NCBI GenBank assembly: GCA_027021385.1
Contig: JALUUL010000079.1
Location: 131,738-195,737, forward strand
Direction of reading: 5' to 3'
DNA length: 64,000 nt
Origin: Planctomycetota bacterium
GTDB lineage: Bacteria > Planctomycetota > UBA1135 > GCA-002748355
The stretch's first letter is position 1. The number at the start of each line of letters is the position of its first letter. The notes under the pieces are model-generated. The model was given only the letters and a program-made list of their open reading frames with translations, did no database searches and was not told the origin of the DNA. Shown one piece after another: positions 1-64,000 of the stretch. Position numbers and translations under genes: made by a program.

Positions 1-1076
1 TTCTGCCCGGCGTTGTCGAGACCCGAGACTCCGAAGAGGGGGCCGGGCACTCCGGGAGGGGCGGCCGTTCCGGCCTTTGCCGTATGGGGGTTGTGGCAGT
101 CTTGGCATTCCGCGTGCCTGGACATCGTCAGCGGATCCTCGGTCGGATCGTGGATTCCCTGCCAGCTTGAAGGGTTGTGTGCGGAGACCTTGGCGAGATC
201 GGTGGTGATGTCCTTGGATGCGACGTTTCCGTTGTGGCATCTCAGGCAGTTCTCCTCCTCGGTGGAGAAGTTGAGGAGTCTGTGAGGTTGTCCGGCGCTG
301 TGCGGGACATGACAGTTCGCGCAGGCGTTCTCCTGAACGGTCGTATAGGTGGTGTTGGGCCAGGGATCGGGCCCGGTCTGATTCCAGGTGGCCGAGGAGT
401 TCGCATGCGAAGCGGTGTTCCAGTCTCTCGGGTTGTGGCAGGAGAGGCAGAGAGAACCGTTCTTGTCCGTCGTCTTGAGGAATTTCCCCAGGGAGTCGTT
501 ATGGGCGTCGTGGCATGACGTGCACTGGACGAAGCCGTTGTGGTCGAGACTCACGGGAGGCTTGATGGCCGACCCGATGAAGAAGTCGACCCCCGTTCCT
601 CCCTTCGAAGTCGAGTAGTCGAAGGAGACGGGGTGATCATCTTGGAGATTGGTCCCAATATTGGCCTTTCCCGAGTTGAGGAACCTGGACCCGGACATCG
701 TGATTTCAGAAGTGAGGCTCACGACTTTCCCGAGCGCGATCGTTCCATCGTGGCAGGATAGGCAGAGTTTCGTCGATCCGTTGGGCTGGCCGACGTTCCC
801 CTTCAGGGTCGAGGAAGTATAGGGCAGGTAGGTCTGGGTGCTGTCGTCCCGATTCCATAAGGGGAATTGGGTCCGGGCCCGGTGAGGAGCATGGCAGAAG
901 ATGCAGATTCTCTCCTCGGAGAGGGCCTTGTAGGTGCCCGGCCCGGAAACGGAGAGGTTGTGCTTCGTGTTCTTGATCGAGGTTCCGCCGCCTTGCGTGA
1001 GCGGAAGGGGGAGGGCCCCGAAGAGCAGTGTCGCCGGGCCGAGGACGACCAAGACTTTGCTGAAAACGGGAATCAT
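1..1076 (-). CDS. Secreted multiheme cytochrome c, doubled-CXXCH type (3' end beyond the window)
   Basis: The reading frame starts at ATG 1076-1074 and stays open to the left edge, giving 358 visible residues. A hydrophobic signal segment (about residues 3-27) is followed by CXXCH motifs starting at residues 58, 105, 185, 210, 252, 277 and 324, so at least seven c-type hemes are exported. The first four have the same flanks and order as the tetraheme protein at 14159 (CHxPH, CLSCHDGT, DHPVSF, CxSCHDxHN, LCLSCH), so this is one copy of that module plus further hemes. The start overlaps the stop of the NHL gene by ATGA, making it the last visible gene of a four-gene operon. By family it is a secreted electron carrier; an extracellular or outer-surface position is inferred from the barrel gene in the operon. 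Electron partners are unknown. Confidence 0.88.
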   Translation of the reverse strand, partial: MIPVFSKVLVVLGPATLLFGALPLPLTQGGGTSIKNTKHNLSVSGPGTYKALSEERICIFCHAPHRARTQFPLWNRDDSTQTYLPYTSSTLKGNVGQPNGSTKLCLSCHDGTIALGKVVSLTSEITMSGSRFLNSGKANIGTNLQDDHPVSFDYSTSKGGTGVDFFIGSAIKPPVSLDHNGFVQCTSCHDAHNDSLGKFLKTTDKNGSLCLSCHNPRDWNTASHANSSATWNQTGPDPWPNTTYTTVQENACANCHVPHSAGQPHRLLNFSTEEENCLRCHNGNVASKDITTDLAKVSAHNPSSWQGIHDPTEDPLTMSRHAECQDCHNPHTAKAGTAAPPGVPGPLFGVSGLDNAGQ

Positions 1077-2116
1077 GGCTCCCTCGGATGGAATTTGAGG
1101 ATCTGGACCCTGGCGTTCCCACTATCGGCAACGAAGATCCTGTCCTTTGGATCGATGTAAAGCCCCGTCGGAAGGTAGAAATTCCCTAGTCCGGAACCCT
1201 TGGAGCCGACGGCAAGAAGGAGCCGGCCCTTCGGATCGAAGATCTGTATGTTGTCGAACATTCCATCTGCGACGTAGATGTGCCCTTGCGAATCCACCGC
1301 AATTCCTTTCGGGCTGGCGAAGGTTCCCGGGCCCCGTCCGACGACCCCGAAACTCGTCAGGGGTTCGAAGGCGGGGGAGAGGATTTGGATCCGGAAGTTC
1401 ATGCTGTCCGTGATATAGATCCGACTCTCGCGGTCGATACAGAGGTTCGTCGGGAAGTTGAACTCCCCGGGTTTCGCTCCTCTCCGGCCGTGCACCCCCA
1501 AGCGTTTCCCTGTGGGGTCGAAGCTCAGGATCCGTCCCCCCGTCGTGTCCAGGACCAGGAGTCTCCCCTCGTTCCGATCCCAGGCGATTCCGGTGGGTCT
1601 CCCCAACTCGTTCGGACTTCCGAACTTCCTGTGGTAGTTCCCCTCCCGGTCGAAGACGAAGATGCGTCCCAAGGTCGAATCGGAAAGGAAGACGAGACCG
1701 CCCGGTCCGAGGGCGACCCCGATCGGGGTTTTCAGCTTGGTCCGTCCCGCATTCCGGAAGAAGAGGTGTTCGCCCGATTCGAGGTCGAGGCGATGAAGAC
1801 CTCCGGCCCCGGGGTCCGCGATCCACAAGCGGTCCTTCTCGTCCACGGCGAGACCATAGGGGCTGACCAGTTGGAGTTCGTCGTGCCCGAGGAAGAAGCC
1901 GAAGATGGAGCTCCAGAACCCACGGCTACGCTCGACATCCCGCGTGGAATGATAGGCCATAAGGACTTCGACCCGGGGGTTCTCCGAGATCGGAGGCCAA
2001 CTGATCCGCTCCTTCGGGACGCGGAGGAAACGTGCGGGGCCGGCGGCGCAGGAGGCGAAGGAGAGGAGGGCGAGGCAGAGGAGTCGCGGGGGACGGGGTC
2101 GAGAATCCATGCTCAA
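1073..2116 (-). CDS. NHL-repeat beta-propeller lipoprotein
   Basis: This protein of 347 residues has an N-terminal hydrophobic segment ending in a possible lipobox (FASC, Cys23; the -3 residue is not ideal). It continues with about six NHL-type repeats between residues 75 and 345, recognised by recurring PxGIAVD and IYVADxxNxRIQIF patterns. NHL propellers bind proteins or glycans and are not themselves redox proteins. Both ends overlap neighbours by ATGA: its start lies in the stop of the barrel gene and its stop in the start of the cytochrome gene. A second member is at 15052, also beside a doubled-CXXCH cytochrome. A scaffold or assembly role for the extracellular cytochrome is inferred. 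A start at Met3 is possible. Confidence 0.85.
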   Translation of the reverse strand: MSMDSRPRPPRLLCLALLSFASCAAGPARFLRVPKERISWPPISENPRVEVLMAYHSTRDVERSRGFWSSIFGFFLGHDELQLVSPYGLAVDEKDRLWIADPGAGGLHRLDLESGEHLFFRNAGRTKLKTPIGVALGPGGLVFLSDSTLGRIFVFDREGNYHRKFGSPNELGRPTGIAWDRNEGRLLVLDTTGGRILSFDPTGKRLGVHGRRGAKPGEFNFPTNLCIDRESRIYITDSMNFRIQILSPAFEPLTSFGVVGRGPGTFASPKGIAVDSQGHIYVADGMFDNIQIFDPKGRLLLAVGSKGSGLGNFYLPTGLYIDPKDRIFVADSGNARVQILKFHPREP

Positions 2117-4059
2117 AACCTCCTGGCCACGGAAAGCATCGCATACAGGATCCGCTGATCGGTCGCGACGTCGAAAACCTCGTCGGAATACCGGACTTGG
2201 AACTTCACCTCCGTAGCGCGGAATCTCTGGATCAAGTTGGACTCGAAGAGGAATCCTTTCCCTTTGTCAGTCCGATACTTGATCTTCCGCCATTCGGCTC
2301 GGGTGTCGATCCTCGAGTTCTCGGAGAGAACCGCCAGAAGCTGGGCCTGGAGGGTCGTTCCGCGTTCCTTTCCCGTCTGGTCCTTGAATCTGGATTCGTA
2401 GGTCGTGGCGCTCGATCGGCCCTCCAGCCATTGGAGGATCCTCGTCGAGGTCGATGCGCCGAACTCCCACCTCTCGAAGGGGGTGAACTTGCTGTCGAGG
2501 TTCTCATACAGCCCGCGGACCTGATTGGGACCGGAATGGAGAGCCAGGCTGGCCTTCAACCTCGAGGAGTCGTCGAGAGTCCCCGAATCGAATCCTCCGA
2601 GAAGGGATTGATTCGTTTCGGACCAGGCGAGTTCGATGTCGGCGAACTCCAGGATATCGAATCCGAACGTCAGGGATTGTCCGACGCTCTTGAAACGCTG
2701 CTCCGGCCGGGGAAGAAAGAGGTAATCGACGAGGATCACCTGATTCGGGAGGATTCTGCTCCCCGCTGGAATCTCGATCCTGACCCTGCCCGCCGAGACC
2801 GAGATCAGGTAATCCGTTCCGTTCTGGTAGACCGTGAGTCCGGTCGCATCGGTGATGACGATGCTGGAGAGATCCACGCTGAAGTTGTTCAGGAGAAGGG
2901 GGATGCCCGGAATATAGGTATGGCTTTCATCCAGGACGCTGACAGGCTTGTCATCACTCTGCTCGTTCTGCCAGTAGGTGTCCTGGTGGTAGTTGATGCG
3001 GAGGTTACCGAAGAAGGTCTTCTTCCGGTAATCGATATCTCCTACGTAACCCGCGCGGTTGATCGCCGCATCTCCCTGGTCCGTCCTCTGTCCCTGGAAT
3101 CCGGCGCGCACGTCCAGGCTCGAAAAGAGTTCGTAGGTGAGGGTGGATGTATGCCTCCAGGTCTCATTCAGACTCGTATCGGCGTTGCGGACCCGGAAGT
3201 GATCGAAGATGAGGTCGTGGTCGGAGGAGAGGTTCTCTCTCCATTGGAAGTGGAGACTCGCGTTTCCGATCAGGGACTCGTTGTCGTAATCGCCGTTTTG
3301 TTCCCGGTAGCGGATGGAGTTCGAGAAGGTGTCCTGGTCCTTGTTCCCGAAGTTCCACCCATGAGAAAAGAAGGCATCGAGGTCCGTGAACTGGCTGTCG
3401 AAACTGCTGATCGTGATGTCGTTGTACTTGATCGAATACTGGAGCCTGCGTGTCTTGTCGAATCGACGTCCCTCGAACTCGAAGTTGTCCCTCGTCTCGT
3501 CGTTGTCGTCCAGCCCGCGACCTTTGTAGGTGTAATGATGGTAATGGAGCCTCGAGGGGATCCACCATTTCTTCGCGAGGAGGTCCATTCCCGTTTCGGT
3601 GACCGTGGCCTCGGTCGTTTCGAAGAAGGTCTGTCTGGTCCTCGTTTCCTGCCTGTTGGAATAGATGTGTGCGGAATAGGGATGCTGCCAGAGGATCCGG
3701 GCGTGGAAATCGTATCCAAGGTTCGTGCTGTTGATCGAACGGTTCCGGACTCCGGCCCCTCCGATCCATTGCTGTTCGAGCCCTAGCGACGTCGCGAGTT
3801 CGTATTCCAGGAGCCTGGGGTGGTAGATATCGCCGGCGAAGCGCAGGTGGAGGTCCTCTCGCAGGGTCTTCTCCTTCTCGATCAAAGTCGAATAGTCGGT
3901 GACCCTCCGCTCGTCCCGATACTCCCCGCGGAGCTGGAAGTCTCCGCCGAACTCCGTCAGATGGAACCATGTCCGCCGCTGGGCGTTCACCGAGGACGCG
4001 GCGGCCAGGAGAACCGGCAAGACCGTGAGGCAGGCTCTCGTTCCCGCCCGGTTCTTCAT
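2113..4059 (-). CDS. Large outer-membrane beta-barrel, porin of a cytochrome conduit (predicted)
   Basis: This 648-residue protein starts at ATG 4059, chosen because a GGAGGGGG ribosome site lies just upstream and the first codon overlaps the previous stop as ATGA. A signal peptide ending near VNAQ is followed by long stretches of alternating polar and aromatic residues typical of beta-strands, and the chain ends in ARRF, the terminal aromatic signature of BAM-inserted barrels. A middle segment (about 375-450) has the pattern VYxNGTDY...ILPNQVILVDY, which looks like an inserted beta-domain. It lies between a periplasm-facing heme lipoprotein and two exported proteins, the layout of porin-cytochrome conduits such as MtrB/PioB and Geobacter Omb systems. 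No clear similarity to those barrels was recognised, so the conduit role rests on context. Confidence 0.78.
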   Translation of the reverse strand: MKNRAGTRACLTVLPVLLAAASSVNAQRRTWFHLTEFGGDFQLRGEYRDERRVTDYSTLIEKEKTLREDLHLRFAGDIYHPRLLEYELATSLGLEQQWIGGAGVRNRSINSTNLGYDFHARILWQHPYSAHIYSNRQETRTRQTFFETTEATVTETGMDLLAKKWWIPSRLHYHHYTYKGRGLDDNDETRDNFEFEGRRFDKTRRLQYSIKYNDITISSFDSQFTDLDAFFSHGWNFGNKDQDTFSNSIRYREQNGDYDNESLIGNASLHFQWRENLSSDHDLIFDHFRVRNADTSLNETWRHTSTLTYELFSSLDVRAGFQGQRTDQGDAAINRAGYVGDIDYRKKTFFGNLRINYHQDTYWQNEQSDDKPVSVLDESHTYIPGIPLLLNNFSVDLSSIVITDATGLTVYQNGTDYLISVSAGRVRIEIPAGSRILPNQVILVDYLFLPRPEQRFKSVGQSLTFGFDILEFADIELAWSETNQSLLGGFDSGTLDDSSRLKASLALHSGPNQVRGLYENLDSKFTPFERWEFGASTSTRILQWLEGRSSATTYESRFKDQTGKERGTTLQAQLLAVLSENSRIDTRAEWRKIKYRTDKGKGFLFESNLIQRFRATEVKFQVRYSDEVFDVATDQRILYAMLSVARRF

Positions 4060-4790
4060 CGATGGCCCCCTCCCTCTCCCGGGCGCCACTTCGGAGGTCT
4101 GGTCTCCATGGATTTCCGGGTTTTGCCCCTGCTTTCCTTCCCCAGGCCGGGAACGACGGTTGCCTTGATCATGTAGCGGCGCTTGGAGGAATGGGGGTCA
4201 TGACATTCCGTGCAGGATCCCTTCTCGAAGGTCTTGTGGCGTTTCCTCGTGACGAAGGTGTCCCCCGTGTGGCACCGCGCGCAGAGGGTGTCGGGATTCT
4301 TGACTTTCAGGAGGTGGGGGTATGAGGACCGGTGGTGCTCATGGCACTGGGCGCACTCGCCGGCGGCCACCGGCCCATGGACGAAGGCTTCCTCGGGGGG
4401 CTTATGGCATTTCTTGCACAGGAGCTTTTTCGGAAGGCGCAGCTCGGACAGACCCTGCCTCCAGGTGGGCTGGGAGTTTCCTCCACGGGGAGCGGTCGAA
4501 TGGCAATCCCCGCATCGCTTCTCCTGGAAGGGTTTGTGGAAAAAGACCTCGACCTTCTTCAGCCGCTCCTCCTGGAGCTTGGCCCTCTCCTCTAGGGTCA
4601 GGGACCGGAGTTCAATTCGGGGAACCGGGCCGATGAAGTCGGGTGTTCCGGGAGTCCTGGGATCCGGAACCCCGTCGAAGAAGAAGGACAGGATCTCATA
4701 CTTCTTGAGGGCCGTACAGGCAGCCGTCACTCCAAGGGGGCAGAAGGCCAGGAGAAGCAGGAGGGCCGGAGGACTTCGTCGGAGCGACAT
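4056..4790 (-). CDS. Pentaheme cytochrome c lipoprotein
   Basis: The product has 244 residues if translation begins at 4790; the frame is open further upstream, but those residues look non-coding and precede the signal sequence. Residues 1-25 form a lipoprotein-like signal (VTAAC, Cys25). An FFFDGVPDP motif at 37-44, seen in other multiheme cytochromes of this kind, follows. CXXCH motifs start at 93, 125, 146, 170 and 193, with extra His at CHEHH and CHDPH able to act as axial ligands. It is first in the leftward operon and overlaps the barrel gene by ATGA. By analogy with conduit systems it would be the periplasmic heme protein docked in the barrel; this is inferred. Confidence 0.85.
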   Translation of the reverse strand: MSLRRSPPALLLLLAFCPLGVTAACTALKKYEILSFFFDGVPDPRTPGTPDFIGPVPRIELRSLTLEERAKLQEERLKKVEVFFHKPFQEKRCGDCHSTAPRGGNSQPTWRQGLSELRLPKKLLCKKCHKPPEEAFVHGPVAAGECAQCHEHHRSSYPHLLKVKNPDTLCARCHTGDTFVTRKRHKTFEKGSCTECHDPHSSKRRYMIKATVVPGLGKESRGKTRKSMETRPPKWRPGEGGGHR

Positions 4791-4912
4791 TCGGGAAGCC
4801 TGTCTTCGCTTGGGTCGGGAAATCGGGCGATCCGGACTCGGGCGAACCGCATCCCGAAGACCGGCCTCAGAGTCTCTTGATCCTTCCTTCCGCACCTCCG
4901 ACTTCAGGAGAA

Positions 4913-4928
4913 AGGGAACAGGATTGCA
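4913..4928 (+). promoter_or_regulatory. Candidate sigma-54 promoter for the rightward cytochrome operon
   Basis: AGGGAACAGGATTGCA has GG at 4914-4915 and GC at 4926-4927 with exactly ten bases between, and TTGCA at the -12 element. The -24 half is weaker (GGGAA instead of GGCAC). A start site near 4939 would leave about 95 bases of leader before the hexaheme gene at 5035. Confidence 0.5.
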
Positions 4929-4937
4929 ACATGAGTG

Positions 4938-4953
4938 AGCAAGGTCCATGCCG
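4938..4953 (-). promoter_or_regulatory. Candidate sigma-54 promoter for the leftward cytochrome operon
   Basis: Read on the minus strand this is CGGCATGGACCTTGCT: GG at 4952-4951, GC at 4940-4939, spacing N10, with GGCA and TTGCT both conserved. It would direct transcription into the pentaheme gene at 4790, and lies back to back with the plus-strand element at 4913. Confidence 0.6.
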
Positions 4954-5034
4954 GAGAACGGCCGTAGGGCGGACAGCTTGTCGCAAGATCAAGGAGTTCT
5001 CCCGGGGTTCCGATAGGGCTTTCGGAGGGGAAGC

Positions 5035-5790
5035 ATGCTTGGAATCGCGCGCTGGGGGGGCGCTGTCCTCTTGGGGACGATCGGGATGGCGGCCGGGGGA
5101 GAGGAAACGGTGACGGCCCTTGGCATGGAGATCTCCCCCTCCTCCCCGGTCGTCGCAGGGACCTCTGAGAGTTGCCTGTCCTGCCATCTTGATCTTCGGG
5201 GGAGGGGGCACCCTCTTGGTGATCGAATGCCGGAGGGAAGCGGCCTGCCTGGGGAGGCGGCCTTGGGGCTCGGTTGCTTGACCTGCCATGATTCGGGAAC
5301 GGTCCGGGATGACCATCGAAAATCCCGGGCCTCCCACTTGCGGGAGATTCCTCGCGTCCTGTGCAGGCGTTGTCATCGGGATCCGGAACCGGGGTCGCGT
5401 CTGGGGCACACGATGGACCTCGGCAGGGCGCACGCTTCCGGAGGGAGGGAACGAGGGGACAGGAAGGCCTTCCTCGGTGGAGTGGACCGCATATCCCTAG
5501 GATGCCTTGGCTGCCATGACGGAAGCGTCGCTTCGGAGGCCAAGGTCGACCTTCCCGGAGAGCCTCGGATTCCGGGAAGGGCCGGGTCGGGGCTGCAGCA
5601 TCCGATCGGAGCCCGGTCCATGGTAAGAGGGGCGGAAACGACACCTCCGTCTCCGCGACCGACGAGGTCGGATGCGCGGGAAGGGATCCTCGGATGTCTG
5701 AGCTGCCACGATCCCTGGAGCCCCTGGGAATCCCAGCTCTCGAGGAACCCTGAGGACGGCGGACTCTGCAGGTCCTGCCACGTGAAATGA
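5035..5790 (+). CDS. Secreted hexaheme cytochrome c
   Basis: The start is set by a GGAGGGGAAGC ribosome site directly before ATG 5035. A short signal segment (about 5-21) is followed by CXXCH motifs at residues 47, 81, 110, 157, 221 and 245 in a 251-residue protein. The last three hemes (CLGCHDGSVA, then an HPIG histidine, CLSCHDP, LCRSCHVK at the C-terminus) repeat the pattern of the tetraheme protein at 14159, so the two are paralogous over that part. It opens the rightward cytochrome set, behind a sigma-54-like element. The protein is probably a periplasmic or outer-surface electron carrier; nothing in the sequence fixes its side of the outer membrane. Confidence 0.85.
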   Translation: MLGIARWGGAVLLGTIGMAAGGEETVTALGMEISPSSPVVAGTSESCLSCHLDLRGRGHPLGDRMPEGSGLPGEAALGLGCLTCHDSGTVRDDHRKSRASHLREIPRVLCRRCHRDPEPGSRLGHTMDLGRAHASGGRERGDRKAFLGGVDRISLGCLGCHDGSVASEAKVDLPGEPRIPGRAGSGLQHPIGARSMVRGAETTPPSPRPTRSDAREGILGCLSCHDPWSPWESQLSRNPEDGGLCRSCHVK

Positions 5791-5836
5791 GCGGTTTCCC
5801 CGAGCCGCCAAGGGAAGCGTCATCTCTAACCGCCCA

Positions 5837-5852
5837 TGGTATGGTCTTTGCT
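5837..5852 (+). promoter_or_regulatory. Candidate sigma-54 promoter ahead of the parvulin gene
   Basis: TGGTATGGTCTTTGCT has GG at 5838-5839 and GC at 5850-5851 with N10 spacing, T before GG and TTGCT at -12, about ten matches to the twelve-base consensus. The start site would be near 5863, some 22 bases before the ATG at 5885. Confidence 0.6.
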
Positions 5853-5884
5853 CCGGACCGGAGAACCTCTTCCAGGATGCCTAC

Positions 5885-6964
5885 ATGATCTTCGCGACTC
5901 TCACCCTGAGCCTCGCTCTTCCCCTTCTTCTCCAGACGAGCCGACCCTCGGGAGGGCCGGTTACCCGGGAGTCGAAGGAGCGGGCGGGAAAACCGGTGGA
6001 GAATCCTGTCCTTGCCGAGGTCGGGTCGGTGAAGATCCGCCAGAGCGATGTCCTTGCGGAGATCAACCGCCTGATTCCGCTGAACTTCTATCACGGGAAG
6101 GTCCCCGTGGAGAAGATGGAATCCTTCCGGGACAAGGCCCTCCAGTCCCTGATCGAACGGGCCCTGATCCACCAGGACGCGCTCGCCTCGGGGCTGCGGG
6201 CGGGCGAGGAGGAGATCCGCGCGACATTCGAGGCCTCTCTGAAGAAGGCCGGTCCCAAGTACTCCGAACTCCCGTCCGAGGAGAAGGCGAAACTCTTGGA
6301 AACATACCGGCCCCTCGTCGAGAGGAGGGTCTTGATCGACAAGAACGAGGCTCGTTTCGAAGCCTCCCTTCCTAAGGTCAAGGAGGAGGCCGTGAGGGCT
6401 ACGTACGAGGCGAGGAAATCCAAGCTGCTGGCGCCCCGTGAGGGCCATTTCCTCCACATCCTCTTGAAGGTCGATCCCGGCGCCAGCGAGGCCGAGATCG
6501 CGAAGGCGAAGGAGAAGATGCTGAAGGCCCGGAAGGAGATCCTCGGAGGGCGCCCCTTCGCGGAGGTCGCGAAGGAGATCTCCCAGGATATCTATGCCTC
6601 GAGGGGCGGGGACATGGGATGGGTCAAGGAGGGGAGTTTTCTCGGGGGGCCGGTCGGGGAGGCTGCGTTCAAGCTCGAGGCGGGAGAACTCTCGGAACTC
6701 GTCTCCTCGATCTATGGCTTCCATCTTGTCCAGTGTCTGGCCTGGAAACCGCGGAAGACGATGTCTTTCGAGGAAGCCAGAAAGAGTATCGAAATCGAAC
6801 TCGAGGAGGCGATCCGGCGTTCGGCGCGGGAGCGCTGGCTGGCGACCCTGAGAGAGCGCTTTCCGGTGAAGATCCATCGAGTCGGGATCCTCGCGGAATC
6901 CCCGAAGGAAGAAACCGCTTCCTCGAAGCCGGCCTCCCGTCCCGGCCCGCATGGAGGGCGCTGA
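5885..6964 (+). CDS. SurA/PrsA-type periplasmic peptidyl-prolyl isomerase
   Basis: This 359-residue protein has an N-terminal hydrophobic segment (residues 1-17), a SurA-N-like chaperone region (about 40-165: VGSVKIRQSDVLAEIN and following helices) and a parvulin domain at about 180-295 (HFLHILLKV, then RPFAEVAKEIS, GGDMGWV, YGFHLVQ). Parvulins catalyse cis-trans isomerisation of prolyl bonds and escort exported proteins. Isomerase genes are also found in extracellular cytochrome clusters of Geobacter and relatives, so a role in folding cytochromes or the barrel is likely but inferred. An AGGA ribosome site lies eight bases before the start. Confidence 0.88.
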   Translation: MIFATLTLSLALPLLLQTSRPSGGPVTRESKERAGKPVENPVLAEVGSVKIRQSDVLAEINRLIPLNFYHGKVPVEKMESFRDKALQSLIERALIHQDALASGLRAGEEEIRATFEASLKKAGPKYSELPSEEKAKLLETYRPLVERRVLIDKNEARFEASLPKVKEEAVRATYEARKSKLLAPREGHFLHILLKVDPGASEAEIAKAKEKMLKARKEILGGRPFAEVAKEISQDIYASRGGDMGWVKEGSFLGGPVGEAAFKLEAGELSELVSSIYGFHLVQCLAWKPRKTMSFEEARKSIEIELEEAIRRSARERWLATLRERFPVKIHRVGILAESPKEETASSKPASRPGPHGGR

Positions 6965-7143
6965 CCTCCCGGCGGAACTGCGACGAACCGCCGCTTCCTT
7001 TTTCCATACTCGGGAATGGGTTTCGCCCGAAGGAAAGCAACGATGAGGACTCGAGTGCCGGGCGTTTCCAGGGCCTCGGACATGCTCCCGGTTCCGGCGC
7101 TTGGAACATCCGGGCGGAGTTCCTCCTTGGGGAGGGTCGAATC

Positions 7144-8427
7144 ATGATCTGGCCGTTCCTTTTGGCCGTCTTGTCGATCTACTCGCCGCAGGCGGGGGCG
7201 CAGGACCCTCGTAACAGCCATTGCATGTCCTGCCATCTTGCGAAGGACTCGAAGCTGCTGCACGCCTTCGAGGGGAGCGTCCATGGAATCGCGGGGATCG
7301 GCTGCATCGGTTGCCATGGAGGGGATCCTGGGGGGGAGACGAAGGAGGACGGGCATCTCCGTTCGAAAGGCTATTCGGGAGTCCTGAAGCGGCGGGACAT
7401 CCCCGCATTGTGCGGGTCCTGTCACGGGGACGAGGCGGAGATGCGCAAGGTCCGCCTGGATTTCCGGGTCTACGAGGACTGGAAACGGAGCAAGCACGGG
7501 CGACTAGCGGCGAAGGGGGATCCCAGGGTTCCGATCTGCAGTGATTGTCACGGGGACCACGGGATCCTTTCGCGGCTCGATCCGGCTTCACCGACCCACC
7601 GGCGGAACATCGCCGGAACCTGCGGCTCCTGCCACTCGGATCCGGTGAAGATGGGGGCCAGCAAGCTTCCGACGAATCAGGAGAAGGAATACCGGGAAGG
7701 GATCCATGGGGAGATCCTTTACGGCAAGCGCAAGGGGAATCCGAACCTGGTTCCGACCTGCATCGATTGCCATGGAGGCCATGGAGCCGTTCCGCCGACC
7801 GCCCGATCCGTGCCGGAGGTCTGCGGGAGTTGCCATTTCGAGGAACGGAGGTTCCTCGCGCAGAGCCCCCACGCCGAATCCTTGCGGTTCACGGGGGAAC
7901 CTTCCTGCAAGGACTGCCACGGGAACCATCACAACACGATCCCCGAGGAAGGACTGCAGGAAAAGGTCTGTATCCCCTGCCACAACGATCCCAAGGACGT
8001 AGGTACCCGGGAGGCCAAGGCCTTCGCGAGCCTCCTGGCGCGGGGAGGCCAGGCCCTGGGGCGGCTGGACAAGGCTCTCGAAGAGGCGCAAGCGAGGGAG
8101 CCTTCCTCCCTGGTCTCCATGCTCCTCGAGGCGGAATGGAAGCGGGCCGAGACTGCCTATTCGACCCTGCGTAAGGAATCGCACACCCTGAACCGTCCCA
8201 TCGTCTCCAAGGCGGTCGAGGATCTGGAGAGCATCGTTCGGACGGTCCTGGCCGTCGCCGAGAACGGGATCGACCGTGAGAAGGGGTTTTCCGAGACGGT
8301 CACGATGATGATCCTCATTGGCGTCGGGAGCGGGCTCCTGGTCGCGAGCGTGGTCGTCGTCCTCCTGCTTCTCCGCATCCTTGGCCGAGGCAAGGACAGG
8401 AAAGCTGTAAAGGCCGGAGATTCTTGA
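7144..8427 (+). CDS. Nine-heme cytochrome c with C-terminal membrane anchor
   Basis: The start at 7144 is preceded by GGGGAGGG and begins a clean signal peptide (residues 1-19). Nine CXXCH motifs lie between residues 27 and about 280 of the 427-residue protein (CMSCH, CIGCH, CGSCH, CSDCH, CGSCH, CIDCH, CGSCH, CKDCH, CIPCH). An all-helical segment of roughly 100 residues follows, then one transmembrane helix (about 385-410) and a short basic tail. The heme domain should therefore sit in the periplasm, tethered to the inner membrane. The next cytochrome gene begins one base after its stop. Carrying electrons from the fifteen-heme protein to outer-membrane components is inferred; no catalytic domain is recognisable. 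Confidence 0.85.
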   Translation: MIWPFLLAVLSIYSPQAGAQDPRNSHCMSCHLAKDSKLLHAFEGSVHGIAGIGCIGCHGGDPGGETKEDGHLRSKGYSGVLKRRDIPALCGSCHGDEAEMRKVRLDFRVYEDWKRSKHGRLAAKGDPRVPICSDCHGDHGILSRLDPASPTHRRNIAGTCGSCHSDPVKMGASKLPTNQEKEYREGIHGEILYGKRKGNPNLVPTCIDCHGGHGAVPPTARSVPEVCGSCHFEERRFLAQSPHAESLRFTGEPSCKDCHGNHHNTIPEEGLQEKVCIPCHNDPKDVGTREAKAFASLLARGGQALGRLDKALEEAQAREPSSLVSMLLEAEWKRAETAYSTLRKESHTLNRPIVSKAVEDLESIVRTVLAVAENGIDREKGFSETVTMMILIGVGSGLLVASVVVVLLLLRILGRGKDRKAVKAGDS

Positions 8428-8428
8428 C

Positions 8429-10090
8429 ATGAGGTCGGTTCTCCTCTTTCCGTTCCGGGTTCCCTTCCTCCTTCTCAAGTGGATGTTCGCGGGACGATAC
8501 CGTTTCGTGTTCCTCCTCATCCTCGTATTCGGCGGCATGGTCTTCGGGACCGTCGAGGGATGGCATTACGCTTCCAGCCCGGATTTCTGCCGATCCTGCC
8601 ACCACATGGAGCCCTACTGGCAGTCCTGGTCCCGCTCGACCCACAAGCACGTCCAATGCATCGGCTGCCATTTCGAACCGGGGCTCGGCAACGAGTTCCA
8701 TGCCAAGTTCCAGGCCCTGAAACAGCTCGCCAGCGCGGTGACGGGGATGTACAGCTCCAGACCCTTCGCGGAGGTCAGCGACCGTTCTTGTCTCCGGTCG
8801 GGTTGTCACAGTACGAGGGGGCTGGGGAAGGAAGTGGAGTTCTCGAAACGGGGGGTCTTTTTCGACCATCCGAAGCATCTGGGGGAGCTGCCCTTCGGGA
8901 TCAAGCTGGCCTGCATCTCCTGTCATTCCCAGGTGACCGTCGACAACCACATGGAAGTGGACCGGAACACCTGTTTCCTGTGCCATTTCAAGGGTAGCAA
9001 GGCCCCCGACGGCACCCCCGACCCGATGGAGGCCTGCGGCGTCTGTCATGGAGCCCCCCGGAAGGAACTCTCGGTCGGGGGGTTGAAGATCGACCACAAG
9101 GATTTCCTGAAGCGCGGGATGGAATGCGCCCAATGCCACCTGGAGGTCGTGTCAGGAACCGGGGAGGTCGGCCGGGGGAGGTGTCTGGGTTGCCACAACC
9201 AGCCTTCCTATCTCGAGGAGTTCGGGGACGTGGAGGCCCTGCACCTCAAGCACGTGTCGATCCACAAATTGAACTGCTATCTGTGCCACGAACGGATCGA
9301 GCACCGTTTCCGAACCGAGGAAGGAACTGTGGCAGAGTCCCATCCTAAGGGGCTCCCGGACGGGGACTGTTCCAAATGCCACCTGGAACCGCATAGCCCC
9401 CAAGCGGCCTTCTACGCCGGAAAGGGTGCAGTCTCCGTGCAAGGCGAGCCGGATCCGATGTCCAAATACGGGTTGGACTGCTCCGCCTGTCACGGTCTGG
9501 CCCGCCGTTCCAAGGCCGAGATCAACGCCCATTCCCGCGTGGATTCGGCGACTCTCGCCCGGGGGTCTTGCAACGGATGTCACGGGCAGGGGTACAGTGA
9601 GTTCGTGGGTCCCTTCCTCGAGAGGGTCGGGGAGGTTCAGCACCATCTCGAAAAGCGTCTCGACCGCGTGCTGGAGACCTTCCGCGGGATCGAGGAGAGA
9701 GAAGATGTCGTTCCCAGGAAGACGTTCCACACCGCGAAGAACACGGAGAAAGACCTGGCATTCCTCCGGAGGGCGCGTCCTATACACAATCCCTTCTTCG
9801 CGGTCGCTATCCTGAGGCGGGCCGACAGGGATTTGGCCGTCGTCGAAAAGGACCTTGGAGTCCCTGTCCTACCCGGACGCCCCAAGGACTTCCCGAAGGA
9901 GGGATGCCTCGTCTGCCACGAGGCCCTGCCCCCCCCGGGGAAGATCAAGCTCAAGGACGGGAAGGTCTTTTCGCACCGGATGGCCTTCAAGGCCGACGGG
10001 CCGACCTGCACGGCCTGTCACAAGGGCCCGAACCATCCGGCCAAGCCCGTCGTTCCTTACGGGGTCTGCTCCACCTGCCACAAGAAATGA
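8429..10090 (+). CDS. Fifteen-heme inner-membrane cytochrome with NapC/NirT-type N-terminus
   Basis: This 553-residue protein has one N-terminal transmembrane helix (about 24-43) followed by CRSCHHMEPYWQSW, the first-heme signature of NapC/NirT/CymA quinol dehydrogenases. There are fourteen CXXCH motifs plus one CX4CH motif (Cys121-Cys126-His127), so fifteen hemes are predicted, far more than the four or five usual for the family. A helical segment (about 390-475) separates the last three hemes from the rest. By family it should take electrons from the menaquinol pool and pass them to periplasmic cytochromes, which makes it the probable entry point of the chain. The gene starts one base after the nine-heme gene and converges on the synthetase gene. 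Confidence 0.87.
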   Translation: MRSVLLFPFRVPFLLLKWMFAGRYRFVFLLILVFGGMVFGTVEGWHYASSPDFCRSCHHMEPYWQSWSRSTHKHVQCIGCHFEPGLGNEFHAKFQALKQLASAVTGMYSSRPFAEVSDRSCLRSGCHSTRGLGKEVEFSKRGVFFDHPKHLGELPFGIKLACISCHSQVTVDNHMEVDRNTCFLCHFKGSKAPDGTPDPMEACGVCHGAPRKELSVGGLKIDHKDFLKRGMECAQCHLEVVSGTGEVGRGRCLGCHNQPSYLEEFGDVEALHLKHVSIHKLNCYLCHERIEHRFRTEEGTVAESHPKGLPDGDCSKCHLEPHSPQAAFYAGKGAVSVQGEPDPMSKYGLDCSACHGLARRSKAEINAHSRVDSATLARGSCNGCHGQGYSEFVGPFLERVGEVQHHLEKRLDRVLETFRGIEEREDVVPRKTFHTAKNTEKDLAFLRRARPIHNPFFAVAILRRADRDLAVVEKDLGVPVLPGRPKDFPKEGCLVCHEALPPPGKIKLKDGKVFSHRMAFKADGPTCTACHKGPNHPAKPVVPYGVCSTCHKK

Positions 10091-10091
10091 G

Positions 10092-10105
10092 CGAGGGATC
10101 CCTCG
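10092..10105. terminator. Short palindrome between convergent genes
   Basis: CGAGGGATCCCTCG is a perfect palindrome in the 21-base gap between the stops of the fifteen-heme and synthetase genes. It could fold as a five-pair stem with a four-base loop on either strand, but lacks a T-run, so a bidirectional terminator role is only possible. Confidence 0.3.
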
Positions 10106-10111
10106 GCTTTC

Positions 10112-13100
10112 TCAAGGAGTGAGTTCCAGCTTGGGGCGGATGGCCGAGCGATATCTGAGATAGGACAGCACGATGACGGCGATCTCGAAGATGCAGAAGA
10201 GGGCCGCATAGAGCAGTCCTCCTTCCGAGGAGCCGTAGGAATGCAGGCCCGCGGCGAGAACGAAGTTGACCCCGTAATACGTCATGACGACGGAGAGGAA
10301 GCTGGCGATCGAAGAGACGGCCAGTCCGAAGGGGTGGAGCCAGCCCGCGAAGCGTGCATGCACGATGCCCAGGTAGACGAAGAAGGTGATCAGGGACCAG
10401 GTTTCCTTCGGATCCCAACCCCAGTACCTCCCCCAACTTTCGTTGGCCCAAATGGCGCCGAAGACGATCCCGGCCGCGAGAAAGAGGAGTCCGACCTGCA
10501 TCGTCTTGTAGGTGAGGTTCGTGAGGGTCCGGAGCATCTCGGTCCTCCCGGGCCGGAACAACTGGACCCAGATGACGATATGACCGAGTCCCATGTTCAG
10601 GGCGAAGGCGGAATAGGCCAGCATGATCGTCATCACGTGGACCGACAACCAGTAGGTGTGGGCCAGGACGGGCACGAGGGGGTTGATCGAGGAATCCAGG
10701 GGCAGGTGCTCCGAGAAGAGAAGGCAGAGGAAGCCCATCAGGCTTGCAACGAGTCCGAAGAAACGCTTGCGGTAGAGGAACTCGAGGAAGAGCCCGATCG
10801 CGATCGTGCCCCAACCCATGAAAACCAGGGATTCGTACATGTCCGAGACCGGAGCCCTTTCGGCGATTGCCCATCTGAGTCCGATGCCGGTCGTGTGAGC
10901 GGCGAAACCGAGGATCAGGGCCGTCATGCCCGCCCAATATCCCTTCCGGTTCTTGACGAAACCGAAGAAGAGGATCAGCAGGAAGCTCAGCAGATAGGCC
11001 TTCCAGGCCTTCCCGAAGGCCTCGAACTCTTCGTAAAAGATCTCCAGGGATAGGGCTTCCTCCGGAGGGTAGGTCTCGGGGCCCGCTTCCCGGAGAATTC
11101 CCGTCAGTTCTTCGGCGGCCTTGCCGAAGTCCTGTGGATCCTTGTCCCTCCATGCCTTGGACATCCGGATGAAACCGGCAAAGATCCGTTTTTGCAGGTC
11201 CGACTTCGCGTCCTTGAAGTCGTTCGGAGTTTCCCATTTTCCCTGGGAATCCTTGACGGGAACGATACGGAGGGATGTGCCGCGGAGAATCCCGGAGAGT
11301 AGTTCCAGGCGGCGGTAGACCTCGAGGGCGTCCTTCTCGATCTTCGTCAGGTCTTCGTGATTGCGGTCCTTGGTGATCGCGCGACCGGCGACCTCTTGGA
11401 ACCGCGGATGCATCATGAGCCGCAGGAAGGAGAAGCGTTTCTTCCCCTCCTCCAACTCCATCAAGGCCTTGAGTTCCTTACTGTCGATCCGGATATACGG
11501 TCGATTCCGGAAATCCTCCGGGGCGAGGTTGTAGCCCCAGAGCAGTTCGAGAGAGCTCAGGCCGTCGTGCTTCCTATGCCCGGTGATCGCGGTCGCGAAC
11601 TCGTTCGCGAAAGTGAGAAGGGGTTTGATTCTTCCCGAGGACTGGATGGCCCAGGCCTTGGTCTTCTCGACCGGCATTCCCGTCGGGCCGCCTGAGGCCT
11701 TCGCGGGCACGGAGGAGAGCAGGACCGCGGCCAGGAACCAGAAACCCGTCAATGCCCCCTTCGTTGCGGTATGACCCATGTTCGTGGCCTCCTGTGCGGG
11801 GTTCTTTTCCATGTTCGTCACCGACTCCTTCCTGTTCATGGGTTCCGGCCCGTCGATCCCGGGCCTCCTCGGTTTTCCGTGTCCGCGCAGATACCAGGCG
11901 ATTCCCAGGATGATCAGAAAGAAACTCGGGTAGACGATCGGGACTCCCGGGTCCTTGGAGACGGAGAGGATCGTCATGTCCGGGCCGCCTCTCTCCCCGA
12001 GCTGGTAACTGCTTTGGAAGAGCCGGAAGCCTCCGTAGTCGAGCGGGCGGTTCATCGAGATCACGGTCTCGATAGGCTCCTCGTCGATCCCGTGCGGAGT
12101 CACCTTGACCTTCGAGGCATAGGTCTTGGGACGCCTCGAACCGGGGTAGAACTCCAGGATGAAGTCCTCGAGTTCGAGACTGAAGGGCAGTTCCTTCGTC
12201 GAGCGTTTATAGGCGAAGAGGAGCGAGCCTCCTTCGAGTCCGATTTCGTCGTCCCAACCCCGGCCGATCCAGAAGGTGTTTTCCTTCCCCTTCCAGTGGG
12301 CCTTCAGTTTCAGGAAGGCGCGATTCGTCTCTTTCCCCTTCTTGGAGGATTCGACCCGGACCTCGGCCTTGGCGCTCTTCACGAACCGTTCGAGTTTGAA
12401 ATCCAATCCGAGGTTTCCGACTGCGATTGTCTGCCCCTCGATGATTTCGAGGGCGGGCCCCCGCCCGATCGAGGCCGAGAGTTGGATCCAGAACCTCTTG
12501 CCTCCGTCATGGAGGATCGAGACCAAGGGCTTCTTGCCGGCGGAATTCGCCTCGAGGCGGATCCTTTGAACGAGGGGGGCTCCCTTCTGGCCCCGGATCG
12601 AGTTGAAGGTAGGGAAATTGGCGAAGACCTTGTGGATCTCTGTGTGGCTCTTCCCCCGGACCTCGACGACGGCGGCGGGATTACTGCCCGATCCGGGGAC
12701 GTTGCGCAGCTTGCCCTGGACGATCTTGGCTTCAGGCATGAAGGACAGGACCTTCACCGAGATTCCTTCCCCGGCCTGGACGACCTTCCCGAGAGAAGCG
12801 GGAAGGGGGAGGTCCAGGGGGGAACCTTTCTCGGACACGAGGACACGGATGCTGGAGCCACCGGTCTTTCGCTCGGGGAGACGGCCTTTCAAGGCTTCCG
12901 GGTCCCGGATCACGAGGAACTCGATCTCGACCGGGCCGACGTCCTTCCTGCGGAAGTCGGCATGGTCGGCGATCAGCCATTGCCTGCCCTCGACACCCAT
13001 CCCGGAGAGCTGGAACTGGATGCCTGGGCTCCCCTCCACCCCGGCGTCCGTAAGGTGGACGTAAGGGGTCCCATCCTCGAGGAAGCGTTCGATCGAGAGG

Positions 13101-13624
13101 CCGGGATGCCCTTCCTCCTCCTCGAGGAGGGTGATCCCCGCGAGTCGCACGGTGTCGGGGAGTTCGAGGATCTCGTGGTAGGGCTTTCCTTTCAGGGGCT
13201 TCCAGCGTAGATCGAGGTGGCTGCGATCCAGGAAGAGGGTCCTCGATTCGGTTCCCTCCTGCACGGCCATCCGCCCCTCGTATCCGAAGGTCCGGGACAC
13301 CCAACCTCCGAAGAGGAGCAGGACGATCGAGAAGTGGGTGAGGACGAAGGCCCACTGATGCCGTTTGATCGGGATCCGGTTGATGACCGCCACGATCAAG
13401 TTGACGGCGATCAGGAAGAGGAAGAGATCGAACCAGGCCGTCCGGTAGACCCAGGATTGGGCGAAGGCCCTTGAGGTCGAGGATTCGATCAGGGTCCCGA
13501 CGATCATCGCGACCACCCCGAAGATGAGCAGGACCATCGTGAACTGGACCTTGCCCAGGAAGCGGAGGAAGCGGAGGGCCGCGGGTTCTGTCTTCGTGCT
13601 CATGCGGGCGTCCATCCCGGTCAA
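10112..13624 (-). CDS. Fused ResB-CcsA cytochrome c synthetase (system II, CcsBA)
   Basis: At 1170 residues this single protein joins both halves of system II. The ResB half has three transmembrane helices (about 27-110), a large periplasmic domain and a fourth helix near 565. The CcsA half has its own signal-like helix near 620, a periplasmic insert and a block of about eight helices (about 880-1155) carrying the WWD-type heme-handling motif WGRYWGWDPKETW near residue 1065. The enzyme exports heme and ligates it to CXXCH cysteines, which all the neighbouring cytochromes need. Fused CcsBA is known in Helicobacter, Wolinella and Bacteroidetes. A near-perfect sigma-54 element lies upstream. Starts at residues 4 or 8 are also possible; none has a strong ribosome site. 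Confidence 0.92.
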   Translation of the reverse strand: MTGMDARMSTKTEPAALRFLRFLGKVQFTMVLLIFGVVAMIVGTLIESSTSRAFAQSWVYRTAWFDLFLFLIAVNLIVAVINRIPIKRHQWAFVLTHFSIVLLLFGGWVSRTFGYEGRMAVQEGTESRTLFLDRSHLDLRWKPLKGKPYHEILELPDTVRLAGITLLEEEEGHPGLSIERFLEDGTPYVHLTDAGVEGSPGIQFQLSGMGVEGRQWLIADHADFRRKDVGPVEIEFLVIRDPEALKGRLPERKTGGSSIRVLVSEKGSPLDLPLPASLGKVVQAGEGISVKVLSFMPEAKIVQGKLRNVPGSGSNPAAVVEVRGKSHTEIHKVFANFPTFNSIRGQKGAPLVQRIRLEANSAGKKPLVSILHDGGKRFWIQLSASIGRGPALEIIEGQTIAVGNLGLDFKLERFVKSAKAEVRVESSKKGKETNRAFLKLKAHWKGKENTFWIGRGWDDEIGLEGGSLLFAYKRSTKELPFSLELEDFILEFYPGSRRPKTYASKVKVTPHGIDEEPIETVISMNRPLDYGGFRLFQSSYQLGERGGPDMTILSVSKDPGVPIVYPSFFLIILGIAWYLRGHGKPRRPGIDGPEPMNRKESVTNMEKNPAQEATNMGHTATKGALTGFWFLAAVLLSSVPAKASGGPTGMPVEKTKAWAIQSSGRIKPLLTFANEFATAITGHRKHDGLSSLELLWGYNLAPEDFRNRPYIRIDSKELKALMELEEGKKRFSFLRLMMHPRFQEVAGRAITKDRNHEDLTKIEKDALEVYRRLELLSGILRGTSLRIVPVKDSQGKWETPNDFKDAKSDLQKRIFAGFIRMSKAWRDKDPQDFGKAAEELTGILREAGPETYPPEEALSLEIFYEEFEAFGKAWKAYLLSFLLILFFGFVKNRKGYWAGMTALILGFAAHTTGIGLRWAIAERAPVSDMYESLVFMGWGTIAIGLFLEFLYRKRFFGLVASLMGFLCLLFSEHLPLDSSINPLVPVLAHTYWLSVHVMTIMLAYSAFALNMGLGHIVIWVQLFRPGRTEMLRTLTNLTYKTMQVGLLFLAAGIVFGAIWANESWGRYWGWDPKETWSLITFFVYLGIVHARFAGWLHPFGLAVSSIASFLSVVMTYYGVNFVLAAGLHSYGSSEGGLLYAALFCIFEIAVIVLSYLRYRSAIRPKLELTP

Positions 13625-13744
13625 CCGGGTACGGAGGAAGGCTCGGTCCGCCCTTCCCCGGGAGGCTTCCCCCCCCCGGGAGGTCCGGCGGTCATTCGGG
13701 TCCGAGGGAACCCGAGCGGAACGATGTCGGCGACGCGGAGGTAG

Positions 13745-13760
13745 TGCAAGGCACGTGCCG
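13745..13760 (-). promoter_or_regulatory. Near-perfect sigma-54 promoter for the CcsBA gene
   Basis: On the minus strand the site reads CGGCACGTGCCTTGCA, matching GGCACG-N4-TTGCA completely; only the T preceding GG is replaced by C. The -24 GG is at 13759-13758 and the -12 GC at 13747-13746. Transcription would start near 13734, about 110 bases before the CcsBA start. Confidence 0.78.
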
Positions 13761-13935
13761 GGAAGCGGCCTTTTTTCGATCGGATTTCCCGAAGAGAAGG
13801 AAGGTGGACGATCTGCCGAAGTCTCGGCGAGTCTGCCAAGAACTCGTCGTCACGGAGGATTGATTCAGGAAAAAATGCCGTGGCCCCTTCCGGGGTGGGG
13901 TATTTTTCCATGCCTGCCCGAGCCTCGCAAAACTT

Positions 13936-13954
13936 TGTCATCGCAATGTCATCG
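13936..13954. repeat. Tandem TGTCATCG repeat, possible activator binding site
   Basis: TGTCATCG occurs at 13936-13943 and again at 13947-13954, an 11-base period that puts both copies on one face of the helix. It sits about 70 bases upstream of the rightward -24 element at 14024 and about 180 bases upstream of the leftward one at 13759, a usual distance for NtrC-type enhancers. A near copy, TGTCTTCG, is at 4801. Binding by the local activator is inferred. Confidence 0.35.
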
Positions 13955-14022
13955 AATGCATGGCGGGGACCCGGAAAAGGATGCGGCAATTGCGCACGAG
14001 GTCCGGGGCCGTCTTTTCCGGG

Positions 14023-14038
14023 TGGCCTGCTTGTTGCT
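14023..14038 (+). promoter_or_regulatory. Candidate sigma-54 promoter for the tetraheme cytochrome gene
   Basis: TGGCCTGCTTGTTGCT has TGGC at -24 (GG at 14024-14025), TTGCT at -12 (GC at 14036-14037) and N10 spacing. Transcription would start near 14049 and run through two hairpins before the coding start at 14159. Confidence 0.65.
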
Positions 14039-14055
14039 CTTCTCCCGGTCGCTCA

Positions 14056-14093
14056 CCTCGGAGGCGGCTCCGAGGAGCCCGCCTAGGGGCGGG
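14056..14093 (+). promoter_or_regulatory. Two tandem GC-rich hairpins in the tetraheme leader
   Basis: CCTCGGAG-GCGG-CTCCGAGG (14056-14075) and CCCGCC-TAGG-GGCGGG (14078-14093) are perfect stems of eight and six pairs with four-base loops. They lie just downstream of the predicted start site and some 55 bases before the ribosome site, where they could stabilise the message. No T-run follows, so they do not look like terminators. Confidence 0.5.
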
Positions 14094-14158
14094 AAGACGA
14101 GAAACTGAAAACCGTTCGTTGGACACCTTCCCTGCCACAGATGGAAAGGATGAAAGTC

Positions 14159-14842
14159 ATGAAACTAACCGCCGGACTCCTGTCCTTGGGTTGCCTGATC
14201 GCGCTGAGCGCCCCCGCTTCTGCGCAGATCAAGAACTCCACCCACGACTTCAGCACGAAGACCTGGAACTTCCGTGCGGAAATTTGCCGGGTCTGCCACG
14301 TTCCTCACGACCATGACTACACCACCAAGCGCGGCCTTGTCTCAGGTCTGTTGTGGAACCACGCGCTCTCCAGCGCGACCTACACGATGTATACCAGCCC
14401 CTCCCTGGATGGAGCCATCGACTCCGCGCCGACCGGGACCTCGAAGCTCTGCCTCGGCTGCCATGACGGCACTGTCGCCCTCGACGCCTTCGACAAGAAC
14501 CCGGACAACTGGGTCGGCAGCTACCTCGGCGGCAGCGCCCGGGTGCCGGGGAGCAACTACTGGAGCGGCAGCACCGGCGACTTGAGGGCCACGCACCCGA
14601 TCTCCATCGTCTACGACGAGACGAAGGACAAGGGGCTGGCACCGAAGACCACGACCTTCGGCGGCTCCGGGACGATCGCGGACGTCCTCGAGGGTGGGAC
14701 CAAGGTCCAGTGCTCGACCTGCCACGATGTCCACAACGAAGCGGGCGAGGCCGTTCCCGGCACCCACCTGCTCCGCATCGCCCAGACCACGGCACAGGGC
14801 GGCACGGCTTCCGGGCTCTGCCTCACCTGCCACGTGAAGTAA
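14159..14842 (+). CDS. Secreted tetraheme cytochrome c, candidate extracellular nanowire-type subunit
   Basis: ATG 14159 is preferred because AAAGGA lies eight bases upstream; in-frame ATGs at 14141 and 14150 are alternatives. The 227-residue product has a signal peptide ending in ASA (mature start QIKNSTHDF) and CXXCH motifs at 43, 98, 185 and 221, the last almost at the C-terminus. Additional histidines (STHDF, CHVPHDHD, WNHA, ATHPIS, CHDVHN, GTHLL) can supply distal ligands. The gene has a sigma-54-like promoter, a leader with hairpins, its own strong terminator and many C-ending codons, all suggesting high expression. Size, heme number and context resemble small tetraheme cytochromes that polymerise outside cells, such as OmcE, but filament formation is not shown by sequence. 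Confidence 0.85.
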   Translation: MKLTAGLLSLGCLIALSAPASAQIKNSTHDFSTKTWNFRAEICRVCHVPHDHDYTTKRGLVSGLLWNHALSSATYTMYTSPSLDGAIDSAPTGTSKLCLGCHDGTVALDAFDKNPDNWVGSYLGGSARVPGSNYWSGSTGDLRATHPISIVYDETKDKGLAPKTTTFGGSGTIADVLEGGTKVQCSTCHDVHNEAGEAVPGTHLLRIAQTTAQGGTASGLCLTCHVK

Positions 14843-14869
14843 CGCATATCCATCCTCTGAGGTGGGAAA

Positions 14870-14898
14870 GGGCGCCGGACCCTTCGGGTTCGGCGCCC
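14870..14898 (+). terminator. Strong hairpin after the tetraheme gene
   Basis: GGGCGCCGGACCC (14870-14882) pairs with GGGTTCGGCGCCC (14886-14898) across a three-base loop, 13 pairs including one G-U. Only TT follows, so termination may be weak or Rho-assisted. It separates the tetraheme gene from the next promoter. Confidence 0.65.
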
Positions 14899-14908
14899 TT
14901 CGCATGTC

Positions 14909-14924
14909 CGGATCGGATCTTGCT
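14909..14924 (+). promoter_or_regulatory. Candidate sigma-54 promoter for the second NHL gene
   Basis: CGGATCGGATCTTGCT has GG at 14910-14911, GC at 14922-14923, N10 spacing and TTGCT at -12. It sits immediately after the terminator, and its transcript would start near 14935, ahead of the gene at 15052. Confidence 0.5.
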
Positions 14925-15051
14925 CCGTTGCTTTCCGGCGGAACCCGAGAGGCCCGTGAGTGCCGTTCCGGCCGGGAACGAGCTGCGGCTTTTTCCCGCT
15001 CCGGGGGGCCGCTAGCCTGGAGCCGTCCCTCTCCTGGAGAGCCTGAATACG

Positions 15052-16281
15052 ATGAACCCTTCCTTCCAAGCCAGCATGCGCCGGTTTTCGAGAGCCTGTC
15101 GGTTCTCCCTCAGCTGCAGCGTCATCTTCCTCCTCGGATCCTGCGCCTCCGCGGGTTCGAGGGAGGGGGAGCAGGAGAAGGTCTTCTACCCCGAACCGCC
15201 CGATCCTCCGAGGATCCAGTTCCTGATGGCGATCGCCGACGGTGAAGACCTGGAGGGAGGACCCTCCGGTCTGGACAGCCTCCTCTTCGGCGGGAAGAAG
15301 AAAGGAGGCAAGCCCCTACTGCGGCCCTTCGGGGTGACCTTCCATGAGGGAAAGGCCTACATCACGGACACCCGTCTCGGAGTCGTGATCATCGCCGACC
15401 TCGAGAAGAAGAAGGTGGACCTCGCTCCCGTCAAAGGAAGAGGGCGGACGATGAAGCCGATGGCCGTCGAAGTACTCGAGGACGGTCGGATCCTCGTTGC
15501 GGACGCCGGCAGGCGCCAGATCGTCTTCTACGACCGGAACTGGAAGTACCAGGCGGAATGGGGTCCCTTCGGCAAGGGGAGCGTCCCCGTCGACGTGAAG
15601 GTCAAGGGGAACCGGGTCTACGTCGTCGACGGGAACCGGAAGGGGGGAAGCCTCCGTGTGCTGGACCTGAAAACGGGGAAGGAACTGTTCGTTCTGGGGA
15701 AGAAGGAGACCCGGGCCGAATTCCTCCGGGGTCCGACGAGCGTAGCAGTCGATGACAAGGGATTCATCTACGTCGTCGACACGATCTACTGCCAGGTCTA
15801 CGTCTGGGACAAGGACGGAAATTTCGTCCGCCACATCGGAGAACCGGGGGACATGGCGGGGCAGTTCGGGCGCCCCAAGGGGATCGGGGTCAGCGAGAAC
15901 CTCCTCTTCGTCCTGGACACAGCCTTCGAGAACTGTCAGCTCTTCGATCTGGACGGGCGGATCCTGATGTTCTTCGGTGGGCCGGGGACGGGTCCCGGTC
16001 AGATGTACATGCCCGCGAAGATCTGGGTCGGGGACGAGGGTCTCGAATACTTCAAGGACAGGATCGATCCGGATTTCAAAGCCGAACATCTGATCCTCGT
16101 GACGAACCAGTTCGGCCCGAACAAGCTTGCATTCTACGCGTTGGGTCACCACAAGAAGTTCAAGTATCCGAAGAGCGAGCTACCGGAAGTTCCCTCCAAG
16201 CAGGCCCCCGAGGAAGATCCCGCGAAGAAGGGGCCCGGCGCCCCCCGAAAGGGAGCCGGGTCCGGGGAAATGCTGGACTAG
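15052..16281 (+). CDS. NHL-repeat beta-propeller lipoprotein
   Basis: This 409-residue protein has a signal ending in a good lipobox (LLGSC, Cys31), then propeller repeats from about 95 to 370 (RPFGVTF...AYITDT, GPTSVAVDDKGFIYVVDT, RPKGIGVSENLLFVLDT), and a charged Pro/Lys/Gly tail. It is a distant paralog of the NHL protein at 1073, and each lies next to a doubled-CXXCH cytochrome. Its own sigma-54-like promoter implies co-regulation with the tetraheme gene. A surface scaffold or assembly factor role is inferred. A start at Met9 is possible, but the GGAGAG upstream of 15052 favours the longer form. Confidence 0.85.
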   Translation: MNPSFQASMRRFSRACRFSLSCSVIFLLGSCASAGSREGEQEKVFYPEPPDPPRIQFLMAIADGEDLEGGPSGLDSLLFGGKKKGGKPLLRPFGVTFHEGKAYITDTRLGVVIIADLEKKKVDLAPVKGRGRTMKPMAVEVLEDGRILVADAGRRQIVFYDRNWKYQAEWGPFGKGSVPVDVKVKGNRVYVVDGNRKGGSLRVLDLKTGKELFVLGKKETRAEFLRGPTSVAVDDKGFIYVVDTIYCQVYVWDKDGNFVRHIGEPGDMAGQFGRPKGIGVSENLLFVLDTAFENCQLFDLDGRILMFFGGPGTGPGQMYMPAKIWVGDEGLEYFKDRIDPDFKAEHLILVTNQFGPNKLAFYALGHHKKFKYPKSELPEVPSKQAPEEDPAKKGPGAPRKGAGSGEMLD

Positions 16282-16290
16282 GCCGCGAAC

Positions 16291-17745
16291 TTGACGAACG
16301 ACGCTCCGCGATCGACCGGGGAAACCGCCGCCTCTCCCTCTTCCACCGAGGAGAAGAAGGTCCTCGGTCCTCTCCTCAGGAAAGGCGAGGCGGGGGGGCT
16401 GCCATCCTCGATGGCCTGGTTGATCCAGTTGCGCTGGATCGCGGTCCTCTGCGTCTCCCTGACCCTCGTCCTGGCTTTCGGACTGGGGGTCATCGACCAC
16501 CTCCTTCCCCCCCTGGGCGTGGTCTTCGGGCTGTCCCTGTTCAACGCGACGCTCTGGGCCGCAGGGAGGAAGCACCTTCCGATCGCCATCCCGGGGCCTC
16601 CCAAGAGCCGATACCGGCGTGTGATCGCCCTGCAGCTCCATGTGGACCTGTTCGCCCTCACGCTCCTGTTGCATTGGTCGGGCGGGGTCGAGAACCCGTT
16701 CTCCCTGTTCTACCTTTTCCACATCGCGATCGGTTCGATCCTCCTGACCACGAGGCAGACCGCCGTGCTCGTCGCCAGCGGTTGCCTGATGTTCTGTGTC
16801 CTGAGCCTCGGGGAATACGGGGGATTCCTGGAACACCATCCGATCAAGCTGATCTCGGGGATCGACGGAGAGGACTCCTCCCTGCTTGCGATCTCCCCTT
16901 TCTTCGTGCTTGGAAAGGTCTTCGCGACCTGCCTGACGATGGTCGGAGTCGCCTTCTTCCTCCAATCGGTCGTGCGCCGGCAACGGGAAGCGGAGATCCT
17001 CCGCCGGCAGCACGAGAGGATCGCCGTCTCGAGGCAGCGCCTGGCCCGGATCGGCGAGATCTCCGCCGGGCTCGCTCACAGCATCCGCAATCCCCTCCAT
17101 GGCGTCCTCAACTGCCTCGAGATGGTTCCCGAGGAGGCTCTGGATGAGTCTGATCGAGAGAACCTCGCGCTGATGAGGGAGGGTTTGTACCGGATCCAGG
17201 GAGTCACGGACCGCCTCTTGGTCCTGACGCGGGACGCCCCTCTCCGGAGGCAACCGGGCGATCTCATCGACCAGGTTCGGGAGCTGATCCGTTACGTCGA
17301 GCCCCAGGCCGCGAAGGCGGGGATCGAGATTCGGTCCGAACTGGCTCCCGTTCCCTCCCTGATGCTCGATCCGGACCGCATCCACGAGGTCCTTTTCAAT
17401 ATTCTCGACAACGCCCTCGACGCCTGCCGGGAATCCGGCGGCCGGCGGATCACGATCCGTGGGGGCACGGCGTCAGGGGACGGCGGCAAGGCCTTCATCG
17501 AGATCGAGGACGAGGGGCCGGGCCTCGAGGAGGGCTGGATCGAGAAGATTTTCGACCCCTTTTTCACGACGAAGGCCATCGGAGAGGGAACTGGCCTCGG
17601 ACTTGCAATCGCAAGGAGGGTCGTGGAAGAACATGGAGGCCGGATCCTCGTCCGGAGCAAAAAGGGCAGGGGGTGTTGCTTCAGGGTCGAGCTTCCTCTC
17701 GGGGACCGGCCTCTGGCCCAGGAACTCGAAGGGGAGGACGCATGA
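16291..17745 (+). CDS. Membrane-bound sensor histidine kinase
   Basis: About six hydrophobic helices (residues 45-230) form the membrane sensor. They are followed by a dimerisation helix with the phospho-acceptor His in GLAHSIRNPLHG and an ATP-binding domain with N-box NILDNALDA, G1 box DEGPGL and G2 box GTGLGLAIARR. The frame can begin at TTG 16291, nine bases after the NHL stop, with no clear ribosome site; ATG 16414, just before the first helix, is an alternative. Its stop overlaps the start of the sigma-54 activator gene, so the two are translated together and form a two-component pair. The signal is unknown; a quinone or redox signal would fit but is speculation. Confidence 0.9.
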   Translation: MTNDAPRSTGETAASPSSTEEKKVLGPLLRKGEAGGLPSSMAWLIQLRWIAVLCVSLTLVLAFGLGVIDHLLPPLGVVFGLSLFNATLWAAGRKHLPIAIPGPPKSRYRRVIALQLHVDLFALTLLLHWSGGVENPFSLFYLFHIAIGSILLTTRQTAVLVASGCLMFCVLSLGEYGGFLEHHPIKLISGIDGEDSSLLAISPFFVLGKVFATCLTMVGVAFFLQSVVRRQREAEILRRQHERIAVSRQRLARIGEISAGLAHSIRNPLHGVLNCLEMVPEEALDESDRENLALMREGLYRIQGVTDRLLVLTRDAPLRRQPGDLIDQVRELIRYVEPQAAKAGIEIRSELAPVPSLMLDPDRIHEVLFNILDNALDACRESGGRRITIRGGTASGDGGKAFIEIEDEGPGLEEGWIEKIFDPFFTTKAIGEGTGLGLAIARRVVEEHGGRILVRSKKGRGCCFRVELPLGDRPLAQELEGEDA

Positions 17746-19133
17746 AGCCGAATCTGCAAGTCCTCGTTGTGGACGACGACCGGATCAGCCGCCTGACGAC
17801 TGCGCAGCGATTGCGGAAAGGGGGGTACGGCGCGGATGCCGTCGAGAATCCCTTTCTGGCTCTCCAGAGGCTCGGCGAGGAGCGCTGGGACGTCGTGCTC
17901 ACGGATCTGCGCATGCCTCGCATGTCAGGCATCGAGTTCCTGAAGAAGGTCAAGGAGAAGCATCCGGAAGTCGAAGTCATCTTGATGACGGCCTTCGCGA
18001 CGGTCGAGACGGCAGTCGAAGCGATGCAGTCGGGCGCGTCGGACTATCTCGTGAAACCCTTCCGGTTCGAAGAGTTGGATCTACGTCTGAAGAAACTGCA
18101 GGAGCTGAAGGAAGCGCACAAGGAACTCGACCATCTCCATGCGATCCTCGGTGATGCGAAGGGTTTCGGAGGGTTGGTCGGGCATTCCCCCCTGATCCGT
18201 GAGGTCTATGAGAGGATCCAGATCTTCGCGGATCATGACGCTCCGGTCCTGATCACCGGGGAGACCGGGACGGGAAAGGAACTGGTCGCGCGGGCGCTGC
18301 ACCAGGGGAGTTCGAGGGCACAAGGCCCCTTCGTGCCGATCGCCTGCGGGACAATCCCTCCGGAACTGGCGGAAAGCGAACTCTTCGGCCATGAGAAAGG
18401 AGCGTTCACCGGCGCCCACCAGCGCAGGGAGGGAAGCTTCGGGCGGGCGGACGGCGGCACCGTCCTGCTCGACGACATCGATGACCTGCCCTTGAACATC
18501 CAAGTCAAGCTGCTCCGCGTCCTCCAGGAAGGGACCCTGATCCGGGTCGGGGGGACGGAGGAGATCCGGATCGACGTCCGCGTGATCGCGACGACGAAGG
18601 TGGACCTCGCCGAGGAGGTCGAGCACGGCAGGTTCCGGGACGACCTCTTCTATCGACTGCGGGGCCTGGAGATCCGCCTGCCTCCGCTCCGAGAGCGGGG
18701 GGAGGACGTGCTCCTGCTCGCCAAACACTTCATCGATCTCGTCGCTTCCCGGGAGGGGAAGGAACCGAAGCCCTTGTCCCTCGAGGCCGCCCGACTGCTC
18801 CGGGAATACCACTGGCCCGGCAACGTGCGTGAGTTGCGCCGGGCGATGGAGTCGGCCTTCATCTTGTGCCGGGGCGAGGAGATCCTTCCCGAGCATTTCC
18901 CCGCCTTTCTGCCCCGCCGGAGGGGGGAGCCCGGGAAGGATCTCCAACCTTTCTCCCTCCACCTCGACGGGCTCGAGCGCATCGATTTCAACGAGATGGT
19001 CCAGACCTTCGAGGATGCGATGATCCTTTGGGCCCTTTCTCAAGCAGGCGGGCAGCAGACGAAGGCGGCGGAACTCCTCGGCCTCCCTCGCACGACCTTT
19101 CAGAGCAAGCTGAACCGTACCCATCCCGGGTGA
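17742..19133 (+). CDS. NtrC-family sigma-54-dependent response regulator
   Basis: This 463-residue protein starts at ATG 17742, inside the kinase stop (ATGA), with GGGGAGG in front. It has a receiver domain (about 5-125, VVDDDR, DLRMP, KPF), an AAA+ domain (about 145-380) with Walker A GETGTGKE, the sigma-54 contact loop GAFTGA and an arginine-finger region, and a C-terminal Fis-type helix-turn-helix (TKAAELLGLPRTTFQSKL). Such proteins bind upstream sites and remodel RNA polymerase bound to sigma-54. Several -24/-12 elements lie in the cytochrome locus that ends with this gene, making them its likely targets. Confidence 0.93.
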   Translation: MKPNLQVLVVDDDRISRLTTAQRLRKGGYGADAVENPFLALQRLGEERWDVVLTDLRMPRMSGIEFLKKVKEKHPEVEVILMTAFATVETAVEAMQSGASDYLVKPFRFEELDLRLKKLQELKEAHKELDHLHAILGDAKGFGGLVGHSPLIREVYERIQIFADHDAPVLITGETGTGKELVARALHQGSSRAQGPFVPIACGTIPPELAESELFGHEKGAFTGAHQRREGSFGRADGGTVLLDDIDDLPLNIQVKLLRVLQEGTLIRVGGTEEIRIDVRVIATTKVDLAEEVEHGRFRDDLFYRLRGLEIRLPPLRERGEDVLLLAKHFIDLVASREGKEPKPLSLEAARLLREYHWPGNVRELRRAMESAFILCRGEEILPEHFPAFLPRRRGEPGKDLQPFSLHLDGLERIDFNEMVQTFEDAMILWALSQAGGQQTKAAELLGLPRTTFQSKLNRTHPG

Positions 19134-19345
19134 AACGCCGAACTCTCGGCATGGTTGCCGGTGGGGCGGCAGATTTTGTAAGTTGCTGCCAGAAGGCCGC
19201 TTGTGGACTTCACGGAAGTCATGAGTCCGTGGTGCGCCGAAAAACCGGCAGGGGTGTCGGTCGGGGGAAGCCGGCCGAGGGGCCGATGGTCGAGGCACCC
19301 TGCGGCGGGTTCCCCGGGGCGTTCCGAGAAGACCGCGGGAAAGGA

Positions 19346-19368
19346 GTCGGGCCATCGGAATGCCCGAC
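19346..19368 (-). terminator. Hairpin downstream of tRNA-Val
   Basis: On the minus strand GTCGGGC and GCCCGAC form a seven-pair stem with a nine-base loop, nine bases past the tRNA CCA end. No long T-run follows. It may end the tRNA transcript. Confidence 0.4.
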
Positions 19369-19377
19369 CCTCGGGAT

Positions 19378-19454
19378 TGGTGGGCGATACTGGACTTGAA
19401 CCAGTGACCCCTAGCTTGTCGAGCTAGTGCTCTAGCCAACTGAGCTAATCGCCC
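19378..19454 (-). tRNA. tRNA-Val (GAC)
   Basis: The 77-base cloverleaf reads on the minus strand: acceptor GGGCGAT paired with ATCGCCC, D-arm GCTC...GAGC, anticodon stem CTAGC/GCTAG with loop TCGACAA, T-arm ACTGG-TTCAAGT-CCAGT, discriminator A and an encoded CCA. The anticodon is GAC, decoding GTC and GTT. Position 33, almost always U, is C here. Stems are otherwise fully paired, so the gene looks intact. Confidence 0.93.
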
Positions 19455-19500
19455 TTTCGGAGTGCCGCTCCACGGAGGTTCACGTCCCCGCGGGCCGGAC

Positions 19501-19529
19501 ATCGAAGCGGGTGTTCGGGGCCCATGCAA
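19501..19529 (-). promoter_or_regulatory. Possible sigma-70-type promoter for tRNA-Val
   Basis: On the minus strand TTGCAT (19529-19524) is separated by 17 bases from TTCGAT (19506-19501). A start near 19494 would lie about 40 bases before the tRNA. The -10 match is only moderate. Confidence 0.35.
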
Positions 19530-19731
19530 GCCCTTTCCGTTCGCTCTTCTCCTGGGACGGGGAAGGGATGGGGGGCGGTGCGGCTCCTACTCGGAAGCTC
19601 GAATCCCCTTCCCAACGAGCTTTCGGCGGGCGTTGACGCGGAGGGGGGAAGGGGAATACTGGCCGGGCCCTTTCTCCTGATCCTCGCGGCGCAGTGATCC
19701 TCCGCCCGGGAACCGCGGTCCGCCATTCTCG

Positions 19732-20427
19732 ATGAACCTCGACCTGGATGTACGAGTCCCGTCTTCCGGCGAACCCCGGCGTGTGGATTGCGCGGGGATC
19801 CAGATCCTGTTCGAGCGCAGCATGCGCGGGGTCCGGGTCGTGGCCCTGGAAAGCGATCCGATCTGGAAGGCCGTTCTCGGGCTTCCGGAAACGGGGGTGA
19901 TCCGGATCGCCCCGAGGCTTCCCCGGCATCCGCTCGAATGGGAACTCGAGAGTCGCGTCCTCCTCGTGCCTGGGGGGAGGGTCCGAGGCTGGTTGAAGGT
20001 TCCGGTACTCCTTCACCTCTTCTGGGTCGAACCCGGCCGGGACCCTCTCCCGCTGGCCGTTCTTCCGGATGCCTCGTTGAAGACCGGCTGGAGGGAGGAA
20101 GGCGGCTACTTCCACCCATGGTCCGCTCCCCTCAGCGAAGGACCGTGGGGAGGGAGGACGCTCCCCTCCCGGCGATGCTGGGTGCGGGTCGTCCTCGAAC
20201 AGAGTTCCGAGGGAGGACCGGAGGCTTTCCCGATCGAGCGGCTCGGCCTGCACTTCGAGGGGCTTTCCCCGAAACGTCTGCGGGGGGATCTGATCGGACC
20301 CTGCGTCCGGTGGACCCGGGGGCCGGGAGGCGGCCAGCGCCTGCGGCTCCTTCCCGAATGGGGGAACGGGGATCTCCCCCAGCGTCCCATACGGTCCGCG
20401 GTCCGGAAGGAGGCCGCGCCGCGATGA
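19732..20427 (+). CDS. Conserved-looking protein of unknown function, possibly DUF432-like
   Basis: The 231-residue soluble protein has no signal peptide or membrane helix. Its central part (about 60-135: APRLPRHPLEWELES, VPGGRVRGWLKVPVLLHLFW) has a beta-rich layout that reminds me of DUF432 proteins, but the resemblance is weak. Its stop overlaps the start of the coiled-coil lipoprotein gene by ATGA, so the two probably work together. No function is assigned. Confidence 0.6.
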   Translation: MNLDLDVRVPSSGEPRRVDCAGIQILFERSMRGVRVVALESDPIWKAVLGLPETGVIRIAPRLPRHPLEWELESRVLLVPGGRVRGWLKVPVLLHLFWVEPGRDPLPLAVLPDASLKTGWREEGGYFHPWSAPLSEGPWGGRTLPSRRCWVRVVLEQSSEGGPEAFPIERLGLHFEGLSPKRLRGDLIGPCVRWTRGPGGGQRLRLLPEWGNGDLPQRPIRSAVRKEAAPR

Positions 20428-21917
20428 GCCTCCGACGGTTCCTTCCCCGCGGACTCGTTCTCCTCCTCCTCCTTTCCGGAGTCTTCGGGAGTTGCGTCCT
20501 GCCTCCCGCCGGCGTCCGCGACCGCGGGTTGCAGGAGAGGATCCGGGACCTCGAGACCCGCCTCGCCGTGCGGGAACGGGAAGCCCGGGAACGGGAAATC
20601 CGGGAATTCGTCTCCGAGGAGAATGCCCGGATCCTCCGTTTCCTCGAGAAGGGGCTCGAGGCAGCGAGAAGAGAGTCCGAGCAGAGGACGCGACGGCTCG
20701 AGGAAGGCTTGAAGAAGGAACTGGAAAGCGTCCTCGTCAAGGTCACGGAAATCCGGAACGCGGCGAGGGCCGCGGAGACGGCGCGCGGGCGGAAGGACGC
20801 CGATCTCCTCGCCAGGGTCGCGGAGAGGTTGCGGGATCTCGAAACGGGTCTCGAGGATCTCCGGAAGGAATTCGGGACGGCGATCGAACACGCCGCGGAG
20901 AGCCGGGCCCGGATCCTCCGCTCCCTGGACGAGCGACGAAGAGCCCTCGCGGAAATGCGGGGTGCCTCGAGGATGCAGGAAGCTCGGCTGACGAAACTCG
21001 AACGGGAGTTGGACCTGTTCCGCGGGGTCCGGGAAACGGATCGGGAGGAACTCCGAAACCTCCTTCGGAGCTTGAAGGCGGAGGTCGATGGGCAGGGAAT
21101 CCGGATCGAGGCGCTGGGAAGGGAGATCAGGAAGGGCACGGGGGTCCGCTCCCGAGGGGAGCGGAAGGAGGCGGCCGGCCGGGAGGAGAGTGGAAGGGAG
21201 GAAGCCGCTTCCGCTTCCCGGAAGGAAGAAGAGGAGCCTCCCCGGAAGGAGAAGAGGAAGGAAGGAGAAGTTCGGGAGAGCGGTCCACGAAAAGAGACCC
21301 GGAAGGTCTCGGGAGACTTCGGGAGGGTCCCCCCCCCGAAGTCCCGGAGGGAGGAGTCGGACGGGGATACCGGGAAGCCGGAGGTAGTCGCCGCCCTTGG
21401 TCCCCGGAGGGAGAAGGAATCCGGAAAGGTATCCGGTCCCGGCATTTTCTGGGAGGACCCCTGGTCCTGGGGACCGGGCCTTCTCGCCCTCCTCTGTCTT
21501 CTCTGGCTCGTGCTCCGAAGGCCGGGGGAAGGAGCTGAGGCCGAGGATCGGGTCCTTTCGGTTCCGCCTTCCTCCTCGGAGAGGAAGGGGCCGTTCCCGG
21601 GGGAACCCCCGAGGGGGGTCGGGGCTCTTCTCGGGGACGGAGAGGGAGCGGAGGAGGGAGGGCGTCCGCCCCTCTGCCTGCGGCTCCGGATCCCGGCCGA
21701 GGAGTGCCGGGAGGACGCCTTCTCTCGGATCTCGGATTGGTTGCGGGGGGAATCGAGGATCCTCTGCGAGCCTCCGCCGCGCGTGGAGGTCCGGGGGGAC
21801 GGATCGTTGTCCCTTCGTTGCTACCTGCCCGGTGACCTCCCTGAGGCCCAGGTCGAGGCCCTACGGAAGGAGAGCGCGGAACGGGTCCGCCTCCCCGCGA
21901 AGAGAACGGAGGCCTGA
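20424..21917 (+). CDS. Coiled-coil lipoprotein with a second membrane segment
   Basis: The 497-residue product begins with a lipoprotein-type signal (VFGSC, Cys24). A long charged region (about 30-240) rich in Arg, Glu and Leu with heptad spacing predicts extended coiled coil. A low-complexity Lys/Glu/Arg linker (about 240-345) leads to a hydrophobic helix near 353-372 (LLALLCLLWLVLRR) and a folded C-terminal domain of about 100 residues. If the helix spans the membrane, the coiled coil would be periplasmic and the C-terminus cytoplasmic; if lipidated at Cys24 as well, it would be held at both ends. The ATGA overlap ties it to the preceding gene. No family was recognised. Confidence 0.7.
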   Translation: MSLRRFLPRGLVLLLLLSGVFGSCVLPPAGVRDRGLQERIRDLETRLAVREREAREREIREFVSEENARILRFLEKGLEAARRESEQRTRRLEEGLKKELESVLVKVTEIRNAARAAETARGRKDADLLARVAERLRDLETGLEDLRKEFGTAIEHAAESRARILRSLDERRRALAEMRGASRMQEARLTKLERELDLFRGVRETDREELRNLLRSLKAEVDGQGIRIEALGREIRKGTGVRSRGERKEAAGREESGREEAASASRKEEEEPPRKEKRKEGEVRESGPRKETRKVSGDFGRVPPPKSRREESDGDTGKPEVVAALGPRREKESGKVSGPGIFWEDPWSWGPGLLALLCLLWLVLRRPGEGAEAEDRVLSVPPSSSERKGPFPGEPPRGVGALLGDGEGAEEGGRPPLCLRLRIPAEECREDAFSRISDWLRGESRILCEPPPRVEVRGDGSLSLRCYLPGDLPEAQVEALRKESAERVRLPAKRTEA

Positions 21918-22025
21918 GGAAGTCCCCGTCCCCCTCCGGCTACCCCGCGCGCTTTCCTTGACCTCGCGGGCTCCCTAGGATGCCGGCCCGCGAAGGAACG
22001 GCCCCACGAGGATTTCGACGGAGGC

Positions 22026-23144
22026 ATGACGATGATTCTGGGTGTTCCCAAGGAGATCAAACCGCAGGAAGGCCGAGTCGGCATGGTTCCGGCGGGGGTC
22101 CATCGCCTCGTCGGCGAAGGGCACGAGGTCCTGGTCGAGGAGGGGGCGGGTCTCGGGGCCGGGATCGAGGATCGGGAGTTCCGTGAGGCCGGGGCCGAAC
22201 TGGTCCGGGGTCCGGAGGAGGTCTTCGGGCGCGCGGATCTGATCGTCAAGGTCAAGGAACCCCTCCCCGAGGAGTTCGGGAGGATCCGGGAAGGTCAGGT
22301 CCTGTTCACGTATTTCCACTTCGCCGCGGATCGGGTCCTTACGGACGCGATCCTCGCCTCCAAGGCCTTCGCCTTTGCCTACGAGACCCTCGAAGTGCCG
22401 GGTCAGGGGCTGCCTCTCCTTACCCCGATGAGCGAGGTCGCGGGGAGGATGGCCGTCCAGGTCGGGGCCTACCACCTGGAGGCTCCCCGGGGCGGAAACG
22501 GAACCCTGCTCGGGGGGGTGCCGGGGGTCCGTCCCGGGCGGGTCGTCATCCTGGGGGGGGGAGTCGTCGGTACGGAGGCGGCACGCATGGCTTCGGGTCT
22601 CGGAGCCGAGGTCACGATCCTCGACATCGACCTCGAACGGCTCCGGGATCTCTCCTTCCTCCTGCCTCCGAACGTGCATGGGCTGTATTCGAACGCCTAC
22701 GCGATCCAGCAGCAGTTGGCGGGGGCCGATCTCCTCGTCGGGGCGGTCCTGATCAAGGGGCATCGGGCTCCGCGGCTCGTCCGCCGGGAGGACCTGAACC
22801 TGATGAAACCGGGTTCGGTCATCGTGGATGTCGCCGTGGACCAGGGAGGCTGCATCGAGACCTGCCGGCCGACAACGCACGAGGATCCGACTTTCGTCGT
22901 GGACGGGATCGTCCACTACTGCGTGGCGAACATGCCCGGGGGCGTTCCCCGGACCTCGACCTTCGCGCTGACCAACGCGACCCTCCCTTTCATCAGCCGC
23001 CTCGCGAACCTCGGCCCGGAACGAGCGATCCGCGAGGACGGTCCGCTTTCCACGGCCGCGAGCATGGTGAGGGGGGTGTTGACCGACGAGGCCGTCGCCT
23101 CGAGTTTCGGGATGGAATGGGCTCCGGCCTCCAGCGCTCTCTGA
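22026..23144 (+). CDS. ald: Alanine dehydrogenase
   Basis: It catalyses NAD-dependent interconversion of L-alanine with pyruvate and ammonia in the cytoplasm. The 372-residue sequence is canonical: N-terminal [15 protein letters not shown], substrate segment [10 protein letters not shown], a Rossmann fold ([17 protein letters not shown]) and the late motif [20 protein letters not shown] with YSN upstream. Length matches the family. ATG 22032 has better ribosome spacing (GGAGG, seven bases) and would give [10 protein letters not shown], so the true start may be two codons later. A run of nine G residues lies within the nucleotide-binding loop codons. It is followed closely by the MogA-type gene. 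Confidence 0.96.
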
Positions 23145-23151
23145 ACCGGAC

Positions 23152-23688
23152 ATGACGGAAACCGCGAGGATCGGGATCCTGACCGTTTCGGACCGCGCGA
23201 GCCGTGGCGAATACGAGGACCTGGGGGGGCCGGCGGTCCGCGAGGAATTGTCCCGGATCCTCGCGTCCCCCTGGGAGCCCGTCTGCGGGGTCGTCCCGGA
23301 CGAGAAGGAGCGGATCGAGGAAGCCCTCCTCCGGATGGCCGACGAGGAGGGGTGCTGTCTCGTCGTGACGACCGGGGGCACGGGACCCGCCGCCAGAGAT
23401 GTCACCCCCGAGGCCACGCTCGCGGTCGGGGACAGGGAGATGCCGGGTTTTGGGGAACTGATGCGGAAGGTGTCGTTGGAGGTCGTTCCGACCGCAATCC
23501 TCTCCCGGCAGACGGCCGTGACCCGGGGCCGCTGTCTGATCGTCAACCTTCCGGGGAAGCCCTCGGCCATCCATGACTGTCTCGCCGCGGTCTTCCCGGC
23601 GATTCCCTACTGCCTCGATCTCCTGGGAGCGGCGCGGCTCGAGACGGATCCGACGGAATGCGTGGCCTTCCGCCCCCGTTCGAAGTAG
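23152..23688 (+). CDS. mog: Molybdopterin adenylyltransferase (MogA/MoaB family)
   Basis: The enzyme adenylates molybdopterin before molybdenum insertion. The 178-residue protein has the family motifs [16 protein letters not shown] near the N-terminus, [17 protein letters not shown] (about 74-90) and [11 protein letters not shown] (about 127-137), with the expected single-domain length. No other molybdenum cofactor gene is nearby. Seven bases separate it from ald, so the two are probably co-transcribed. MoaB is an alternative name, as the two cannot be separated confidently by eye. Confidence 0.9.
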
Positions 23689-23703
23689 TCGGGATACGCC
23701 CAT

Positions 23704-23720
23704 TCGAGGGCCGCCCTCGA
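23704..23720 (+). terminator. Perfect inverted repeat after the mog gene
   Basis: TCGAGGGC-C-GCCCTCGA is a perfect inverted repeat 16 bases after the mog stop. It can form a stem of six or seven pairs but has no T-run, so it may be a Rho-assisted or weak terminator. Confidence 0.4.
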
Positions 23721-23961
23721 GGCCGCTCGGCCGCGATCTACCGGGCCCGGGGAGATTCCTCCGCCGTGAACCTTCCCTGCTGCCGGAGGATCCCCTCGGC
23801 TTGCGGGTCTTCGCTTCCCTGCTAGGTTCATGGGCTGTTCAACCGCCTCCCGTGGTTTCTGGCGGGAGTCTTTCCCAGGCGTGTATCCTGGAACACCGGC
23901 CTCGTTTTCGTCCTCCAGTCCGGGTTTCGAGTTCGCTACCGATCGTCCTGGTTCCGACTGC

Positions 23962-26010
23962 ATGAATCTCCCATTCCGCCTGCGTCCGATCGTGGTCCTT
24001 CTCTCGTTGCTCGTGGGGCAGGGGGTCCTCCATGCCCAGACGAGCCAGGCGAGTTCCCTTTCGGCCCAACACCGGTTCGGACAGACCTTTCTCACCTGGA
24101 AGGAAGCGGCCGGGATCACTCCCCCGGATGCCTATCGCGTCTATCGTTCGAACAAGCCGATCGCAAAGACGGCGGACCTGACCAGCGCCGTTCTGGTCGC
24201 CGAGGTGCCGAAAGGAAGCTACTGGAACACCCGGGCGAACCGTCCCTTCACTCTCGCGCAGGGGAAGCCTCCTCTTGCCAAGGGCATGGGCTTCCTCGTG
24301 ACGACACCGGTGACGGGTGGAATCCGATACTACGCGGTCCTCGCGGTCAAGCAGGGGAGGGAGAATCGGACGATCGTATCCGGCGCGGGGGGGAACGTGG
24401 CGGGGCCGGTGACCGAATTGATCTCGATGCCCAAGCCCGTCCTCCAGGCGACGACGAACGGGGGAAAGGAGAAGTTCTTCGTCCATTTCGCGACCTCCCG
24501 GGATCGAACCGGGATGCCCGCGCAGGCCAACCGTGAAGGAAGGGTCTTCAACTATCGGATCTATATGGATCCGAACGCTCCCGGCCCTCGTCCCGTTCAT
24601 GTCCTCCTCCATGCCCATTCCCAGGATTTTCGGGCCTACCCCCTTCCGACCTGGGCGGATCGGAACGCGATCTTCATCTTCTTCGATGACGACAACCCCC
24701 CCGTAACCCACAGCCTGTGGTTCGGTTACCACCAGCAATACGGAAAGGGGACCCCATCGGGGAAGGTCGTCGATTACACCGAACGCCGGATCCTCTGGGT
24801 GCTCGATCTGATCCTGGCGGATACGACGTACAACGCGGACCGCAACCGCGTCTACGCCTTCGGAGCTTCCTTAGGAGCCATGGGGGCGCTGGGACTCGGT
24901 TTCCGTCATGCGGACCGCTTCGCCGCGGTGGGAGGGGTGGTTCCGGCCTTCGGGATCGTCCACAAGGATTTCTCCCTGAAGTCGGAGGTCGACAAGATCT
25001 TCGGGACGAAGACCCTGAACCTCTTTTCCTCCCTCGGGCCGCGGATCTACGACCTTTTCGACTATACAGCACAATGTGCGAACCTGGCCGCGAGCGGAGT
25101 TGCCCCGATGGTGTTCACCGCCGGTCGCGGCGACGCGGTGACCGGTTGGTCCGAAAAGCCGGCTTTCTTCCTGGCGTCGAATCGATTCCGGCAGCCCGGG
25201 ACCTTCTATTGGGACTACAGGACCCACAGCGTTCCGGGAACCTGGAGCGCAATCGAAGGTCGTTTGTTCCGTGAGCTGAGCCGGATCCGTCTGGATCGGC
25301 CTCTTCCGGTCTTCTCGAATCTCGATCTCAGTGACGATCCGGGAGACGGAAACCGTCTCAAGGGGGACGGGATCGGATCCTTGAACGGATATGCCTACTT
25401 CAATCCTCGGACCGTCGTCGAGACTGCTGCGAAGATCACCGCGGAGGTCGGCCTGAAGAACGATCCGAGCCGCCGCGATTACGCGATGAAGACCCTCGGA
25501 TACGCCGATCTCACGTTCCGCAGACTCCGGACCTTCACGCCTAAGGCGGGGACCTATTACCTGTTGAGGACGACGGGACTGGCTTCCAACACCGTCATCG
25601 AGGAACGCATCCTGACGACCGACGCGAACGGACTCTTGACCGTGCCGAAGGTCGAACTCAGCCGGACTCCCCGGAGGCTCACGATCGTCCCGATGAACCT
25701 GACTCTCCCCTACAACCACATCGGGGGCTCGCGTTCGGTGGGAGGGAGCCTGGCGGTCAGTCTGGAGGCGAAGGGCGGCCAGCCGGCCATTCTCACGGTG
25801 GGCACGAGGAAAGGGGCCATCTCGACCCCCTTCGGGGTCTGGGGGATCCTGGATCCGATCATCGCCTGGGCCGGGGTCACGCCGAAGACGGGGATCGTTC
25901 AACTCTTCATGAGGGTTCCCTCGGATCCGAGGCTCCGGGGGCTCACCCTCCTGGCCCAGTCCATGGTCGGAACGAAGTTCGCCCCCCTCGTCTCGTTCAA
26001 GATCCGCTGA
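23962..26010 (+). CDS. Secreted esterase-like alpha/beta hydrolase
   Basis: ATG 23962 starts a clear signal peptide ending in LHAQ; the frame is open upstream but without coding character. The 682-residue product has an N-terminal fibronectin-like part (about 30-170, ending near PVTELI), then an alpha/beta hydrolase domain (about 185-440) with PVHVLLHAHSQ, the nucleophile elbow GASLGAMGAL and a late TAGRGD region, resembling esterases of the PHB-depolymerase and feruloyl-esterase type. The C-terminus (SDPRLRGLTLLAQSMV) matches a domain I associate with planctomycete secreted proteins. Substrate is unknown. It converges on and overlaps the amidase gene by 14 bases. Confidence 0.75.
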   Translation: MNLPFRLRPIVVLLSLLVGQGVLHAQTSQASSLSAQHRFGQTFLTWKEAAGITPPDAYRVYRSNKPIAKTADLTSAVLVAEVPKGSYWNTRANRPFTLAQGKPPLAKGMGFLVTTPVTGGIRYYAVLAVKQGRENRTIVSGAGGNVAGPVTELISMPKPVLQATTNGGKEKFFVHFATSRDRTGMPAQANREGRVFNYRIYMDPNAPGPRPVHVLLHAHSQDFRAYPLPTWADRNAIFIFFDDDNPPVTHSLWFGYHQQYGKGTPSGKVVDYTERRILWVLDLILADTTYNADRNRVYAFGASLGAMGALGLGFRHADRFAAVGGVVPAFGIVHKDFSLKSEVDKIFGTKTLNLFSSLGPRIYDLFDYTAQCANLAASGVAPMVFTAGRGDAVTGWSEKPAFFLASNRFRQPGTFYWDYRTHSVPGTWSAIEGRLFRELSRIRLDRPLPVFSNLDLSDDPGDGNRLKGDGIGSLNGYAYFNPRTVVETAAKITAEVGLKNDPSRRDYAMKTLGYADLTFRRLRTFTPKAGTYYLLRTTGLASNTVIEERILTTDANGLLTVPKVELSRTPRRLTIVPMNLTLPYNHIGGSRSVGGSLAVSLEAKGGQPAILTVGTRKGAISTPFGVWGILDPIIAWAGVTPKTGIVQLFMRVPSDPRLRGLTLLAQSMVGTKFAPLVSFKIR

Positions 26011-27106
26011 TCCCGTCCAAGGGGGGCGATGTCGCGGATCGAACGAGGTCGGGAAAGCGCTTCCTGATCCATGAGACCAGGGGGAGGAGGTTCCGGCCCG
26101 GGCATGCCGTCGCTCCCGGACCTTTCGGATGGATCTCCCTGTGCGTGAGTATGCGGGCGGGGGGGATCCGGTATCGAGAGGTCAGGGCGAGAAGGAGATT
26201 CAGGAGCGCCTCGGTTTGAGGGCGGGTCGCGAACTGCCCCCCTCCTCTTCCCGGCTGGAAATTCCCGAGCAGGCAGATTCCGATGTTGTGACGGTTCGTC
26301 GAGCCGTTTCCCGCATGGGCTCCCTGGAATCGGAACTCACGTCCTTCGAAGACTCTTCCCATCCTGTCGATCAGGAAGTGGTACCCGATATCCGCCCAGT
26401 GCATGTCGCGGATATGGTTGCGTTGGATCGCTCTCAACTGGGATTCCGCGTCCGAACCGTCATCGGCGGCCAGCATCGCGCTGTGATGAATCGTGATCTT
26501 CGTGGGACGGCCCATCGGGTCCATACGGCTCGCATCCCCCCGCCGGCTCTTCCACTGGGCGCGGGTGATCAGGGGAGGCATGGGAAAGATCCGGTTCGCG
26601 GGGATGGAAACCGTCTTCTCCGGCAGTCCCCACCGTTTCCGCAGCCCGGCGACGAGCTTCCCGAACCTGTTCCTTCCTCCTTTCTCCACGGCCGCATCGA
26701 GGGACTTGACGGCCCCGATCCTGTCTCCTCGTTCCATCTCGATGCGCGCCCTGAGGATCCAGGCGAGGGGCGCGGCCTCGGAGACTCCCGCGTGGTCCCT
26801 GACGAGGGCGTCCAGGGTGGATAGAGCCCGCTCCCTCTTGCCGAGCAGAGATTGGAGACGTGCGATTCTGAGTTCGAGGGCGGCTTCCTCTTGTCGATCC
26901 AGGCGGAACGTTCGTTTTCCGGATTCGAGCCTCTCCTGTAGGCCTTGCAGTTCGAGGCTGGCCGATCCCCGCGGGACCGCCAGCAAGGATTCCGCGGAGA
27001 GAGGAGGTGCGGGGAAGAGGGGGGAGGAATAGGGCCCCGGTCGCGAACGGCAGCCCAGGAGGGAGGCCGTGAGTCCCAGAATCAGGATTCCGCCCTTGAG
27101 ATGCAT
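25997..27106 (-). CDS. N-acetylmuramoyl-L-alanine amidase lipoprotein (PGRP/AmpD type)
   Basis: The 369-residue protein has a lipobox (SLLGC, Cys19), a helical middle part (about 50-155) with TPR-like spacing, and a zinc amidase domain at about 180-350. Zinc ligands and conserved positions are seen as TIHHSAM, HWADIGYHFLIDRMGRVFEGR, GAHAGNGSTNRHNIGICLLGNF and THREIHPKGPGATACPG. It should cut the bond between muramic acid and the stem peptide from an envelope-anchored position, serving wall turnover. The GATACPG motif supports catalytic competence. Confidence 0.9.
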   Translation of the reverse strand: MHLKGGILILGLTASLLGCRSRPGPYSSPLFPAPPLSAESLLAVPRGSASLELQGLQERLESGKRTFRLDRQEEAALELRIARLQSLLGKRERALSTLDALVRDHAGVSEAAPLAWILRARIEMERGDRIGAVKSLDAAVEKGGRNRFGKLVAGLRKRWGLPEKTVSIPANRIFPMPPLITRAQWKSRRGDASRMDPMGRPTKITIHHSAMLAADDGSDAESQLRAIQRNHIRDMHWADIGYHFLIDRMGRVFEGREFRFQGAHAGNGSTNRHNIGICLLGNFQPGRGGGQFATRPQTEALLNLLLALTSRYRIPPARILTHREIHPKGPGATACPGRNLLPLVSWIRKRFPDLVRSATSPPLDGISGS

Positions 27107-27316
27107 GCGCTTCCCCTCCGTTTCCGCTCACGAGACGGGAGACCTTCCCGAAAGGGCGATCATAACGGCCGCAGGGGAACGGGCCAGGATCGGCTTCCGC
27201 GTTTCGGGTCTTCCCGTGGCCCCTCGGGTTCAGGAATCCTCCCGGGATGTCCGAAGGAATCAGAGATCCCCGATGTCGTCACCTTAGACCTCGGGATTGG
27301 AATCCTGGAGTGCCAG

Positions 27317-27766
27317 ATGAATGCAGAAGTCGACCTGGAGCTGAACGGCGAACTGGATTTCCTTCGCCTCGCCTGGCAAGCCGCGGAATGCGTCCTGGAT
27401 CGGATCCTCTTCGAGGAGGACGAGGAACAGTGTCGCTACAACCTTCTGCTGGCTATACAAGAAGCCTTGACGAACTCCCTCCGGCACGGATACGGGGATG
27501 AGGCCCCGGAACGGAAGTGGATCGGTCTCCGGATCCGGGTGCACGAAGGCTGTCTCAGGATCGAGATCCGTGACCGGGCCTTCCCCTTCGACCCGACCGT
27601 CGTGCCGGATCTCCAGGACACTCCGGAAGGTGAGGTCCTTCCTGAAGGTGGATACGGACTCAGGATCATCCGCGCCGTCACGGACCGTCTGACCTATCGG
27701 CGGGAAGAGGAGATGAACGTCTTGGTCCTCGAGAAACAGCTCCTCGGAGCCGTCACGAGAGCCTGA
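27317..27766 (+). CDS. RsbW-like anti-sigma factor / serine kinase
   Basis: This 149-residue HATPase-type protein starts at ATG 27317 with GGAG nine bases upstream. Motifs are LLAIQEALTNSLRHGYG (N-box), EIRDRAFPFDP (G1-like) and GGYGLRIIRAVTDRLTY (G2). Such proteins bind a sigma factor or phosphorylate an anti-sigma antagonist. It is followed 16 bases later by an RsbU-type phosphatase and a receiver protein, forming a partner-switching module; no STAS antagonist or sigma gene is in the window. Confidence 0.87.
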   Translation: MNAEVDLELNGELDFLRLAWQAAECVLDRILFEEDEEQCRYNLLLAIQEALTNSLRHGYGDEAPERKWIGLRIRVHEGCLRIEIRDRAFPFDPTVVPDLQDTPEGEVLPEGGYGLRIIRAVTDRLTYRREEEMNVLVLEKQLLGAVTRA

Positions 27767-27782
27767 GGCGGCGAAAGATACG

Positions 27783-29462
27783 ATGATCGGGGTCGGTTTG
27801 AGGGACCTGGCGGACGGGCTCGCCCTGGTCGCCACGCACTTTTCGCGTGGGGACGGGGAGGAGGCTTTTTACATCCTGGACGAGAATTTCCAGGTGCTCG
27901 CCCGGGGGGGCGCCGCTTCTCTGGATCGCCGCCGCGCTCTCGTTTCCACCTCCGAATCGGGGAAGCCTCGGCTTCGACTCGACAAGGATCGGATCGGAGT
28001 GCTCGAGAGCGTCGATCTTTCCAACGGGGAGCAATGTCACGTCGTCGTGACCTCGGGGAAGGAGGGGGATCTCGAGCGGTTGAAGGTCTTCGCGGCCTGG
28101 CTCGGCGATGTCCTCCAAAGGGAGGGACTCAGGGATTTCGAGTCCGAGGATACGACGGCCCACCTCCTGGGGTGCTTCGAGCAGATTCGCGCGGTGCACG
28201 ACTTGGCGGACCGGCTTCCCGAACGGGAAAGCGCCTCGGAGATGGCGAGGTTGTGTCTCCGATCCCTGATCCGAGCGGTTCCGGCACGCCGCGCAGGGGT
28301 CTATTTCGAAGGAGGGGGGGAGGGTGAAGGGCTGACGCTCCTGTTCGATGAGCAGGGTCGGGACTGCGAGGAAGAGCTTCCTCCGCGCCCGATCGTACTC
28401 GGCCCGACCCGCGAAGTCCTGGAGACGGGGACCGTGGCCTATGGTCCGATCGACCGGTACGGGATTCCTCCGGGAAGCCTGGAGGAGCTTGCGGAGAGAG
28501 ATCTCTGCATCGTTCCGATCGGTCAGGGGAGGGGCCCGAAGGGCGCTCCCTTGGGAGCGATCTTCCTCTTCGACCATATTCGGTCGGTCGGCGGGCGATG
28601 CATCCCCTTCGGGAATCCGGAAGCGGAGATGGCCCAATCGGTGGCCGTGCTTCTCGGGTTGGCGGTCGACACCCGAAGAAGGGTCGCCGCGGAAAAGGAA
28701 CTCCAGATCGCCCGGACGATCCAGGAGACCTTGAATCCGCGAAACCCTCCTCGTTGGAGGGGCTTGGAACTCGCGGGCGTGAACCGCCTCGCGAATCAGG
28801 TCGGCGGCGACTACTTCGACTGGCTGGAAGGGCCTCGGGGGAGGAAGCATTTACTGATCGCTGACGTCTCCGGACACAACATGGCCTCAGCCATGGCCAT
28901 GGTCATGGCCAGGTCCCAGATCCGCCTCTTGGTCGAAAGCGAATCCTCTCCTTCGGCCATCCTCGGAAGACTCGCTGCGGCCTTGCACAAGGACTTGACC
29001 CGGAACGAACTCTTCCTGACCGCATTCCACATGACCCTCGAGAAGAGTCGCACAGGTTGGGTCATGCGGTACACGAATGCAGGGCACAACCCGCCTTTGC
29101 TCCTTCGGGCGGACGGTTCCCTGGAATGGTTGGAAGGGGGAGGACCCGTCGTCGGCTTCCTCCCCTCCGTCGAATACGAGGAAATGAAAGGCCGGTTGGA
29201 GCCGGGGGACCTGCTGGTGCTCTACACGGACGGGGTCACCGAGGCCCAGGATCCACGCGGCGAGATGTTGGGGGAAGAAGGTCTCAGGGTCCGCGTCGGG
29301 GACCTCCGGGACGAATCCGCGGAAGGGATCCTCGGGGGGATCCTCGAAGCGGTGGAAGCGCGGAGCGGCCCCGGCGGACAGGAGGACGACGTCACCGTAC
29401 TCGTACTCAAGGTTCCGGGGGGGGGGGCGCCGAAAGAGGACATCGAGGAGCCTGCATCATGA
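27783..29462 (+). CDS. RsbU/SpoIIE-type serine phosphatase with GAF-like sensor domain
   Basis: The 559-residue protein has an N-terminal sensor part (about 1-140), a GAF-like domain (about 140-300) and a PP2C domain of the SpoIIE type (about 320-545) with GGDYFDW, LLIADVSGHNMASAMAM, TNAGHNPPLLL, YTDGVTEAQ and EDDVTVLVL. It would dephosphorylate an anti-sigma antagonist in answer to a signal. Eleven consecutive G residues (29417-29427) lie 12 codons before the stop, which overlaps the next start by ATGA; slippage there would change the tail and the coupling. Upstream of it is the RsbW-like gene. Confidence 0.9.
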   Translation: MIGVGLRDLADGLALVATHFSRGDGEEAFYILDENFQVLARGGAASLDRRRALVSTSESGKPRLRLDKDRIGVLESVDLSNGEQCHVVVTSGKEGDLERLKVFAAWLGDVLQREGLRDFESEDTTAHLLGCFEQIRAVHDLADRLPERESASEMARLCLRSLIRAVPARRAGVYFEGGGEGEGLTLLFDEQGRDCEEELPPRPIVLGPTREVLETGTVAYGPIDRYGIPPGSLEELAERDLCIVPIGQGRGPKGAPLGAIFLFDHIRSVGGRCIPFGNPEAEMAQSVAVLLGLAVDTRRRVAAEKELQIARTIQETLNPRNPPRWRGLELAGVNRLANQVGGDYFDWLEGPRGRKHLLIADVSGHNMASAMAMVMARSQIRLLVESESSPSAILGRLAAALHKDLTRNELFLTAFHMTLEKSRTGWVMRYTNAGHNPPLLLRADGSLEWLEGGGPVVGFLPSVEYEEMKGRLEPGDLLVLYTDGVTEAQDPRGEMLGEEGLRVRVGDLRDESAEGILGGILEAVEARSGPGGQEDDVTVLVLKVPGGGAPKEDIEEPAS

Positions 29463-29833
29463 CCGAAAACCTCAAGGTCCTTGTCGTCGACGACGAGCCC
29501 TTCATCCTCCGTTCCTTGACCTTCGTCCTCCAGAAGGGGGGGTTCGAGGTCCTGGAGGCGCGGGATGGAGAGGAGGCCCTCGAGATGATCCGGCGTCACC
29601 GTCCCGGTCTCGTGTTCCTGGACGTTATGATGCCGAAAATGAACGGATACGACGTCGTCCGCGAGGTCCGCGAGGACGAGGAATTGAACGAGGTCCATGT
29701 CATTCTGTTGACGGCGAAGGGTCAGGAATCGGACCGGGCCCTGGGCCTGGACGCGGGCGCCAACGATTACCTGACGAAACCCTTCAGCCCCAGCAGGATT
29801 CTCCAGATGGCCAAGGAGGTCCTGGAGGGCTGA
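29459..29833 (+). CDS. Single-domain response regulator
   Basis: This 124-residue CheY-like receiver has no output domain. Acidic pocket VVDDEP, phospho-acceptor in FLDVMMPKMNGYD, the switch Thr in LLTAKG and KPF near the C-terminus are all present. It overlaps the phosphatase gene by ATGA and probably controls or reports on the partner-switching module. No histidine kinase is adjacent. Confidence 0.92.
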   Translation: MTENLKVLVVDDEPFILRSLTFVLQKGGFEVLEARDGEEALEMIRRHRPGLVFLDVMMPKMNGYDVVREVREDEELNEVHVILLTAKGQESDRALGLDAGANDYLTKPFSPSRILQMAKEVLEG

Positions 29834-29990
29834 GCCTCGCGGAGCCCCCGCGTCCGGTCTCGGTCCGGGAAAAAAGGATCGGATGGCCGTGGGGAAAGCG
29901 GGCGGCGGATGGACGTGAAAGCCTCGGGGCATTCCGGAGGCTCCGAGGAAAACCCTTTCGAGGCGGAGGAGTTCGGCCCAATATGCGGGT

Positions 29991-30761
29991 ATGGAAGCTT
30001 CCCGTCCCTTCGTCTTCGATACCGGAGAGAGCGATTTCACGACCACGGTCCTCGATGCGAGCCGGAGGGTCCCGGTGCTCGTCGATTTCTGGGCGGATTG
30101 GTGCGGTCCGTGCAAGGTCCTCGGCCCTCGGCTTGAGGCTCTTGCCGAGGAGTACGGGGGGGGGTTCCTTCTCGCCAAGGTCGATACCGAGAAGGAGGTC
30201 CGCCTGGCGACTGCCTTCCAGGTCCAGAGCATCCCCTTCGTCGTGGCCTTCAAGGACGGAAGACCCGTGGACGCCTTCATGGGGGCCCTTCCCGAACCCA
30301 AGCTCCGTGATTTCCTCGACCGGATCGGGGCCGCACTCAGGGGCGCTGCGGAGAAGGAGGAGCCGACGGGAGCCGCGGGGCCTCTCGAGGAGGCTCTCGA
30401 TCGGATTCGGGAAGGCGATCCCGAGGGCTTGAAGGAGGCGATGGAGGGCCTTTCCGGGATCGAGGAGGAGGGGCCGGATCAAGAAGACGCGCGCCGCTTG
30501 GAGGAGGCCCTTTCCTTTTTCGTGACCGACCCTCCCCCGGGGGAGGAGGCGGCGGAGGCCCTGCGATCCGCCCGCGGGGCCTGGGTCGCGAAGGACCTCC
30601 CCAGGTCGATGGAACTGCTCCTGGAGTCGATCGCGGCCGATCGAGGGTTTCGGGACCAGTTGGCCAGGAAGGCCCTCGTCGTCCTGCTGAGGGCTCTCGA
30701 GGACCGCAGCGCGGAACTCGTCGAGGAGACCCGGAGCCGCCTGGCGAATCTCCTCTACTGA
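29991..30761 (+). CDS. Thioredoxin-TPR protein, CnoX/YbbN type
   Basis: The N-terminal thioredoxin domain (about 10-115) carries the active site WCGPC (Cys38, Cys41) and the cis-Pro in SIPFVV. A helical C-terminal region (about 130-256) with TPR-like pairs follows, including the ending RALEDRSAELVEETRSRLANLLY. This domain order matches CnoX, a cytoplasmic redox holdase that works with chaperonin. No signal peptide is present. Confidence 0.88.
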   Translation: MEASRPFVFDTGESDFTTTVLDASRRVPVLVDFWADWCGPCKVLGPRLEALAEEYGGGFLLAKVDTEKEVRLATAFQVQSIPFVVAFKDGRPVDAFMGALPEPKLRDFLDRIGAALRGAAEKEEPTGAAGPLEEALDRIREGDPEGLKEAMEGLSGIEEEGPDQEDARRLEEALSFFVTDPPPGEEAAEALRSARGAWVAKDLPRSMELLLESIAADRGFRDQLARKALVVLLRALEDRSAELVEETRSRLANLLY

Positions 30762-31061
30762 TTTCCGGATCCTCGTTCGAGGGTGGTCGAGGGACTTCCC
30801 TGGCTCGGAAGGAGCCGCTCCAAGAGGCGCGGAGGCCCTCGACCCCTCGCGGAACCGATCCGGAAGTTACAAGCCCGACACGTTCCGAGGCCGCATCGCC
30901 ACTGCTTCGCATTAGAATGGCGGCAGGGTTTCCGCCCCGGGGCGATCACCTTTCTCGTTTCCCGTTCCGCGTGGACCCTCCCGGTTCCCTCGTTCCCTTC
31001 CTATCGAATCCCCGCTTCCGGAGCTTCTCCACCGGAAGTGCTTCTCCAAGGAGGCTCGTCG
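30762..31061. other. Upstream region of the DUF1800 gene
   Basis: This 300-base gap contains no gene I can support, although the frame of the downstream gene is open through it. TAGAAT at 30914-30919 could be a -10 hexamer, but no good -35 lies 17 bases upstream. No hairpin or repeat stands out. Confidence 0.4.
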
Positions 31062-32573
31062 ATGACGACCCAGATCACCGGACCGGTCTTCACCCGGCAT
31101 CGCGCTTCCGCAGTGCGCGGCGGCGGAGGGATCTCCAACCCCCAGATGGCCAATGAAGACCTGACGCCATGGCAACCGACGGCGACCGATCCCTGGGACG
31201 AGAAGAAGGCCCGGCACCTCTTCCGCCGGGCCGGCTTCGGAGGACGCCCGAGCGAGATCGCCACCCTCGTCAAGTTGGGGGTGGACCGCGCGGTGGACCT
31301 CTTCCTGGTCGTTCCCAACCTCACGATCCCCGAAACCGGGACACACATGTTGCCCACCGGGGAAGTCCTCAACCTGAGCACCTATTCCGGCCAGGTCGCG
31401 GCCTGGCTGTGGCTCATGGCGAACTCCTCCTGGCAACTCCAGGAGAAGATGGCGCTCTTCTTCCATGACCATTACGCGACCGGGATCAACAAGGTCCGCT
31501 ACCCGGAGATGATGGGAAAGCAGATCAACCTGTTCCGAAGGACGGCGCTCGGACGCTTCCGGGACCAGTTGATCGCCGTCTCCGCGGATCCCGCGATGCT
31601 CTACTGGCTCGACAACCGCCTCAACCGTCGGGGGAGGCCGAATGAGAACTACGGTCGGGAGATCATGGAGCTGTTCTCGATGGGGGTCGGGAACGGATAC
31701 ACCGAAAACGACGTGAAGGAAGCTGCGCGGGCCTTCACCGGCTGGACGGCGATTCTCGGCTACTTCTATTTCAACCCCTCGGCGCATGACTCGGGGAACA
31801 AGACCTTCCTGGGTTCGACGATCACCGGAAGAACGGGAACCTCCGGGGTCCTCGAGGGCTTCGATGTCGTCGACATCATCCTCAAGCAGAAGGCGCCGGC
31901 CGAGTTCATGGTCAAGAAGATCTGGGAGTGGTTCGTCTACGAGAACCCGAGCCGGGTCCTGATCACGAAGCTGGCGAACAGGTTCCGGCAGGACGGCTAC
32001 AACTTCCGATCTTTGATGGAGTTGATCTTCCGTTCGAAGGCTTTCTATTCCTCCTCGGCGATGAAGGCCCTCGTCAAGAACCCGGTCGAATACGTTATCG
32101 GGGCCCTTCGGAACACCGATCAGCGCAACGTCAGCTACACGAGGGTCGCGAACCGATTCCTCCGCATGGGGTGGCCGCTGCTCAACTTCGCGGGTCCCGA
32201 CGGCCTGCCCGACGGCACGTCTTGGATCAATTCCCAAAACGTCATCAATCGATCCAACTTTGCCTCCGAACTCAATACCCGGAGCACGAGGGGCTATCTG
32301 CGGACCGTCATCAGCGGGTTCTACCTGAACCGCCATGATTGGGTGGCCGAAGCCAAGACCCTGGGGCTCACGACTCCGACGAAGATCGTCGACCACTACC
32401 TGAAACGGCTCGTGGACGGGGAAGTGCCCGCCTCCGTCAGGACGGCCTTGATCGATTACATGACCCGGACCGACACGGGTCGGCTCACCTGGAATCTGAC
32501 GCTCTACGGACAGCAGAAGATCTCCGGGCTCGTTTACCTGATCATGAATCTTCCCGAATACCACATGAACTGA
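31062..32573 (+). CDS. DUF1800 family protein
   Basis: ATG 31062 is fixed by AAGGAGG seven bases upstream, giving 503 residues. The family pattern is present: KARHLFRRAGFGGRPSEIATL (about 48-70), EKMALFFHDHYATG, NYGREIMELFSMGVGNGYTENDVKEAARAFTGW, and a C-terminal LVYLIMNLPEYHMN. No signal peptide is apparent. DUF1800 genes typically lie beside DUF1501 genes, as here, with a ten-base gap, and are abundant in Planctomycetota, Acidobacteriota and some proteobacteria. Biochemical function is not established. Confidence 0.93.
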   Translation: MTTQITGPVFTRHRASAVRGGGGISNPQMANEDLTPWQPTATDPWDEKKARHLFRRAGFGGRPSEIATLVKLGVDRAVDLFLVVPNLTIPETGTHMLPTGEVLNLSTYSGQVAAWLWLMANSSWQLQEKMALFFHDHYATGINKVRYPEMMGKQINLFRRTALGRFRDQLIAVSADPAMLYWLDNRLNRRGRPNENYGREIMELFSMGVGNGYTENDVKEAARAFTGWTAILGYFYFNPSAHDSGNKTFLGSTITGRTGTSGVLEGFDVVDIILKQKAPAEFMVKKIWEWFVYENPSRVLITKLANRFRQDGYNFRSLMELIFRSKAFYSSSAMKALVKNPVEYVIGALRNTDQRNVSYTRVANRFLRMGWPLLNFAGPDGLPDGTSWINSQNVINRSNFASELNTRSTRGYLRTVISGFYLNRHDWVAEAKTLGLTTPTKIVDHYLKRLVDGEVPASVRTALIDYMTRTDTGRLTWNLTLYGQQKISGLVYLIMNLPEYHMN

Positions 32574-32583
32574 GGAGGCGACG

Positions 32584-33855
32584 ATGGAAACCACGAGACG
32601 AGAACTCCTCGCGGGCGGCCTCGGCGCCGGCCTCGCACTCCCCCTGGTCCGGGGCGGGCTCGCCCCTTCCTGGATGACCGCCGGGAGCGGCACGGAAGAC
32701 ATCCTGGTCATCCTGCAGCTTCGTGGAGGGAATGACTTCATCCACAACCTTTTCCATCCAGACGAGCCGAAGTACGCCGCCGCGCGGCCGACCTTGAAGA
32801 TTCCGAAGACCAAGGCCATCCAGCTGCAGACCAACGGGGCCCTGTACCTGAATCCGAACCTGGCCGCGTTCAAGGCCCTGTTCGATGCCGGAGATCTGGC
32901 GATCATCCCCGGGGTCGGCTACCCCAATCCCAACTTTTCCCATTTCCGCTCCCTCGACATCTGGGCGACGGCGGATCCTACGGCCACCTCGGCCTATTCC
33001 GGGTGGCTGGCCCGTTACCTGCAGAAGGCCTATACGGGAGGGTTCGGCGTGCCGGCGATGGACTTTGAGAGTTCCCTGAACCGCTGGTTCACCGGGAATC
33101 CCGTCCCCACGTTCACGAGCATCTCGACCTTCCAGTTCCTTCCGGATCCCGCGACCAGTTTCGATCGGAAGCTGGAGATCGCGCTCCTCGAGTCGAATGC
33201 GAAGGCCCTGCGCCCTCTGGCGGGCCCCAACCTGAAGTTCGTCGCGAATGCCGTCGGGAAGACCCCCGGGGATGTCGGCCTGATCCAGAAGACGGGCGCC
33301 AACTACAAGCCCCTGGTCACCTATCCCTCCGCGAATTCGAAGGAGCGCGCGGTCTCGAAATACCTCCAGATGGCGGCCCGCTACATCACCGGCGGCCTCC
33401 GTACGCATCTCTACCAGATGTCCATCGGAGGTTTCGACAACCATGCGAACGAGGTCACCTCGACGGATCCGACCGCCGGAACCCTGAACGAGTTGCTCGC
33501 GGCGGTGAGCAAGGGGGTCAAGGCCTTCCTGGACGATCTCAAGAAACAGGGGGTGACCCGGAAGGTCGTTGTCATGGTCTTCTCGGAGTTCGGCCGCCGG
33601 GTCGGCGAGAACGGGAACCTGGGAACCGACCACGGAGCGGCGGGCATCACCTACGTCGCGGGAACCCCCGTCAAGGGCGGACTCCATGGCGCCTATCCGG
33701 ACTGGACGAAATACAGCGGGCCCGCGTGGAACCGCGTGAACTTCGCCTACACGACGGATTTCCGTTCGGTCTATGCGACCTTCCTTGAGAGGTACTGGCT
33801 CGTGAACTCCGCGCTGGTCCTCGGGAAGAAGTGGACCCCGCTCTCCTTCCTGTGA
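32584..33855 (+). CDS. DUF1501 family secreted protein (sulfatase-like fold)
   Basis: The 423-residue protein opens with a twin-arginine-type signal (TRRELLAGG followed by a hydrophobic stretch), so Tat export is likely. Family hallmarks are DILVILQLRGGNDFIHNL, GVGYPNPNFSHFRSLDIW, SIGGFDNHANE, VVMVFSEFGRRVGENGN, TDHGAAG and KGGLHGAYP. The fold is related to alkaline-phosphatase and sulfatase superfamilies, but substrates are unknown. It follows the DUF1800 gene by ten bases and starts with a GGAGG ribosome site. Confidence 0.94.
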   Translation: METTRRELLAGGLGAGLALPLVRGGLAPSWMTAGSGTEDILVILQLRGGNDFIHNLFHPDEPKYAAARPTLKIPKTKAIQLQTNGALYLNPNLAAFKALFDAGDLAIIPGVGYPNPNFSHFRSLDIWATADPTATSAYSGWLARYLQKAYTGGFGVPAMDFESSLNRWFTGNPVPTFTSISTFQFLPDPATSFDRKLEIALLESNAKALRPLAGPNLKFVANAVGKTPGDVGLIQKTGANYKPLVTYPSANSKERAVSKYLQMAARYITGGLRTHLYQMSIGGFDNHANEVTSTDPTAGTLNELLAAVSKGVKAFLDDLKKQGVTRKVVVMVFSEFGRRVGENGNLGTDHGAAGITYVAGTPVKGGLHGAYPDWTKYSGPAWNRVNFAYTTDFRSVYATFLERYWLVNSALVLGKKWTPLSFL

Positions 33856-33889
33856 TCCGGCCCTGGGGGAAGGGTACGGCAGCCGGGGA

Positions 33890-35560
33890 TTACCTCTCCG
33901 GCTTCTCCTTCCCTTCTCCGCCGGGGTTCCCGGGATCCTCGTCCTGGAGCCGGAGTTCGACCGGGTCCGGGCCCGGGAGGATCCATGACCTCCGTGCGAG
34001 TTCGGACCGCGTTCCGCGGCTTCGCTGGGCTTCGCAGCGAAAACCGAGGTCGGGAGGGAGCCCGTCGAACTGGAATTCCCCCCGCTCATCGCTCAGAAGA
34101 TCCTTGCGCAACAGGGCGAGGATTGGGGACTCCTTTACTCCGGCGACCGGCCTCAACCTGACGACTACTCCGGGGGCGGGGCGACCGTCGGGGGCCTTCA
34201 CGATCCCGTGGATCCTCGCTCCCTTGTCGAGTTCCAGGTGGAGTTCCGATTCCTCGCCCGCCCGGATCCGGATCTCCGCTGCAGCCGGCACGAGACGCGG
34301 CCCCGTCGCGAGGACGAGGTGCCTTCCGGCCGGGAGCCGTGGCAGATAAGCGCGCCCCCTCCGGTCGGGGAAGGCGAGCCTGGAGGGGAGCAGAGAGGTC
34401 CAGTCCGCGGCCAATCCCTCGAGGGATCGCGGGCGGATCCGGAGCCTGAGGTCGAACGGAGGGGAAAGGTCGTTCGTCCGGACCTCGAGGGCGAGGGAGC
34501 CGGTCGGGATTCTTGAGAATCCCGCCGTGCGGGCCCCGCTGCGGACCGGAGCGAGGTAACGGAAGGAAGTCCCCGCGGACTCCAGGAGGAGGTCACCCGG
34601 GGGCAGCCCGGCCAGGGTCCGGGCTCGGGGTTCCAGGTAGCAGTCGAAGCGGGAGGGGAGCGGGCCCGCCCTCCGATGCCCGAGGATGTGGAGAGGGGGG
34701 CGGGGGGAGGGGAGTCCCTCGAGTTCGAGTGTCCTCGGAGTCCAGGGGGGAAGATCCAGGACCCTGTCCTCTCCTTCCGCGGGGAGGGCGAGGTCGAAGG
34801 CGGGCCCGGTCCCGGCCCGGGATTCCCAGCGGACCCGGAGAAGGAGGCCCAGGGCCGGGATCGTGCAGGGGCCCTCCCCTGGATCGAGGAAGGCCGCTCC
34901 GGGAGGGGCGAAGGAGGTCGGGAGACGGAGACGCCCTCCCTCGGGAACCCGGGCCTCGGGGAAGAAGACCCTGCGCGGGGGCGACCAGCGGGGGCGGATC
35001 GTGAAAGTTTCCCGGGGCCGGAGACGCAACTCGGCCTTCCAGGAGAAGGCGTCCTCCCGGACCAGGAGGAGCCGGTAGGGGCCCGGGGGAAGGAGCAGGC
35101 GGAGTCCCCGGCCTTCATCCGAGGTTCCGTGGAGATGGAGAAAGGATCCTCCGGTCTCCCGATCCCTGGCGAAGCAGGTCCATCGGAAACGGTGCCCGGG
35201 GTCTCCGGGGATCACGAGCGTGGAGGCGGGAAAGAGACGGAGCGCCGAGAGGGAATGGGGACTCCTGCGGTGAAGGATCGTGGAGACCCGTCCCTCCCCC
35301 GGGGCGACCGCCCAGATCCGGTAGAGGTTCCCGGGGGGGACCTTGAGTCTCCATCGATTCCGGGAATCCGTCCGGGTTTCGTAGATCTTCGTCCGGCCGA
35401 AACCCGGATCGGAGGGGAGGTCCGTCTCGAAGACCTCCTCTTCGGCTCGGGCGAGCACGAGGGTCCTTCCTGGCGAACCCCCCTCCACCCTCCCTCGCAA
35501 CACGAGCCCTCCCGCCGGGGTCTGCGCCTGGCAGAGGAAGAGGGGGAGGAGGAGGAGCAT
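33890..35560 (-). CDS. Secreted beta-sandwich protein with carboxypeptidase-regulatory-like C-terminus
   Basis: This 556-residue protein has a short signal (MLLLLPLFLCQAQ). It is Pro-, Arg- and Leu-rich with many short beta-strand patterns. Two segments (about 20-80, GRVEGGSPGRTLVL...TDSRNRWRLKVPPG, and about 450-530, IHGIVKAPDGRPAPGVVVRLRPV...SDERGEFQFDGLPPD) match the CarboxypepD_reg type of beta-sandwich, where a short insert is followed by an aromatic strand. No enzyme domain is seen. It starts four bases after the clpP stop. A cell-surface or adhesion role is a guess. Confidence 0.7.
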   Translation of the reverse strand: MLLLLPLFLCQAQTPAGGLVLRGRVEGGSPGRTLVLARAEEEVFETDLPSDPGFGRTKIYETRTDSRNRWRLKVPPGNLYRIWAVAPGEGRVSTILHRRSPHSLSALRLFPASTLVIPGDPGHRFRWTCFARDRETGGSFLHLHGTSDEGRGLRLLLPPGPYRLLLVREDAFSWKAELRLRPRETFTIRPRWSPPRRVFFPEARVPEGGRLRLPTSFAPPGAAFLDPGEGPCTIPALGLLLRVRWESRAGTGPAFDLALPAEGEDRVLDLPPWTPRTLELEGLPSPRPPLHILGHRRAGPLPSRFDCYLEPRARTLAGLPPGDLLLESAGTSFRYLAPVRSGARTAGFSRIPTGSLALEVRTNDLSPPFDLRLRIRPRSLEGLAADWTSLLPSRLAFPDRRGRAYLPRLPAGRHLVLATGPRLVPAAAEIRIRAGEESELHLELDKGARIHGIVKAPDGRPAPGVVVRLRPVAGVKESPILALLRKDLLSDERGEFQFDGLPPDLGFRCEAQRSRGTRSELARRSWILPGPDPVELRLQDEDPGNPGGEGKEKPER

Positions 35561-35564
35561 CGGA

Positions 35565-36197
35565 TCAGAGTTCGGATCGCCGCGTCAGGATCCGGGAGAC
35601 GAGGCCGTAGTCGACGGCTTCCTCCGCGTCCAGCCAGAAGTCGCGGGAGGCGTCTTCCAGGACCTCCGCTTCCTTCTTCCCCGTGGCCTCGGAGACGATG
35701 TGGTTGTAGCGGTCCCTGAGCTTGAGGACCTGCTGGGCGGTGATCCGCAGGTCCGAGGCGGTCCCCTGCCCCGCGGTCGAGGGCTGGTGGATCAGGAAGC
35801 GGCTGTGGGGGAGACAGAGCCTAGACTCCCGGTCGCCGGCCAGGAAGACGAGGACGGCGGCCGAGGCGCAGAGCCCGTTCACGATCGTCCGCACCGGGCA
35901 GCGGACGAAGCGGATCATGTCGTACATCGCGAAACCCGAGTCCGCGCTCCCCCCGGGGGAATTGATGTAGACGGAGATCGGGGATTCCGGATCCTTGTCC
36001 TCGAGGAGGAGAAGCTGTCCGACCACCGTCCGGCACATCTTGTCGGTCACGGGGCCGCTGACCAGGAGGGTCCGCGATTCGAGGAGTTCATGCTCGATCC
36101 CCGGGGACCAGGGCCCTTCGCGCTTCTGGGTCTCCTCGTCGTCTTGCTGGCGGGTCGGGGTGCCGGTGATGTCCACGCGAGTCCTGTCCTGAACCAT
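35565..36197 (-). CDS. clpP: ClpP-family serine protease
   Basis: ATG 36197 gives 210 residues, the usual ClpP length. The catalytic triad is intact: Ser112 in GLCASAAVL, His137 in RFLIHQPS and Asp186 in SRDFWLDAEEA. The substrate loop SPGGSADSGFAMYD is present. Around the nucleophile the common ASMGA or ASMAA is replaced by CASAA, so this may be a divergent ClpP paralog. ClpP forms a fourteen-subunit barrel fed by an AAA+ unfoldase, but no clpX or clpA is in the window. No propeptide is visible. Confidence 0.88.
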   Translation of the reverse strand: MVQDRTRVDITGTPTRQQDDEETQKREGPWSPGIEHELLESRTLLVSGPVTDKMCRTVVGQLLLLEDKDPESPISVYINSPGGSADSGFAMYDMIRFVRCPVRTIVNGLCASAAVLVFLAGDRESRLCLPHSRFLIHQPSTAGQGTASDLRITAQQVLKLRDRYNHIVSEATGKKEAEVLEDASRDFWLDAEEAVDYGLVSRILTRRSEL

Positions 36198-36965
36198 GCT
36201 CGTTCGATACCTCGGGTTGGGGCGGGTGTTCCGCCGGGTTGTCGGGGTCCTGCGCTCCCGCCCTCGGAGGCCGGATTCCCCGGCCCCCGCGGGAGGAGAA
36301 CGTCCGGACCCGCCGGATGTTCTCGGGTTCCCATTCTTAGGGCCCCTTTCCTTATCGACCAAGCATTCCCCTCTCCGGAGGGTCCGGGGCCGCGAGACCG
36401 AAGTCCCGATGGGGCGGAGGGATTCGGCTCCCGGGGCTCGGAGGGGAGGGCCGGGAAGGGGAAGGAGGGGGGAGACTCCGGGAATTTTTCGTCCCTCGCT
36501 GGCGGATCTCCATGGTCTGTGCTAACAAGGTAGCAGCGATCCCCGGCGGAAGCCGGGAGCTCGCGACGGGAGAAGCGGGAGGCTTCCCCCGTAAACGGCA
36601 AGGATCCTACGATCGGGGCTAAGGAGCCCCCCTGCCGATGGTCGAAACGATCCATGCCGGTCGTCCACCCGGACTCCCGACCTTTCCGGCGCCGCCGCTC
36701 TCGAAAAGAAGTGACGGGGCTGTGCGGAGGGAGACCGCCGAATCCAGGGACCCCGTTCCGGATGCGGCGAGGAGTCCGTTCGAATGCGGGATTTCCGCGG
36801 AGCGCGGTCCCGGCCGCAGGCTCCGCATCCAACTGCAGAATGGAAAAGGGTGACCTCGGAGCCGGGCGGTTTCCGGAGTGACCCGCACACGTTCGCCAAC
36901 CCTTGGTAAGCACCGGTCCGGTTTCCTCCTGCGGAGGGGCCGGGAGCGTGCAAGGAAGGTCCGTG
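36198..36965 (+). promoter_or_regulatory. Long gene-free, hairpin-rich region upstream of rho
   Basis: No protein-coding frame in these 768 bases looks real. At least four hairpins are seen on the rho strand: CCCGGC-GGAA-GCCGGG (36542-36557), GGGAGAAGC paired with GCTTCCCCC around a five-base loop with one A-C mismatch (36568-36590), GGGGCT-AAGG-AGCCCC (36615-36630), and CCGG/CCTCC paired with GGAGG/CCGG (36918-36943) close to the ribosome site. A long structured leader fits autoregulation, as known for Escherichia coli rho, but this is inferred. The clpP promoter must also lie in the left part. Confidence 0.5.
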
Positions 36966-38207
36966 TTGACCGAGACCACCACGAACACGAAGAAGAAGCC
37001 GTACGGAAACAAACGGCGAGGGAACCGCCGGAGGAACCAGAGAAAACGCCGGCTCAGTCCCAACCAGATGCCCAAGATCGAAGGGCCGACCGAACCCGGC
37101 GGCGGAGTCCTCGAACTCCAGAACGACGGGAGCGGCTTCCTCCGATTCTATGAGAACAGCTACCTGGCCGGAGAGGAGGATATCTACGTTCCCCCGTTCC
37201 TGATCCGAACCCACGGGCTCCAGTACGGGTCCTACATCGAGGGCCTGGTCGCCCAGCCTCGTAAGCCCGGCCAGAAGCGGCTGCTGGCCGAGGTCACGAA
37301 GGTCGACGGGATGGATCCCGAGGAGAGGCGGAAGCTCCCCCCCTTCGGGCGCCTGACCGTCGTCGATCCCCAGCCCCAATTCGTTCTCGAATCCGGGGAC
37401 GGGGACCTGAGCCTTAGGATCGTGGACCTTCTCGCCCCGATCGGATACGGGCAGCGGGGCCTGATCGTCGCCCCCCCGCGTTCCGGCAAGACCGTCCTTC
37501 TTCAGAAGGTTTCGAATGCGATCGCTCAGGCCGACCCCGACTGCCACCTCATCGTCCTCCTGATCGACGAACGCCCCGAGGAGGCCACGGGCTGGCGCAG
37601 GTCGGTGGGGGACGGCGGGGAAGTGCTCGTCTCGACCCTGGACGAGGGGCCCCGGAACCACGTCAAGCTCTCCGAGATCACCCTCCAGCGGGCCATGCGG
37701 TTGGTCGAATGCGGGAAGGACGTCGTCATCGTCCTGGACTCGATCACCCGGCTCGCCCGCGCCTACAACTCGGAGAATCGAGGCGGCGGAGGCATCCTCT
37801 CCGGCGGGCTCGGGGCCAAGGTCCTCGAAAAGCCGAAGAAGTTCTTCGGCTCCGCCCGCAACATCGAGAACGGCGGTTCCCTGACGATCCTGGGGACGGC
37901 CCTGATCGAGACCGGTTCGAAGATGGACACCGTGATTTTCGAGGAGTTCAAGGGGACAGGGAACATGGAACTGGTCCTGTCCCGGCAACTCGCCGAGCGG
38001 AGGATCTTCCCCGCCTTCGACATCGAACTCTCGGGAACCCGCAAGGAGGAACTCCTGCTGCCGAAGCCCGTCCTCGATCGGGTCTACACCCTGAGGCGGG
38101 TCCTCGCGACGATGCATTCCCTGGATTCGATGCCCCTGCTCCTCGAGAAACTGGGCCAGACCAAGAGCAACGCCGAGTTTCTGGCTTCCTTCCGGGTGAA
38201 CCAGTAG
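36966..38207 (+). CDS. rho: Transcription termination factor Rho
   Basis: Rho is a hexameric RNA-dependent ATPase that ends transcription. The start is probably TTG 36966, six bases after AAGGAAGG (GTG 36963 is close behind), giving 413 residues. The RNA-binding part includes GSGFLRFYENSYLAGEEDIYV, the P-loop is GLIVAPPRSGKT (about 166-176), and VLLIDERPEEAT, LDSITRLARAYN and RNIENGGSLTILGTALIETGSKMD follow. The N-terminus has a Lys/Arg-rich extension (KPYGNKRRGNRRRNQRKRR) in place of a full helical Rho_N subdomain. The basic tract could add RNA affinity. Confidence 0.96.
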   Translation: MTETTTNTKKKPYGNKRRGNRRRNQRKRRLSPNQMPKIEGPTEPGGGVLELQNDGSGFLRFYENSYLAGEEDIYVPPFLIRTHGLQYGSYIEGLVAQPRKPGQKRLLAEVTKVDGMDPEERRKLPPFGRLTVVDPQPQFVLESGDGDLSLRIVDLLAPIGYGQRGLIVAPPRSGKTVLLQKVSNAIAQADPDCHLIVLLIDERPEEATGWRRSVGDGGEVLVSTLDEGPRNHVKLSEITLQRAMRLVECGKDVVIVLDSITRLARAYNSENRGGGGILSGGLGAKVLEKPKKFFGSARNIENGGSLTILGTALIETGSKMDTVIFEEFKGTGNMELVLSRQLAERRIFPAFDIELSGTRKEELLLPKPVLDRVYTLRRVLATMHSLDSMPLLLEKLGQTKSNAEFLASFRVNQ

Positions 38208-38397
38208 GGACCGGGACCCGCTCCAAAGCCTCGTCTTCGGGCGGTGTCGAGTTCGGTTTTCGCAGAAAGTCCGGAAGGTCCCCCGGGGAGGCCGGGCGTT
38301 TCCCCTCGAAAAGAGCCCCGGGGCGGGAGTATCCCATCCGGAAATGCGTCGGGCGGGGCCTGGTCTCTTGCAAGCCTTTCCGGGGACCCGAGCTTCG
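38208..38397. other. Gap between rho and the Gld-type island
   Basis: No gene, clear terminator or repeat is visible in this stretch. The promoter of the downstream island begins directly after it. Confidence 0.4.
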
Positions 38398-38426
38398 TTG
38401 ACAGTCCGAAGGAAGGTTCCTACTCT
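38398..38426 (+). promoter_or_regulatory. Sigma-70-type promoter of the Gld-type ABC island
   Basis: TTGACA (38398-38403) is followed after exactly 17 bases by TACTCT (38421-38426). The -35 is perfect and the -10 keeps the TAnnnT positions. Transcription would start near 38433, 130 bases before the ATPase gene. Confidence 0.65.
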
Positions 38427-38563
38427 CTTCCCTCCCTTTGGTTTCCGTCCGTCCGGTCCCCTCCCCCCCGAATCCCGGGACCGGCGGTTCCGAGGGGGTC
38501 CGTCCCCCTCCGACCGCCCGGCGGAAAGCCGGATTCCCGGATCCTTCTGAGAGCGATACGCCG

Positions 38564-39541
38564 ATGATCCAGGTTGAGAATCTCGTCAAGTACTACGGGA
38601 CCTTCGCGGCCCTCCAGGGGATCGATTTCCAGGTCCCCTCGGGGCAGGTGCTCGGCTTCCTCGGACCCAACGGAGCCGGCAAATCGACGACGATGAAGAT
38701 CCTGACCGGCTACCTGATCCCCAGTTCGGGAACGGTCACGATCGACGGCATCGACGTCCTCGAGGATCCGATCCGGGTCCGGAAGAAGGTCGGCTATCTC
38801 CCCGAGAACAACCCTCTCTACCACGACATGCGGGTCGACGATTACCTGGGGTTCATCGCCGACGTCCGCGGAATGTCGTCGGGCGGAAGCAAGACCTCCG
38901 CGATCGACCGTGTCGTCGATGTCTGCGGCCTGAAGCGGGTCTGGCGGAAGGGGATCAAGGAGCTGTCGAAGGGTTTCCGGCAGAGGGTCGGCCTCGCCCA
39001 GGCGATGATCCACGACCCCGAGATCCTGATCCTCGACGAACCGACCTCGGGACTCGATCCGAACCAGATCGTCGAAATCCGCGAGCTGATCCGCTCCCTC
39101 GGGGCGGACCGGACCGTTCTCCTCTCGACGCACTACCTCCAGGAGGTCGAGGCCACATGCGATCGGATCATGATCATCGCCCATGGCCGGATCGTCGCGG
39201 ACGGCACCCTCGAGGAGCTGACGGGCAGCCTCCCTCCCGGCGAACTGAAGGTCACGGTCAAGGGGCCCAGGGAGGATGTCGAGAAGCAGTTCGCCGAACT
39301 CTTCCCCGGAGGGGAGGTCCGCTTCCGGCCGGCCGAACACGACGGCGAGGTGTCCCTGCGGATCGAATCCAAGCCGGAAAACGACGAAAACGTGCTCGAG
39401 GCCGTCTTCGACCTCGCCAAGGGGAATGGATGGAAGCTGCTCGAACTCCACAGGGAGAATGCGACCCTCGAGCAGGTCTTCCGCAGGCTGACGATGGATC
39501 CGGTCGAACAACCGCTCGTCATGGGAGGTTCCGGTGTCTGA
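38564..39541 (+). CDS. gldA: ABC transporter ATP-binding protein, GldA type
   Basis: The gene starts at ATG 38564 (MIQVENLVKYYG), discarding 42 upstream codons of poor coding character, and encodes 325 residues. Walker A GPNGAGKST, the signature segment LSKGFRQRVGLAQAM, Walker B LILDEPTSGLDP and the switch His in LLSTHYLQE are all present, followed by a C-terminal accessory domain (about 220-325). GldA energises an ABC-2 exporter with GldF and GldG. In Bacteroidetes these genes affect gliding, but the same set is widespread in non-gliders and its substrate is unknown. It overlaps the permease gene by eight bases. Confidence 0.88.
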   Translation: MIQVENLVKYYGTFAALQGIDFQVPSGQVLGFLGPNGAGKSTTMKILTGYLIPSSGTVTIDGIDVLEDPIRVRKKVGYLPENNPLYHDMRVDDYLGFIADVRGMSSGGSKTSAIDRVVDVCGLKRVWRKGIKELSKGFRQRVGLAQAMIHDPEILILDEPTSGLDPNQIVEIRELIRSLGADRTVLLSTHYLQEVEATCDRIMIIAHGRIVADGTLEELTGSLPPGELKVTVKGPREDVEKQFAELFPGGEVRFRPAEHDGEVSLRIESKPENDENVLEAVFDLAKGNGWKLLELHRENATLEQVFRRLTMDPVEQPLVMGGSGV

Positions 39542-40259
39542 TACCCTGGTGATCCTCAAGCGCGAGTTCCGCTCCTATTTCCTCTCCCCGATCGCCTACG
39601 TCGTCGGCGCCCTCTTCCTCGGCATCGGCGGATGGCTGTTCTTCGAGGGCCTGTTCTTCGATACGGGACAGGCGGCCGAAGCCAAGATGGAGTCCTACTT
39701 CGGTCTTCTTCCCCTCTTCTTCATGGTCCTCGTGCCGGCGCTCTCGATGCGGCTCTGGGCCGAGGAGCGGAAGCTGGGGACCCTGGAACTCCTGATGACC
39801 TTCCCGGTCAAGACGATGCACCTGATCCTCGGGAAGTTCTGCGGAGCGCTCTGCTTCGTCGCCGTGCTCCTGGCCCTGACCCTGTTCTACCCCGTGACCC
39901 TGGCGTCCCTGGGCAACCTGGATTGGGGGCCGGTGCTCGGGGGCTATCTCGCGACCCTGCTCCTGGCCGCTTCCTACCTCGCGCTGGGGATGTTCATTTC
40001 GAGCCTGACGCAGGACCAGATCATCGCCCTCCTCGTGACGGTCTCGGTCCTCCTCCTCCTGATCCTGATGCGGCAGGTCGGCATGCTCATCGGTCCGTGG
40101 TGGGCCGAGGTCTTCGCGATCGCGAGCCCCCGCGAACATTTCAGTTCGATCGCCCGCGGAGTCATCGATCTCCGCGACATGCTCTATTACGGCGCCTTCT
40201 GCGGGTTCTTCCTCTACCTGAATTCCCTGGTCCTCGAGGCCAAGAAGCAAGTCGGCTGA
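39534..40259 (+). CDS. gldF: ABC-2 type permease, GldF type
   Basis: GTG 39534 follows GGGAGG and starts 241 residues with about six membrane helices. Typical landmarks are the N-terminal TLVILKREFRSYFLSPIAYVVGALFL, RLWAEERKLGTLELLMTFPVK, the segment AIASPREHFSSIARGVIDLRDMLYY and a final helix. It forms the membrane channel driven by the upstream ATPase. The eight-base overlap with that gene indicates coupled translation. Confidence 0.88.
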   Translation: MSDTLVILKREFRSYFLSPIAYVVGALFLGIGGWLFFEGLFFDTGQAAEAKMESYFGLLPLFFMVLVPALSMRLWAEERKLGTLELLMTFPVKTMHLILGKFCGALCFVAVLLALTLFYPVTLASLGNLDWGPVLGGYLATLLLAASYLALGMFISSLTQDQIIALLVTVSVLLLLILMRQVGMLIGPWWAEVFAIASPREHFSSIARGVIDLRDMLYYGAFCGFFLYLNSLVLEAKKQVG

Positions 40260-40278
40260 GGCGAGGGAGGGTGCGAAG

Positions 40279-42420
40279 ATGACAAAGACGGAACGGAAAC
40301 TCAGCTACGCCGAGACCCACGGGACCGGGAACCTCCTCGTCACGATCCTCCTCGTGCTCGGGATCCTCGTCGAGATCCTCTACTTGACGAAGGACGTCTC
40401 GATCCGGCTCGACCTGACCGAGGAAGGCCTCTACAGCCTTTCGCCTTCGACGAAGAAGGTCCTGAACAAGCTCGAACAGCCTCTCGTCATCGAGGCCTAC
40501 CTGAGCAAGAAAATCCCGGGCTTCATGGTCGAGGAGCGCAAGAAGATCCGCAACCTGCTCGACGAATACAAGCAGGCCGGACGAGGGAAGGTCAAGCTGG
40601 TCTTCCTCGATCCCCTCGAGGACCAGACGATTCGTGACAAGGCCGCGCGCCTCGGGATCCAGGCCTCCCAGATGCCCGATGTCAGTTCGGGAAGCTTCTC
40701 GGTCATGGAGGTCTGGCAGGGGCTCCGGATGACCTACGGCGGGGACAAGCAATACGTCGTACAGGTCATCCCCAACGCCTCCGCCCTGGAGTCGACCCTG
40801 ACCCCGAAGATCCAGGAACTCGTCCTCGGCCGGCGGCCCAAGATCGCGATTCTCTCCCGGAAGACGCAACCGGCGCCGACGAACCCCTTCATGGCCCAGC
40901 AGCAGCGCGGAGGTCCCGGATGGGATCTCGTCCAACGGCCGATGCAGGGGCGTTTCGATATCGTCCAGATGGACGTCTCCGACGGGAAGCTTCTGCCCGA
41001 GGATCTCGATCTGCTGGTGCTGATCGAACCCAAGAAGCTGACCGACTGGGAGAAATACTGCATCGACCAGCATGTCATGCGAGGGGGGAACCTCCTCGTC
41101 CTCGAGGATGTCGCCGATTATCAGGTCGACAATTTCGGCAGTTTCATGCGCAACAGCTTCGATCTGGACGCGGCCGACTCGGCCTACAAATGGAAGGACC
41201 AGCTGGCGGCGTATGGGGTCGAGGCCAGCGGGAAGCTCGTGGCGGATCTCCTCCAGCAGGCGATGCTTCCCTACTACAAGATCGGCTATCAGATGGGCCA
41301 GCCAACCCTGGCCGGCATCGTTCCCTATCCCTACTGGTTCCGGATCCTTCCGGTCGACTGGTCGGAATACGCGAGCAAGCTTGTCGACGATCCTTCCGCG
41401 GCCCCCGAACTCGCGAAGCGCCTCGGTCCGTCGATCGATCCGAAGCATCCGGTCCTCGAAGGCTTGCAGAAGATCCGGGTGTTCTGGCCGACCGAGGTGA
41501 ATCTCGCGGAGAAACTCCCCGAGGGCGTCGAGGGGAAGGTCCTTCTCCGGTCCTCGGCGCTCGGACTCGTCGAGGACCCGCCGCAGAGCGCCGTGCCCGA
41601 CGCGCCCGGGTTTTTCAAGGGTCTGGCGGATCGTCTCAAGAACGAGCCGAAACGTCAGATCCCCTTGATGGTCGCTCTCAAGGGGAAGTTCCCCTCCTTC
41701 TTCAAGGGCAAACCGATGCCGGAGCGGCCGGGACAGGAGAAGGAGAGCGACGAGAACGGAGGTCTTCTGCAAGGAACCGAGACGGGGGGCGACGCGCCGG
41801 CGGCCCAGGATTCCGGAGGGAAGACCGGAAAGTCCGGGACCGCCGGGGACCAGGCCGGGGAGAAGGCGGGGGACCAGGCCGGGGAGAAGCCCGATGCGAA
41901 TGCGGCTCCCCAGGGGCCTCCGGCTCCGGAGGGCGGAGCCGGGGAGCAGGCCGAAAAGGGCGGGAAGGACGAGCTTCCGGCCAGGATCGACCAGGGAGAG
42001 AAGGAGTGCCGGGTCGTCGTCGTCGGGGACAGCAGCTTCATCCGGGATGACTTCCTCCAGGGTGTCGGTCCGGCCCGACAGCCCAACAGCGGACAGGGGG
42101 GACCGGCCCTGTTCATGAACCTGCTCGATTGGTTGACGATGGATCTCGACCTCGTCGAACTCCGGACTCAGAGGACCGTGGATCGGACGATGACCTACGT
42201 CTCCCAGGATTTCCTGGGCGAGTCACAGGAGGAATACAAGGAACGGGTCGCGGCGAAGAAGACCCTCCTCCGGTTCCTGAACGTTCTCGGGCCCGTCATT
42301 CTTCTCGTCGCCTTCGGGTTCCTGACCTGGTCCAAGCGGATCGGGGAGAAGCGGCGCTTCCTGGCCGAGGTCCAGGCCGACCTCGACAAGAGGGAAGTGG
42401 TGAAGGGAGGTGCGAAGTGA
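40279..42420 (+). CDS. gldG: GldG-type ABC accessory membrane protein
   Basis: The 713-residue protein has one N-terminal helix (about 20-37), a large extracytoplasmic domain and a C-terminal helix (about 675-695). Early motifs DLTEEGLYSLSPSTKKVL and the YLSKKIPGF segment are typical of GldG/ABC_transp_aux proteins. A low-complexity stretch (about 495-570), including two copies of GDQAGEK, sits in the domain. It is thought to contribute to substrate handling on the outside of the GldAF exporter. Its stop overlaps the DUF4340 gene by GTGA. Confidence 0.85.
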   Translation: MTKTERKLSYAETHGTGNLLVTILLVLGILVEILYLTKDVSIRLDLTEEGLYSLSPSTKKVLNKLEQPLVIEAYLSKKIPGFMVEERKKIRNLLDEYKQAGRGKVKLVFLDPLEDQTIRDKAARLGIQASQMPDVSSGSFSVMEVWQGLRMTYGGDKQYVVQVIPNASALESTLTPKIQELVLGRRPKIAILSRKTQPAPTNPFMAQQQRGGPGWDLVQRPMQGRFDIVQMDVSDGKLLPEDLDLLVLIEPKKLTDWEKYCIDQHVMRGGNLLVLEDVADYQVDNFGSFMRNSFDLDAADSAYKWKDQLAAYGVEASGKLVADLLQQAMLPYYKIGYQMGQPTLAGIVPYPYWFRILPVDWSEYASKLVDDPSAAPELAKRLGPSIDPKHPVLEGLQKIRVFWPTEVNLAEKLPEGVEGKVLLRSSALGLVEDPPQSAVPDAPGFFKGLADRLKNEPKRQIPLMVALKGKFPSFFKGKPMPERPGQEKESDENGGLLQGTETGGDAPAAQDSGGKTGKSGTAGDQAGEKAGDQAGEKPDANAAPQGPPAPEGGAGEQAEKGGKDELPARIDQGEKECRVVVVGDSSFIRDDFLQGVGPARQPNSGQGGPALFMNLLDWLTMDLDLVELRTQRTVDRTMTYVSQDFLGESQEEYKERVAAKKTLLRFLNVLGPVILLVAFGFLTWSKRIGEKRRFLAEVQADLDKREVVKGGAK

Positions 42421-43664
42421 GGAATCAGTATTTGCTTCTGGTCGTCTTCCTCGGCCTCGGGGTTCTCTCCGTCGTCAAGGCCGTCGCGGACCGCAAGGAC
42501 TACGTCTCGATCGAATCGATCCCCCGGATGTTCCCCGGCTTCACGGCGGACAACGTCTCGAAGATCGTGATCTCGAAACCGAAAGGGGAGGCTAAGGTTC
42601 CGGGGTCCGAGGAGGAGATTCCGAGGGAATCCCTGGCCTTCGTCCGGCAGGAAGGGAAGTGGATTCTCGGCTCCGGCAACTTCGCGGGGATTCCGGCCAG
42701 GGAGAGCGAGATCAAGTCCCGGATCCTGGAGAAGATCCCCGAGATCGAGATCTCGACCTCCTCGCTGATCGTCGAGAAGGCGGACGACATCAAGCTCAAG
42801 GACTTCGAACTCGACGAGGCTTCGGCGGCCCTGATCGAATGTTACGGAGCCGACGGGGGAATGCTCGCGGGCCTCTACATCGGACGTACGGCCGGCGGGG
42901 CGGATCTGGGGGAGAAGTCGGCGGACGGAGTCTTCGTTCGAAAGAAGGGGGACAAGCTCGTCGTGAGGTTCGAGGACCGCTTCGACCTCGATCTCGATCC
43001 TCAATCCTGGATCGATAAATCGATGCTGGACCTTCCCGAGGCGGATATCCGGGAGATCACCCTTCGGAACGAGAAGGGGGAAATCCAGTTCAAGCGTGAG
43101 GAAGGCAAGGGTTGGAAGGCGGTCAAGGGTAAGCCGAAGGACATGGGCAAACTCCGCGAATTCGAGGTCACCGCGCTCCTCGGGCGGGCGCGGAGCGTCT
43201 ACGCCCAGGACTTCATCGCGATCAACGACCCGAAGCTCTGGCCTCGTTTCGGACTCGAGCCCCCGAAGATCGAGGTCCTCGTCAAGACGAAGGATGGAAA
43301 GGTCCACGGCCTGCGGATCGGCAAGATGGTCGAAGGAAAGCAGGAATACCATGCCGTCATCGCGGAGGGCCGTCTGATTTTCACGATGCCGGATTGGGAC
43401 GTCACCGCCTTCGAGAAGGACCCGAAGGATTTCTTCGATCCCGCCTCCGCGAAGGAAGAAGGAGACTCGAAGAAGGAGAGTTCGGATGGCGCCGGAAAGA
43501 AGGACGGCGGGGATAAGGACGGAGAGGCTGCCGAGGTGGGCGGCCCGGGAAAGGGGGAGACCGGAAAGAACGAGGTCGACGCGGCGACGAAAGAAGGGGC
43601 CGGGAAGGCCGCGACGCCCGGCTCCGGGAAGCCAACGACCCGACCCGCGGGCGGCGGGAAATGA
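42417..43664 (+). CDS. DUF4340 membrane-anchored protein
   Basis: GTG 42417, overlapping the previous stop and preceded by GGAGG, gives 415 residues. One N-terminal helix (about 4-20) anchors an outside domain made of repeated beta-rich segments (WILGSGNFAGIPARESEIKSRI, REITLRNEKGEIQFKREEGKGWKAV), as in DUF4340 proteins that accompany GldAFG islands. The last 80 residues are low-complexity Lys/Gly/Glu/Ala. A function with the exporter is inferred from the fixed gene order. Confidence 0.82.
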   Translation: MRNQYLLLVVFLGLGVLSVVKAVADRKDYVSIESIPRMFPGFTADNVSKIVISKPKGEAKVPGSEEEIPRESLAFVRQEGKWILGSGNFAGIPARESEIKSRILEKIPEIEISTSSLIVEKADDIKLKDFELDEASAALIECYGADGGMLAGLYIGRTAGGADLGEKSADGVFVRKKGDKLVVRFEDRFDLDLDPQSWIDKSMLDLPEADIREITLRNEKGEIQFKREEGKGWKAVKGKPKDMGKLREFEVTALLGRARSVYAQDFIAINDPKLWPRFGLEPPKIEVLVKTKDGKVHGLRIGKMVEGKQEYHAVIAEGRLIFTMPDWDVTAFEKDPKDFFDPASAKEEGDSKKESSDGAGKKDGGDKDGEAAEVGGPGKGETGKNEVDAATKEGAGKAATPGSGKPTTRPAGGGK

Positions 43665-43671
43665 TTTTCCA

Positions 43672-43687
43672 TGGAGTCCGACTTGCT
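43672..43687 (+). promoter_or_regulatory. Candidate sigma-54 promoter for the SurA-like gene
   Basis: TGGAGTCCGACTTGCT has GG at 43673-43674, GC at 43685-43686, N10 spacing and TTGCT at -12. It is the only convincing such element found outside the cytochrome locus. CTAGGAT overlaps its end and could be read as a sigma-70 -10, which is the main alternative. Confidence 0.4.
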
Positions 43688-43821
43688 AGGATCCGTTTCA
43701 TGAGGGGCCAGCGGTTCCGGCCCTTCCGCCGGAACCGCTCCCGCACGCTTCGAGGGGGGGGACCGGCGGCGGCTTCCCCCGGACCCTTTCCCCACTATCC
43801 CCTTCCCGGAGTCTTCTCCTG

Positions 43822-45441
43822 ATGTCCGCCTTCCGCCTCCTTCACTCCCTCGTCCTTCCTTTCCTCGCGTCCTCCTGGGTCGTACTCCCCGGTTCGGCGC
43901 AGGCGCCCTCCTCTGCTTCCGAAACCCCGATGCAGGTCGTCGAAGAATCCCCGAAGGGGAACGAAGGGCTTCGGAAGGCCATTCGGCGGGCTCTAGAGAT
44001 CGAGAAGTCGCTGACCCCTTCGATCCGCGTCAACGGTGTGCTCCTGGACCCCGAGGAAATCGACCGCCAGACGATCTATCTCATCGGTCAGCGGCAGATG
44101 AGGCAGAAGCTCGTCGAGCTCCTCGTCGACGATCAGATGGACCAGCTCATCAAGGAGGGGAAGCGGAAGCCCGAGGATTTCAAGATCCTGGAGAAGGAAG
44201 TCCAGGCCTTCATCGCGAAGCAGGTCAAGGAATACAAGGAGAAGAATCCCGACAAGGACTTCTGGGAACAGCTCCGCAGGTCCAACACCTCGAAGGAGGA
44301 GTTCCTGTCGATGAACCGCAGCACCTTGTTGTTCGACAAGGTGTTCTTCCCCGGAATTCCGTCCAAGTGGCCGGACCTGACGAAGGAGGCGATCATCGCG
44401 GCCGGAGGCGCCCAGGGGGAGGCCTTCTACAACCGTTTCGCCGACAACGTGAAGGAGGGGCAGGAGGTCCCGGGGCTCCTTCTGGCCATCTGCCGCCAGT
44501 GGGTCATGCAGCAACTCCAGAAGTGGTCGGATGTGCGCTATGCCTCCGACGGGCTTCCTCCCTCGATCATCATGCAGGTCAATGGCAGGGTCTGGAGGAC
44601 GAAGGACGCGATCAAGGCCCTTTCCCTCAGGATCACGAAGGAGGACCGGGAGCGCGCCCTCGTCGAGATTGCCTTGAACGAGGCCCTGAAGGCCGAGTTG
44701 AAGAAGAAGGGGAAGTGGCTGACCGAGGAGGAATTCGCGAAGGCCTACGAGGAGTTCCGCAAGCCCTACGAGGGGTCGCCGTTCACCGTCGAGGTCGTGG
44801 CCTTGAACTTCAAGGGCTTTCCCTCCCTCGAAGCCTACAAGCAGCGCTGGCGCCTGGAGACCGCATTCTCCCGGATGATCGCGGCCGAGGTCAACGACGA
44901 CAACCTCGCCAAACATGCGGAGCGCGCGAAGTCCTTCCTGGGAGACGGCCGTGTCTCGGTGGACTTCATCCGCCTTCCCGCGATGTCCAACGCGACCGGG
45001 AAGTGGATCCCCGGCGGCTTCGAGAAGGCCATGAGCCTCGGGAGAAGGATCATGGACGATCTCGCCGCCGGAAAGCTCGGTTTCGAGGAGGCGATGAAGC
45101 GCTACTCGGAATGGCCCCCCGAACAGAAGCACCAGGGCCGCTTGAGTTCGAAGTCCTTCAACGAACTCCGCGGAGAACTGCGGGAGACGGACTACACGGA
45201 CTTCGTCCACGGATTCTCGATCGGCGCGATCTTCTTCTATGACATCGAAGTCGGATCGATCGCGGGTCCCTTCCGGGGCCAGGACGGCGTCTACATCGGA
45301 AGGGTGAACAGCCGTCAGCCGCCCACGGGAACCGTTTCGATCGACGACAAGAACATGCGGGACCTCGTCAAGCAGGATTACTTGAGCACCCGGTTTTTGA
45401 AATGGGCGAACGAGGTCGCCTCCAGGATCGAGATCCGTTGA
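43822..45441 (+). CDS. SurA-like secreted chaperone with internal duplication
   Basis: The 539-residue protein has a signal peptide ending near GSAQA. Two SurA-N-like halves follow, each opening with an xVNG motif (IRVNGVLLDPEEIDRQ near 68 and IMQVNGRVWRTKDAIKAL near 250) and continuing as helices. The C-terminal third (about 370-510) looks like a parvulin domain (VSVDFIRLP, then GRRIMDDLAAGKLGFEEAMKRYS, GSIAGPFRGQDGVYIGRV) lacking several typical residues. It may hold unfolded outer-membrane proteins without much isomerase activity. A sigma-54-like site upstream might link it to the barrel at 2113. Confidence 0.7.
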   Translation: MSAFRLLHSLVLPFLASSWVVLPGSAQAPSSASETPMQVVEESPKGNEGLRKAIRRALEIEKSLTPSIRVNGVLLDPEEIDRQTIYLIGQRQMRQKLVELLVDDQMDQLIKEGKRKPEDFKILEKEVQAFIAKQVKEYKEKNPDKDFWEQLRRSNTSKEEFLSMNRSTLLFDKVFFPGIPSKWPDLTKEAIIAAGGAQGEAFYNRFADNVKEGQEVPGLLLAICRQWVMQQLQKWSDVRYASDGLPPSIIMQVNGRVWRTKDAIKALSLRITKEDRERALVEIALNEALKAELKKKGKWLTEEEFAKAYEEFRKPYEGSPFTVEVVALNFKGFPSLEAYKQRWRLETAFSRMIAAEVNDDNLAKHAERAKSFLGDGRVSVDFIRLPAMSNATGKWIPGGFEKAMSLGRRIMDDLAAGKLGFEEAMKRYSEWPPEQKHQGRLSSKSFNELRGELRETDYTDFVHGFSIGAIFFYDIEVGSIAGPFRGQDGVYIGRVNSRQPPTGTVSIDDKNMRDLVKQDYLSTRFLKWANEVASRIEIR

Positions 45442-45522
45442 CCTCGAGAGGGGGCGGCCGGTACACCTGAGGAGACGGTCGCGGTTTTCCGGGGAAACGG
45501 AAGCCGCGCCGAGGGTGCTTGG

Positions 45523-47367
45523 ATGGGTGATTCCGGTCGAGGCCAGGGAGCGTCCCTGGGCCAGCTCCTGGCCCTGCTCGGGGGCTATCTCCTCCGTTAT
45601 CGGGGGCTGGTGGCCGGGATCCTCACCCTCGGTGTCCTCCAGGCCGCCATCACGAAGGCCCCGTATTTATTGATCAAGGACGTCGTCGACGTCTTCAGTC
45701 CCCCGAGTTCCGGAGGGTCGGGATCGCTGCCCCTCTACGAAGCCCTCGAGAGCTTCAAGGACAGCCTCCTGGGGGCTCTGGGGCTCGAGGCCCTCCAGGG
45801 TTCGAGGGGGGTCGGGAATCGGCTCGCGGGGTCCTCCCTCCTCCTGGCGGTGCTCGCGGTCCTCGGGGGTGTCGTCATCTATTTCTACCGCTACCTCTCG
45901 AATCTCGCGGCGACCAGGGTCGTCGTCGACATGAGGAACCGGCTCTGCAGCCATCTCCTGTTCCTACCTTCCGGCTACTTCGGGAAACAGAGGACGGGAG
46001 ACCTGATTTCCAGGGTCTCGAACGATACGAACACGATCCGCCATTCGTTCACGCTCGTCTTCGAGAACGCGGTCCTGGAACCCCTTTTCCTGCTCGTGAA
46101 CATGGCGATCGCGTTCTCGGTGAACGCGGCGATGGGATGGTTCGTCGTATCGATGGTGCCGATCCTGGGCTTTCCGATGGCCCGTTTCGGCCGGAAGGTC
46201 CGGAAGGGGTCGGGGAAGAGCCTCGAGGCCCTCTCGGAGGCCACGGATGCGATGGCGCAGATGTTCGTGGGATACAGGACCGTCAAGTCCTACCGCCTGG
46301 AAGAGCAGGAACTCGAGGAGTTCGAACGGGTCAACCTGCGCTTCCTGAGACGGACGATGCGGATGGTGCGGGCCAAGGGGGCCTCCCAGGGCCTCCTCTA
46401 CTTGACCTACATGCTCGGGTTCGCGGGCATGCTCTACGGTCTGCAGTTCCTACCCCGGGGGGACCTGGCGGCTCTCGGGATCGGACTCGCGGCGGTCGGG
46501 ACGAGCTACACGCACATCAAGCGGGCGGCCCGGACCTTCAACCTCCTGAAGGAATCCCAGGGCGCCCTGGATCGGATCCAGGAACTCATGACCCTGCCGA
46601 AGACGAAATCCGCCGGAGAGGGTGGAGTGCGACTCGAGCATCCGGAGGGGAGAGTCGTCTTCGAGAACGTGACCTTCGCCTACGAGGAGGAAGCCGTTCT
46701 GTCGGACCTCAGTTTCGCCGTCGCTCCGGGGGAGAAGGTGGCCTTCGTGGGGCCGAGCGGCGCGGGCAAATCCACGATCCTGAACCTCCTGGCGCGCTTC
46801 CATTCCCCGAACGAGGGGCGCATCCTCTTCGACGGAATCCCGCTGGAGGAGATCGATCTGGATTCCTACCTCCGGCACGTCGCCCTCGTCGACCAGAGCC
46901 CCTTCCTGTTCCACAGATCGATCCGGGAGAACATCCTCCTGGGAAGGCCCGAGGCGAGCGGGGAAGAAGTGCGGGCCGCCGCCGAGGCCGCGCGGGTCAT
47001 GGAGTTCGCCGAGCGGCTTCCCGAGGGGCTGGACACGATCGTGGGAGAGGCCGGGAGTCTCCTGTCGGGGGGGCAGCGCCAGAGGGTGACGATCGCGCGC
47101 GCGATGCTCCGCAATCCGGTGCTCCTTCTGCTCGACGAGGCGACGAGCGCCCTCGACACCGAGAGCGAACGGCTCGTCCAGGAGGCCCTGGACCGCCTGA
47201 TGGAAGGGAAGACCTCGATCGTCATCGCCCACCGCCTCTCGACCGTCCGGAGCGCGGACCGGATCTTCGTGCTCGAGGGAGGGAGGATCCGGGAGGCCGG
47301 GAATCACGAGGACCTGATGCGGAAGGAGAACGGGCTCTACCGGCACCTGCACAGCCTGCAGTCCTGA
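45523..47367 (+). CDS. MsbA-type ABC exporter
   Basis: This 614-residue half-transporter has about six membrane helices (residues 20-335) fused to an ATPase domain (about 360-610). Walker A GPSGAGKST, Q-loop VDQSPFLFHRSIRENILLG, signature LLSGGQRQRV, Walker B LLLLDEATSALD and the H-loop IAHRLSTV are complete. It should work as a homodimer. Lipid A or other lipid flipping is the classic role of this family, but drug or peptide export cannot be excluded. The gene stands alone behind an 81-base gap. Confidence 0.9.
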   Translation: MGDSGRGQGASLGQLLALLGGYLLRYRGLVAGILTLGVLQAAITKAPYLLIKDVVDVFSPPSSGGSGSLPLYEALESFKDSLLGALGLEALQGSRGVGNRLAGSSLLLAVLAVLGGVVIYFYRYLSNLAATRVVVDMRNRLCSHLLFLPSGYFGKQRTGDLISRVSNDTNTIRHSFTLVFENAVLEPLFLLVNMAIAFSVNAAMGWFVVSMVPILGFPMARFGRKVRKGSGKSLEALSEATDAMAQMFVGYRTVKSYRLEEQELEEFERVNLRFLRRTMRMVRAKGASQGLLYLTYMLGFAGMLYGLQFLPRGDLAALGIGLAAVGTSYTHIKRAARTFNLLKESQGALDRIQELMTLPKTKSAGEGGVRLEHPEGRVVFENVTFAYEEEAVLSDLSFAVAPGEKVAFVGPSGAGKSTILNLLARFHSPNEGRILFDGIPLEEIDLDSYLRHVALVDQSPFLFHRSIRENILLGRPEASGEEVRAAAEAARVMEFAERLPEGLDTIVGEAGSLLSGGQRQRVTIARAMLRNPVLLLLDEATSALDTESERLVQEALDRLMEGKTSIVIAHRLSTVRSADRIFVLEGGRIREAGNHEDLMRKENGLYRHLHSLQS

Positions 47368-47389
47368 GGGGAGGACCTGCGGGCAGGAG

Positions 47390-47905
47390 TCAGGCCCCGG
47401 TCTCGGGGTCCGGCCCCAGGAGGACGACGGCCTGGACCTGGCAGAGTCCGGAAGCCTCCGATCTCCCTTCCCAGGTCTTTCCCTTGAGGTTGACGCGGTC
47501 CTCGGGAAGGTCGAGGCGTCGGGCCAGCGCCCTGCGGAGGAGGGGCCTGTGGGGGGCGATCCGGGGGCGATCGCAGACGAGGACGAGGTCGGCGGACAGG
47601 GGGCGCAAACCTCGCTCCCGGCACCGTTCGAGGGCCTCCTCGAGGAAGGTTCCCGAGTCCGCGTCCTTCCACCTGGGGGCGGTGTCGGGGAAGAGGGTCC
47701 CGAGGTCGTCGAGACCGGCCCCTCCGAGGAGGGCGTCGGTCAGGGCGTGGAGAAGGACGTCCCCGTCGGAGTGGCCCGCCGGGCCGACCTCGGAGTCGAG
47801 GACGACGCCCCCGAGGCGGCAGGGGCGCCCGGGCACGAGAACGTGGGTGTCGAGCCCGAGTCCGACTCGAGGAACGTTTCTCCAGGGGTCGGGTCTCGCG
47901 TTCAT
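47390..47905 (-). CDS. ispF: 2-C-methyl-D-erythritol 2,4-cyclodiphosphate synthase
   Basis: IspF closes the cyclic diphosphate in the MEP isoprenoid pathway. The 171-residue protein has metal ligands in GLDTHV and GHSDGDVLLHALTDALLG, then FPDTAPRWKDADS and LKGKTWEG near the C-terminus; length matches the family. It overlaps ispD by ATGA, so both enzymes are made from one message. Confidence 0.95.
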   Translation of the reverse strand: MNARPDPWRNVPRVGLGLDTHVLVPGRPCRLGGVVLDSEVGPAGHSDGDVLLHALTDALLGGAGLDDLGTLFPDTAPRWKDADSGTFLEEALERCRERGLRPLSADLVLVCDRPRIAPHRPLLRRALARRLDLPEDRVNLKGKTWEGRSEASGLCQVQAVVLLGPDPETGA

Positions 47906-48639
47906 GTCTCCTCCCGGTCGTGACGAAGGGTCTCCCGGGCGAGGGGCTCCAGGAGGGGCAGATCTTCCGGATAGGTCACCTTGAGGTTCGTCGTAGGTCC
48001 GAGCACGCAGCGGACCTCGAAGCCGAGGCGTTCCGCGAGGGAACTCTCGTCCGTTCCGCGGAGATCCCGGGTCCGGATCGCCTCCTGCATCCGTTCGAAG
48101 ACCTCACGGCGGAAGACCTGGGGCGTGGCCGCGGCGCGGATCTCGCTTCTCGGAAGGGTCTCCTGGATCCGCCCCTCCGGATCGACCCGCTTCAGCGTGT
48201 CCCGGACCGGATGGGCGCAGATCGCGGCTCCGGTCCGAAGGGCCGAGGAAAGGGCCTCGAGAGCCTGGCGTCGCGGAAAGAAGGGGCGAGCGGCGTCGTG
48301 GACGAGCACGAGATCGCAGGCGGAGAGTCCGGCCCCGCAGAGGGCGGCGTAGGCCTTCGCGCAGGATTCCTGGCGGTCGGCGCCGCCGTCGACGACCGCG
48401 AGGACCCGGGCGCGCTCGAGGGCCGGCCACAGGGGGGGAAGACCTCCGCTCCGCGCCGCGGGGTCGATCGTGAGGATCGTCCCGAGATGCCCGGGGAGAG
48501 CGGCGAGTCGCTCCGCGCACCACTGGAGAAGAGGACGCCCCTCGACCTCGAGGAAGGGTTTCGGGATCTCCCCGCCGAGCCGGGAACCCGAGCCCGCGGC
48601 GAGGAGGAGGGCGGCGAATCCGAAGCTCTCGTTCTCCAC
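47902..48639 (-). CDS. ispD: 2-C-methyl-D-erythritol 4-phosphate cytidylyltransferase
   Basis: IspD activates methylerythritol phosphate with CTP, two steps before IspF. The 245-residue protein has the nucleotide-binding start LLLAAGSGSRLGGEIPKPFLEV, GGADRQESCAKA, LVHDAARPFF, RDTLKRVD and TPQVFRREVF. It is divergent from ruvC with a 47-base gap, which must hold both promoters. Confidence 0.95.
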   Translation of the reverse strand: MENESFGFAALLLAAGSGSRLGGEIPKPFLEVEGRPLLQWCAERLAALPGHLGTILTIDPAARSGGLPPLWPALERARVLAVVDGGADRQESCAKAYAALCGAGLSACDLVLVHDAARPFFPRRQALEALSSALRTGAAICAHPVRDTLKRVDPEGRIQETLPRSEIRAAATPQVFRREVFERMQEAIRTRDLRGTDESSLAERLGFEVRCVLGPTTNLKVTYPEDLPLLEPLARETLRHDREET

Positions 48640-48686
48640 CCGCGCATGATCGCCTCTCCCCCTTCGTTCTGCTAGCTTGGTCCGCG

Positions 48687-49271
48687 ATGCGCATCCTCGG
48701 TATCGATCCCGGGACCCGGGTCGCGGGGTACGGCTGCCTCGACCTTCCGGAAGCCGGACCGCGTCCGGAGGGCGGGGGGAACTTCGCGAACGAGCGGGCC
48801 CCCGTGGGAGGGGGACGGCCCAGGCTCCGGGAGGCGGGACTCCTTCGCCTGGGACCTTCCTCCCTGCCCGTTCCGCGACGCCTCCTTCGCCTGGCGGAAC
48901 TCCTCGAGGAACGGATCGAGGCGCTTCGGCCGCGGGTCCTCGTCGTCGAGGAGGCCTTCGCGGGGCGTGGCCTCCAGGCCGCCTTGCGTCTCGGTGAAGC
49001 GCGGGGGGTCGTGCTCCTGACCGCGATCCGGGCGGGCCTGGAGATCGCGCAGTATCCGCCGGCGACGATCAAGCGGAGGGTGGCCGGAAACGGGCGCAGC
49101 AGCAAGGAGCAGATGGCCCGCCTCCTGGCGGCCAGCCTCGAGGCCCCTCCGAGGGCCATGGAGGGCATGCCCCTCGATGCCTCCGACGCTCTCGCCGCCG
49201 CTCTTTGCCACGCGCTGAGCCTCGGGGGTAGGGTGGAAAAAGTCCCGACCCCCGGCCCCGGCCGCACTTGA
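48687..49271 (+). CDS. ruvC: Crossover junction endodeoxyribonuclease RuvC
   Basis: RuvC resolves Holliday junctions as a dimer. The four acidic catalytic residues are in place: Asp7 (GIDPGT), a Glu in VVEEAF near 88, and Asp164 and Asp167 in LDASDALAAALCHA. The 194 residues exceed the usual 170-175 because of an insertion around 25-60 (PRPEGGGNFANERAPVGGG). ruvA and ruvB are not adjacent, unlike many genomes. Confidence 0.93.
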   Translation: MRILGIDPGTRVAGYGCLDLPEAGPRPEGGGNFANERAPVGGGRPRLREAGLLRLGPSSLPVPRRLLRLAELLEERIEALRPRVLVVEEAFAGRGLQAALRLGEARGVVLLTAIRAGLEIAQYPPATIKRRVAGNGRSSKEQMARLLAASLEAPPRAMEGMPLDASDALAAALCHALSLGGRVEKVPTPGPGRT

Positions 49272-49444
49272 ACCCCCCTTGCCGCCGTGGTAACAAGAAC
49301 GGGCTTCCAGGTGGGAACCCTTCGCAAAGGGGGACTGAGGACCGGTACTTTTCTTTCGAGGAAGGGGGCGGGCCGCGAGGCACCGTCCTCCGGAGGTCCG
49401 GAGGAGAGGATCTTCCGGGCGATCCGGGAACCCAGGTCCCGAAC

Positions 49445-50437
49445 ATGATTTCCGGTCCGATACCACCTCATCCCCGTCTCGTGGTCGAAGGTCTGCTCCG
49501 CTTCCACCGGAGCCGGAAGCAGGGGGAGGCGGCCCCGCCGGCCGAGGACCCCGGTCTTCCGGTCCCCTCCGGCGCCGATTTCCTCGAAGAAGGTCTCGAA
49601 CTCTTCGAGCAGGACCTCGTCCTCGAGGAGGGTTTGGCCATCGATTTCTTCGGAAAGGACGCGGGGGGGGCTCCGGTCGCCGTCCTCGCCAGCGAGGAGG
49701 AGGAGCAGGATGAACTCCCGCTTCGTCTCCTCGACCTCGATGCATGGTTCCGGCGCGGGCGGACCCTGCCCCGGGGTCTCCTGGCCCAGGCCTGTCCCGC
49801 CCTCGCGAAGGTCGAACTCGGGCATGGACTGCGCTTTGTCCTCGTCGCACATTCCTATGAGTCCCGATTCCTCGAACGCCTCCAGGGGCTGGACGCCCTG
49901 GACCTGACCGTCCTCGAGTTCGGAAGGCTCAGGGTGAGGGGCGAGGGGCTCTGGTTCCTGCGCGCCCTTCCCCCCTGGGACGGGGACCGGGACGGCCGGC
50001 GTCCGCTGCCCGAGGGCCTGGCCGACGAGGACATGCGGGGGCTCGTGGCCCGCCTGATGGATCGGGTGCACGAGATCGATCCCCGGCCCGTGATCCAGGG
50101 CGATCGCTACCACCGTGAAATCTGGCTGCGAGGGGGCGTGCACTTCCGGGTGGAAGTGGACGGCGCTTCCGTGGAGATTCGGATCCCCGAGAAGGGGCAG
50201 CATTGGATCCTCGGGGACGAGGGGGACATCGACAGGATCCTCGACGCCCTGCTCCGGGTGGAGCTCGAGAGGGAAGCTCTCGGCGTGCCTTCCCGGGACG
50301 GGGACGCAGAATGGGAATCGCCGAGGAGGAAGAACGGCTCCCTGTCCACCCGCTCGGAGGACTCCGGGTCCGGGGGGACTCTCGGGGGGCGGGTTCATCT
50401 CTCCGAGGAGGAAATGGCGGCCTTCTTTCCAGATTGA
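49445..50437 (+). CDS. Hypothetical protein, possibly a degenerate PDDEXK-like domain
   Basis: The start is uncertain: TTG 49268 overlaps the ruvC stop, and ATG 49445 (330 residues) begins where coding character improves. The segment about 45-165 (LELFEQDLVLEEGLAIDFFGKDAGGAPVAVLAS...RFVLVAHSYESRFLERLQGL) has the strand order of DUF91/NucS-type nucleases, with an Asp but without a clear ExK. The rest is charged and unremarkable. No signal peptide is seen. The nuclease similarity is tentative; I would otherwise call it unknown. Confidence 0.6.
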   Translation: MISGPIPPHPRLVVEGLLRFHRSRKQGEAAPPAEDPGLPVPSGADFLEEGLELFEQDLVLEEGLAIDFFGKDAGGAPVAVLASEEEEQDELPLRLLDLDAWFRRGRTLPRGLLAQACPALAKVELGHGLRFVLVAHSYESRFLERLQGLDALDLTVLEFGRLRVRGEGLWFLRALPPWDGDRDGRRPLPEGLADEDMRGLVARLMDRVHEIDPRPVIQGDRYHREIWLRGGVHFRVEVDGASVEIRIPEKGQHWILGDEGDIDRILDALLRVELEREALGVPSRDGDAEWESPRRKNGSLSTRSEDSGSGGTLGGRVHLSEEEMAAFFPD

Positions 50438-50694
50438 ACGAAGACCGCCCGGCTCTTTTCCGGGATGAAGCCGGCCCTCCCCGGGCTCCTCGAGTCGCGG
50501 GGAAACGGCCGGGGAACGGCCGCCCTTTTTCAGGGGGGCGGCGAGGACCAGCGCGGACCGGGAGTCCGGCGGGGAGGTCCATCGAGGATCCCCCGCCGGG
50601 GTCGCGGACCGCCGGAATCCGGAGTCAGGGTCATGACCACGATTCCTTCGAGCGGATCGCCGTTTGGCGCCCCCTGGGGGCGGGAGGAGGGGCG

Positions 50695-51630
50695 ATGAGT
50701 CTCCAGGACCTCCTCCAGGGCCGGATGCCCCGCATCTTCGACCGTCTCCGGGGAGGACGGGATCCGAGCCTTCGGCTGGGGAAGGGGATTCCGACGATCG
50801 GGGTCGCCTCGGGGAAGGGGGGGACCGGAAAGACCTTCTGCACCGTGAATCTCGGCGTTCTGCTCGCGGGGGAGCGGGAACGCGTCACGGTCCTCGACGC
50901 CGACCTCGGGCTCGGGAACGCCCATCTCCTGCTGGGCCTGCGCCCGACGAAGAACCTTCAGGACTTCCTCGAGGAACGGAGCGGGCTTCGGGAACTCCTG
51001 CAGGTCTCGAAATACGGGGTCGACGTCCTTCCCGGAGGTTCGGGGATCAGTCGCCTCTGCCAGCTCGAGGATGTGGAGATGCGCCGTCTTGCACGGAGTC
51101 TTTCCGGAGAGCTGCCCCGGGCCCGCACCCTGCTCGTGGATTCGGCCGCCGGCATCTCGCCCCAGACCTTGAAGTTTCTGATAGCCGCCGATCTCGTCCT
51201 CCTGGTCGTCACCCCGGAGGTGACGTCCTTGACGGACGCCTACGCGATGATCAAGTGCCTGCACCTTCGCGGGATGGAATCGCGAATCGCCGTGCTCGTG
51301 AACCGGGCGGATGACGAGGGACAGGCCCTGGAAGCCATGCACAGGGTCCAGGAAGTCGCGAAACGTTTCCTGGACCTGCACGTCGAAGGTTGCGGTTGGG
51401 TTCCCGAGGATCCGGCGGTGCGAGGGGCCTTGGCCTCCAGGATCCCGATCGTCGTCAGGGCGCCCCATGCTCCGGCTTCCCGGGGATTGAGGCTTTGCGC
51501 GCAACGTCTCGAGGAGATGCTCATCGGACTCCCCGCGCGTAGGACCTTCCCTTCCCGGGTGCCGGGTCGTTCCGCATCCGCCTTCTCCGAGACCGGAGGA
51601 AGGGGGGGGAGGAGACGGCGAACGCGCTGA
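50695..51630 (+). CDS. MinD/FlhG-like ParA-family ATPase
   Basis: ATG 50695 follows GGAGGAGGGG and gives 311 residues. The deviant Walker A ASGKGGTGKTFCTVNLG, VLDADLGLGNAHLLLGL, DSAAGISPQTL and VVTPEVTSLTDAYAMIK place it among MinD/FlhG proteins. FlhG sets flagellar number, but no flagellar gene or flhF is in the window. A short N-terminal segment (SLQDLLQGRMPRIFDRLRGG) precedes the ATPase. Another positioning role is equally possible. Confidence 0.85.
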   Translation: MSLQDLLQGRMPRIFDRLRGGRDPSLRLGKGIPTIGVASGKGGTGKTFCTVNLGVLLAGERERVTVLDADLGLGNAHLLLGLRPTKNLQDFLEERSGLRELLQVSKYGVDVLPGGSGISRLCQLEDVEMRRLARSLSGELPRARTLLVDSAAGISPQTLKFLIAADLVLLVVTPEVTSLTDAYAMIKCLHLRGMESRIAVLVNRADDEGQALEAMHRVQEVAKRFLDLHVEGCGWVPEDPAVRGALASRIPIVVRAPHAPASRGLRLCAQRLEEMLIGLPARRTFPSRVPGRSASAFSETGGRGGRRRRTR

Positions 51631-51696
51631 GTCGACGTCGCTCCTGCCGTGAGGAGAGGCAGAGGGAAAGACTCCGCGGTTTCCGGAAGGAGGGGA

Positions 51697-52059
51697 ATGG
51701 CTCCGGGATCGAATCCAAGGACCCGCCGGACGGGACGGGTCGCCGTTGCGATCCTGTGCGCCTGCATGGTGGCCAGGGCCTTCGTATCGGGGGTCACACG
51801 GGACCTCGGGCCCCCGGTGGATCGCGAGGGGATCCTGATCCCCCTGCGGCTGGATCCTGCCCGCTGCTCCTGGAGGGATCTGACCGTGCTGCCGGGACTC
51901 GGAGAGGCGAGGGCGAGAGTCCTCTGGACCGCGTGGAGGAGGAGGGGCCCTCTGAGTCGCGGAGATCTCCGTTCCCTTCCGGGCTTCGGCGAGGAAACGG
52001 TCGAAGGCCTGCGTGATTTCCTGCGGGTCGCGGAGGAGGTTGATCTCCACGGTCGTTGA
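51697..52059 (+). CDS. ComEA-like helix-hairpin-helix protein
   Basis: ATG 51697, behind GGAAGGAGGGG, encodes 120 residues with an N-terminal hydrophobic segment (about 14-30) and a helix-hairpin-helix pair (about 65-110: LTVLPGLGEARARVLW and LRSLPGFGEETVEGLRDF). ComEA proteins bind DNA outside the membrane during transformation, but short HhH proteins occur in other roles, and no other competence gene is nearby. Confidence 0.75.
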   Translation: MAPGSNPRTRRTGRVAVAILCACMVARAFVSGVTRDLGPPVDREGILIPLRLDPARCSWRDLTVLPGLGEARARVLWTAWRRRGPLSRGDLRSLPGFGEETVEGLRDFLRVAEEVDLHGR

Positions 52060-52154
52060 GCAGGGACGACATTCCTTGGAAACCGGGACCTTTTCGCGGT
52101 TCGGGTCCTCCTTCGATACGGAATCCCGGGTCGTGGGGGATAGAATCCCGTCCC

Positions 52155-53057
52155 ATGCATCTTCCCCAAGACCTCGTCCGCAAGCACGTGGCCCTGGCCC
52201 TCGAGGAGGACCTCGGGGAACGAGGGGACCTGAGTTCGGAGGCGGTGATCCCCGAGGAACGCCGGGTTTCCGGGCGGATCCTCGCGCGCCGTCCGGGGAT
52301 TCTCGCCGGCGTCGACCTCGCGCGCGCGACCTTCCGGCAGCTGGACCCCGAAATCCTGTTCCCCGAGGGGAAGCGGGACGGGGAGTTCTTCGAACCGGGG
52401 GAGATCCTCCTCTCGATCGAGGGGAAGGCCAGGACCCTGCTCGCGGGGGAGCGGACGGCGCTCAATTTCCTCCAGCACCTCTGCGGAGTCGCGACCTTGA
52501 CCCGTTCCTTCGTCGAGGCCCTCCGGGGAAGCGGCGCGATCCTCCTCGACACGCGGAAGACGACCCCCGGGCTCCGCTTCCTGGAGAAATACGCGGTCAA
52601 GGTCGGCGGGGGGGAGAATCACCGCTTCGGGCTCTTCGACCGGGTCCTCCTCAAGGAGAACCATTTCGCCCTCTCCGGGAACGGTCTCGATGCCGAGGGG
52701 TTCCAGAGGACCGTGGCGGCTGCGGTCGACCATTCGGGACATGCGGGCCCGGTGGCCGTCGAAGTCCGGGACCTGGAGGAGGCCCGGGCCGCTCTGGAGG
52801 GCGGGGCTGACATCCTCCTCCTCGATAATTTCGATCTCGAGACCCTGCGGAGGACGGTCCCCATCCTCCGCGAGACCGCTCGGGCTCTCGATCGGGAGGT
52901 CGAGATCGAGGCGAGCGGAGGGATCACGCTGGAGAACGCCGCCGCCGTCGCCGCCTCCGGGGTGGATCGGATCTCGGTCGGAGCCTTGACCCACTCCGCT
53001 CCGGCCGTCGACCTGAGTCTCCTGGTCGAGGGGCTGCCCTTCGACGGGGTTTCGTGA
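52155..53057 (+). CDS. nadC: Nicotinate-nucleotide pyrophosphorylase (carboxylating)
   Basis: NadC converts quinolinate and PRPP to nicotinate mononucleotide, carbon dioxide and pyrophosphate in de novo NAD synthesis. ATG 52155 gives 300 residues, the family length. Diagnostic segments are ALEEDLGERGDLSSEAV, GERTALNFLQHLCGVATLT, DTRKTTPGLRFLEKYAVKVGGGENHRFGL..., VEVRDLEEA, LLDNFDLE and EASGGITLENAAAVAASGVDRISVGALTHSA, all canonical. TAGAAT just upstream (52141-52146) could be a -10 element. The stop overlaps the VanZ-like gene by GTGA. Confidence 0.96.
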   Translation: MHLPQDLVRKHVALALEEDLGERGDLSSEAVIPEERRVSGRILARRPGILAGVDLARATFRQLDPEILFPEGKRDGEFFEPGEILLSIEGKARTLLAGERTALNFLQHLCGVATLTRSFVEALRGSGAILLDTRKTTPGLRFLEKYAVKVGGGENHRFGLFDRVLLKENHFALSGNGLDAEGFQRTVAAAVDHSGHAGPVAVEVRDLEEARAALEGGADILLLDNFDLETLRRTVPILRETARALDREVEIEASGGITLENAAAVAASGVDRISVGALTHSAPAVDLSLLVEGLPFDGVS

Positions 53058-53521
53058 GCGGGACACCGGCCAGGTCGTTCGCGTCCCGCCTTTTCTATCT
53101 CTTCTTGGCCCTCCTCTGGGGAACGGGGATCCACTTCCTGACCGTGGCCCCCCCGAGGGTGGGTCCGTCCTCGTTCCTCTGGACCTACCTGCGGAACGGA
53201 GGCCACGCCTTCCTCTTTTCCGTTCTTGCCCTCCTCCTCGGGCTGGGATTCCCGGGAGGCGGAAAGCGAAGGTCGATCCTCTGGATCCTGGCCAGCGCCT
53301 TCGGCTTCTTCGAGGAATGGAGCCAGCTCTCGGTCCCGGGGCGGAGCGCCAGCCTTTTCGACGCGGCGACGGATGCTGCCGGCGCGGCCTTCGGGGCCGA
53401 AATCGCCGCCTGGGTGCTCGCCGGGAACCCCCTGCGGGAGTCGGGGATCCGGATCCGGCGTCTGATCCTCCTCGCCCTCCCCTGTCTCCTCTTCCCTCTC
53501 GCGGACACCTTCTTCGGCTGA
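53054..53521 (+). CDS. VanZ-like membrane protein
   Basis: GTG 53054 overlaps the nadC stop. The 155-residue protein has four hydrophobic helices and the VanZ-family core FFEEWSQLSVPGRSASLFDAATDAAGAAFG (FGFFEEWSQ then PGRSAS then DAATDAAG). VanZ-like proteins are widespread membrane proteins; teicoplanin resistance is known only for the founding member, so no resistance role should be read here. Confidence 0.85.
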   Translation: MSGTPARSFASRLFYLFLALLWGTGIHFLTVAPPRVGPSSFLWTYLRNGGHAFLFSVLALLLGLGFPGGGKRRSILWILASAFGFFEEWSQLSVPGRSASLFDAATDAAGAAFGAEIAAWVLAGNPLRESGIRIRRLILLALPCLLFPLADTFFG

Positions 53522-53653
53522 GCTTCCCTTCCCGACCGTCCCGCCGGGAGGACGGGGGTCCCCGGCGGAGGGCGTTCCCGGGGAGGATCCGGGGGGCTCC
53601 CGGCGGCACGCGGTCTGCGGACCCGTTCCCGGTCACCATCCAGGAGGTGAATC

Positions 53654-53968
53654 ATGCGGGTCGGGTTGACGGTGTTGCTTCTCGTTCTTTCCGCTTCCCC
53701 CTCGAGATCCCAGGTCCGAGTGACGGGGGGCGTCGTTCTCGGCCGGAATCCGGGGCTGAGGGTCCACGTGGATCTCGGCGGCCATCGAAGACGCCTGAGG
53801 GTCTGCAAGGGGCACTACCTGCGGCGGAGGGTCCGCGTCCATCTGCCTCCGCGTTACGTCTGGCGCCGCCTGCGCCATGGCGGGTTCCGGAGAATCCGTC
53901 TCCGAGCCGGAGGCTATGTCTGGCGCTGGCGCCTCGCGCGCGTCGCCTGCGACGGCTCGTGCCGTTGA
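53654..53968 (+). CDS. Small arginine-rich secreted protein
   Basis: A strong ribosome site (GGAGGTGAATC) precedes ATG 53654. The 104-residue product has a clean signal peptide ending near PSRSQ and a mature part of about 84 residues with about 30 % Arg, several Tyr, Trp and His, and two Cys near the C-terminus (CDGSC). Repeated units of the type YxWRxRL can be seen. No family was recognised. Its extreme basicity suggests binding to an acidic surface or nucleic acid, which is speculation. Confidence 0.6.
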   Translation: MRVGLTVLLLVLSASPSRSQVRVTGGVVLGRNPGLRVHVDLGGHRRRLRVCKGHYLRRRVRVHLPPRYVWRRLRHGGFRRIRLRAGGYVWRWRLARVACDGSCR

Positions 53969-54021
53969 GCGTCCCCGACCCCCGGAATCCGGGAACCCTG
54001 AGCTTCTCGGGAGAGGGGGCT

Positions 54022-55479
54022 ATGATTCCCCGCATGAGCCAGGCACAAGTCGATCGGGATCGGGACTACCAGAACCCCCTTGTGACGCGCTACGCGGGCC
54101 GTGAGATGCGCGAACTCTTCTCTCCGCGGCGCCGCGCCCTCGTCTGGCGCGAATGCTGGATCGCGCTGGCCCGCGCCCAGCGGGAACTCGGGCTCGAGAT
54201 CTCCGCCTCCCAGATCGAGGCCCTCGAGGCCCGGAAGGAGGACCTCGATCTCGATCGGGTCGCCGAACTGGAGGCCGAACTCCGCCACGACGTCATGGCC
54301 CACATCCATCATTACGGCGAGGTCGCTCCCGAGGCCCGGGGCATCCTCCACCTCGGGGCGACCTCCTGCTTCGTGACCGACAACGCCGATCTCTGGATCT
54401 TCCGCGAAGGTCTGCGCCTTCTCGCCAGGAGGATCCGGGGCCTTCTCGGAACGATGGCCCGCAGGGCGGAGGAGTGGCGGGATCTGCCCTGTCTGTCTTG
54501 GACCCATTACCAGCCGGCCCAGCCGACGACGATGGGACGGCGGGTCTGCACCTGGGCTCAGGATCTGAAACTGGATCTCGAGAGGATCGAGACCCTGGCC
54601 CGGAATCTCCCGTTCCGGGGGGCAAAGGGCACGACCGGAACCCAGGCCTCCTACCTTTCCCTCTTCGACGGGGACCACCGGAAGGTCCGCCTTCTGGACC
54701 GCAAGGTCGCCGAGGCCCTGGGTTTCGGAGATGTCCTCCCGCTCACGACCCAGACCTATCCGAGGAAGCTGGACCACGATCTCCTCGCAGCCCTCTCCGG
54801 GCTGGCGCAGTCCTGCGCGCGGTTCGGGATCGACGTTCGCCTCCTCTCCCACGAGGGGGAGGTCGAAGAACCCTTCGAGAAGAAGCAGATCGGATCCTCG
54901 GCCATGGCCTACAAGCGGAACCCGATGCGATCGGAGCGGATCTGCTCGCTGGCCCGGCTCGTCCTCGCCCTGTCCTCGACCGCCGGCGAGACCGCGGCCA
55001 ACCAATGGCTCGAGCGCAGTCTCGATGATTCGGCGATCCGCAGGATCGCGATTCCCGAGGCCTTTCTTGCCCTCGACGCCTGCCTGCAGCTCGAGACGAA
55101 CGTCCTGGCCGGCCTGCGCGTCTGGCCGAGGATGATGGAGCGTCATCTCCTCGAACACCTTCCCTTCATGATCACCGAGGAGGTTCTGATGGAAGGCGTC
55201 CGGAAGGGCGCGGATCGACAGGATCTCCACGAGAGGATCAGGCGACACGCGGTGGAGGCCGCCCGGAGAATGAAGGAAGAGGGGGCCAACAATCCTCTCC
55301 TCGGGATGCTCGAAGAGGACCCGGCCTTCGGCTTCATCCGGGGAAGGCTGCGGGATCTATGCCGGCCCGAGCGGCTTGTCGGCCGTTCACGGGAGCAGGT
55401 GGACGAGTTTCTGGAAGAGGTGCTCGGGCCGATTCTCGCCGAGGACGGCGGGGCGGCGAGTGACGAGATCAGGGTCTAG
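54022..55479 (+). CDS. purB: Adenylosuccinate lyase
   Basis: PurB acts twice in purine synthesis, releasing fumarate from SAICAR and adenylosuccinate. ATG 54022 gives 485 residues; ATG 54034 is an alternative start. Signature segments are HDVMAHIHHYGE, LHLGATSCFVTDNADL, SWTHYQPAQPTTMGRR, GTTGTQASYLSLF and the fumarate-lyase loop GSSAMAYKRNP, where the usual Pro after Met is Ala. The pattern resembles the larger, eukaryote-like PurB subgroup. The 3' end overlaps the convergent TPR gene by 11 bases. Confidence 0.95.
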   Translation: MIPRMSQAQVDRDRDYQNPLVTRYAGREMRELFSPRRRALVWRECWIALARAQRELGLEISASQIEALEARKEDLDLDRVAELEAELRHDVMAHIHHYGEVAPEARGILHLGATSCFVTDNADLWIFREGLRLLARRIRGLLGTMARRAEEWRDLPCLSWTHYQPAQPTTMGRRVCTWAQDLKLDLERIETLARNLPFRGAKGTTGTQASYLSLFDGDHRKVRLLDRKVAEALGFGDVLPLTTQTYPRKLDHDLLAALSGLAQSCARFGIDVRLLSHEGEVEEPFEKKQIGSSAMAYKRNPMRSERICSLARLVLALSSTAGETAANQWLERSLDDSAIRRIAIPEAFLALDACLQLETNVLAGLRVWPRMMERHLLEHLPFMITEEVLMEGVRKGADRQDLHERIRRHAVEAARRMKEEGANNPLLGMLEEDPAFGFIRGRLRDLCRPERLVGRSREQVDEFLEEVLGPILAEDGGAASDEIRV

Positions 55480-56590
55480 AGGGGCCGCGGTCGGAGGTCT
55501 CCCCCCTCTTCCTCCGTTTCTTCGATTCCTCGATCCTCGTCAGGTAGGCGGAGGCCTCGCGGACCTTGGGCGCGTCGAAAGGAAGAGAGGTCAGACGGAG
55601 GAAGTCCTGGAAATCCCGCGAGGCTTCCTCGAGATGCCCGAGTTTGTAGTGACAGAGGGCGCGATTGTAGTACTCAGGGGCCCTCGTCGGGTCGAGGGCG
55701 ATCAAGGCATCGAGGTGCTGGATGGCCTTCGCATATCGCCCCGAATGGTAGTAAAGGGCGTGGAGGATGCCGCGGCATTCGATCTCCTGCATCTCGTATT
55801 CCCGCCTCCGCCTCCGCGCCTCGTTCTCGAGGTCGATTTGAAGGGGAGCGGGAAGTCCGGCCGCTCCTTCCTCTTCCTTGTTCCGGTAGTGCTTCTTGCG
55901 GGCCAGAACGAGATCGAGATAGGCGAGCCCCTTCGAAATGGCCTCGTCGAACTGGCGCTCACGCGCCTTGCCCTCCAGGTCCTGGATACGGTCCGCCGCG
56001 ATCTTGAACAGGTACCGGCGAGCCTGGACGAGCCCGTCTCCGAGTTCGACCATGTGCTGGAAGGCCCGCTCCGCGGCGTCGAGGTAGCGCCGTGCCAGTC
56101 GGAGGTTCTCCTCGGCCTTGGCCCGGGCCTCTCTCCGTTCGGGGCTTCCCTTCGGACTGCGGCCGGCCTTGGCCTGGAACTCCCTCCATCTCCTCCGGTG
56201 GAGTTGATAGAGCCCCTGGTTGGCCTGTCCGAGTCCCAGGAAGGTCAAGTAGTCGTGTTCGCCGTCGCTGCGAAGTCCGCGGACCCTTTCGAACTGGCGA
56301 AGCGCGTCCCGGAATCGAGCCGGGTCGGAACGAGCCTGCCTGAGGAGGATCTGACCGCGAAGCTGGTTCAAGCGATAGTCGTAGGCGTCGACCTTCAGCC
56401 CCTTCTCGATCTGCTGGGAGGCGCGGGGGTAATCCTTGGAGGCGAAGTACCGCTCGGCCCTCTCGGTGTAGCCGGCCAGACGCTCCGACTCCTCGTTCGA
56501 GAGGCCTCCGAAGGCGGTACAGGAGCCCGCGAGGAGCGACAGCGCGACCGCGAGGAATCGGCGCGGGGAAGGATGGTGGGCAGCTCTCAT
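55469..56590 (-). CDS. TPR-repeat lipoprotein
   Basis: The 373-residue protein has a good lipobox (LLAGSC, Cys24) and helical TPR-like repeats, clearest at about 40-65 (AERYFASKDYPRASQQIEKGLKVD split over the repeat) and 275-345 (ALYYHSGRYAKAIQHLDALIALDP, YYNRALCHYKLGHLEEAS). It is last in the ndk-rqcH-methyltransferase operon, overlapping the preceding stop by ATGA. TPR lipoproteins often act as scaffolds in the periplasm; partners are unknown. Confidence 0.82.
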   Translation of the reverse strand: MRAAHHPSPRRFLAVALSLLAGSCTAFGGLSNEESERLAGYTERAERYFASKDYPRASQQIEKGLKVDAYDYRLNQLRGQILLRQARSDPARFRDALRQFERVRGLRSDGEHDYLTFLGLGQANQGLYQLHRRRWREFQAKAGRSPKGSPERREARAKAEENLRLARRYLDAAERAFQHMVELGDGLVQARRYLFKIAADRIQDLEGKARERQFDEAISKGLAYLDLVLARKKHYRNKEEEGAAGLPAPLQIDLENEARRRRREYEMQEIECRGILHALYYHSGRYAKAIQHLDALIALDPTRAPEYYNRALCHYKLGHLEEASRDFQDFLRLTSLPFDAPKVREASAYLTRIEESKKRRKRGETSDRGPSRP

Positions 56591-57807
56591 CGAGGTCCTC
56601 GTTCGAGGAAGGCGACCAGTTCGAGCCGGCCGCTGTGCGGAAACAGGTCCGCGGCCTGGAGGGCCCGGAGATCATAGCCCCTCGCGCGGAGGGGAGGGAG
56701 ATCCCTGCAGAGGCTCGAAGGGTCGCAGGAGACGAGGACGAGCCGCCTGGGCGCTTTCGAGCGGAGAACCTCGATCCCCTCCTCCCCGAGGCCCTTCCGG
56801 GGCGGGTCACAGAGACAGAGGTCGAGACCTTCCGGAAGGTCCGAGACGGCGGGGGGACCGAACCCGCCTCCATGGAAACGGAAGACCCCGGCGAAACCGT
56901 TGCGCGCGGCGTTGTGCCGGGCGTCTCTGAGAGCCGTCCGGTTCCGTTCGAAGAGGTGGACCTCCCGGGCTCCCGCGGCGGCCATCCTGAGGCCGAAGAC
57001 CCCGACCCCGCCGAAGACATCGGCCGTCCGCGCCCCGTCCAGTTCTCCGATGCGGTCCATGACCGGGTCGAGGAGGAGCCGGTCGGCGCGAAGGTGACTC
57101 TGGTAGAAGGAGCCCGCCGAGATCCGGAATCGGAGTTCGCGGTCGCGGAATACGACGCGGTCCGTCAAGTAGTCCCGCCCGGCCAGGGGGACTTGCCGCC
57201 TCCCCAGGTGACGGTTCCCCGGTTCGTCGTGGAGGCTCCGAACGACCCCGACCGGATGGAAGCCCCGCGGCCGGGGGAGCTCGAGGAGATCCTTCGCGAG
57301 GGCCGGCCCCTCGGGCCAGCGCCCGCCGAGGGTCGCGAGGACGATGAGCCCCTCGCCGGTCGAGGGCATCCAGCGGATCTCGAGACTCCGGGCGAAGCCC
57401 CGGCCCGATCCCTCGTCGTAGGCCTGGACCCCCCGGTCGCGGAGCAGCCGGAGGATCGAGAGGGCGGCTTTCGTCAGGACTCCGTGCTGGATCTCGCAGC
57501 GCCGGATCGGGACGAGTTCATGGCTGTTTCTCGCGAAGAGCCCGCCCTGAAGACGTCCCTCACGATCGGGGCGGAGCGGGTAGAGGAGGCGGTTGCGGAA
57601 ATGACGGGGCGGACCGGGGAGAACGGGGTGGAGCCATCCGATCTCGGGGCAGGAGGCTCCGAGCACCCGGCGCAGCCGCTCCTGCAGGTCGCTCCGCAGC
57701 TCCTCGCAGCGGGATTCGTGATCCGCGAGAAAGTCGAGACAGCCCCCGCATCGGCCGAGGTGAGGGCATGGGCGGACGGCCTGTTTCCGGGCTTCCTTCC
57801 GCCTCAT
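56587..57807 (-). CDS. RNA uracil-C5 methyltransferase, RumA/RlmD/TrmA family
   Basis: Start at ATG 57807, inside the rqcH stop (ATGA), gives 406 residues. The iron-sulfur motif CPHLGRCGGC is at about 14-23 with a further Cys in RRCEIQ. The SAM site (DVFGGVGVFGLRMA), DPPRKGLGE and the catalytic Cys in LVSCDPSSLCRDL are typical. An N-terminal TRAM domain is missing. The enzyme methylates uracil C5 in rRNA or tRNA; the exact site cannot be deduced. Confidence 0.9.
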   Translation of the reverse strand: MRRKEARKQAVRPCPHLGRCGGCLDFLADHESRCEELRSDLQERLRRVLGASCPEIGWLHPVLPGPPRHFRNRLLYPLRPDREGRLQGGLFARNSHELVPIRRCEIQHGVLTKAALSILRLLRDRGVQAYDEGSGRGFARSLEIRWMPSTGEGLIVLATLGGRWPEGPALAKDLLELPRPRGFHPVGVVRSLHDEPGNRHLGRRQVPLAGRDYLTDRVVFRDRELRFRISAGSFYQSHLRADRLLLDPVMDRIGELDGARTADVFGGVGVFGLRMAAAGAREVHLFERNRTALRDARHNAARNGFAGVFRFHGGGFGPPAVSDLPEGLDLCLCDPPRKGLGEEGIEVLRSKAPRRLVLVSCDPSSLCRDLPPLRARGYDLRALQAADLFPHSGRLELVAFLERGPR

Positions 57808-59327
57808 GTCTTCTCCCCGTTCCGGGCGAGGAGGCGCCGCAGTCGGTCCTCCTCGAAACGAAGCTTCAAGGTCTTGTGGGTCCTGAGTTCGACCTTCCCC
57901 GGGGGGGCCCCCTTGGGCTTGTGGACCTCCTTGATCTTCGTGTAGAGGATCTCGCAGGTCGTCGCTCCGCGGATCCTGCTGAAGTGGAGGGCCAGGGTCG
58001 CGGCGTCGAGGAGGCTCTCTTGCGGGAGCGAGCGGCCCTTCGGGATCCTGAGGACGACGTGACTCCCGGCATGGCCGCCTCCGACATGGAGCCAGAGGTC
58101 GTTCCCCTTCGCGAGGCGGAGGGTCAGGACGTCGTTGTCCGTGTTCGATTTCCCGACCAGGACCTCGAGTCCATCCCTCGTCCGGAAGCGGCGGCAGTGG
58201 CGGAGGACGCGGTCCTTCCGGGACGGCTCCCCGCCGCGCCCGGTTCCGCTCTTCTTTCCCGGAAGGGGGAGGGATCGGGCCAGGGAGCGGAGGGTCCCGA
58301 GGTCCCCGCGATCGAAGGCTTCGCGGACTTCGGCCAGGCGGGTCTCCACCTCCCTCGCCCGGGTCCTTGCCTCCTCGAGCCCTCGAAGGGTGTGGGCGGC
58401 CCCCTCCCGCAAACGGCGGGCGCGGTCGAAGCAACGCTCCGCGTTCTCGCGGAGGTCGAGCCTCGGATCGAGCGGGATCCTGCGGGGGAGGCCCTCTTCG
58501 TACCAGTCACGGACCTCGATCTCGGTCCGTCCCCGCTCCTGGAGCCTAGGACAGGTGAGAAGGAGGTCCCCCCGGCGTTTCCATTCCTCCCAGCCCTCCT
58601 CCCGTTCCCGGCGGGATTCGAGTCCCTCGATCCTCCGTCCGAGCCCCCGCCGTTCCTTCTCCAACACCCGCTCGAGGGCGTTCCGGGTCTCGAGGAGTTC
58701 GGCCTCGAGTTCCCTCTCCGCCCAGGTCCGCGCTCGTTGTAGGGCGAGTTCGAGGACGTCGGGGGGGAGGCGGGGGGCGGACTCCGCCGAGGGAGGGTCC
58801 GGGATCGCGGGGGGAGAACCGCCCACGGCGGCGTCCGTGGACCCGCCGCCCGGGGGGCGGTATCGGGCTCCGGGCTGGAGATCGGCTCTCTTTCCCCCCG
58901 GGCGGTGGGCGTAGGCCAGGATGCGCCCTTCGGTGTCGCAGAGGAACCAGTTCCCCCGGGGGCCGAAGCATTCCGCGAGGAGCCGTCCTCCACCTTCCTC
59001 CTTCCGGAAGCTCAGTTCGAGGATCCGTTCGCCGGGCAAGCAACGGAGTCCGGTGAGGACCGCGCCGTGAAAAGCCTCGAGGGCCCTCGAAAGCCCGCCG
59101 TGGAGTTGCATGTCCTTTCCGAAGCGGCCGGGGTCGAGGGCGATCCGCGCGCGGTGGGGGGGGCCGCAGGCGAGACGGAGACAGGGGAAATCCCGGAGGG
59201 GGGCCTCGCGGAACCAGAGGCAGAGGTCGAGATGTCGGTGGAGGACGCCGCTGCCTCGGATGGCTCGCCCTACCAGAAGGGGCCGCAGGGCGTAGCAACA
59301 GAGCTCGAGTTCCGCCCTCTCGGTCAT
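57804..59327 (-). CDS. rqcH: RqcH/NEMF-family ribosome quality control protein
   Basis: RqcH binds stalled large ribosomal subunits and adds C-terminal alanine tails. The 507-residue protein has an NFACT-N-like part (about 1-165), a charged coiled coil (about 195-370), and the NFACT-R domain (about 385-485) with DGLEVLVGKSNTDNDVLTLRLA, DLWLHVGGGHAGSHVVLR, ALHFSRIR and KIKEVHKPKGAPPGKVEL. The N-terminal domain is more divergent than usual and the typical Asp-Arg pair was not identified with certainty. It follows ndk by ten bases. Confidence 0.88.
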   Translation of the reverse strand: MTERAELELCCYALRPLLVGRAIRGSGVLHRHLDLCLWFREAPLRDFPCLRLACGPPHRARIALDPGRFGKDMQLHGGLSRALEAFHGAVLTGLRCLPGERILELSFRKEEGGGRLLAECFGPRGNWFLCDTEGRILAYAHRPGGKRADLQPGARYRPPGGGSTDAAVGGSPPAIPDPPSAESAPRLPPDVLELALQRARTWAERELEAELLETRNALERVLEKERRGLGRRIEGLESRREREEGWEEWKRRGDLLLTCPRLQERGRTEIEVRDWYEEGLPRRIPLDPRLDLRENAERCFDRARRLREGAAHTLRGLEEARTRAREVETRLAEVREAFDRGDLGTLRSLARSLPLPGKKSGTGRGGEPSRKDRVLRHCRRFRTRDGLEVLVGKSNTDNDVLTLRLAKGNDLWLHVGGGHAGSHVVLRIPKGRSLPQESLLDAATLALHFSRIRGATTCEILYTKIKEVHKPKGAPPGKVELRTHKTLKLRFEEDRLRRLLARNGEKT

Positions 59328-59337
59328 CGGGCGGGCT

Positions 59338-59814
59338 TCATGAGCCGCCCTCCTCCTCGGGATCGTAGATCCAGCGAAGCGCTTCGAACTCGTATTCGAA
59401 GATCTCTTCTGGCCGGAAGAAGAGTTCGAGTTCCCGAGCGGCCGCCTCTTTGGAGTCGGAGCCGTGGACGAGGTTGAAGGAATTGCTGACGCCGAAGTCG
59501 CCGCGGATCGTCCCCGCTTCCGCCCGGCTCCCGAAGGTCGCGCCCATCATCTTCCGGCAGACCGAGACGGCGTCGATCCCCTCGAGGGCGAGAGCGAGGA
59601 TCGGACGGGAGGTCATGAAGCGGACGAGGCCGGGATAGAAGGGTTTGTCCTTGTGGGCCGCGTAATGGCGGGCCGCGAGGTCCTCGTCCATCCGCATCAG
59701 CTTCATGCCTGCGATCTTGAGGCCCTTGGCTTCGAATCGGGCCAGAATCCTTCCGACGAGCCCTCGTTGGACAGCGTCGGGTTTGAGTAGAATCAGAGTG
59801 CGTTCCATGCTCAT
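59338..59814 (-). CDS. ndk: Nucleoside diphosphate kinase
   Basis: Ndk transfers phosphate between nucleoside di- and triphosphates through a phospho-histidine. The 158-residue protein has ERTLILLKPDAVQRGLVG, the substrate loop GATFGSRAEAGTIRGDFG and the active-site His117 in NSFNLVHGSDS. ATG 59808 is a possible alternative start. It leads the leftward operon with rqcH, the methyltransferase and the TPR lipoprotein. Confidence 0.97.
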   Translation of the reverse strand: MSMERTLILLKPDAVQRGLVGRILARFEAKGLKIAGMKLMRMDEDLAARHYAAHKDKPFYPGLVRFMTSRPILALALEGIDAVSVCRKMMGATFGSRAEAGTIRGDFGVSNSFNLVHGSDSKEAAARELELFFRPEEIFEYEFEALRWIYDPEEEGGS

Positions 59815-59882
59815 GTTCCAGGTTCGGGGAGGGCCGTCGGGCCGGGCCGGAACTCGTCATCCTTCCGACCGGGGGCAGAAAA

Positions 59883-60566
59883 ATGGCCAGGGAGCATATC
59901 CTTCCCGGAGGGCCGGGACCAGTCGCCGCCCTCCTTTCGGGGTTCCTAGCCCTCCTCCCTTCCTGCCGGGTTTCCGGAGAGGGGGGGGCGCGGCCCACGG
60001 CCGTCGAGTTCCTCGGGATCGAGGTCGGGAACCTCGAACTCCGGGTCCGGGAACTCGCAAAGGAGAGGGCCCGCCTCGAGCGGAAGGCCCTCAGCCTGGA
60101 GGCGAAGGTCGACGAGGCCGCCGCCCGCAGCGACCGTGTCCAGGTCCAGCTCGCCGTGGTCATGAACGGACTCCGGAAGGATCTCGCGCAACTGCGTTTC
60201 CTGGAGGAGGAGAGGAACAAGCAGCAGGCCAGGGCGAAGGAGGTGCGCGCGGAACTCGCCCGCATCGCGGAGGAGGAGGCGCGGCTGCGTGAGAAGCGGG
60301 AGGAGGAGGCCGCGAGGCGCCGGGAACTCCTCCGTCTGGAAGAGACCTTGAAGCGATTGGAGGCGCGGAAGAAGACCCTGTCCGAACGACTTCCGCCTCC
60401 GGCGAAGGAAGACGAGGGCGGGCCCGCGAAGAACGCCGCGAAGAAGGCCGCGAAGAAGGCCGCGAAGAGGGGCGGGGGGACCCCGGAGAGGAAGCCGGGA
60501 GAGGTTCCGATTCCGGGAAACGGGAAGAAGAAGAAACCCGACGAGAAAGGGAAGGAGAAACGATGA
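59883..60566 (+). CDS. Coiled-coil lipoprotein with lysine-alanine-rich tail
   Basis: The 227-residue product has a lipobox-like signal (LLPSC, Cys28), a long charged helix (about 45-175) with heptad spacing, and a histone H1-like stretch (AKNAAKKAAKKAAKR) before a Lys/Pro/Gly tail. A lipid anchor with a basic tail suggests a link between membrane and peptidoglycan or another acidic polymer, by inference. The next gene starts within its stop (ATGA). Confidence 0.7.
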   Translation: MAREHILPGGPGPVAALLSGFLALLPSCRVSGEGGARPTAVEFLGIEVGNLELRVRELAKERARLERKALSLEAKVDEAAARSDRVQVQLAVVMNGLRKDLAQLRFLEEERNKQQARAKEVRAELARIAEEEARLREKREEEAARRRELLRLEETLKRLEARKKTLSERLPPPAKEDEGGPAKNAAKKAAKKAAKRGGGTPERKPGEVPIPGNGKKKKPDEKGKEKR

Positions 60567-61045
60567 GCGAGCCCGGGCGCGAGGAGGAGGCTTCCGATCT
60601 CTCTTCGCTCTTCCGCGAATGCGCGGAGGCGAACCTGTATCTGGATCTCGATCGGATCTCCCGGGACCGGCTCGAGGCCTTGCGGGAGAGCCTGCAAGGA
60701 GAAGGGGAGGCCTTCGACGCCCGGGCGCTCGTCGAGGCTTGCCTGAAGGATCGAAGTCCCCCGGACCCCGATCTCTGCACCCGCGCCTACCGGCTGCTGC
60801 ACGCGAAGGTCGCGGGAGCCGGTCTCTTCGAAGGGAGGCCTAGGCGGGGAAGGAAACTCCGCCGCGTGCGCAACCGCCTCCTCGGGACCCTCGTCGGGCA
60901 ACTTCTCGTGTTCGGGATCCACGTGACCCTCGTCCTCGCCGGTCTCGTGGCTGTGAAGAGGATCTGGCCCGAGGCGGATCTCTACGCCTGGGCCGAGCGC
61001 ATCCTCGGGACCCTTGGCTCGATCCTTTCCCAGATCCTTTCGTAA
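60563..61045 (+). CDS. Small membrane protein of unknown function
   Basis: The 160-residue protein has a soluble acidic N-terminal domain (about 1-90), a basic patch (RPRRGRKLRRVRNR, about 92-105), one clear membrane helix (about 108-130) and an amphipathic C-terminus. By the positive-inside rule the N-terminal domain is cytoplasmic. It is coupled by ATGA to the coiled-coil lipoprotein gene, with which it probably works across the membrane. No family was recognised. Confidence 0.68.
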   Translation: MSEPGREEEASDLSSLFRECAEANLYLDLDRISRDRLEALRESLQGEGEAFDARALVEACLKDRSPPDPDLCTRAYRLLHAKVAGAGLFEGRPRRGRKLRRVRNRLLGTLVGQLLVFGIHVTLVLAGLVAVKRIWPEADLYAWAERILGTLGSILSQILS

Positions 61046-61187
61046 GTCTTTTGCCGAAATGATTTTGGGCGCGGGTGGAAGGGGGTGTGCCTCCTTTCCC
61101 GGAGGGGCCGGGTCCAGGCCTCCCCTTCGAAAAACTGTGGAAAACCGGTTGAAATCCTCGAGGCGCCGGGGGATGATGACTGGGCTG

Positions 61188-61574
61188 CGCGAGAGAGGGA
61201 AAGCTCTCGCGTCGGCCGAAGCGGGAACGCCCGCTCTCGAGGAAAGGTGACAATCAACGTGATCGTGGTCTCCCGCGCGAGCGGGAGGCACGGGGCAGGG
61301 TTCCTCCCCCAGGCTGCGCAAGGCGGTCACGACGAATGTTCCGGCCGGCCGAGCCTGTACCGAGGCTCGTCCGGCTGTCTTCGGTCGTGAAGACTTGCGA
61401 TCCGGCGTTCCGGCCGGTTCCTCCCGCCGCCTGTCGGATACCCCCAACCGAAAGACACACCGCGGAGACCCGTTGCGGGGTGGAGGTCATCCCCTCCCTA
61501 ACCGCCCTCTCCATCCCGTAGCGGGTCCCCTGTTTTCCATAAGGCCTCCTTCCCCCGAAGGAGGCCTTTTTTTT
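61188..61574 (+). ncRNA. Possible structured non-coding RNA ending in an intrinsic terminator
   Basis: Between two genes lies a chain of perfect GC-rich hairpins: CGCGAGAG/CTCTCGCG (61188-61211), AGCGGG/CCCGCT (61220-61235), CTCCCGC-GCGA-GCGGGAG with a GNRA loop (61270-61287), GAGCCT/AGGCTC (61351-61368, extendable by flanking CCGG), GTCTTC/GAAGAC (61377-61394), and finally a T8 terminator. TTGAAA-N17-GATGAT at 61150-61178 could be its promoter. Conserved pieces of RNase P RNA, tmRNA, 6S and SRP RNA were looked for and not found. A long 3' untranslated region is the alternative. Confidence 0.4.
61541..61574 (+). terminator. Strong intrinsic terminator
   Basis: AAGGCCTCCTTC pairs with GAAGGAGGCCTT across a short C-loop and is followed by eight T residues in all. 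It is the only textbook Rho-independent terminator in the window. Confidence 0.93.
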
Positions 61575-61683
61575 GCTTGGACATCCTTTTCGGCCTCCTG
61601 AAGATCGGGTCGCGCGGCGATTTCGCCGATACGGTTGGAGAGGGGGCGTCCTGCATTCTTGGCGGGACGTCGCGGTCAGGAAC

Positions 61684-62364
61684 ATGACGGCTCGAGGCAG
61701 ACCAGGCGGTTTTTCCGGATTCCGAGCTCCCGGCGGCCGGCGGGGAAGCCGTGCCTCCGGCGGCCAGGCTCCCGTTCTCGGGATGACCCAGACCCTCCAG
61801 CTCGCGAAGCAGGAGTTCGCCCGCGCCCGCCGTTACGAATATCCGCTGACTCTCGCCGTCTGTCGGATCGACCGAATCGAGTCCCTGTCCGACCTCTATG
61901 GGCAGGACTCCCACGATCTCCTGCAGGATCAGCTGATCCGGACCTTCCAGCAACGATCCAGGTCCACGGACCTGATCGGGCGGTGGAACGAGAGCCGCCT
62001 CCTCTGGGTCCTTCCGCACACCCCGCTCGAGGGCGCCCTGGTCGCCGCCGAACGGATCCGGGCGGCTGTCGAGGAACTCGAGATCCTTTCCGGGGCGAGG
62101 CGCATCCGGGTTACCCTGTCCGCGGGTCTCGCCTGCTTCGTCCAGCGGAACACCCTGTTCTTCGATTCCGTCCTGATGCTGGCCGAGGAGGCCCTCGCCC
62201 TCGCCCAGCGCCTGGGCGGGAACCGGATCGAGGTTCTGAGCCCGCCGGCGCCCGAGGCCGATCCTGACCGGGAAGGGAAGGCGGAGTCCGAACCCTCTCC
62301 CGGGGATTTGGGATCGACCGCTTCCGGGGAGGAGAGGGGCGGGATGGACAAACCCGCCCGATGA
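61684..62364 (+). CDS. Degenerate GGDEF-domain protein
   Basis: ATG 61684 follows AGGAAC and gives 226 residues. After a basic Gly-rich lead, about 35-165 follow the diguanylate-cyclase pattern: LQLAKQEFARARRYEYPLTLAVCRID, DLLQDQLIRTF, RSTDLIGRWNESRLLWVLPHT, ERIRAAVE, RVTLSAGLAC and EEALALAQRLGGNRIEV. The active-site GG(D/E)EF is replaced by RWNES, so c-di-GMP synthesis is not expected; binding or a structural role is more likely. The stop overlaps the next gene by ATGA. Confidence 0.8.
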   Translation: MTARGRPGGFSGFRAPGGRRGSRASGGQAPVLGMTQTLQLAKQEFARARRYEYPLTLAVCRIDRIESLSDLYGQDSHDLLQDQLIRTFQQRSRSTDLIGRWNESRLLWVLPHTPLEGALVAAERIRAAVEELEILSGARRIRVTLSAGLACFVQRNTLFFDSVLMLAEEALALAQRLGGNRIEVLSPPAPEADPDREGKAESEPSPGDLGSTASGEERGGMDKPAR

Positions 62365-64000
62365 CGCCCCCTCGTTCGGATGCGTCCTGGAGGATCCCCG
62401 CCCTCCTTGCCATCGTCCTCTGTTTAAGCATCTGGGCCTGGTTCGGGAATACGCCCTTCAGTCGGGTTCCGGGGATCGCGGACTACATCGGGAACGAGAA
62501 CGGTCGGATCGCGGGGAACTACCTGCGCTACGGATACGCGGCGACGAGGGGGGCCCAGGTCCGGAACCTCGAACCCGCTCCTCGGGACGCCTGGGTCCAC
62601 TACCAGATGCATCCCGCGACCGTGGATCTCCTGACCTCGCTGGTGTTTCGCCTGACCGGAAGTCGGGAGCCCTGGGCTCATCGCGTCCTTCCCCTCTTCG
62701 CGACCCTGGCCTCGGCCTTCCTCCTGTTCCGCGTGGCCCGTGTCTATGCGCTACCCGCCTGGCCGGCTCTCTTCCTGTTCGCCGCCTTTCCGATGACGGT
62801 CGTCCACGGGCTGAATCTCTCCTACGAGCCCTTCTGTCTTGCTTTTCTCCTCGGCATCGTCCTGGCCTACCGGCGGGGGAGCCGCGCGGGGCTGCTCTCC
62901 CTGTTCTTCCTCGGCGGCCTGTTCGACTATCCGGTCCTCTATGCAGGCCCTTTCCTGGGACTCCGCCTCCTCCACCGATCCCGCGATCCCGGCGGAGATG
63001 GCACGCCCGGGCGTAGCCTGCTCTTCGTCGCCCTCCTCGGGTTCGTCTGCCTCGCCTCGATCGGGGCGCACGTTGCACACACCCTCTACGCCCTCGGGGA
63101 TCTCCAGGGGGGAGCCGCCGCGGCCTGGGACCGCTATATCCTCGAGATCCTGACCGCGAAGAAGTGGATGCCCTCCCTCGGGGACTTCCTCGCGACCCAG
63201 GGGAGCTTCTTTCTCGAGTTCTTCACCCCTGCGGGGTTTCTGATGGCGGTCGCCGGGGTCCTGTGGTTCCGCAAATCCCTCGAGTTCCCCGAACTGCTCT
63301 TCCTCTTCGTCGGCAGCGTGCACCTCCTCGTCTTCCGGGGGCATGCGATGCTGCACGATTTCTGGCTCGTCTACTTCACGCCTTTTCTCGCCCTTTCCGG
63401 AGCCCGGGTGCTCGCTGCCCTTCCGAGGACGCCCGCCCTAGGCCTCGCCTCTCTCTGCCTCGCGTTCGGGGCGTGGACCGGGCTCGGGATCTGGAACGAG
63501 CGGGCCGCTCCTCCGGTCCGGCAGATGGGGCGGGAACTCGGGCGGCTCTTTCCCGACCGTGTCGTGCTCCACGGCTTGGCGACCCCGGCTCCGTGGGCCC
63601 TCGAAACCTGGAGGGAGCATCCGGTCATGGACGGTCTTCTCGTGCTCGATGTGAAGCGCTTCAAGGACGCGCTCGACCGTTTGGCTTCCAACGGCTACCT
63701 GAGGAGGCCCCAGAAGGCTGTCCTTCCCCTCGACCTTCTCGAGGAAGGATGGCTCGAGCAACTCCATGCCTTCCTTCCGGGACTCCCCGAGGAAACGAGG
63801 AAGGGGAGGGCGCGGGAGTGGCTGGTCCAGGATTGGTTCCGGGTCTTCACCGATCCCGGTTCGATCCCTCCGCTCGCAAAGGCCCTGCGGGAGAACGGCC
63901 TCGACCCGAGGGCCCTTCGGGACCGCGCCAGGAGGCTCGCGATCGCCCTCTCCCTGCCTCCCGGGAGTCGGATCGCCGTCCTGGAATCGAGGGACGGGCC
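62361..64000 (+). CDS. Multi-membrane glycosyltransferase-like protein (3' end beyond the window)
   Basis: Translation from ATG 62361 stays open for 546 codons to the right edge. The layout is one N-terminal helix, then an outside loop with IADYIGNENGRIAGNYLRYG and VHYQMHPATVDLLTSL, then about eight to ten membrane helices to residue 380, and a soluble C-terminal domain. The acidic loop after helix 1 and the HP motif are typical of GT39/ArnT-like lipid-linked sugar transferases. The acceptor and sugar cannot be deduced. It is coupled to the degenerate GGDEF gene. Confidence 0.78.
   Translation, partial: MTPPRSDASWRIPALLAIVLCLSIWAWFGNTPFSRVPGIADYIGNENGRIAGNYLRYGYAATRGAQVRNLEPAPRDAWVHYQMHPATVDLLTSLVFRLTGSREPWAHRVLPLFATLASAFLLFRVARVYALPAWPALFLFAAFPMTVVHGLNLSYEPFCLAFLLGIVLAYRRGSRAGLLSLFFLGGLFDYPVLYAGPFLGLRLLHRSRDPGGDGTPGRSLLFVALLGFVCLASIGAHVAHTLYALGDLQGGAAAAWDRYILEILTAKKWMPSLGDFLATQGSFFLEFFTPAGFLMAVAGVLWFRKSLEFPELLFLFVGSVHLLVFRGHAMLHDFWLVYFTPFLALSGARVLAALPRTPALGLASLCLAFGAWTGLGIWNERAAPPVRQMGRELGRLFPDRVVLHGLATPAPWALETWREHPVMDGLLVLDVKRFKDALDRLASNGYLRRPQKAVLPLDLLEEGWLEQLHAFLPGLPEETRKGRAREWLVQDWFRVFTDPGSIPPLAKALRENGLDPRALRDRARRLAIALSLPPGSRIAVLESRDG

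Follow-up and report, generated by a model that had tools for sequence, protein, structure and literature searches.

Gene content of the locus

A probable porin-cytochrome locus of an uncultured bacterium, itself probably a planctomycete, lies at the left end of the window (the whole 64,000-nucleotide stretch analysed) and, together with upstream contig DNA, spans around 25 kb and holds eight cytochromes with 71 heme-binding motifs. The original prediction of six multiheme cytochromes with at least 46 heme motifs was borne out within positions 1-19133, where our recount gave 46 motifs of the form CX2-4CH (45 if CXXCH alone is counted), distributed as 7 (in the gene truncated at the edge of the window), 5, 6, 9, 15 and 4 per open reading frame. 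CXXCH-bearing open reading frames of at least 100 amino acids were all confined to 1-14842, with none across the remaining 49 kb of the window. Pfam searches confirmed the multiheme domains, NHL repeats, rotamase, NapC/NirT N-terminus, ResB and Cytochrom_C_asm domains, sigma-54 activator and histidine kinase, and the predicted barrel ending in Phe, two NHL proteins, parvulin, CcsBA and kinase/sigma-54 regulator were found in the one locus, as foreseen. Together with structural matches, the Pfam results also upheld the proposed co-location of quinol entry, periplasmic-type hemes, predicted barrel, OmcE-like cytochromes, maturation and control. The locus had been called complete; all the parts named are present, but its extent was understated, as the contig runs left past base 1 and the locus reaches window coordinate -5809, 5.8 kb beyond the window, adding genes for two more cytochromes, with 15 and 5 hemes, for an AhpC/TSA-TPR protein, and for Rieske and cytochrome b proteins (Table 1).

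Table 1. Genes and promoter-like sites of the locus, in window coordinates (negative values lie upstream of the window)
Feature	Position	Strand	Basis or remark
Cytochrome b	-5809..-4760 (off-window)	-	Pfam, above cut-off
Rieske protein	-4760..-4338 (off-window)	-	Pfam, above cut-off
5-heme cytochrome with C-terminal TM	-4310..-3339 (off-window)	-	
AhpC/TSA-TPR protein	-3486..-2479 (off-window)	-	
15-heme MtrA-like cytochrome	-2452..-866 (off-window)	-	
mhc12, 12-heme cytochrome, 574 aa complete	1076 down to -648 (1..1076 in window)	-	Sec-type signal
NHL1, NHL-repeat (propeller-type) protein	1073..2110	-	Pfam
648-aa predicted outer-membrane beta-barrel, C-terminal Phe	2113..4059	-	Structure prediction, fold matches
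mhc5b, 5-heme cytochrome	4056..4790	-	Related to part of MtrA, 6r2q_A E 2.4e-6
Sigma-54-type -24/-12 site, 10/12	4938..4953	-	Upstream of inferred mhc5b start
mhc6, 6-heme cytochrome	5035..5790	+	Motif count, Pfam
Sigma-54-type site, 10/12	5837..5852	+	Upstream of parvulin gene
Parvulin-type peptidyl-prolyl isomerase	5885..6964	+	PF00639 E 7.3e-18
mhc9, 9-heme cytochrome with C-terminal TM segment	7144..8427	+	Start refined from 6619
15-heme cytochrome, NapC/NrfH-type N-terminal membrane anchor	8429..10090	+	PF03264 E 6.1e-13; NrfH 2j7a E 0.0021
CcsBA-type cytochrome c maturation fusion (ResB + CcsA)	10112..13624	-	Pfam
Sigma-54-type site, 11/12	13745..13760	-	Upstream of ccsBA
Sigma-54-type site, 10/12	14023..14038	+	Upstream of mhc4
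mhc4, tetraheme OmcE-like cytochrome	14141..14842	+	9yuq_N E 1.5e-12; OmcE 7tfs E 5.9e-11; Sec signal
NHL2, NHL-repeat lipoprotein	15052..16281	+	Pfam; LLGSC lipobox
Membrane histidine kinase: PilS-like TM region, HisKA, HATPase_c	16291..17745	+	Pfam
Sigma-54-dependent response regulator: receiver, AAA+, Fis-type HTH	17742..19133	+	Pfam

Structure prediction had been named as the check that could refute a barrel; for the 648-residue protein, which ends in ...VARRF, it returned an all-beta model with 29 long strands and a small conserved insert at about residues 385-450, and did not contradict the assignment. MtrB tops the PDB fold matches of this model with low TM-scores (0.33), so that only the description 'large barrel' is firm. 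The protein has no Pfam match at E 0.1 (H_lectin, E 0.26, stands alone at a limit of 1), and no match to MtrB_PioB (PF11854) was found in the whole host genome. The stop codon of mhc5b overlaps the barrel start codon (ATGA), and the signal peptide suggests an mhc5b start near 4790, later than the open reading frame call. For mhc9 the call is likewise probably too early, because the sole strong ribosome site found for this gene points to 7144.

The fifteen-heme NapC-like entry protein of the original prediction is supported by its PF03264 match and is predicted to be a quinol dehydrogenase. The upstream 15-heme protein is related in sequence to 6r2q_A and scored 148 bits on TIGR03508, below the cut-off of 192.2 for MtrA/DmsE-type decahemes.

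Nearly the full length of the OmcE nanowire protein of Geobacter sulfurreducens (7TFS) aligns with mhc4 and with residues 18-215 of mhc12 (OmcE 7tfs E 1.7e-32). Both mhc4 and the mhc12 N-terminus retain, in the alignment pattern, the eight ligand-type histidines of OmcE, four in heme motifs and four further; mhc4 is a candidate filament subunit. In contrast to OmcE, mhc12 continues with eight extra C-terminal heme motifs. Its structure model is poor in the OmcE-like part (pLDDT <50 for most of residues 1-149). NHL1 is probably a lipoprotein, its lipobox being clearer in two relatives (L018 and L019).

Recurrence among relatives and likeness to published systems

Genes for the barrel, NHL1 and the 12-heme cytochrome are clustered in Planctomycetota, in the phylum of genome G507 and in Gammaproteobacteria. 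The original statement that porin-cytochrome and NHL clusters are known mainly from Geobacter is therefore too narrow, as the cluster occurs in three sampled groups. This core is usually accompanied by the 5-heme, NHL2 and tetraheme genes, and one locus (L110) carries mhc12 and NHL1 with no barrel within 20 kb. Near the barrel, a Rieske/cytochrome b pair was found at 1 of 37 barrel loci, the window's own, NapC at 6, and parvulin and CcsBA at 8 each; with so few occurrences, genes for entry and maturation fall outside the core. The claim that the locus has its own maturation enzyme thus holds in this host but not for most barrel loci. Both markers occurred in 15 of the 392 Planctomycetota genomes sampled, rising to at least 17 after the loci were read, and the locus type is a patchy minority trait in this phylum.

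Promoter-like sites of the sigma-54 type were also found in some relatives. In L023 a 12/12 site precedes the mhc5b gene, a site also precedes ccsBA, and sites stand ahead of mhc4 in L019, L021 and L023. Across the eight loci scanned there were 22 such sites, about 13 of them, as judged by reading, ahead of a locus gene, and none was in place at L018, L020 or L024.

The gene content closely matches the undecaheme electron transfer (Uet) system that PMC10734462 describes for Tenderiales, which oxidise cathodes, and for the iron oxidiser Gallionella, and we regard the locus as a variant of this known kind. By published description and protein family, both sets include a tetraheme and an 11- or 12-heme cytochrome, a peptidyl-prolyl isomerase, NHL proteins and a beta-barrel, here a predicted one. 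The parvulin and NHL proteins correspond by family to UetB and UetHI; mhc4, with its four hemes and its similarity to OmcE, is a candidate counterpart of UetA; and the predicted barrel is a candidate counterpart of UetC. The 12 motifs of mhc12 compare with the 11 and 12 of proteins in the published potential-UetJ cluster (PMC10734462). However, the three periplasmic UetDEG trihemes have no counterpart, no triheme protein being present among the locus proteins (the gammaproteobacterial locus L104 does carry triheme genes), and 5-, 6-, 9- and 15-heme proteins stand instead. The locus further differs from Uet as described in its NapC-type and Rieske/cytochrome b entry, CcsBA and sigma-54 two-component pair.

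Likeness to MtrCAB/MtoAB lies in MtrB being first among the barrel's fold matches and in two MtrA-related cytochromes, but the barrel lacks an MtrB_PioB match, 15-heme and 5-heme proteins replace the decaheme, and no MtrC-type decaheme scored above cut-off among the locus proteins scanned. A Geoalkalibacter ferrihydriticus locus (Ga0056053_02426-02431) likewise combines MtoA-like, OmcE-like and quinol cytochromes with two NHL proteins, but is reported without mtoB and mtoD (PMC12016550). Multiheme cytochromes and NHL-repeat proteins are also shared with Desulfovibrio ferrophilus DFE_0448-0451 and DFE_0461-0465, where no porin-cytochrome conduit is reported to be apparent (PMC9769857); DFE-type genes have already been reported from Planctomycetota MAGs (PMC13055281).

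A proposed electron route and its direction

A trans-envelope electron conduit is likely encoded by the locus. We consider it probable that this is a porin-cytochrome system connecting the quinol pool with the cell exterior through the predicted barrel to OmcE-like surface cytochromes, which would build a filament. Gene content, homologies, ligand-type histidine conservation, clustering and promoter-like sites are observed; the placing of the proteins in the cell, their assembly into complexes and a filament, and the direction of flow we infer. In the export direction, quinol would be oxidised by the 15-heme NapC-type protein and by Rieske/cytochrome b, the latter pair partnered by the 5-heme protein with a TM anchor. 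Three cytochromes would relay electrons through the periplasm: the 9-heme one, which is TM-anchored, the 6-heme one and the 15-heme MtrA-like one. The product of mhc5b, whose gene overlaps that of the barrel, would sit inside the barrel, and mhc12, tethered to the cell surface by the lipoprotein NHL1, would take up the electrons and feed an mhc4 filament. Parvulin and CcsBA would mature the cytochrome set, and the kinase/sigma-54 regulator would turn the system on. Counting against this conduit and filament explanation, deletion of cytochrome genes of NHL-containing clusters in D. ferrophilus is reported to have left Fe(III) oxide reduction unimpaired (PMC9769857). More tentatively, mhc12 may possibly act as a nanowire socket, its OmcE-like N-module capping or nucleating the mhc4 filament and its NHL1-held eight-heme C-part docking on the barrel. 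If so, a single conserved cluster would, in several phyla, connect an extracellular cytochrome wire directly to a porin that spans the outer membrane.

The original prediction spoke of electron export, a direction that sequence cannot fix, and the nearest published system, Uet, is known from electron-uptake Tenderiales and iron-oxidising Gallionella (PMC10734462). The same route may run inward, with Fe(II), minerals or partner cells as electron donors and the quinone pool or oxygen as acceptors, a reading we consider rather unlikely. It draws on the provenance of Uet, on the Geoalkalibacter locus, which has been proposed for iron oxidation (PMC12016550), and on three heme-copper-oxidase-family genes in the host genome, although RuBisCO, the carbon-fixation marker searched for, had no match in that genome, which is 93% complete. 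The undecaheme family leaves the direction unfixed, as such cytochromes are cited for Tenderiales that oxidise iron and equally for a manganese reducer (PMC13264449). The usual role of NapC-type and Rieske/cytochrome b modules is quinol oxidation. On account of these quinol-oxidising modules, we favour export over uptake.

We regard as very improbable that the multihemes serve a soluble substrate in a periplasmic or outer-membrane redox enzyme, for example of nitrite or sulfur metabolism, rather than extracellular transfer. The locus has paired-CXXCH and NrfH-like domains in common with nitrogen-cycle cytochromes, one weak Cytochrom_C552 match was found under cut-off (E 0.076), and octaheme reductases are among the insignificant fold matches of mhc12. 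However, no catalytic-subunit family scored above cut-off in the locus proteins scanned, and the recurring core consists of barrel, NHL and OmcE-like proteins. A link of homologous loci to an unrelated enzyme, which the original prediction had named as a refutation, did not come up for the gene families looked for in the relatives.

A 2025 review (PMC12307469) counts the membrane anchoring of cytochrome nanowires and their electron entry point among the open questions. In at least three groups, the cluster described here unites a barrel, an NHL protein, a cytochrome joining a nanowire module to eight further hemes and, in most cases, a separate nanowire-type subunit; with such clustering, nanowire anchoring can be tested on a small number of named genes. 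To our knowledge, there are few reports of extracellular electron systems in Planctomycetota, and the locus would place an elaborate, probably regulated system of this kind in a scattered minority of the phylum.

Extent and anatomy of the locus

The 214.5-kb contig, of which the window takes up bases 131738-195737, is part of a 3.69-Mb genome that is 93% complete. Six ORFs at window positions 1-14842 carry 7, 5, 6, 9, 15 and 4 heme motifs (CX2-4CH), and a scan of the whole window found CXXCH in no other ORF of at least 100 aa. The six multiheme cytochromes of the original prediction hold for the window, and its NHL, parvulin, NapC-type, CcsBA, kinase and sigma-54 activator assignments were borne out by Pfam; the extent it gave to the locus falls short, as the window edge cuts part of it off. 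This edge truncates the gene of the first cytochrome, the 12-heme protein, which in full has 574 aa and 12 motifs, and further genes lie upstream (see table). The entire locus spans 25 kb and encodes eight multiheme cytochromes with 71 motifs. The genes for the tetraheme cytochrome and the NHL-repeat protein NHL2 lie apart from the barrel cluster, beside those for the kinase and regulator.

Features of the locus, its surroundings and related loci (L002, the window locus with upstream DNA; negative window coordinates, upstream DNA on the same contig)
Feature	Position	Strand	Context
15-heme protein	upstream of window	as 12-heme gene	
AhpC/TSA-TPR protein	upstream of window	as 12-heme gene	
5-heme protein with C-terminal TM segment	upstream of window	as 12-heme gene	
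Rieske protein	upstream of window	as 12-heme gene	
Cytochrome b	upstream of window	as 12-heme gene	
ApbE-family flavin transferase gene (E 1.2e-62)	L002 8269-9414 (window -10469 to -9324)		3.5 kb past cytochrome b gene
tRNA gene	window 19381-19454	-	after regulator gene
Rieske gene, weak cytochrome b match, 10- and 12-heme cytochromes	L107 5773-10504		adjoin NHL1/12-heme pair; phylum of G507
24-heme proteins beside another NHL gene, and 8-heme pairs	L100 1260-4271; L101 16050-19094		follow gammaproteobacterial clusters

The ApbE-family gene adjoins one for an FGE-sulfatase-type protein, and a flavinylation tie to electron transfer is possible. GC content in 5-kb bins is 0.60-0.64 in the locus versus 0.62-0.68 in the flanks, which hints weakly at an acquired island.

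Conservation of the barrel cluster

Gene content was counted over 42 loci, of which the 37 with a barrel served as denominator. Of these, 36 encode both NHL1 and the 12-heme protein; the sole exception (L067) stops at a contig edge, and the same genome has the pair on a different contig (L070). Next came the 5-heme cytochrome (30/37), NHL2 (29/37), the tetraheme cytochrome (27/37) and the MtrA-like 15-heme protein (24/37). Rarer were the kinase (13/37), response regulator (11/37), 6-heme cytochrome (9/37), parvulin and CcsBA (8/37 each), NapC-type cytochrome (6/37) and AhpC/TSA-TPR protein (5/37), while Rieske and cytochrome b genes accompany only the window locus (1/37). Several further absences fall at contig ends. 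The order tetraheme, NHL2, 5-heme, barrel, NHL1, 12-heme is unbroken in, for example, L014, L055, L064 and L066.

Among 154 genomes of the order, barrel and 12-heme protein share an identical set of eight. A sample of 392 genomes of the phylum (E up to 1e-100 for the 12-heme protein, with at most three candidates scored per genome, and up to 1e-3 for the barrel) gave the 12-heme protein in 16, the barrel in 19 and both in 15 (Fisher p about 1e-22, kinship among genomes ignored). Four genomes had a barrel only by this search; reading the loci of two (G463 and G490; L065 and L066) showed an adjoining 12-heme gene in both, and the others, G193 (a weak fragment match) and G291, lie outside the loci read. 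The one genome with a 12-heme protein only (G223) has its gene on a 3.7-kb contig. Three matches to the 12-heme protein, on as many contigs, in the Phycisphaerae MAG OFTM243 (G508, L016) suggest multiple cluster copies in a single organism.

The nearest source-named relatives of the host barrel and 12-heme proteins are Planctomycetota (P0003, P0137, P0168), so the host is probably a planctomycete; 12-heme relatives further off (54% or less) bear names including Nitrospirae and Woeseia. One barrel homologue (P0004) carries the precomputed Pfam accession PF27730.1, a match that our own Pfam scan did not return. The phylum of G507, distinct from that of the host since it comprises 40 genomes against more than 392, has the 12-heme protein in 12 of the 40 and the barrel in five of eight further loci, where other cluster members stand between the NHL1/12-heme pair and the barrel. 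L107 is a second instance of bc-type linkage, with no barrel in its sequenced DNA examined. Within the class of G509, whose locus carries the title Gammaproteobacteria, the cluster occurs in 6 of 274 genomes, with the barrel in all six loci and the 5-heme gene in none; the downstream cytochromes of L100 and L101 are a different relay on the same core.

Predicted sigma-54 control

A simple search for -24/-12 elements, with GG and GC required and no more than two mismatches to the 12 consensus bases, gave four sites across the 26 kb of the locus and a single one over the final 44 kb of the window (Poisson p about 0.003, on a background of that one site). All four locus sites lie on the correct strand before operons, namely those of parvulin, tetraheme, CcsBA and 5-heme/barrel. 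The same scan of seven relatives' loci placed five of six sites in L023 (before the 5-heme, with 12/12 bases, tetraheme, parvulin, CcsBA and 15-heme genes), both sites in L022, and one of four each in L019 and L021, before the tetraheme gene and perfect in L019; L018, L020 and L024 had none in place. As the locus has its own sigma-54 response regulator, its control is likely self-contained.

Relation to known systems and direction of electron flow

By gene content (tetraheme, isomerase, barrel, NHL proteins, 11/12-heme cytochrome), the locus resembles the undecaheme electron transfer system Uet as far as its published description was available. However, since it lacks the triheme UetDEG and the comparison with Tenderia is one of gene content, we do not class it as Uet. 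Porin-cytochrome, PCC4 or DFE-type genes are already reported for some Planctomycetota in the portions consulted of PMC10732223, PMC5566968, PMC13055281 and PMC13264449. As far as seen in the excerpts of the literature searched, what appears new is the full locus anatomy in Planctomycetota, the MtrA-like 15-heme relay plus two quinol-entry modules, the predicted sigma-54 control, the core cluster conserved across phyla, and the recognition of its 12-heme protein as an OmcE module with a further eight heme motifs behind it. This architecture suggests that the 12-heme protein may act as a socket joining an OmcE-like filament to the barrel conduit. Its 41 aligned rows hold 14 invariant non-CXXCH histidines against 12 heme motifs, two beyond the bis-His requirement, and the surplus could bind heme of a partner protein.

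If the locus is a conduit, electrons could also enter through it. Such uptake, with the same conduit running inward, seems the less probable direction, and its case comes from the nearest described system, Uet, found in cathode-oxidising Tenderiales and iron-oxidising Gallionella (PMC10734462, in part), and from the sections seen of PMC12016550, which assign to iron oxidation a locus of Geoalkalibacter that encodes MtoA-like, OmcE-like and NHL proteins. Undecaheme cytochromes are cited for Tenderiales and also for a manganese reducer (PMC13264449, in extract). Within the conduit reading we regard electron export as reasonably probable. The host genome encodes heme-copper oxidases, and RuBisCO had no match in it at 93% completeness; together with the quinol-oxidising NapC-type and Rieske/cytochrome b modules, this leads us to favour a respiring organism that sheds surplus electrons.
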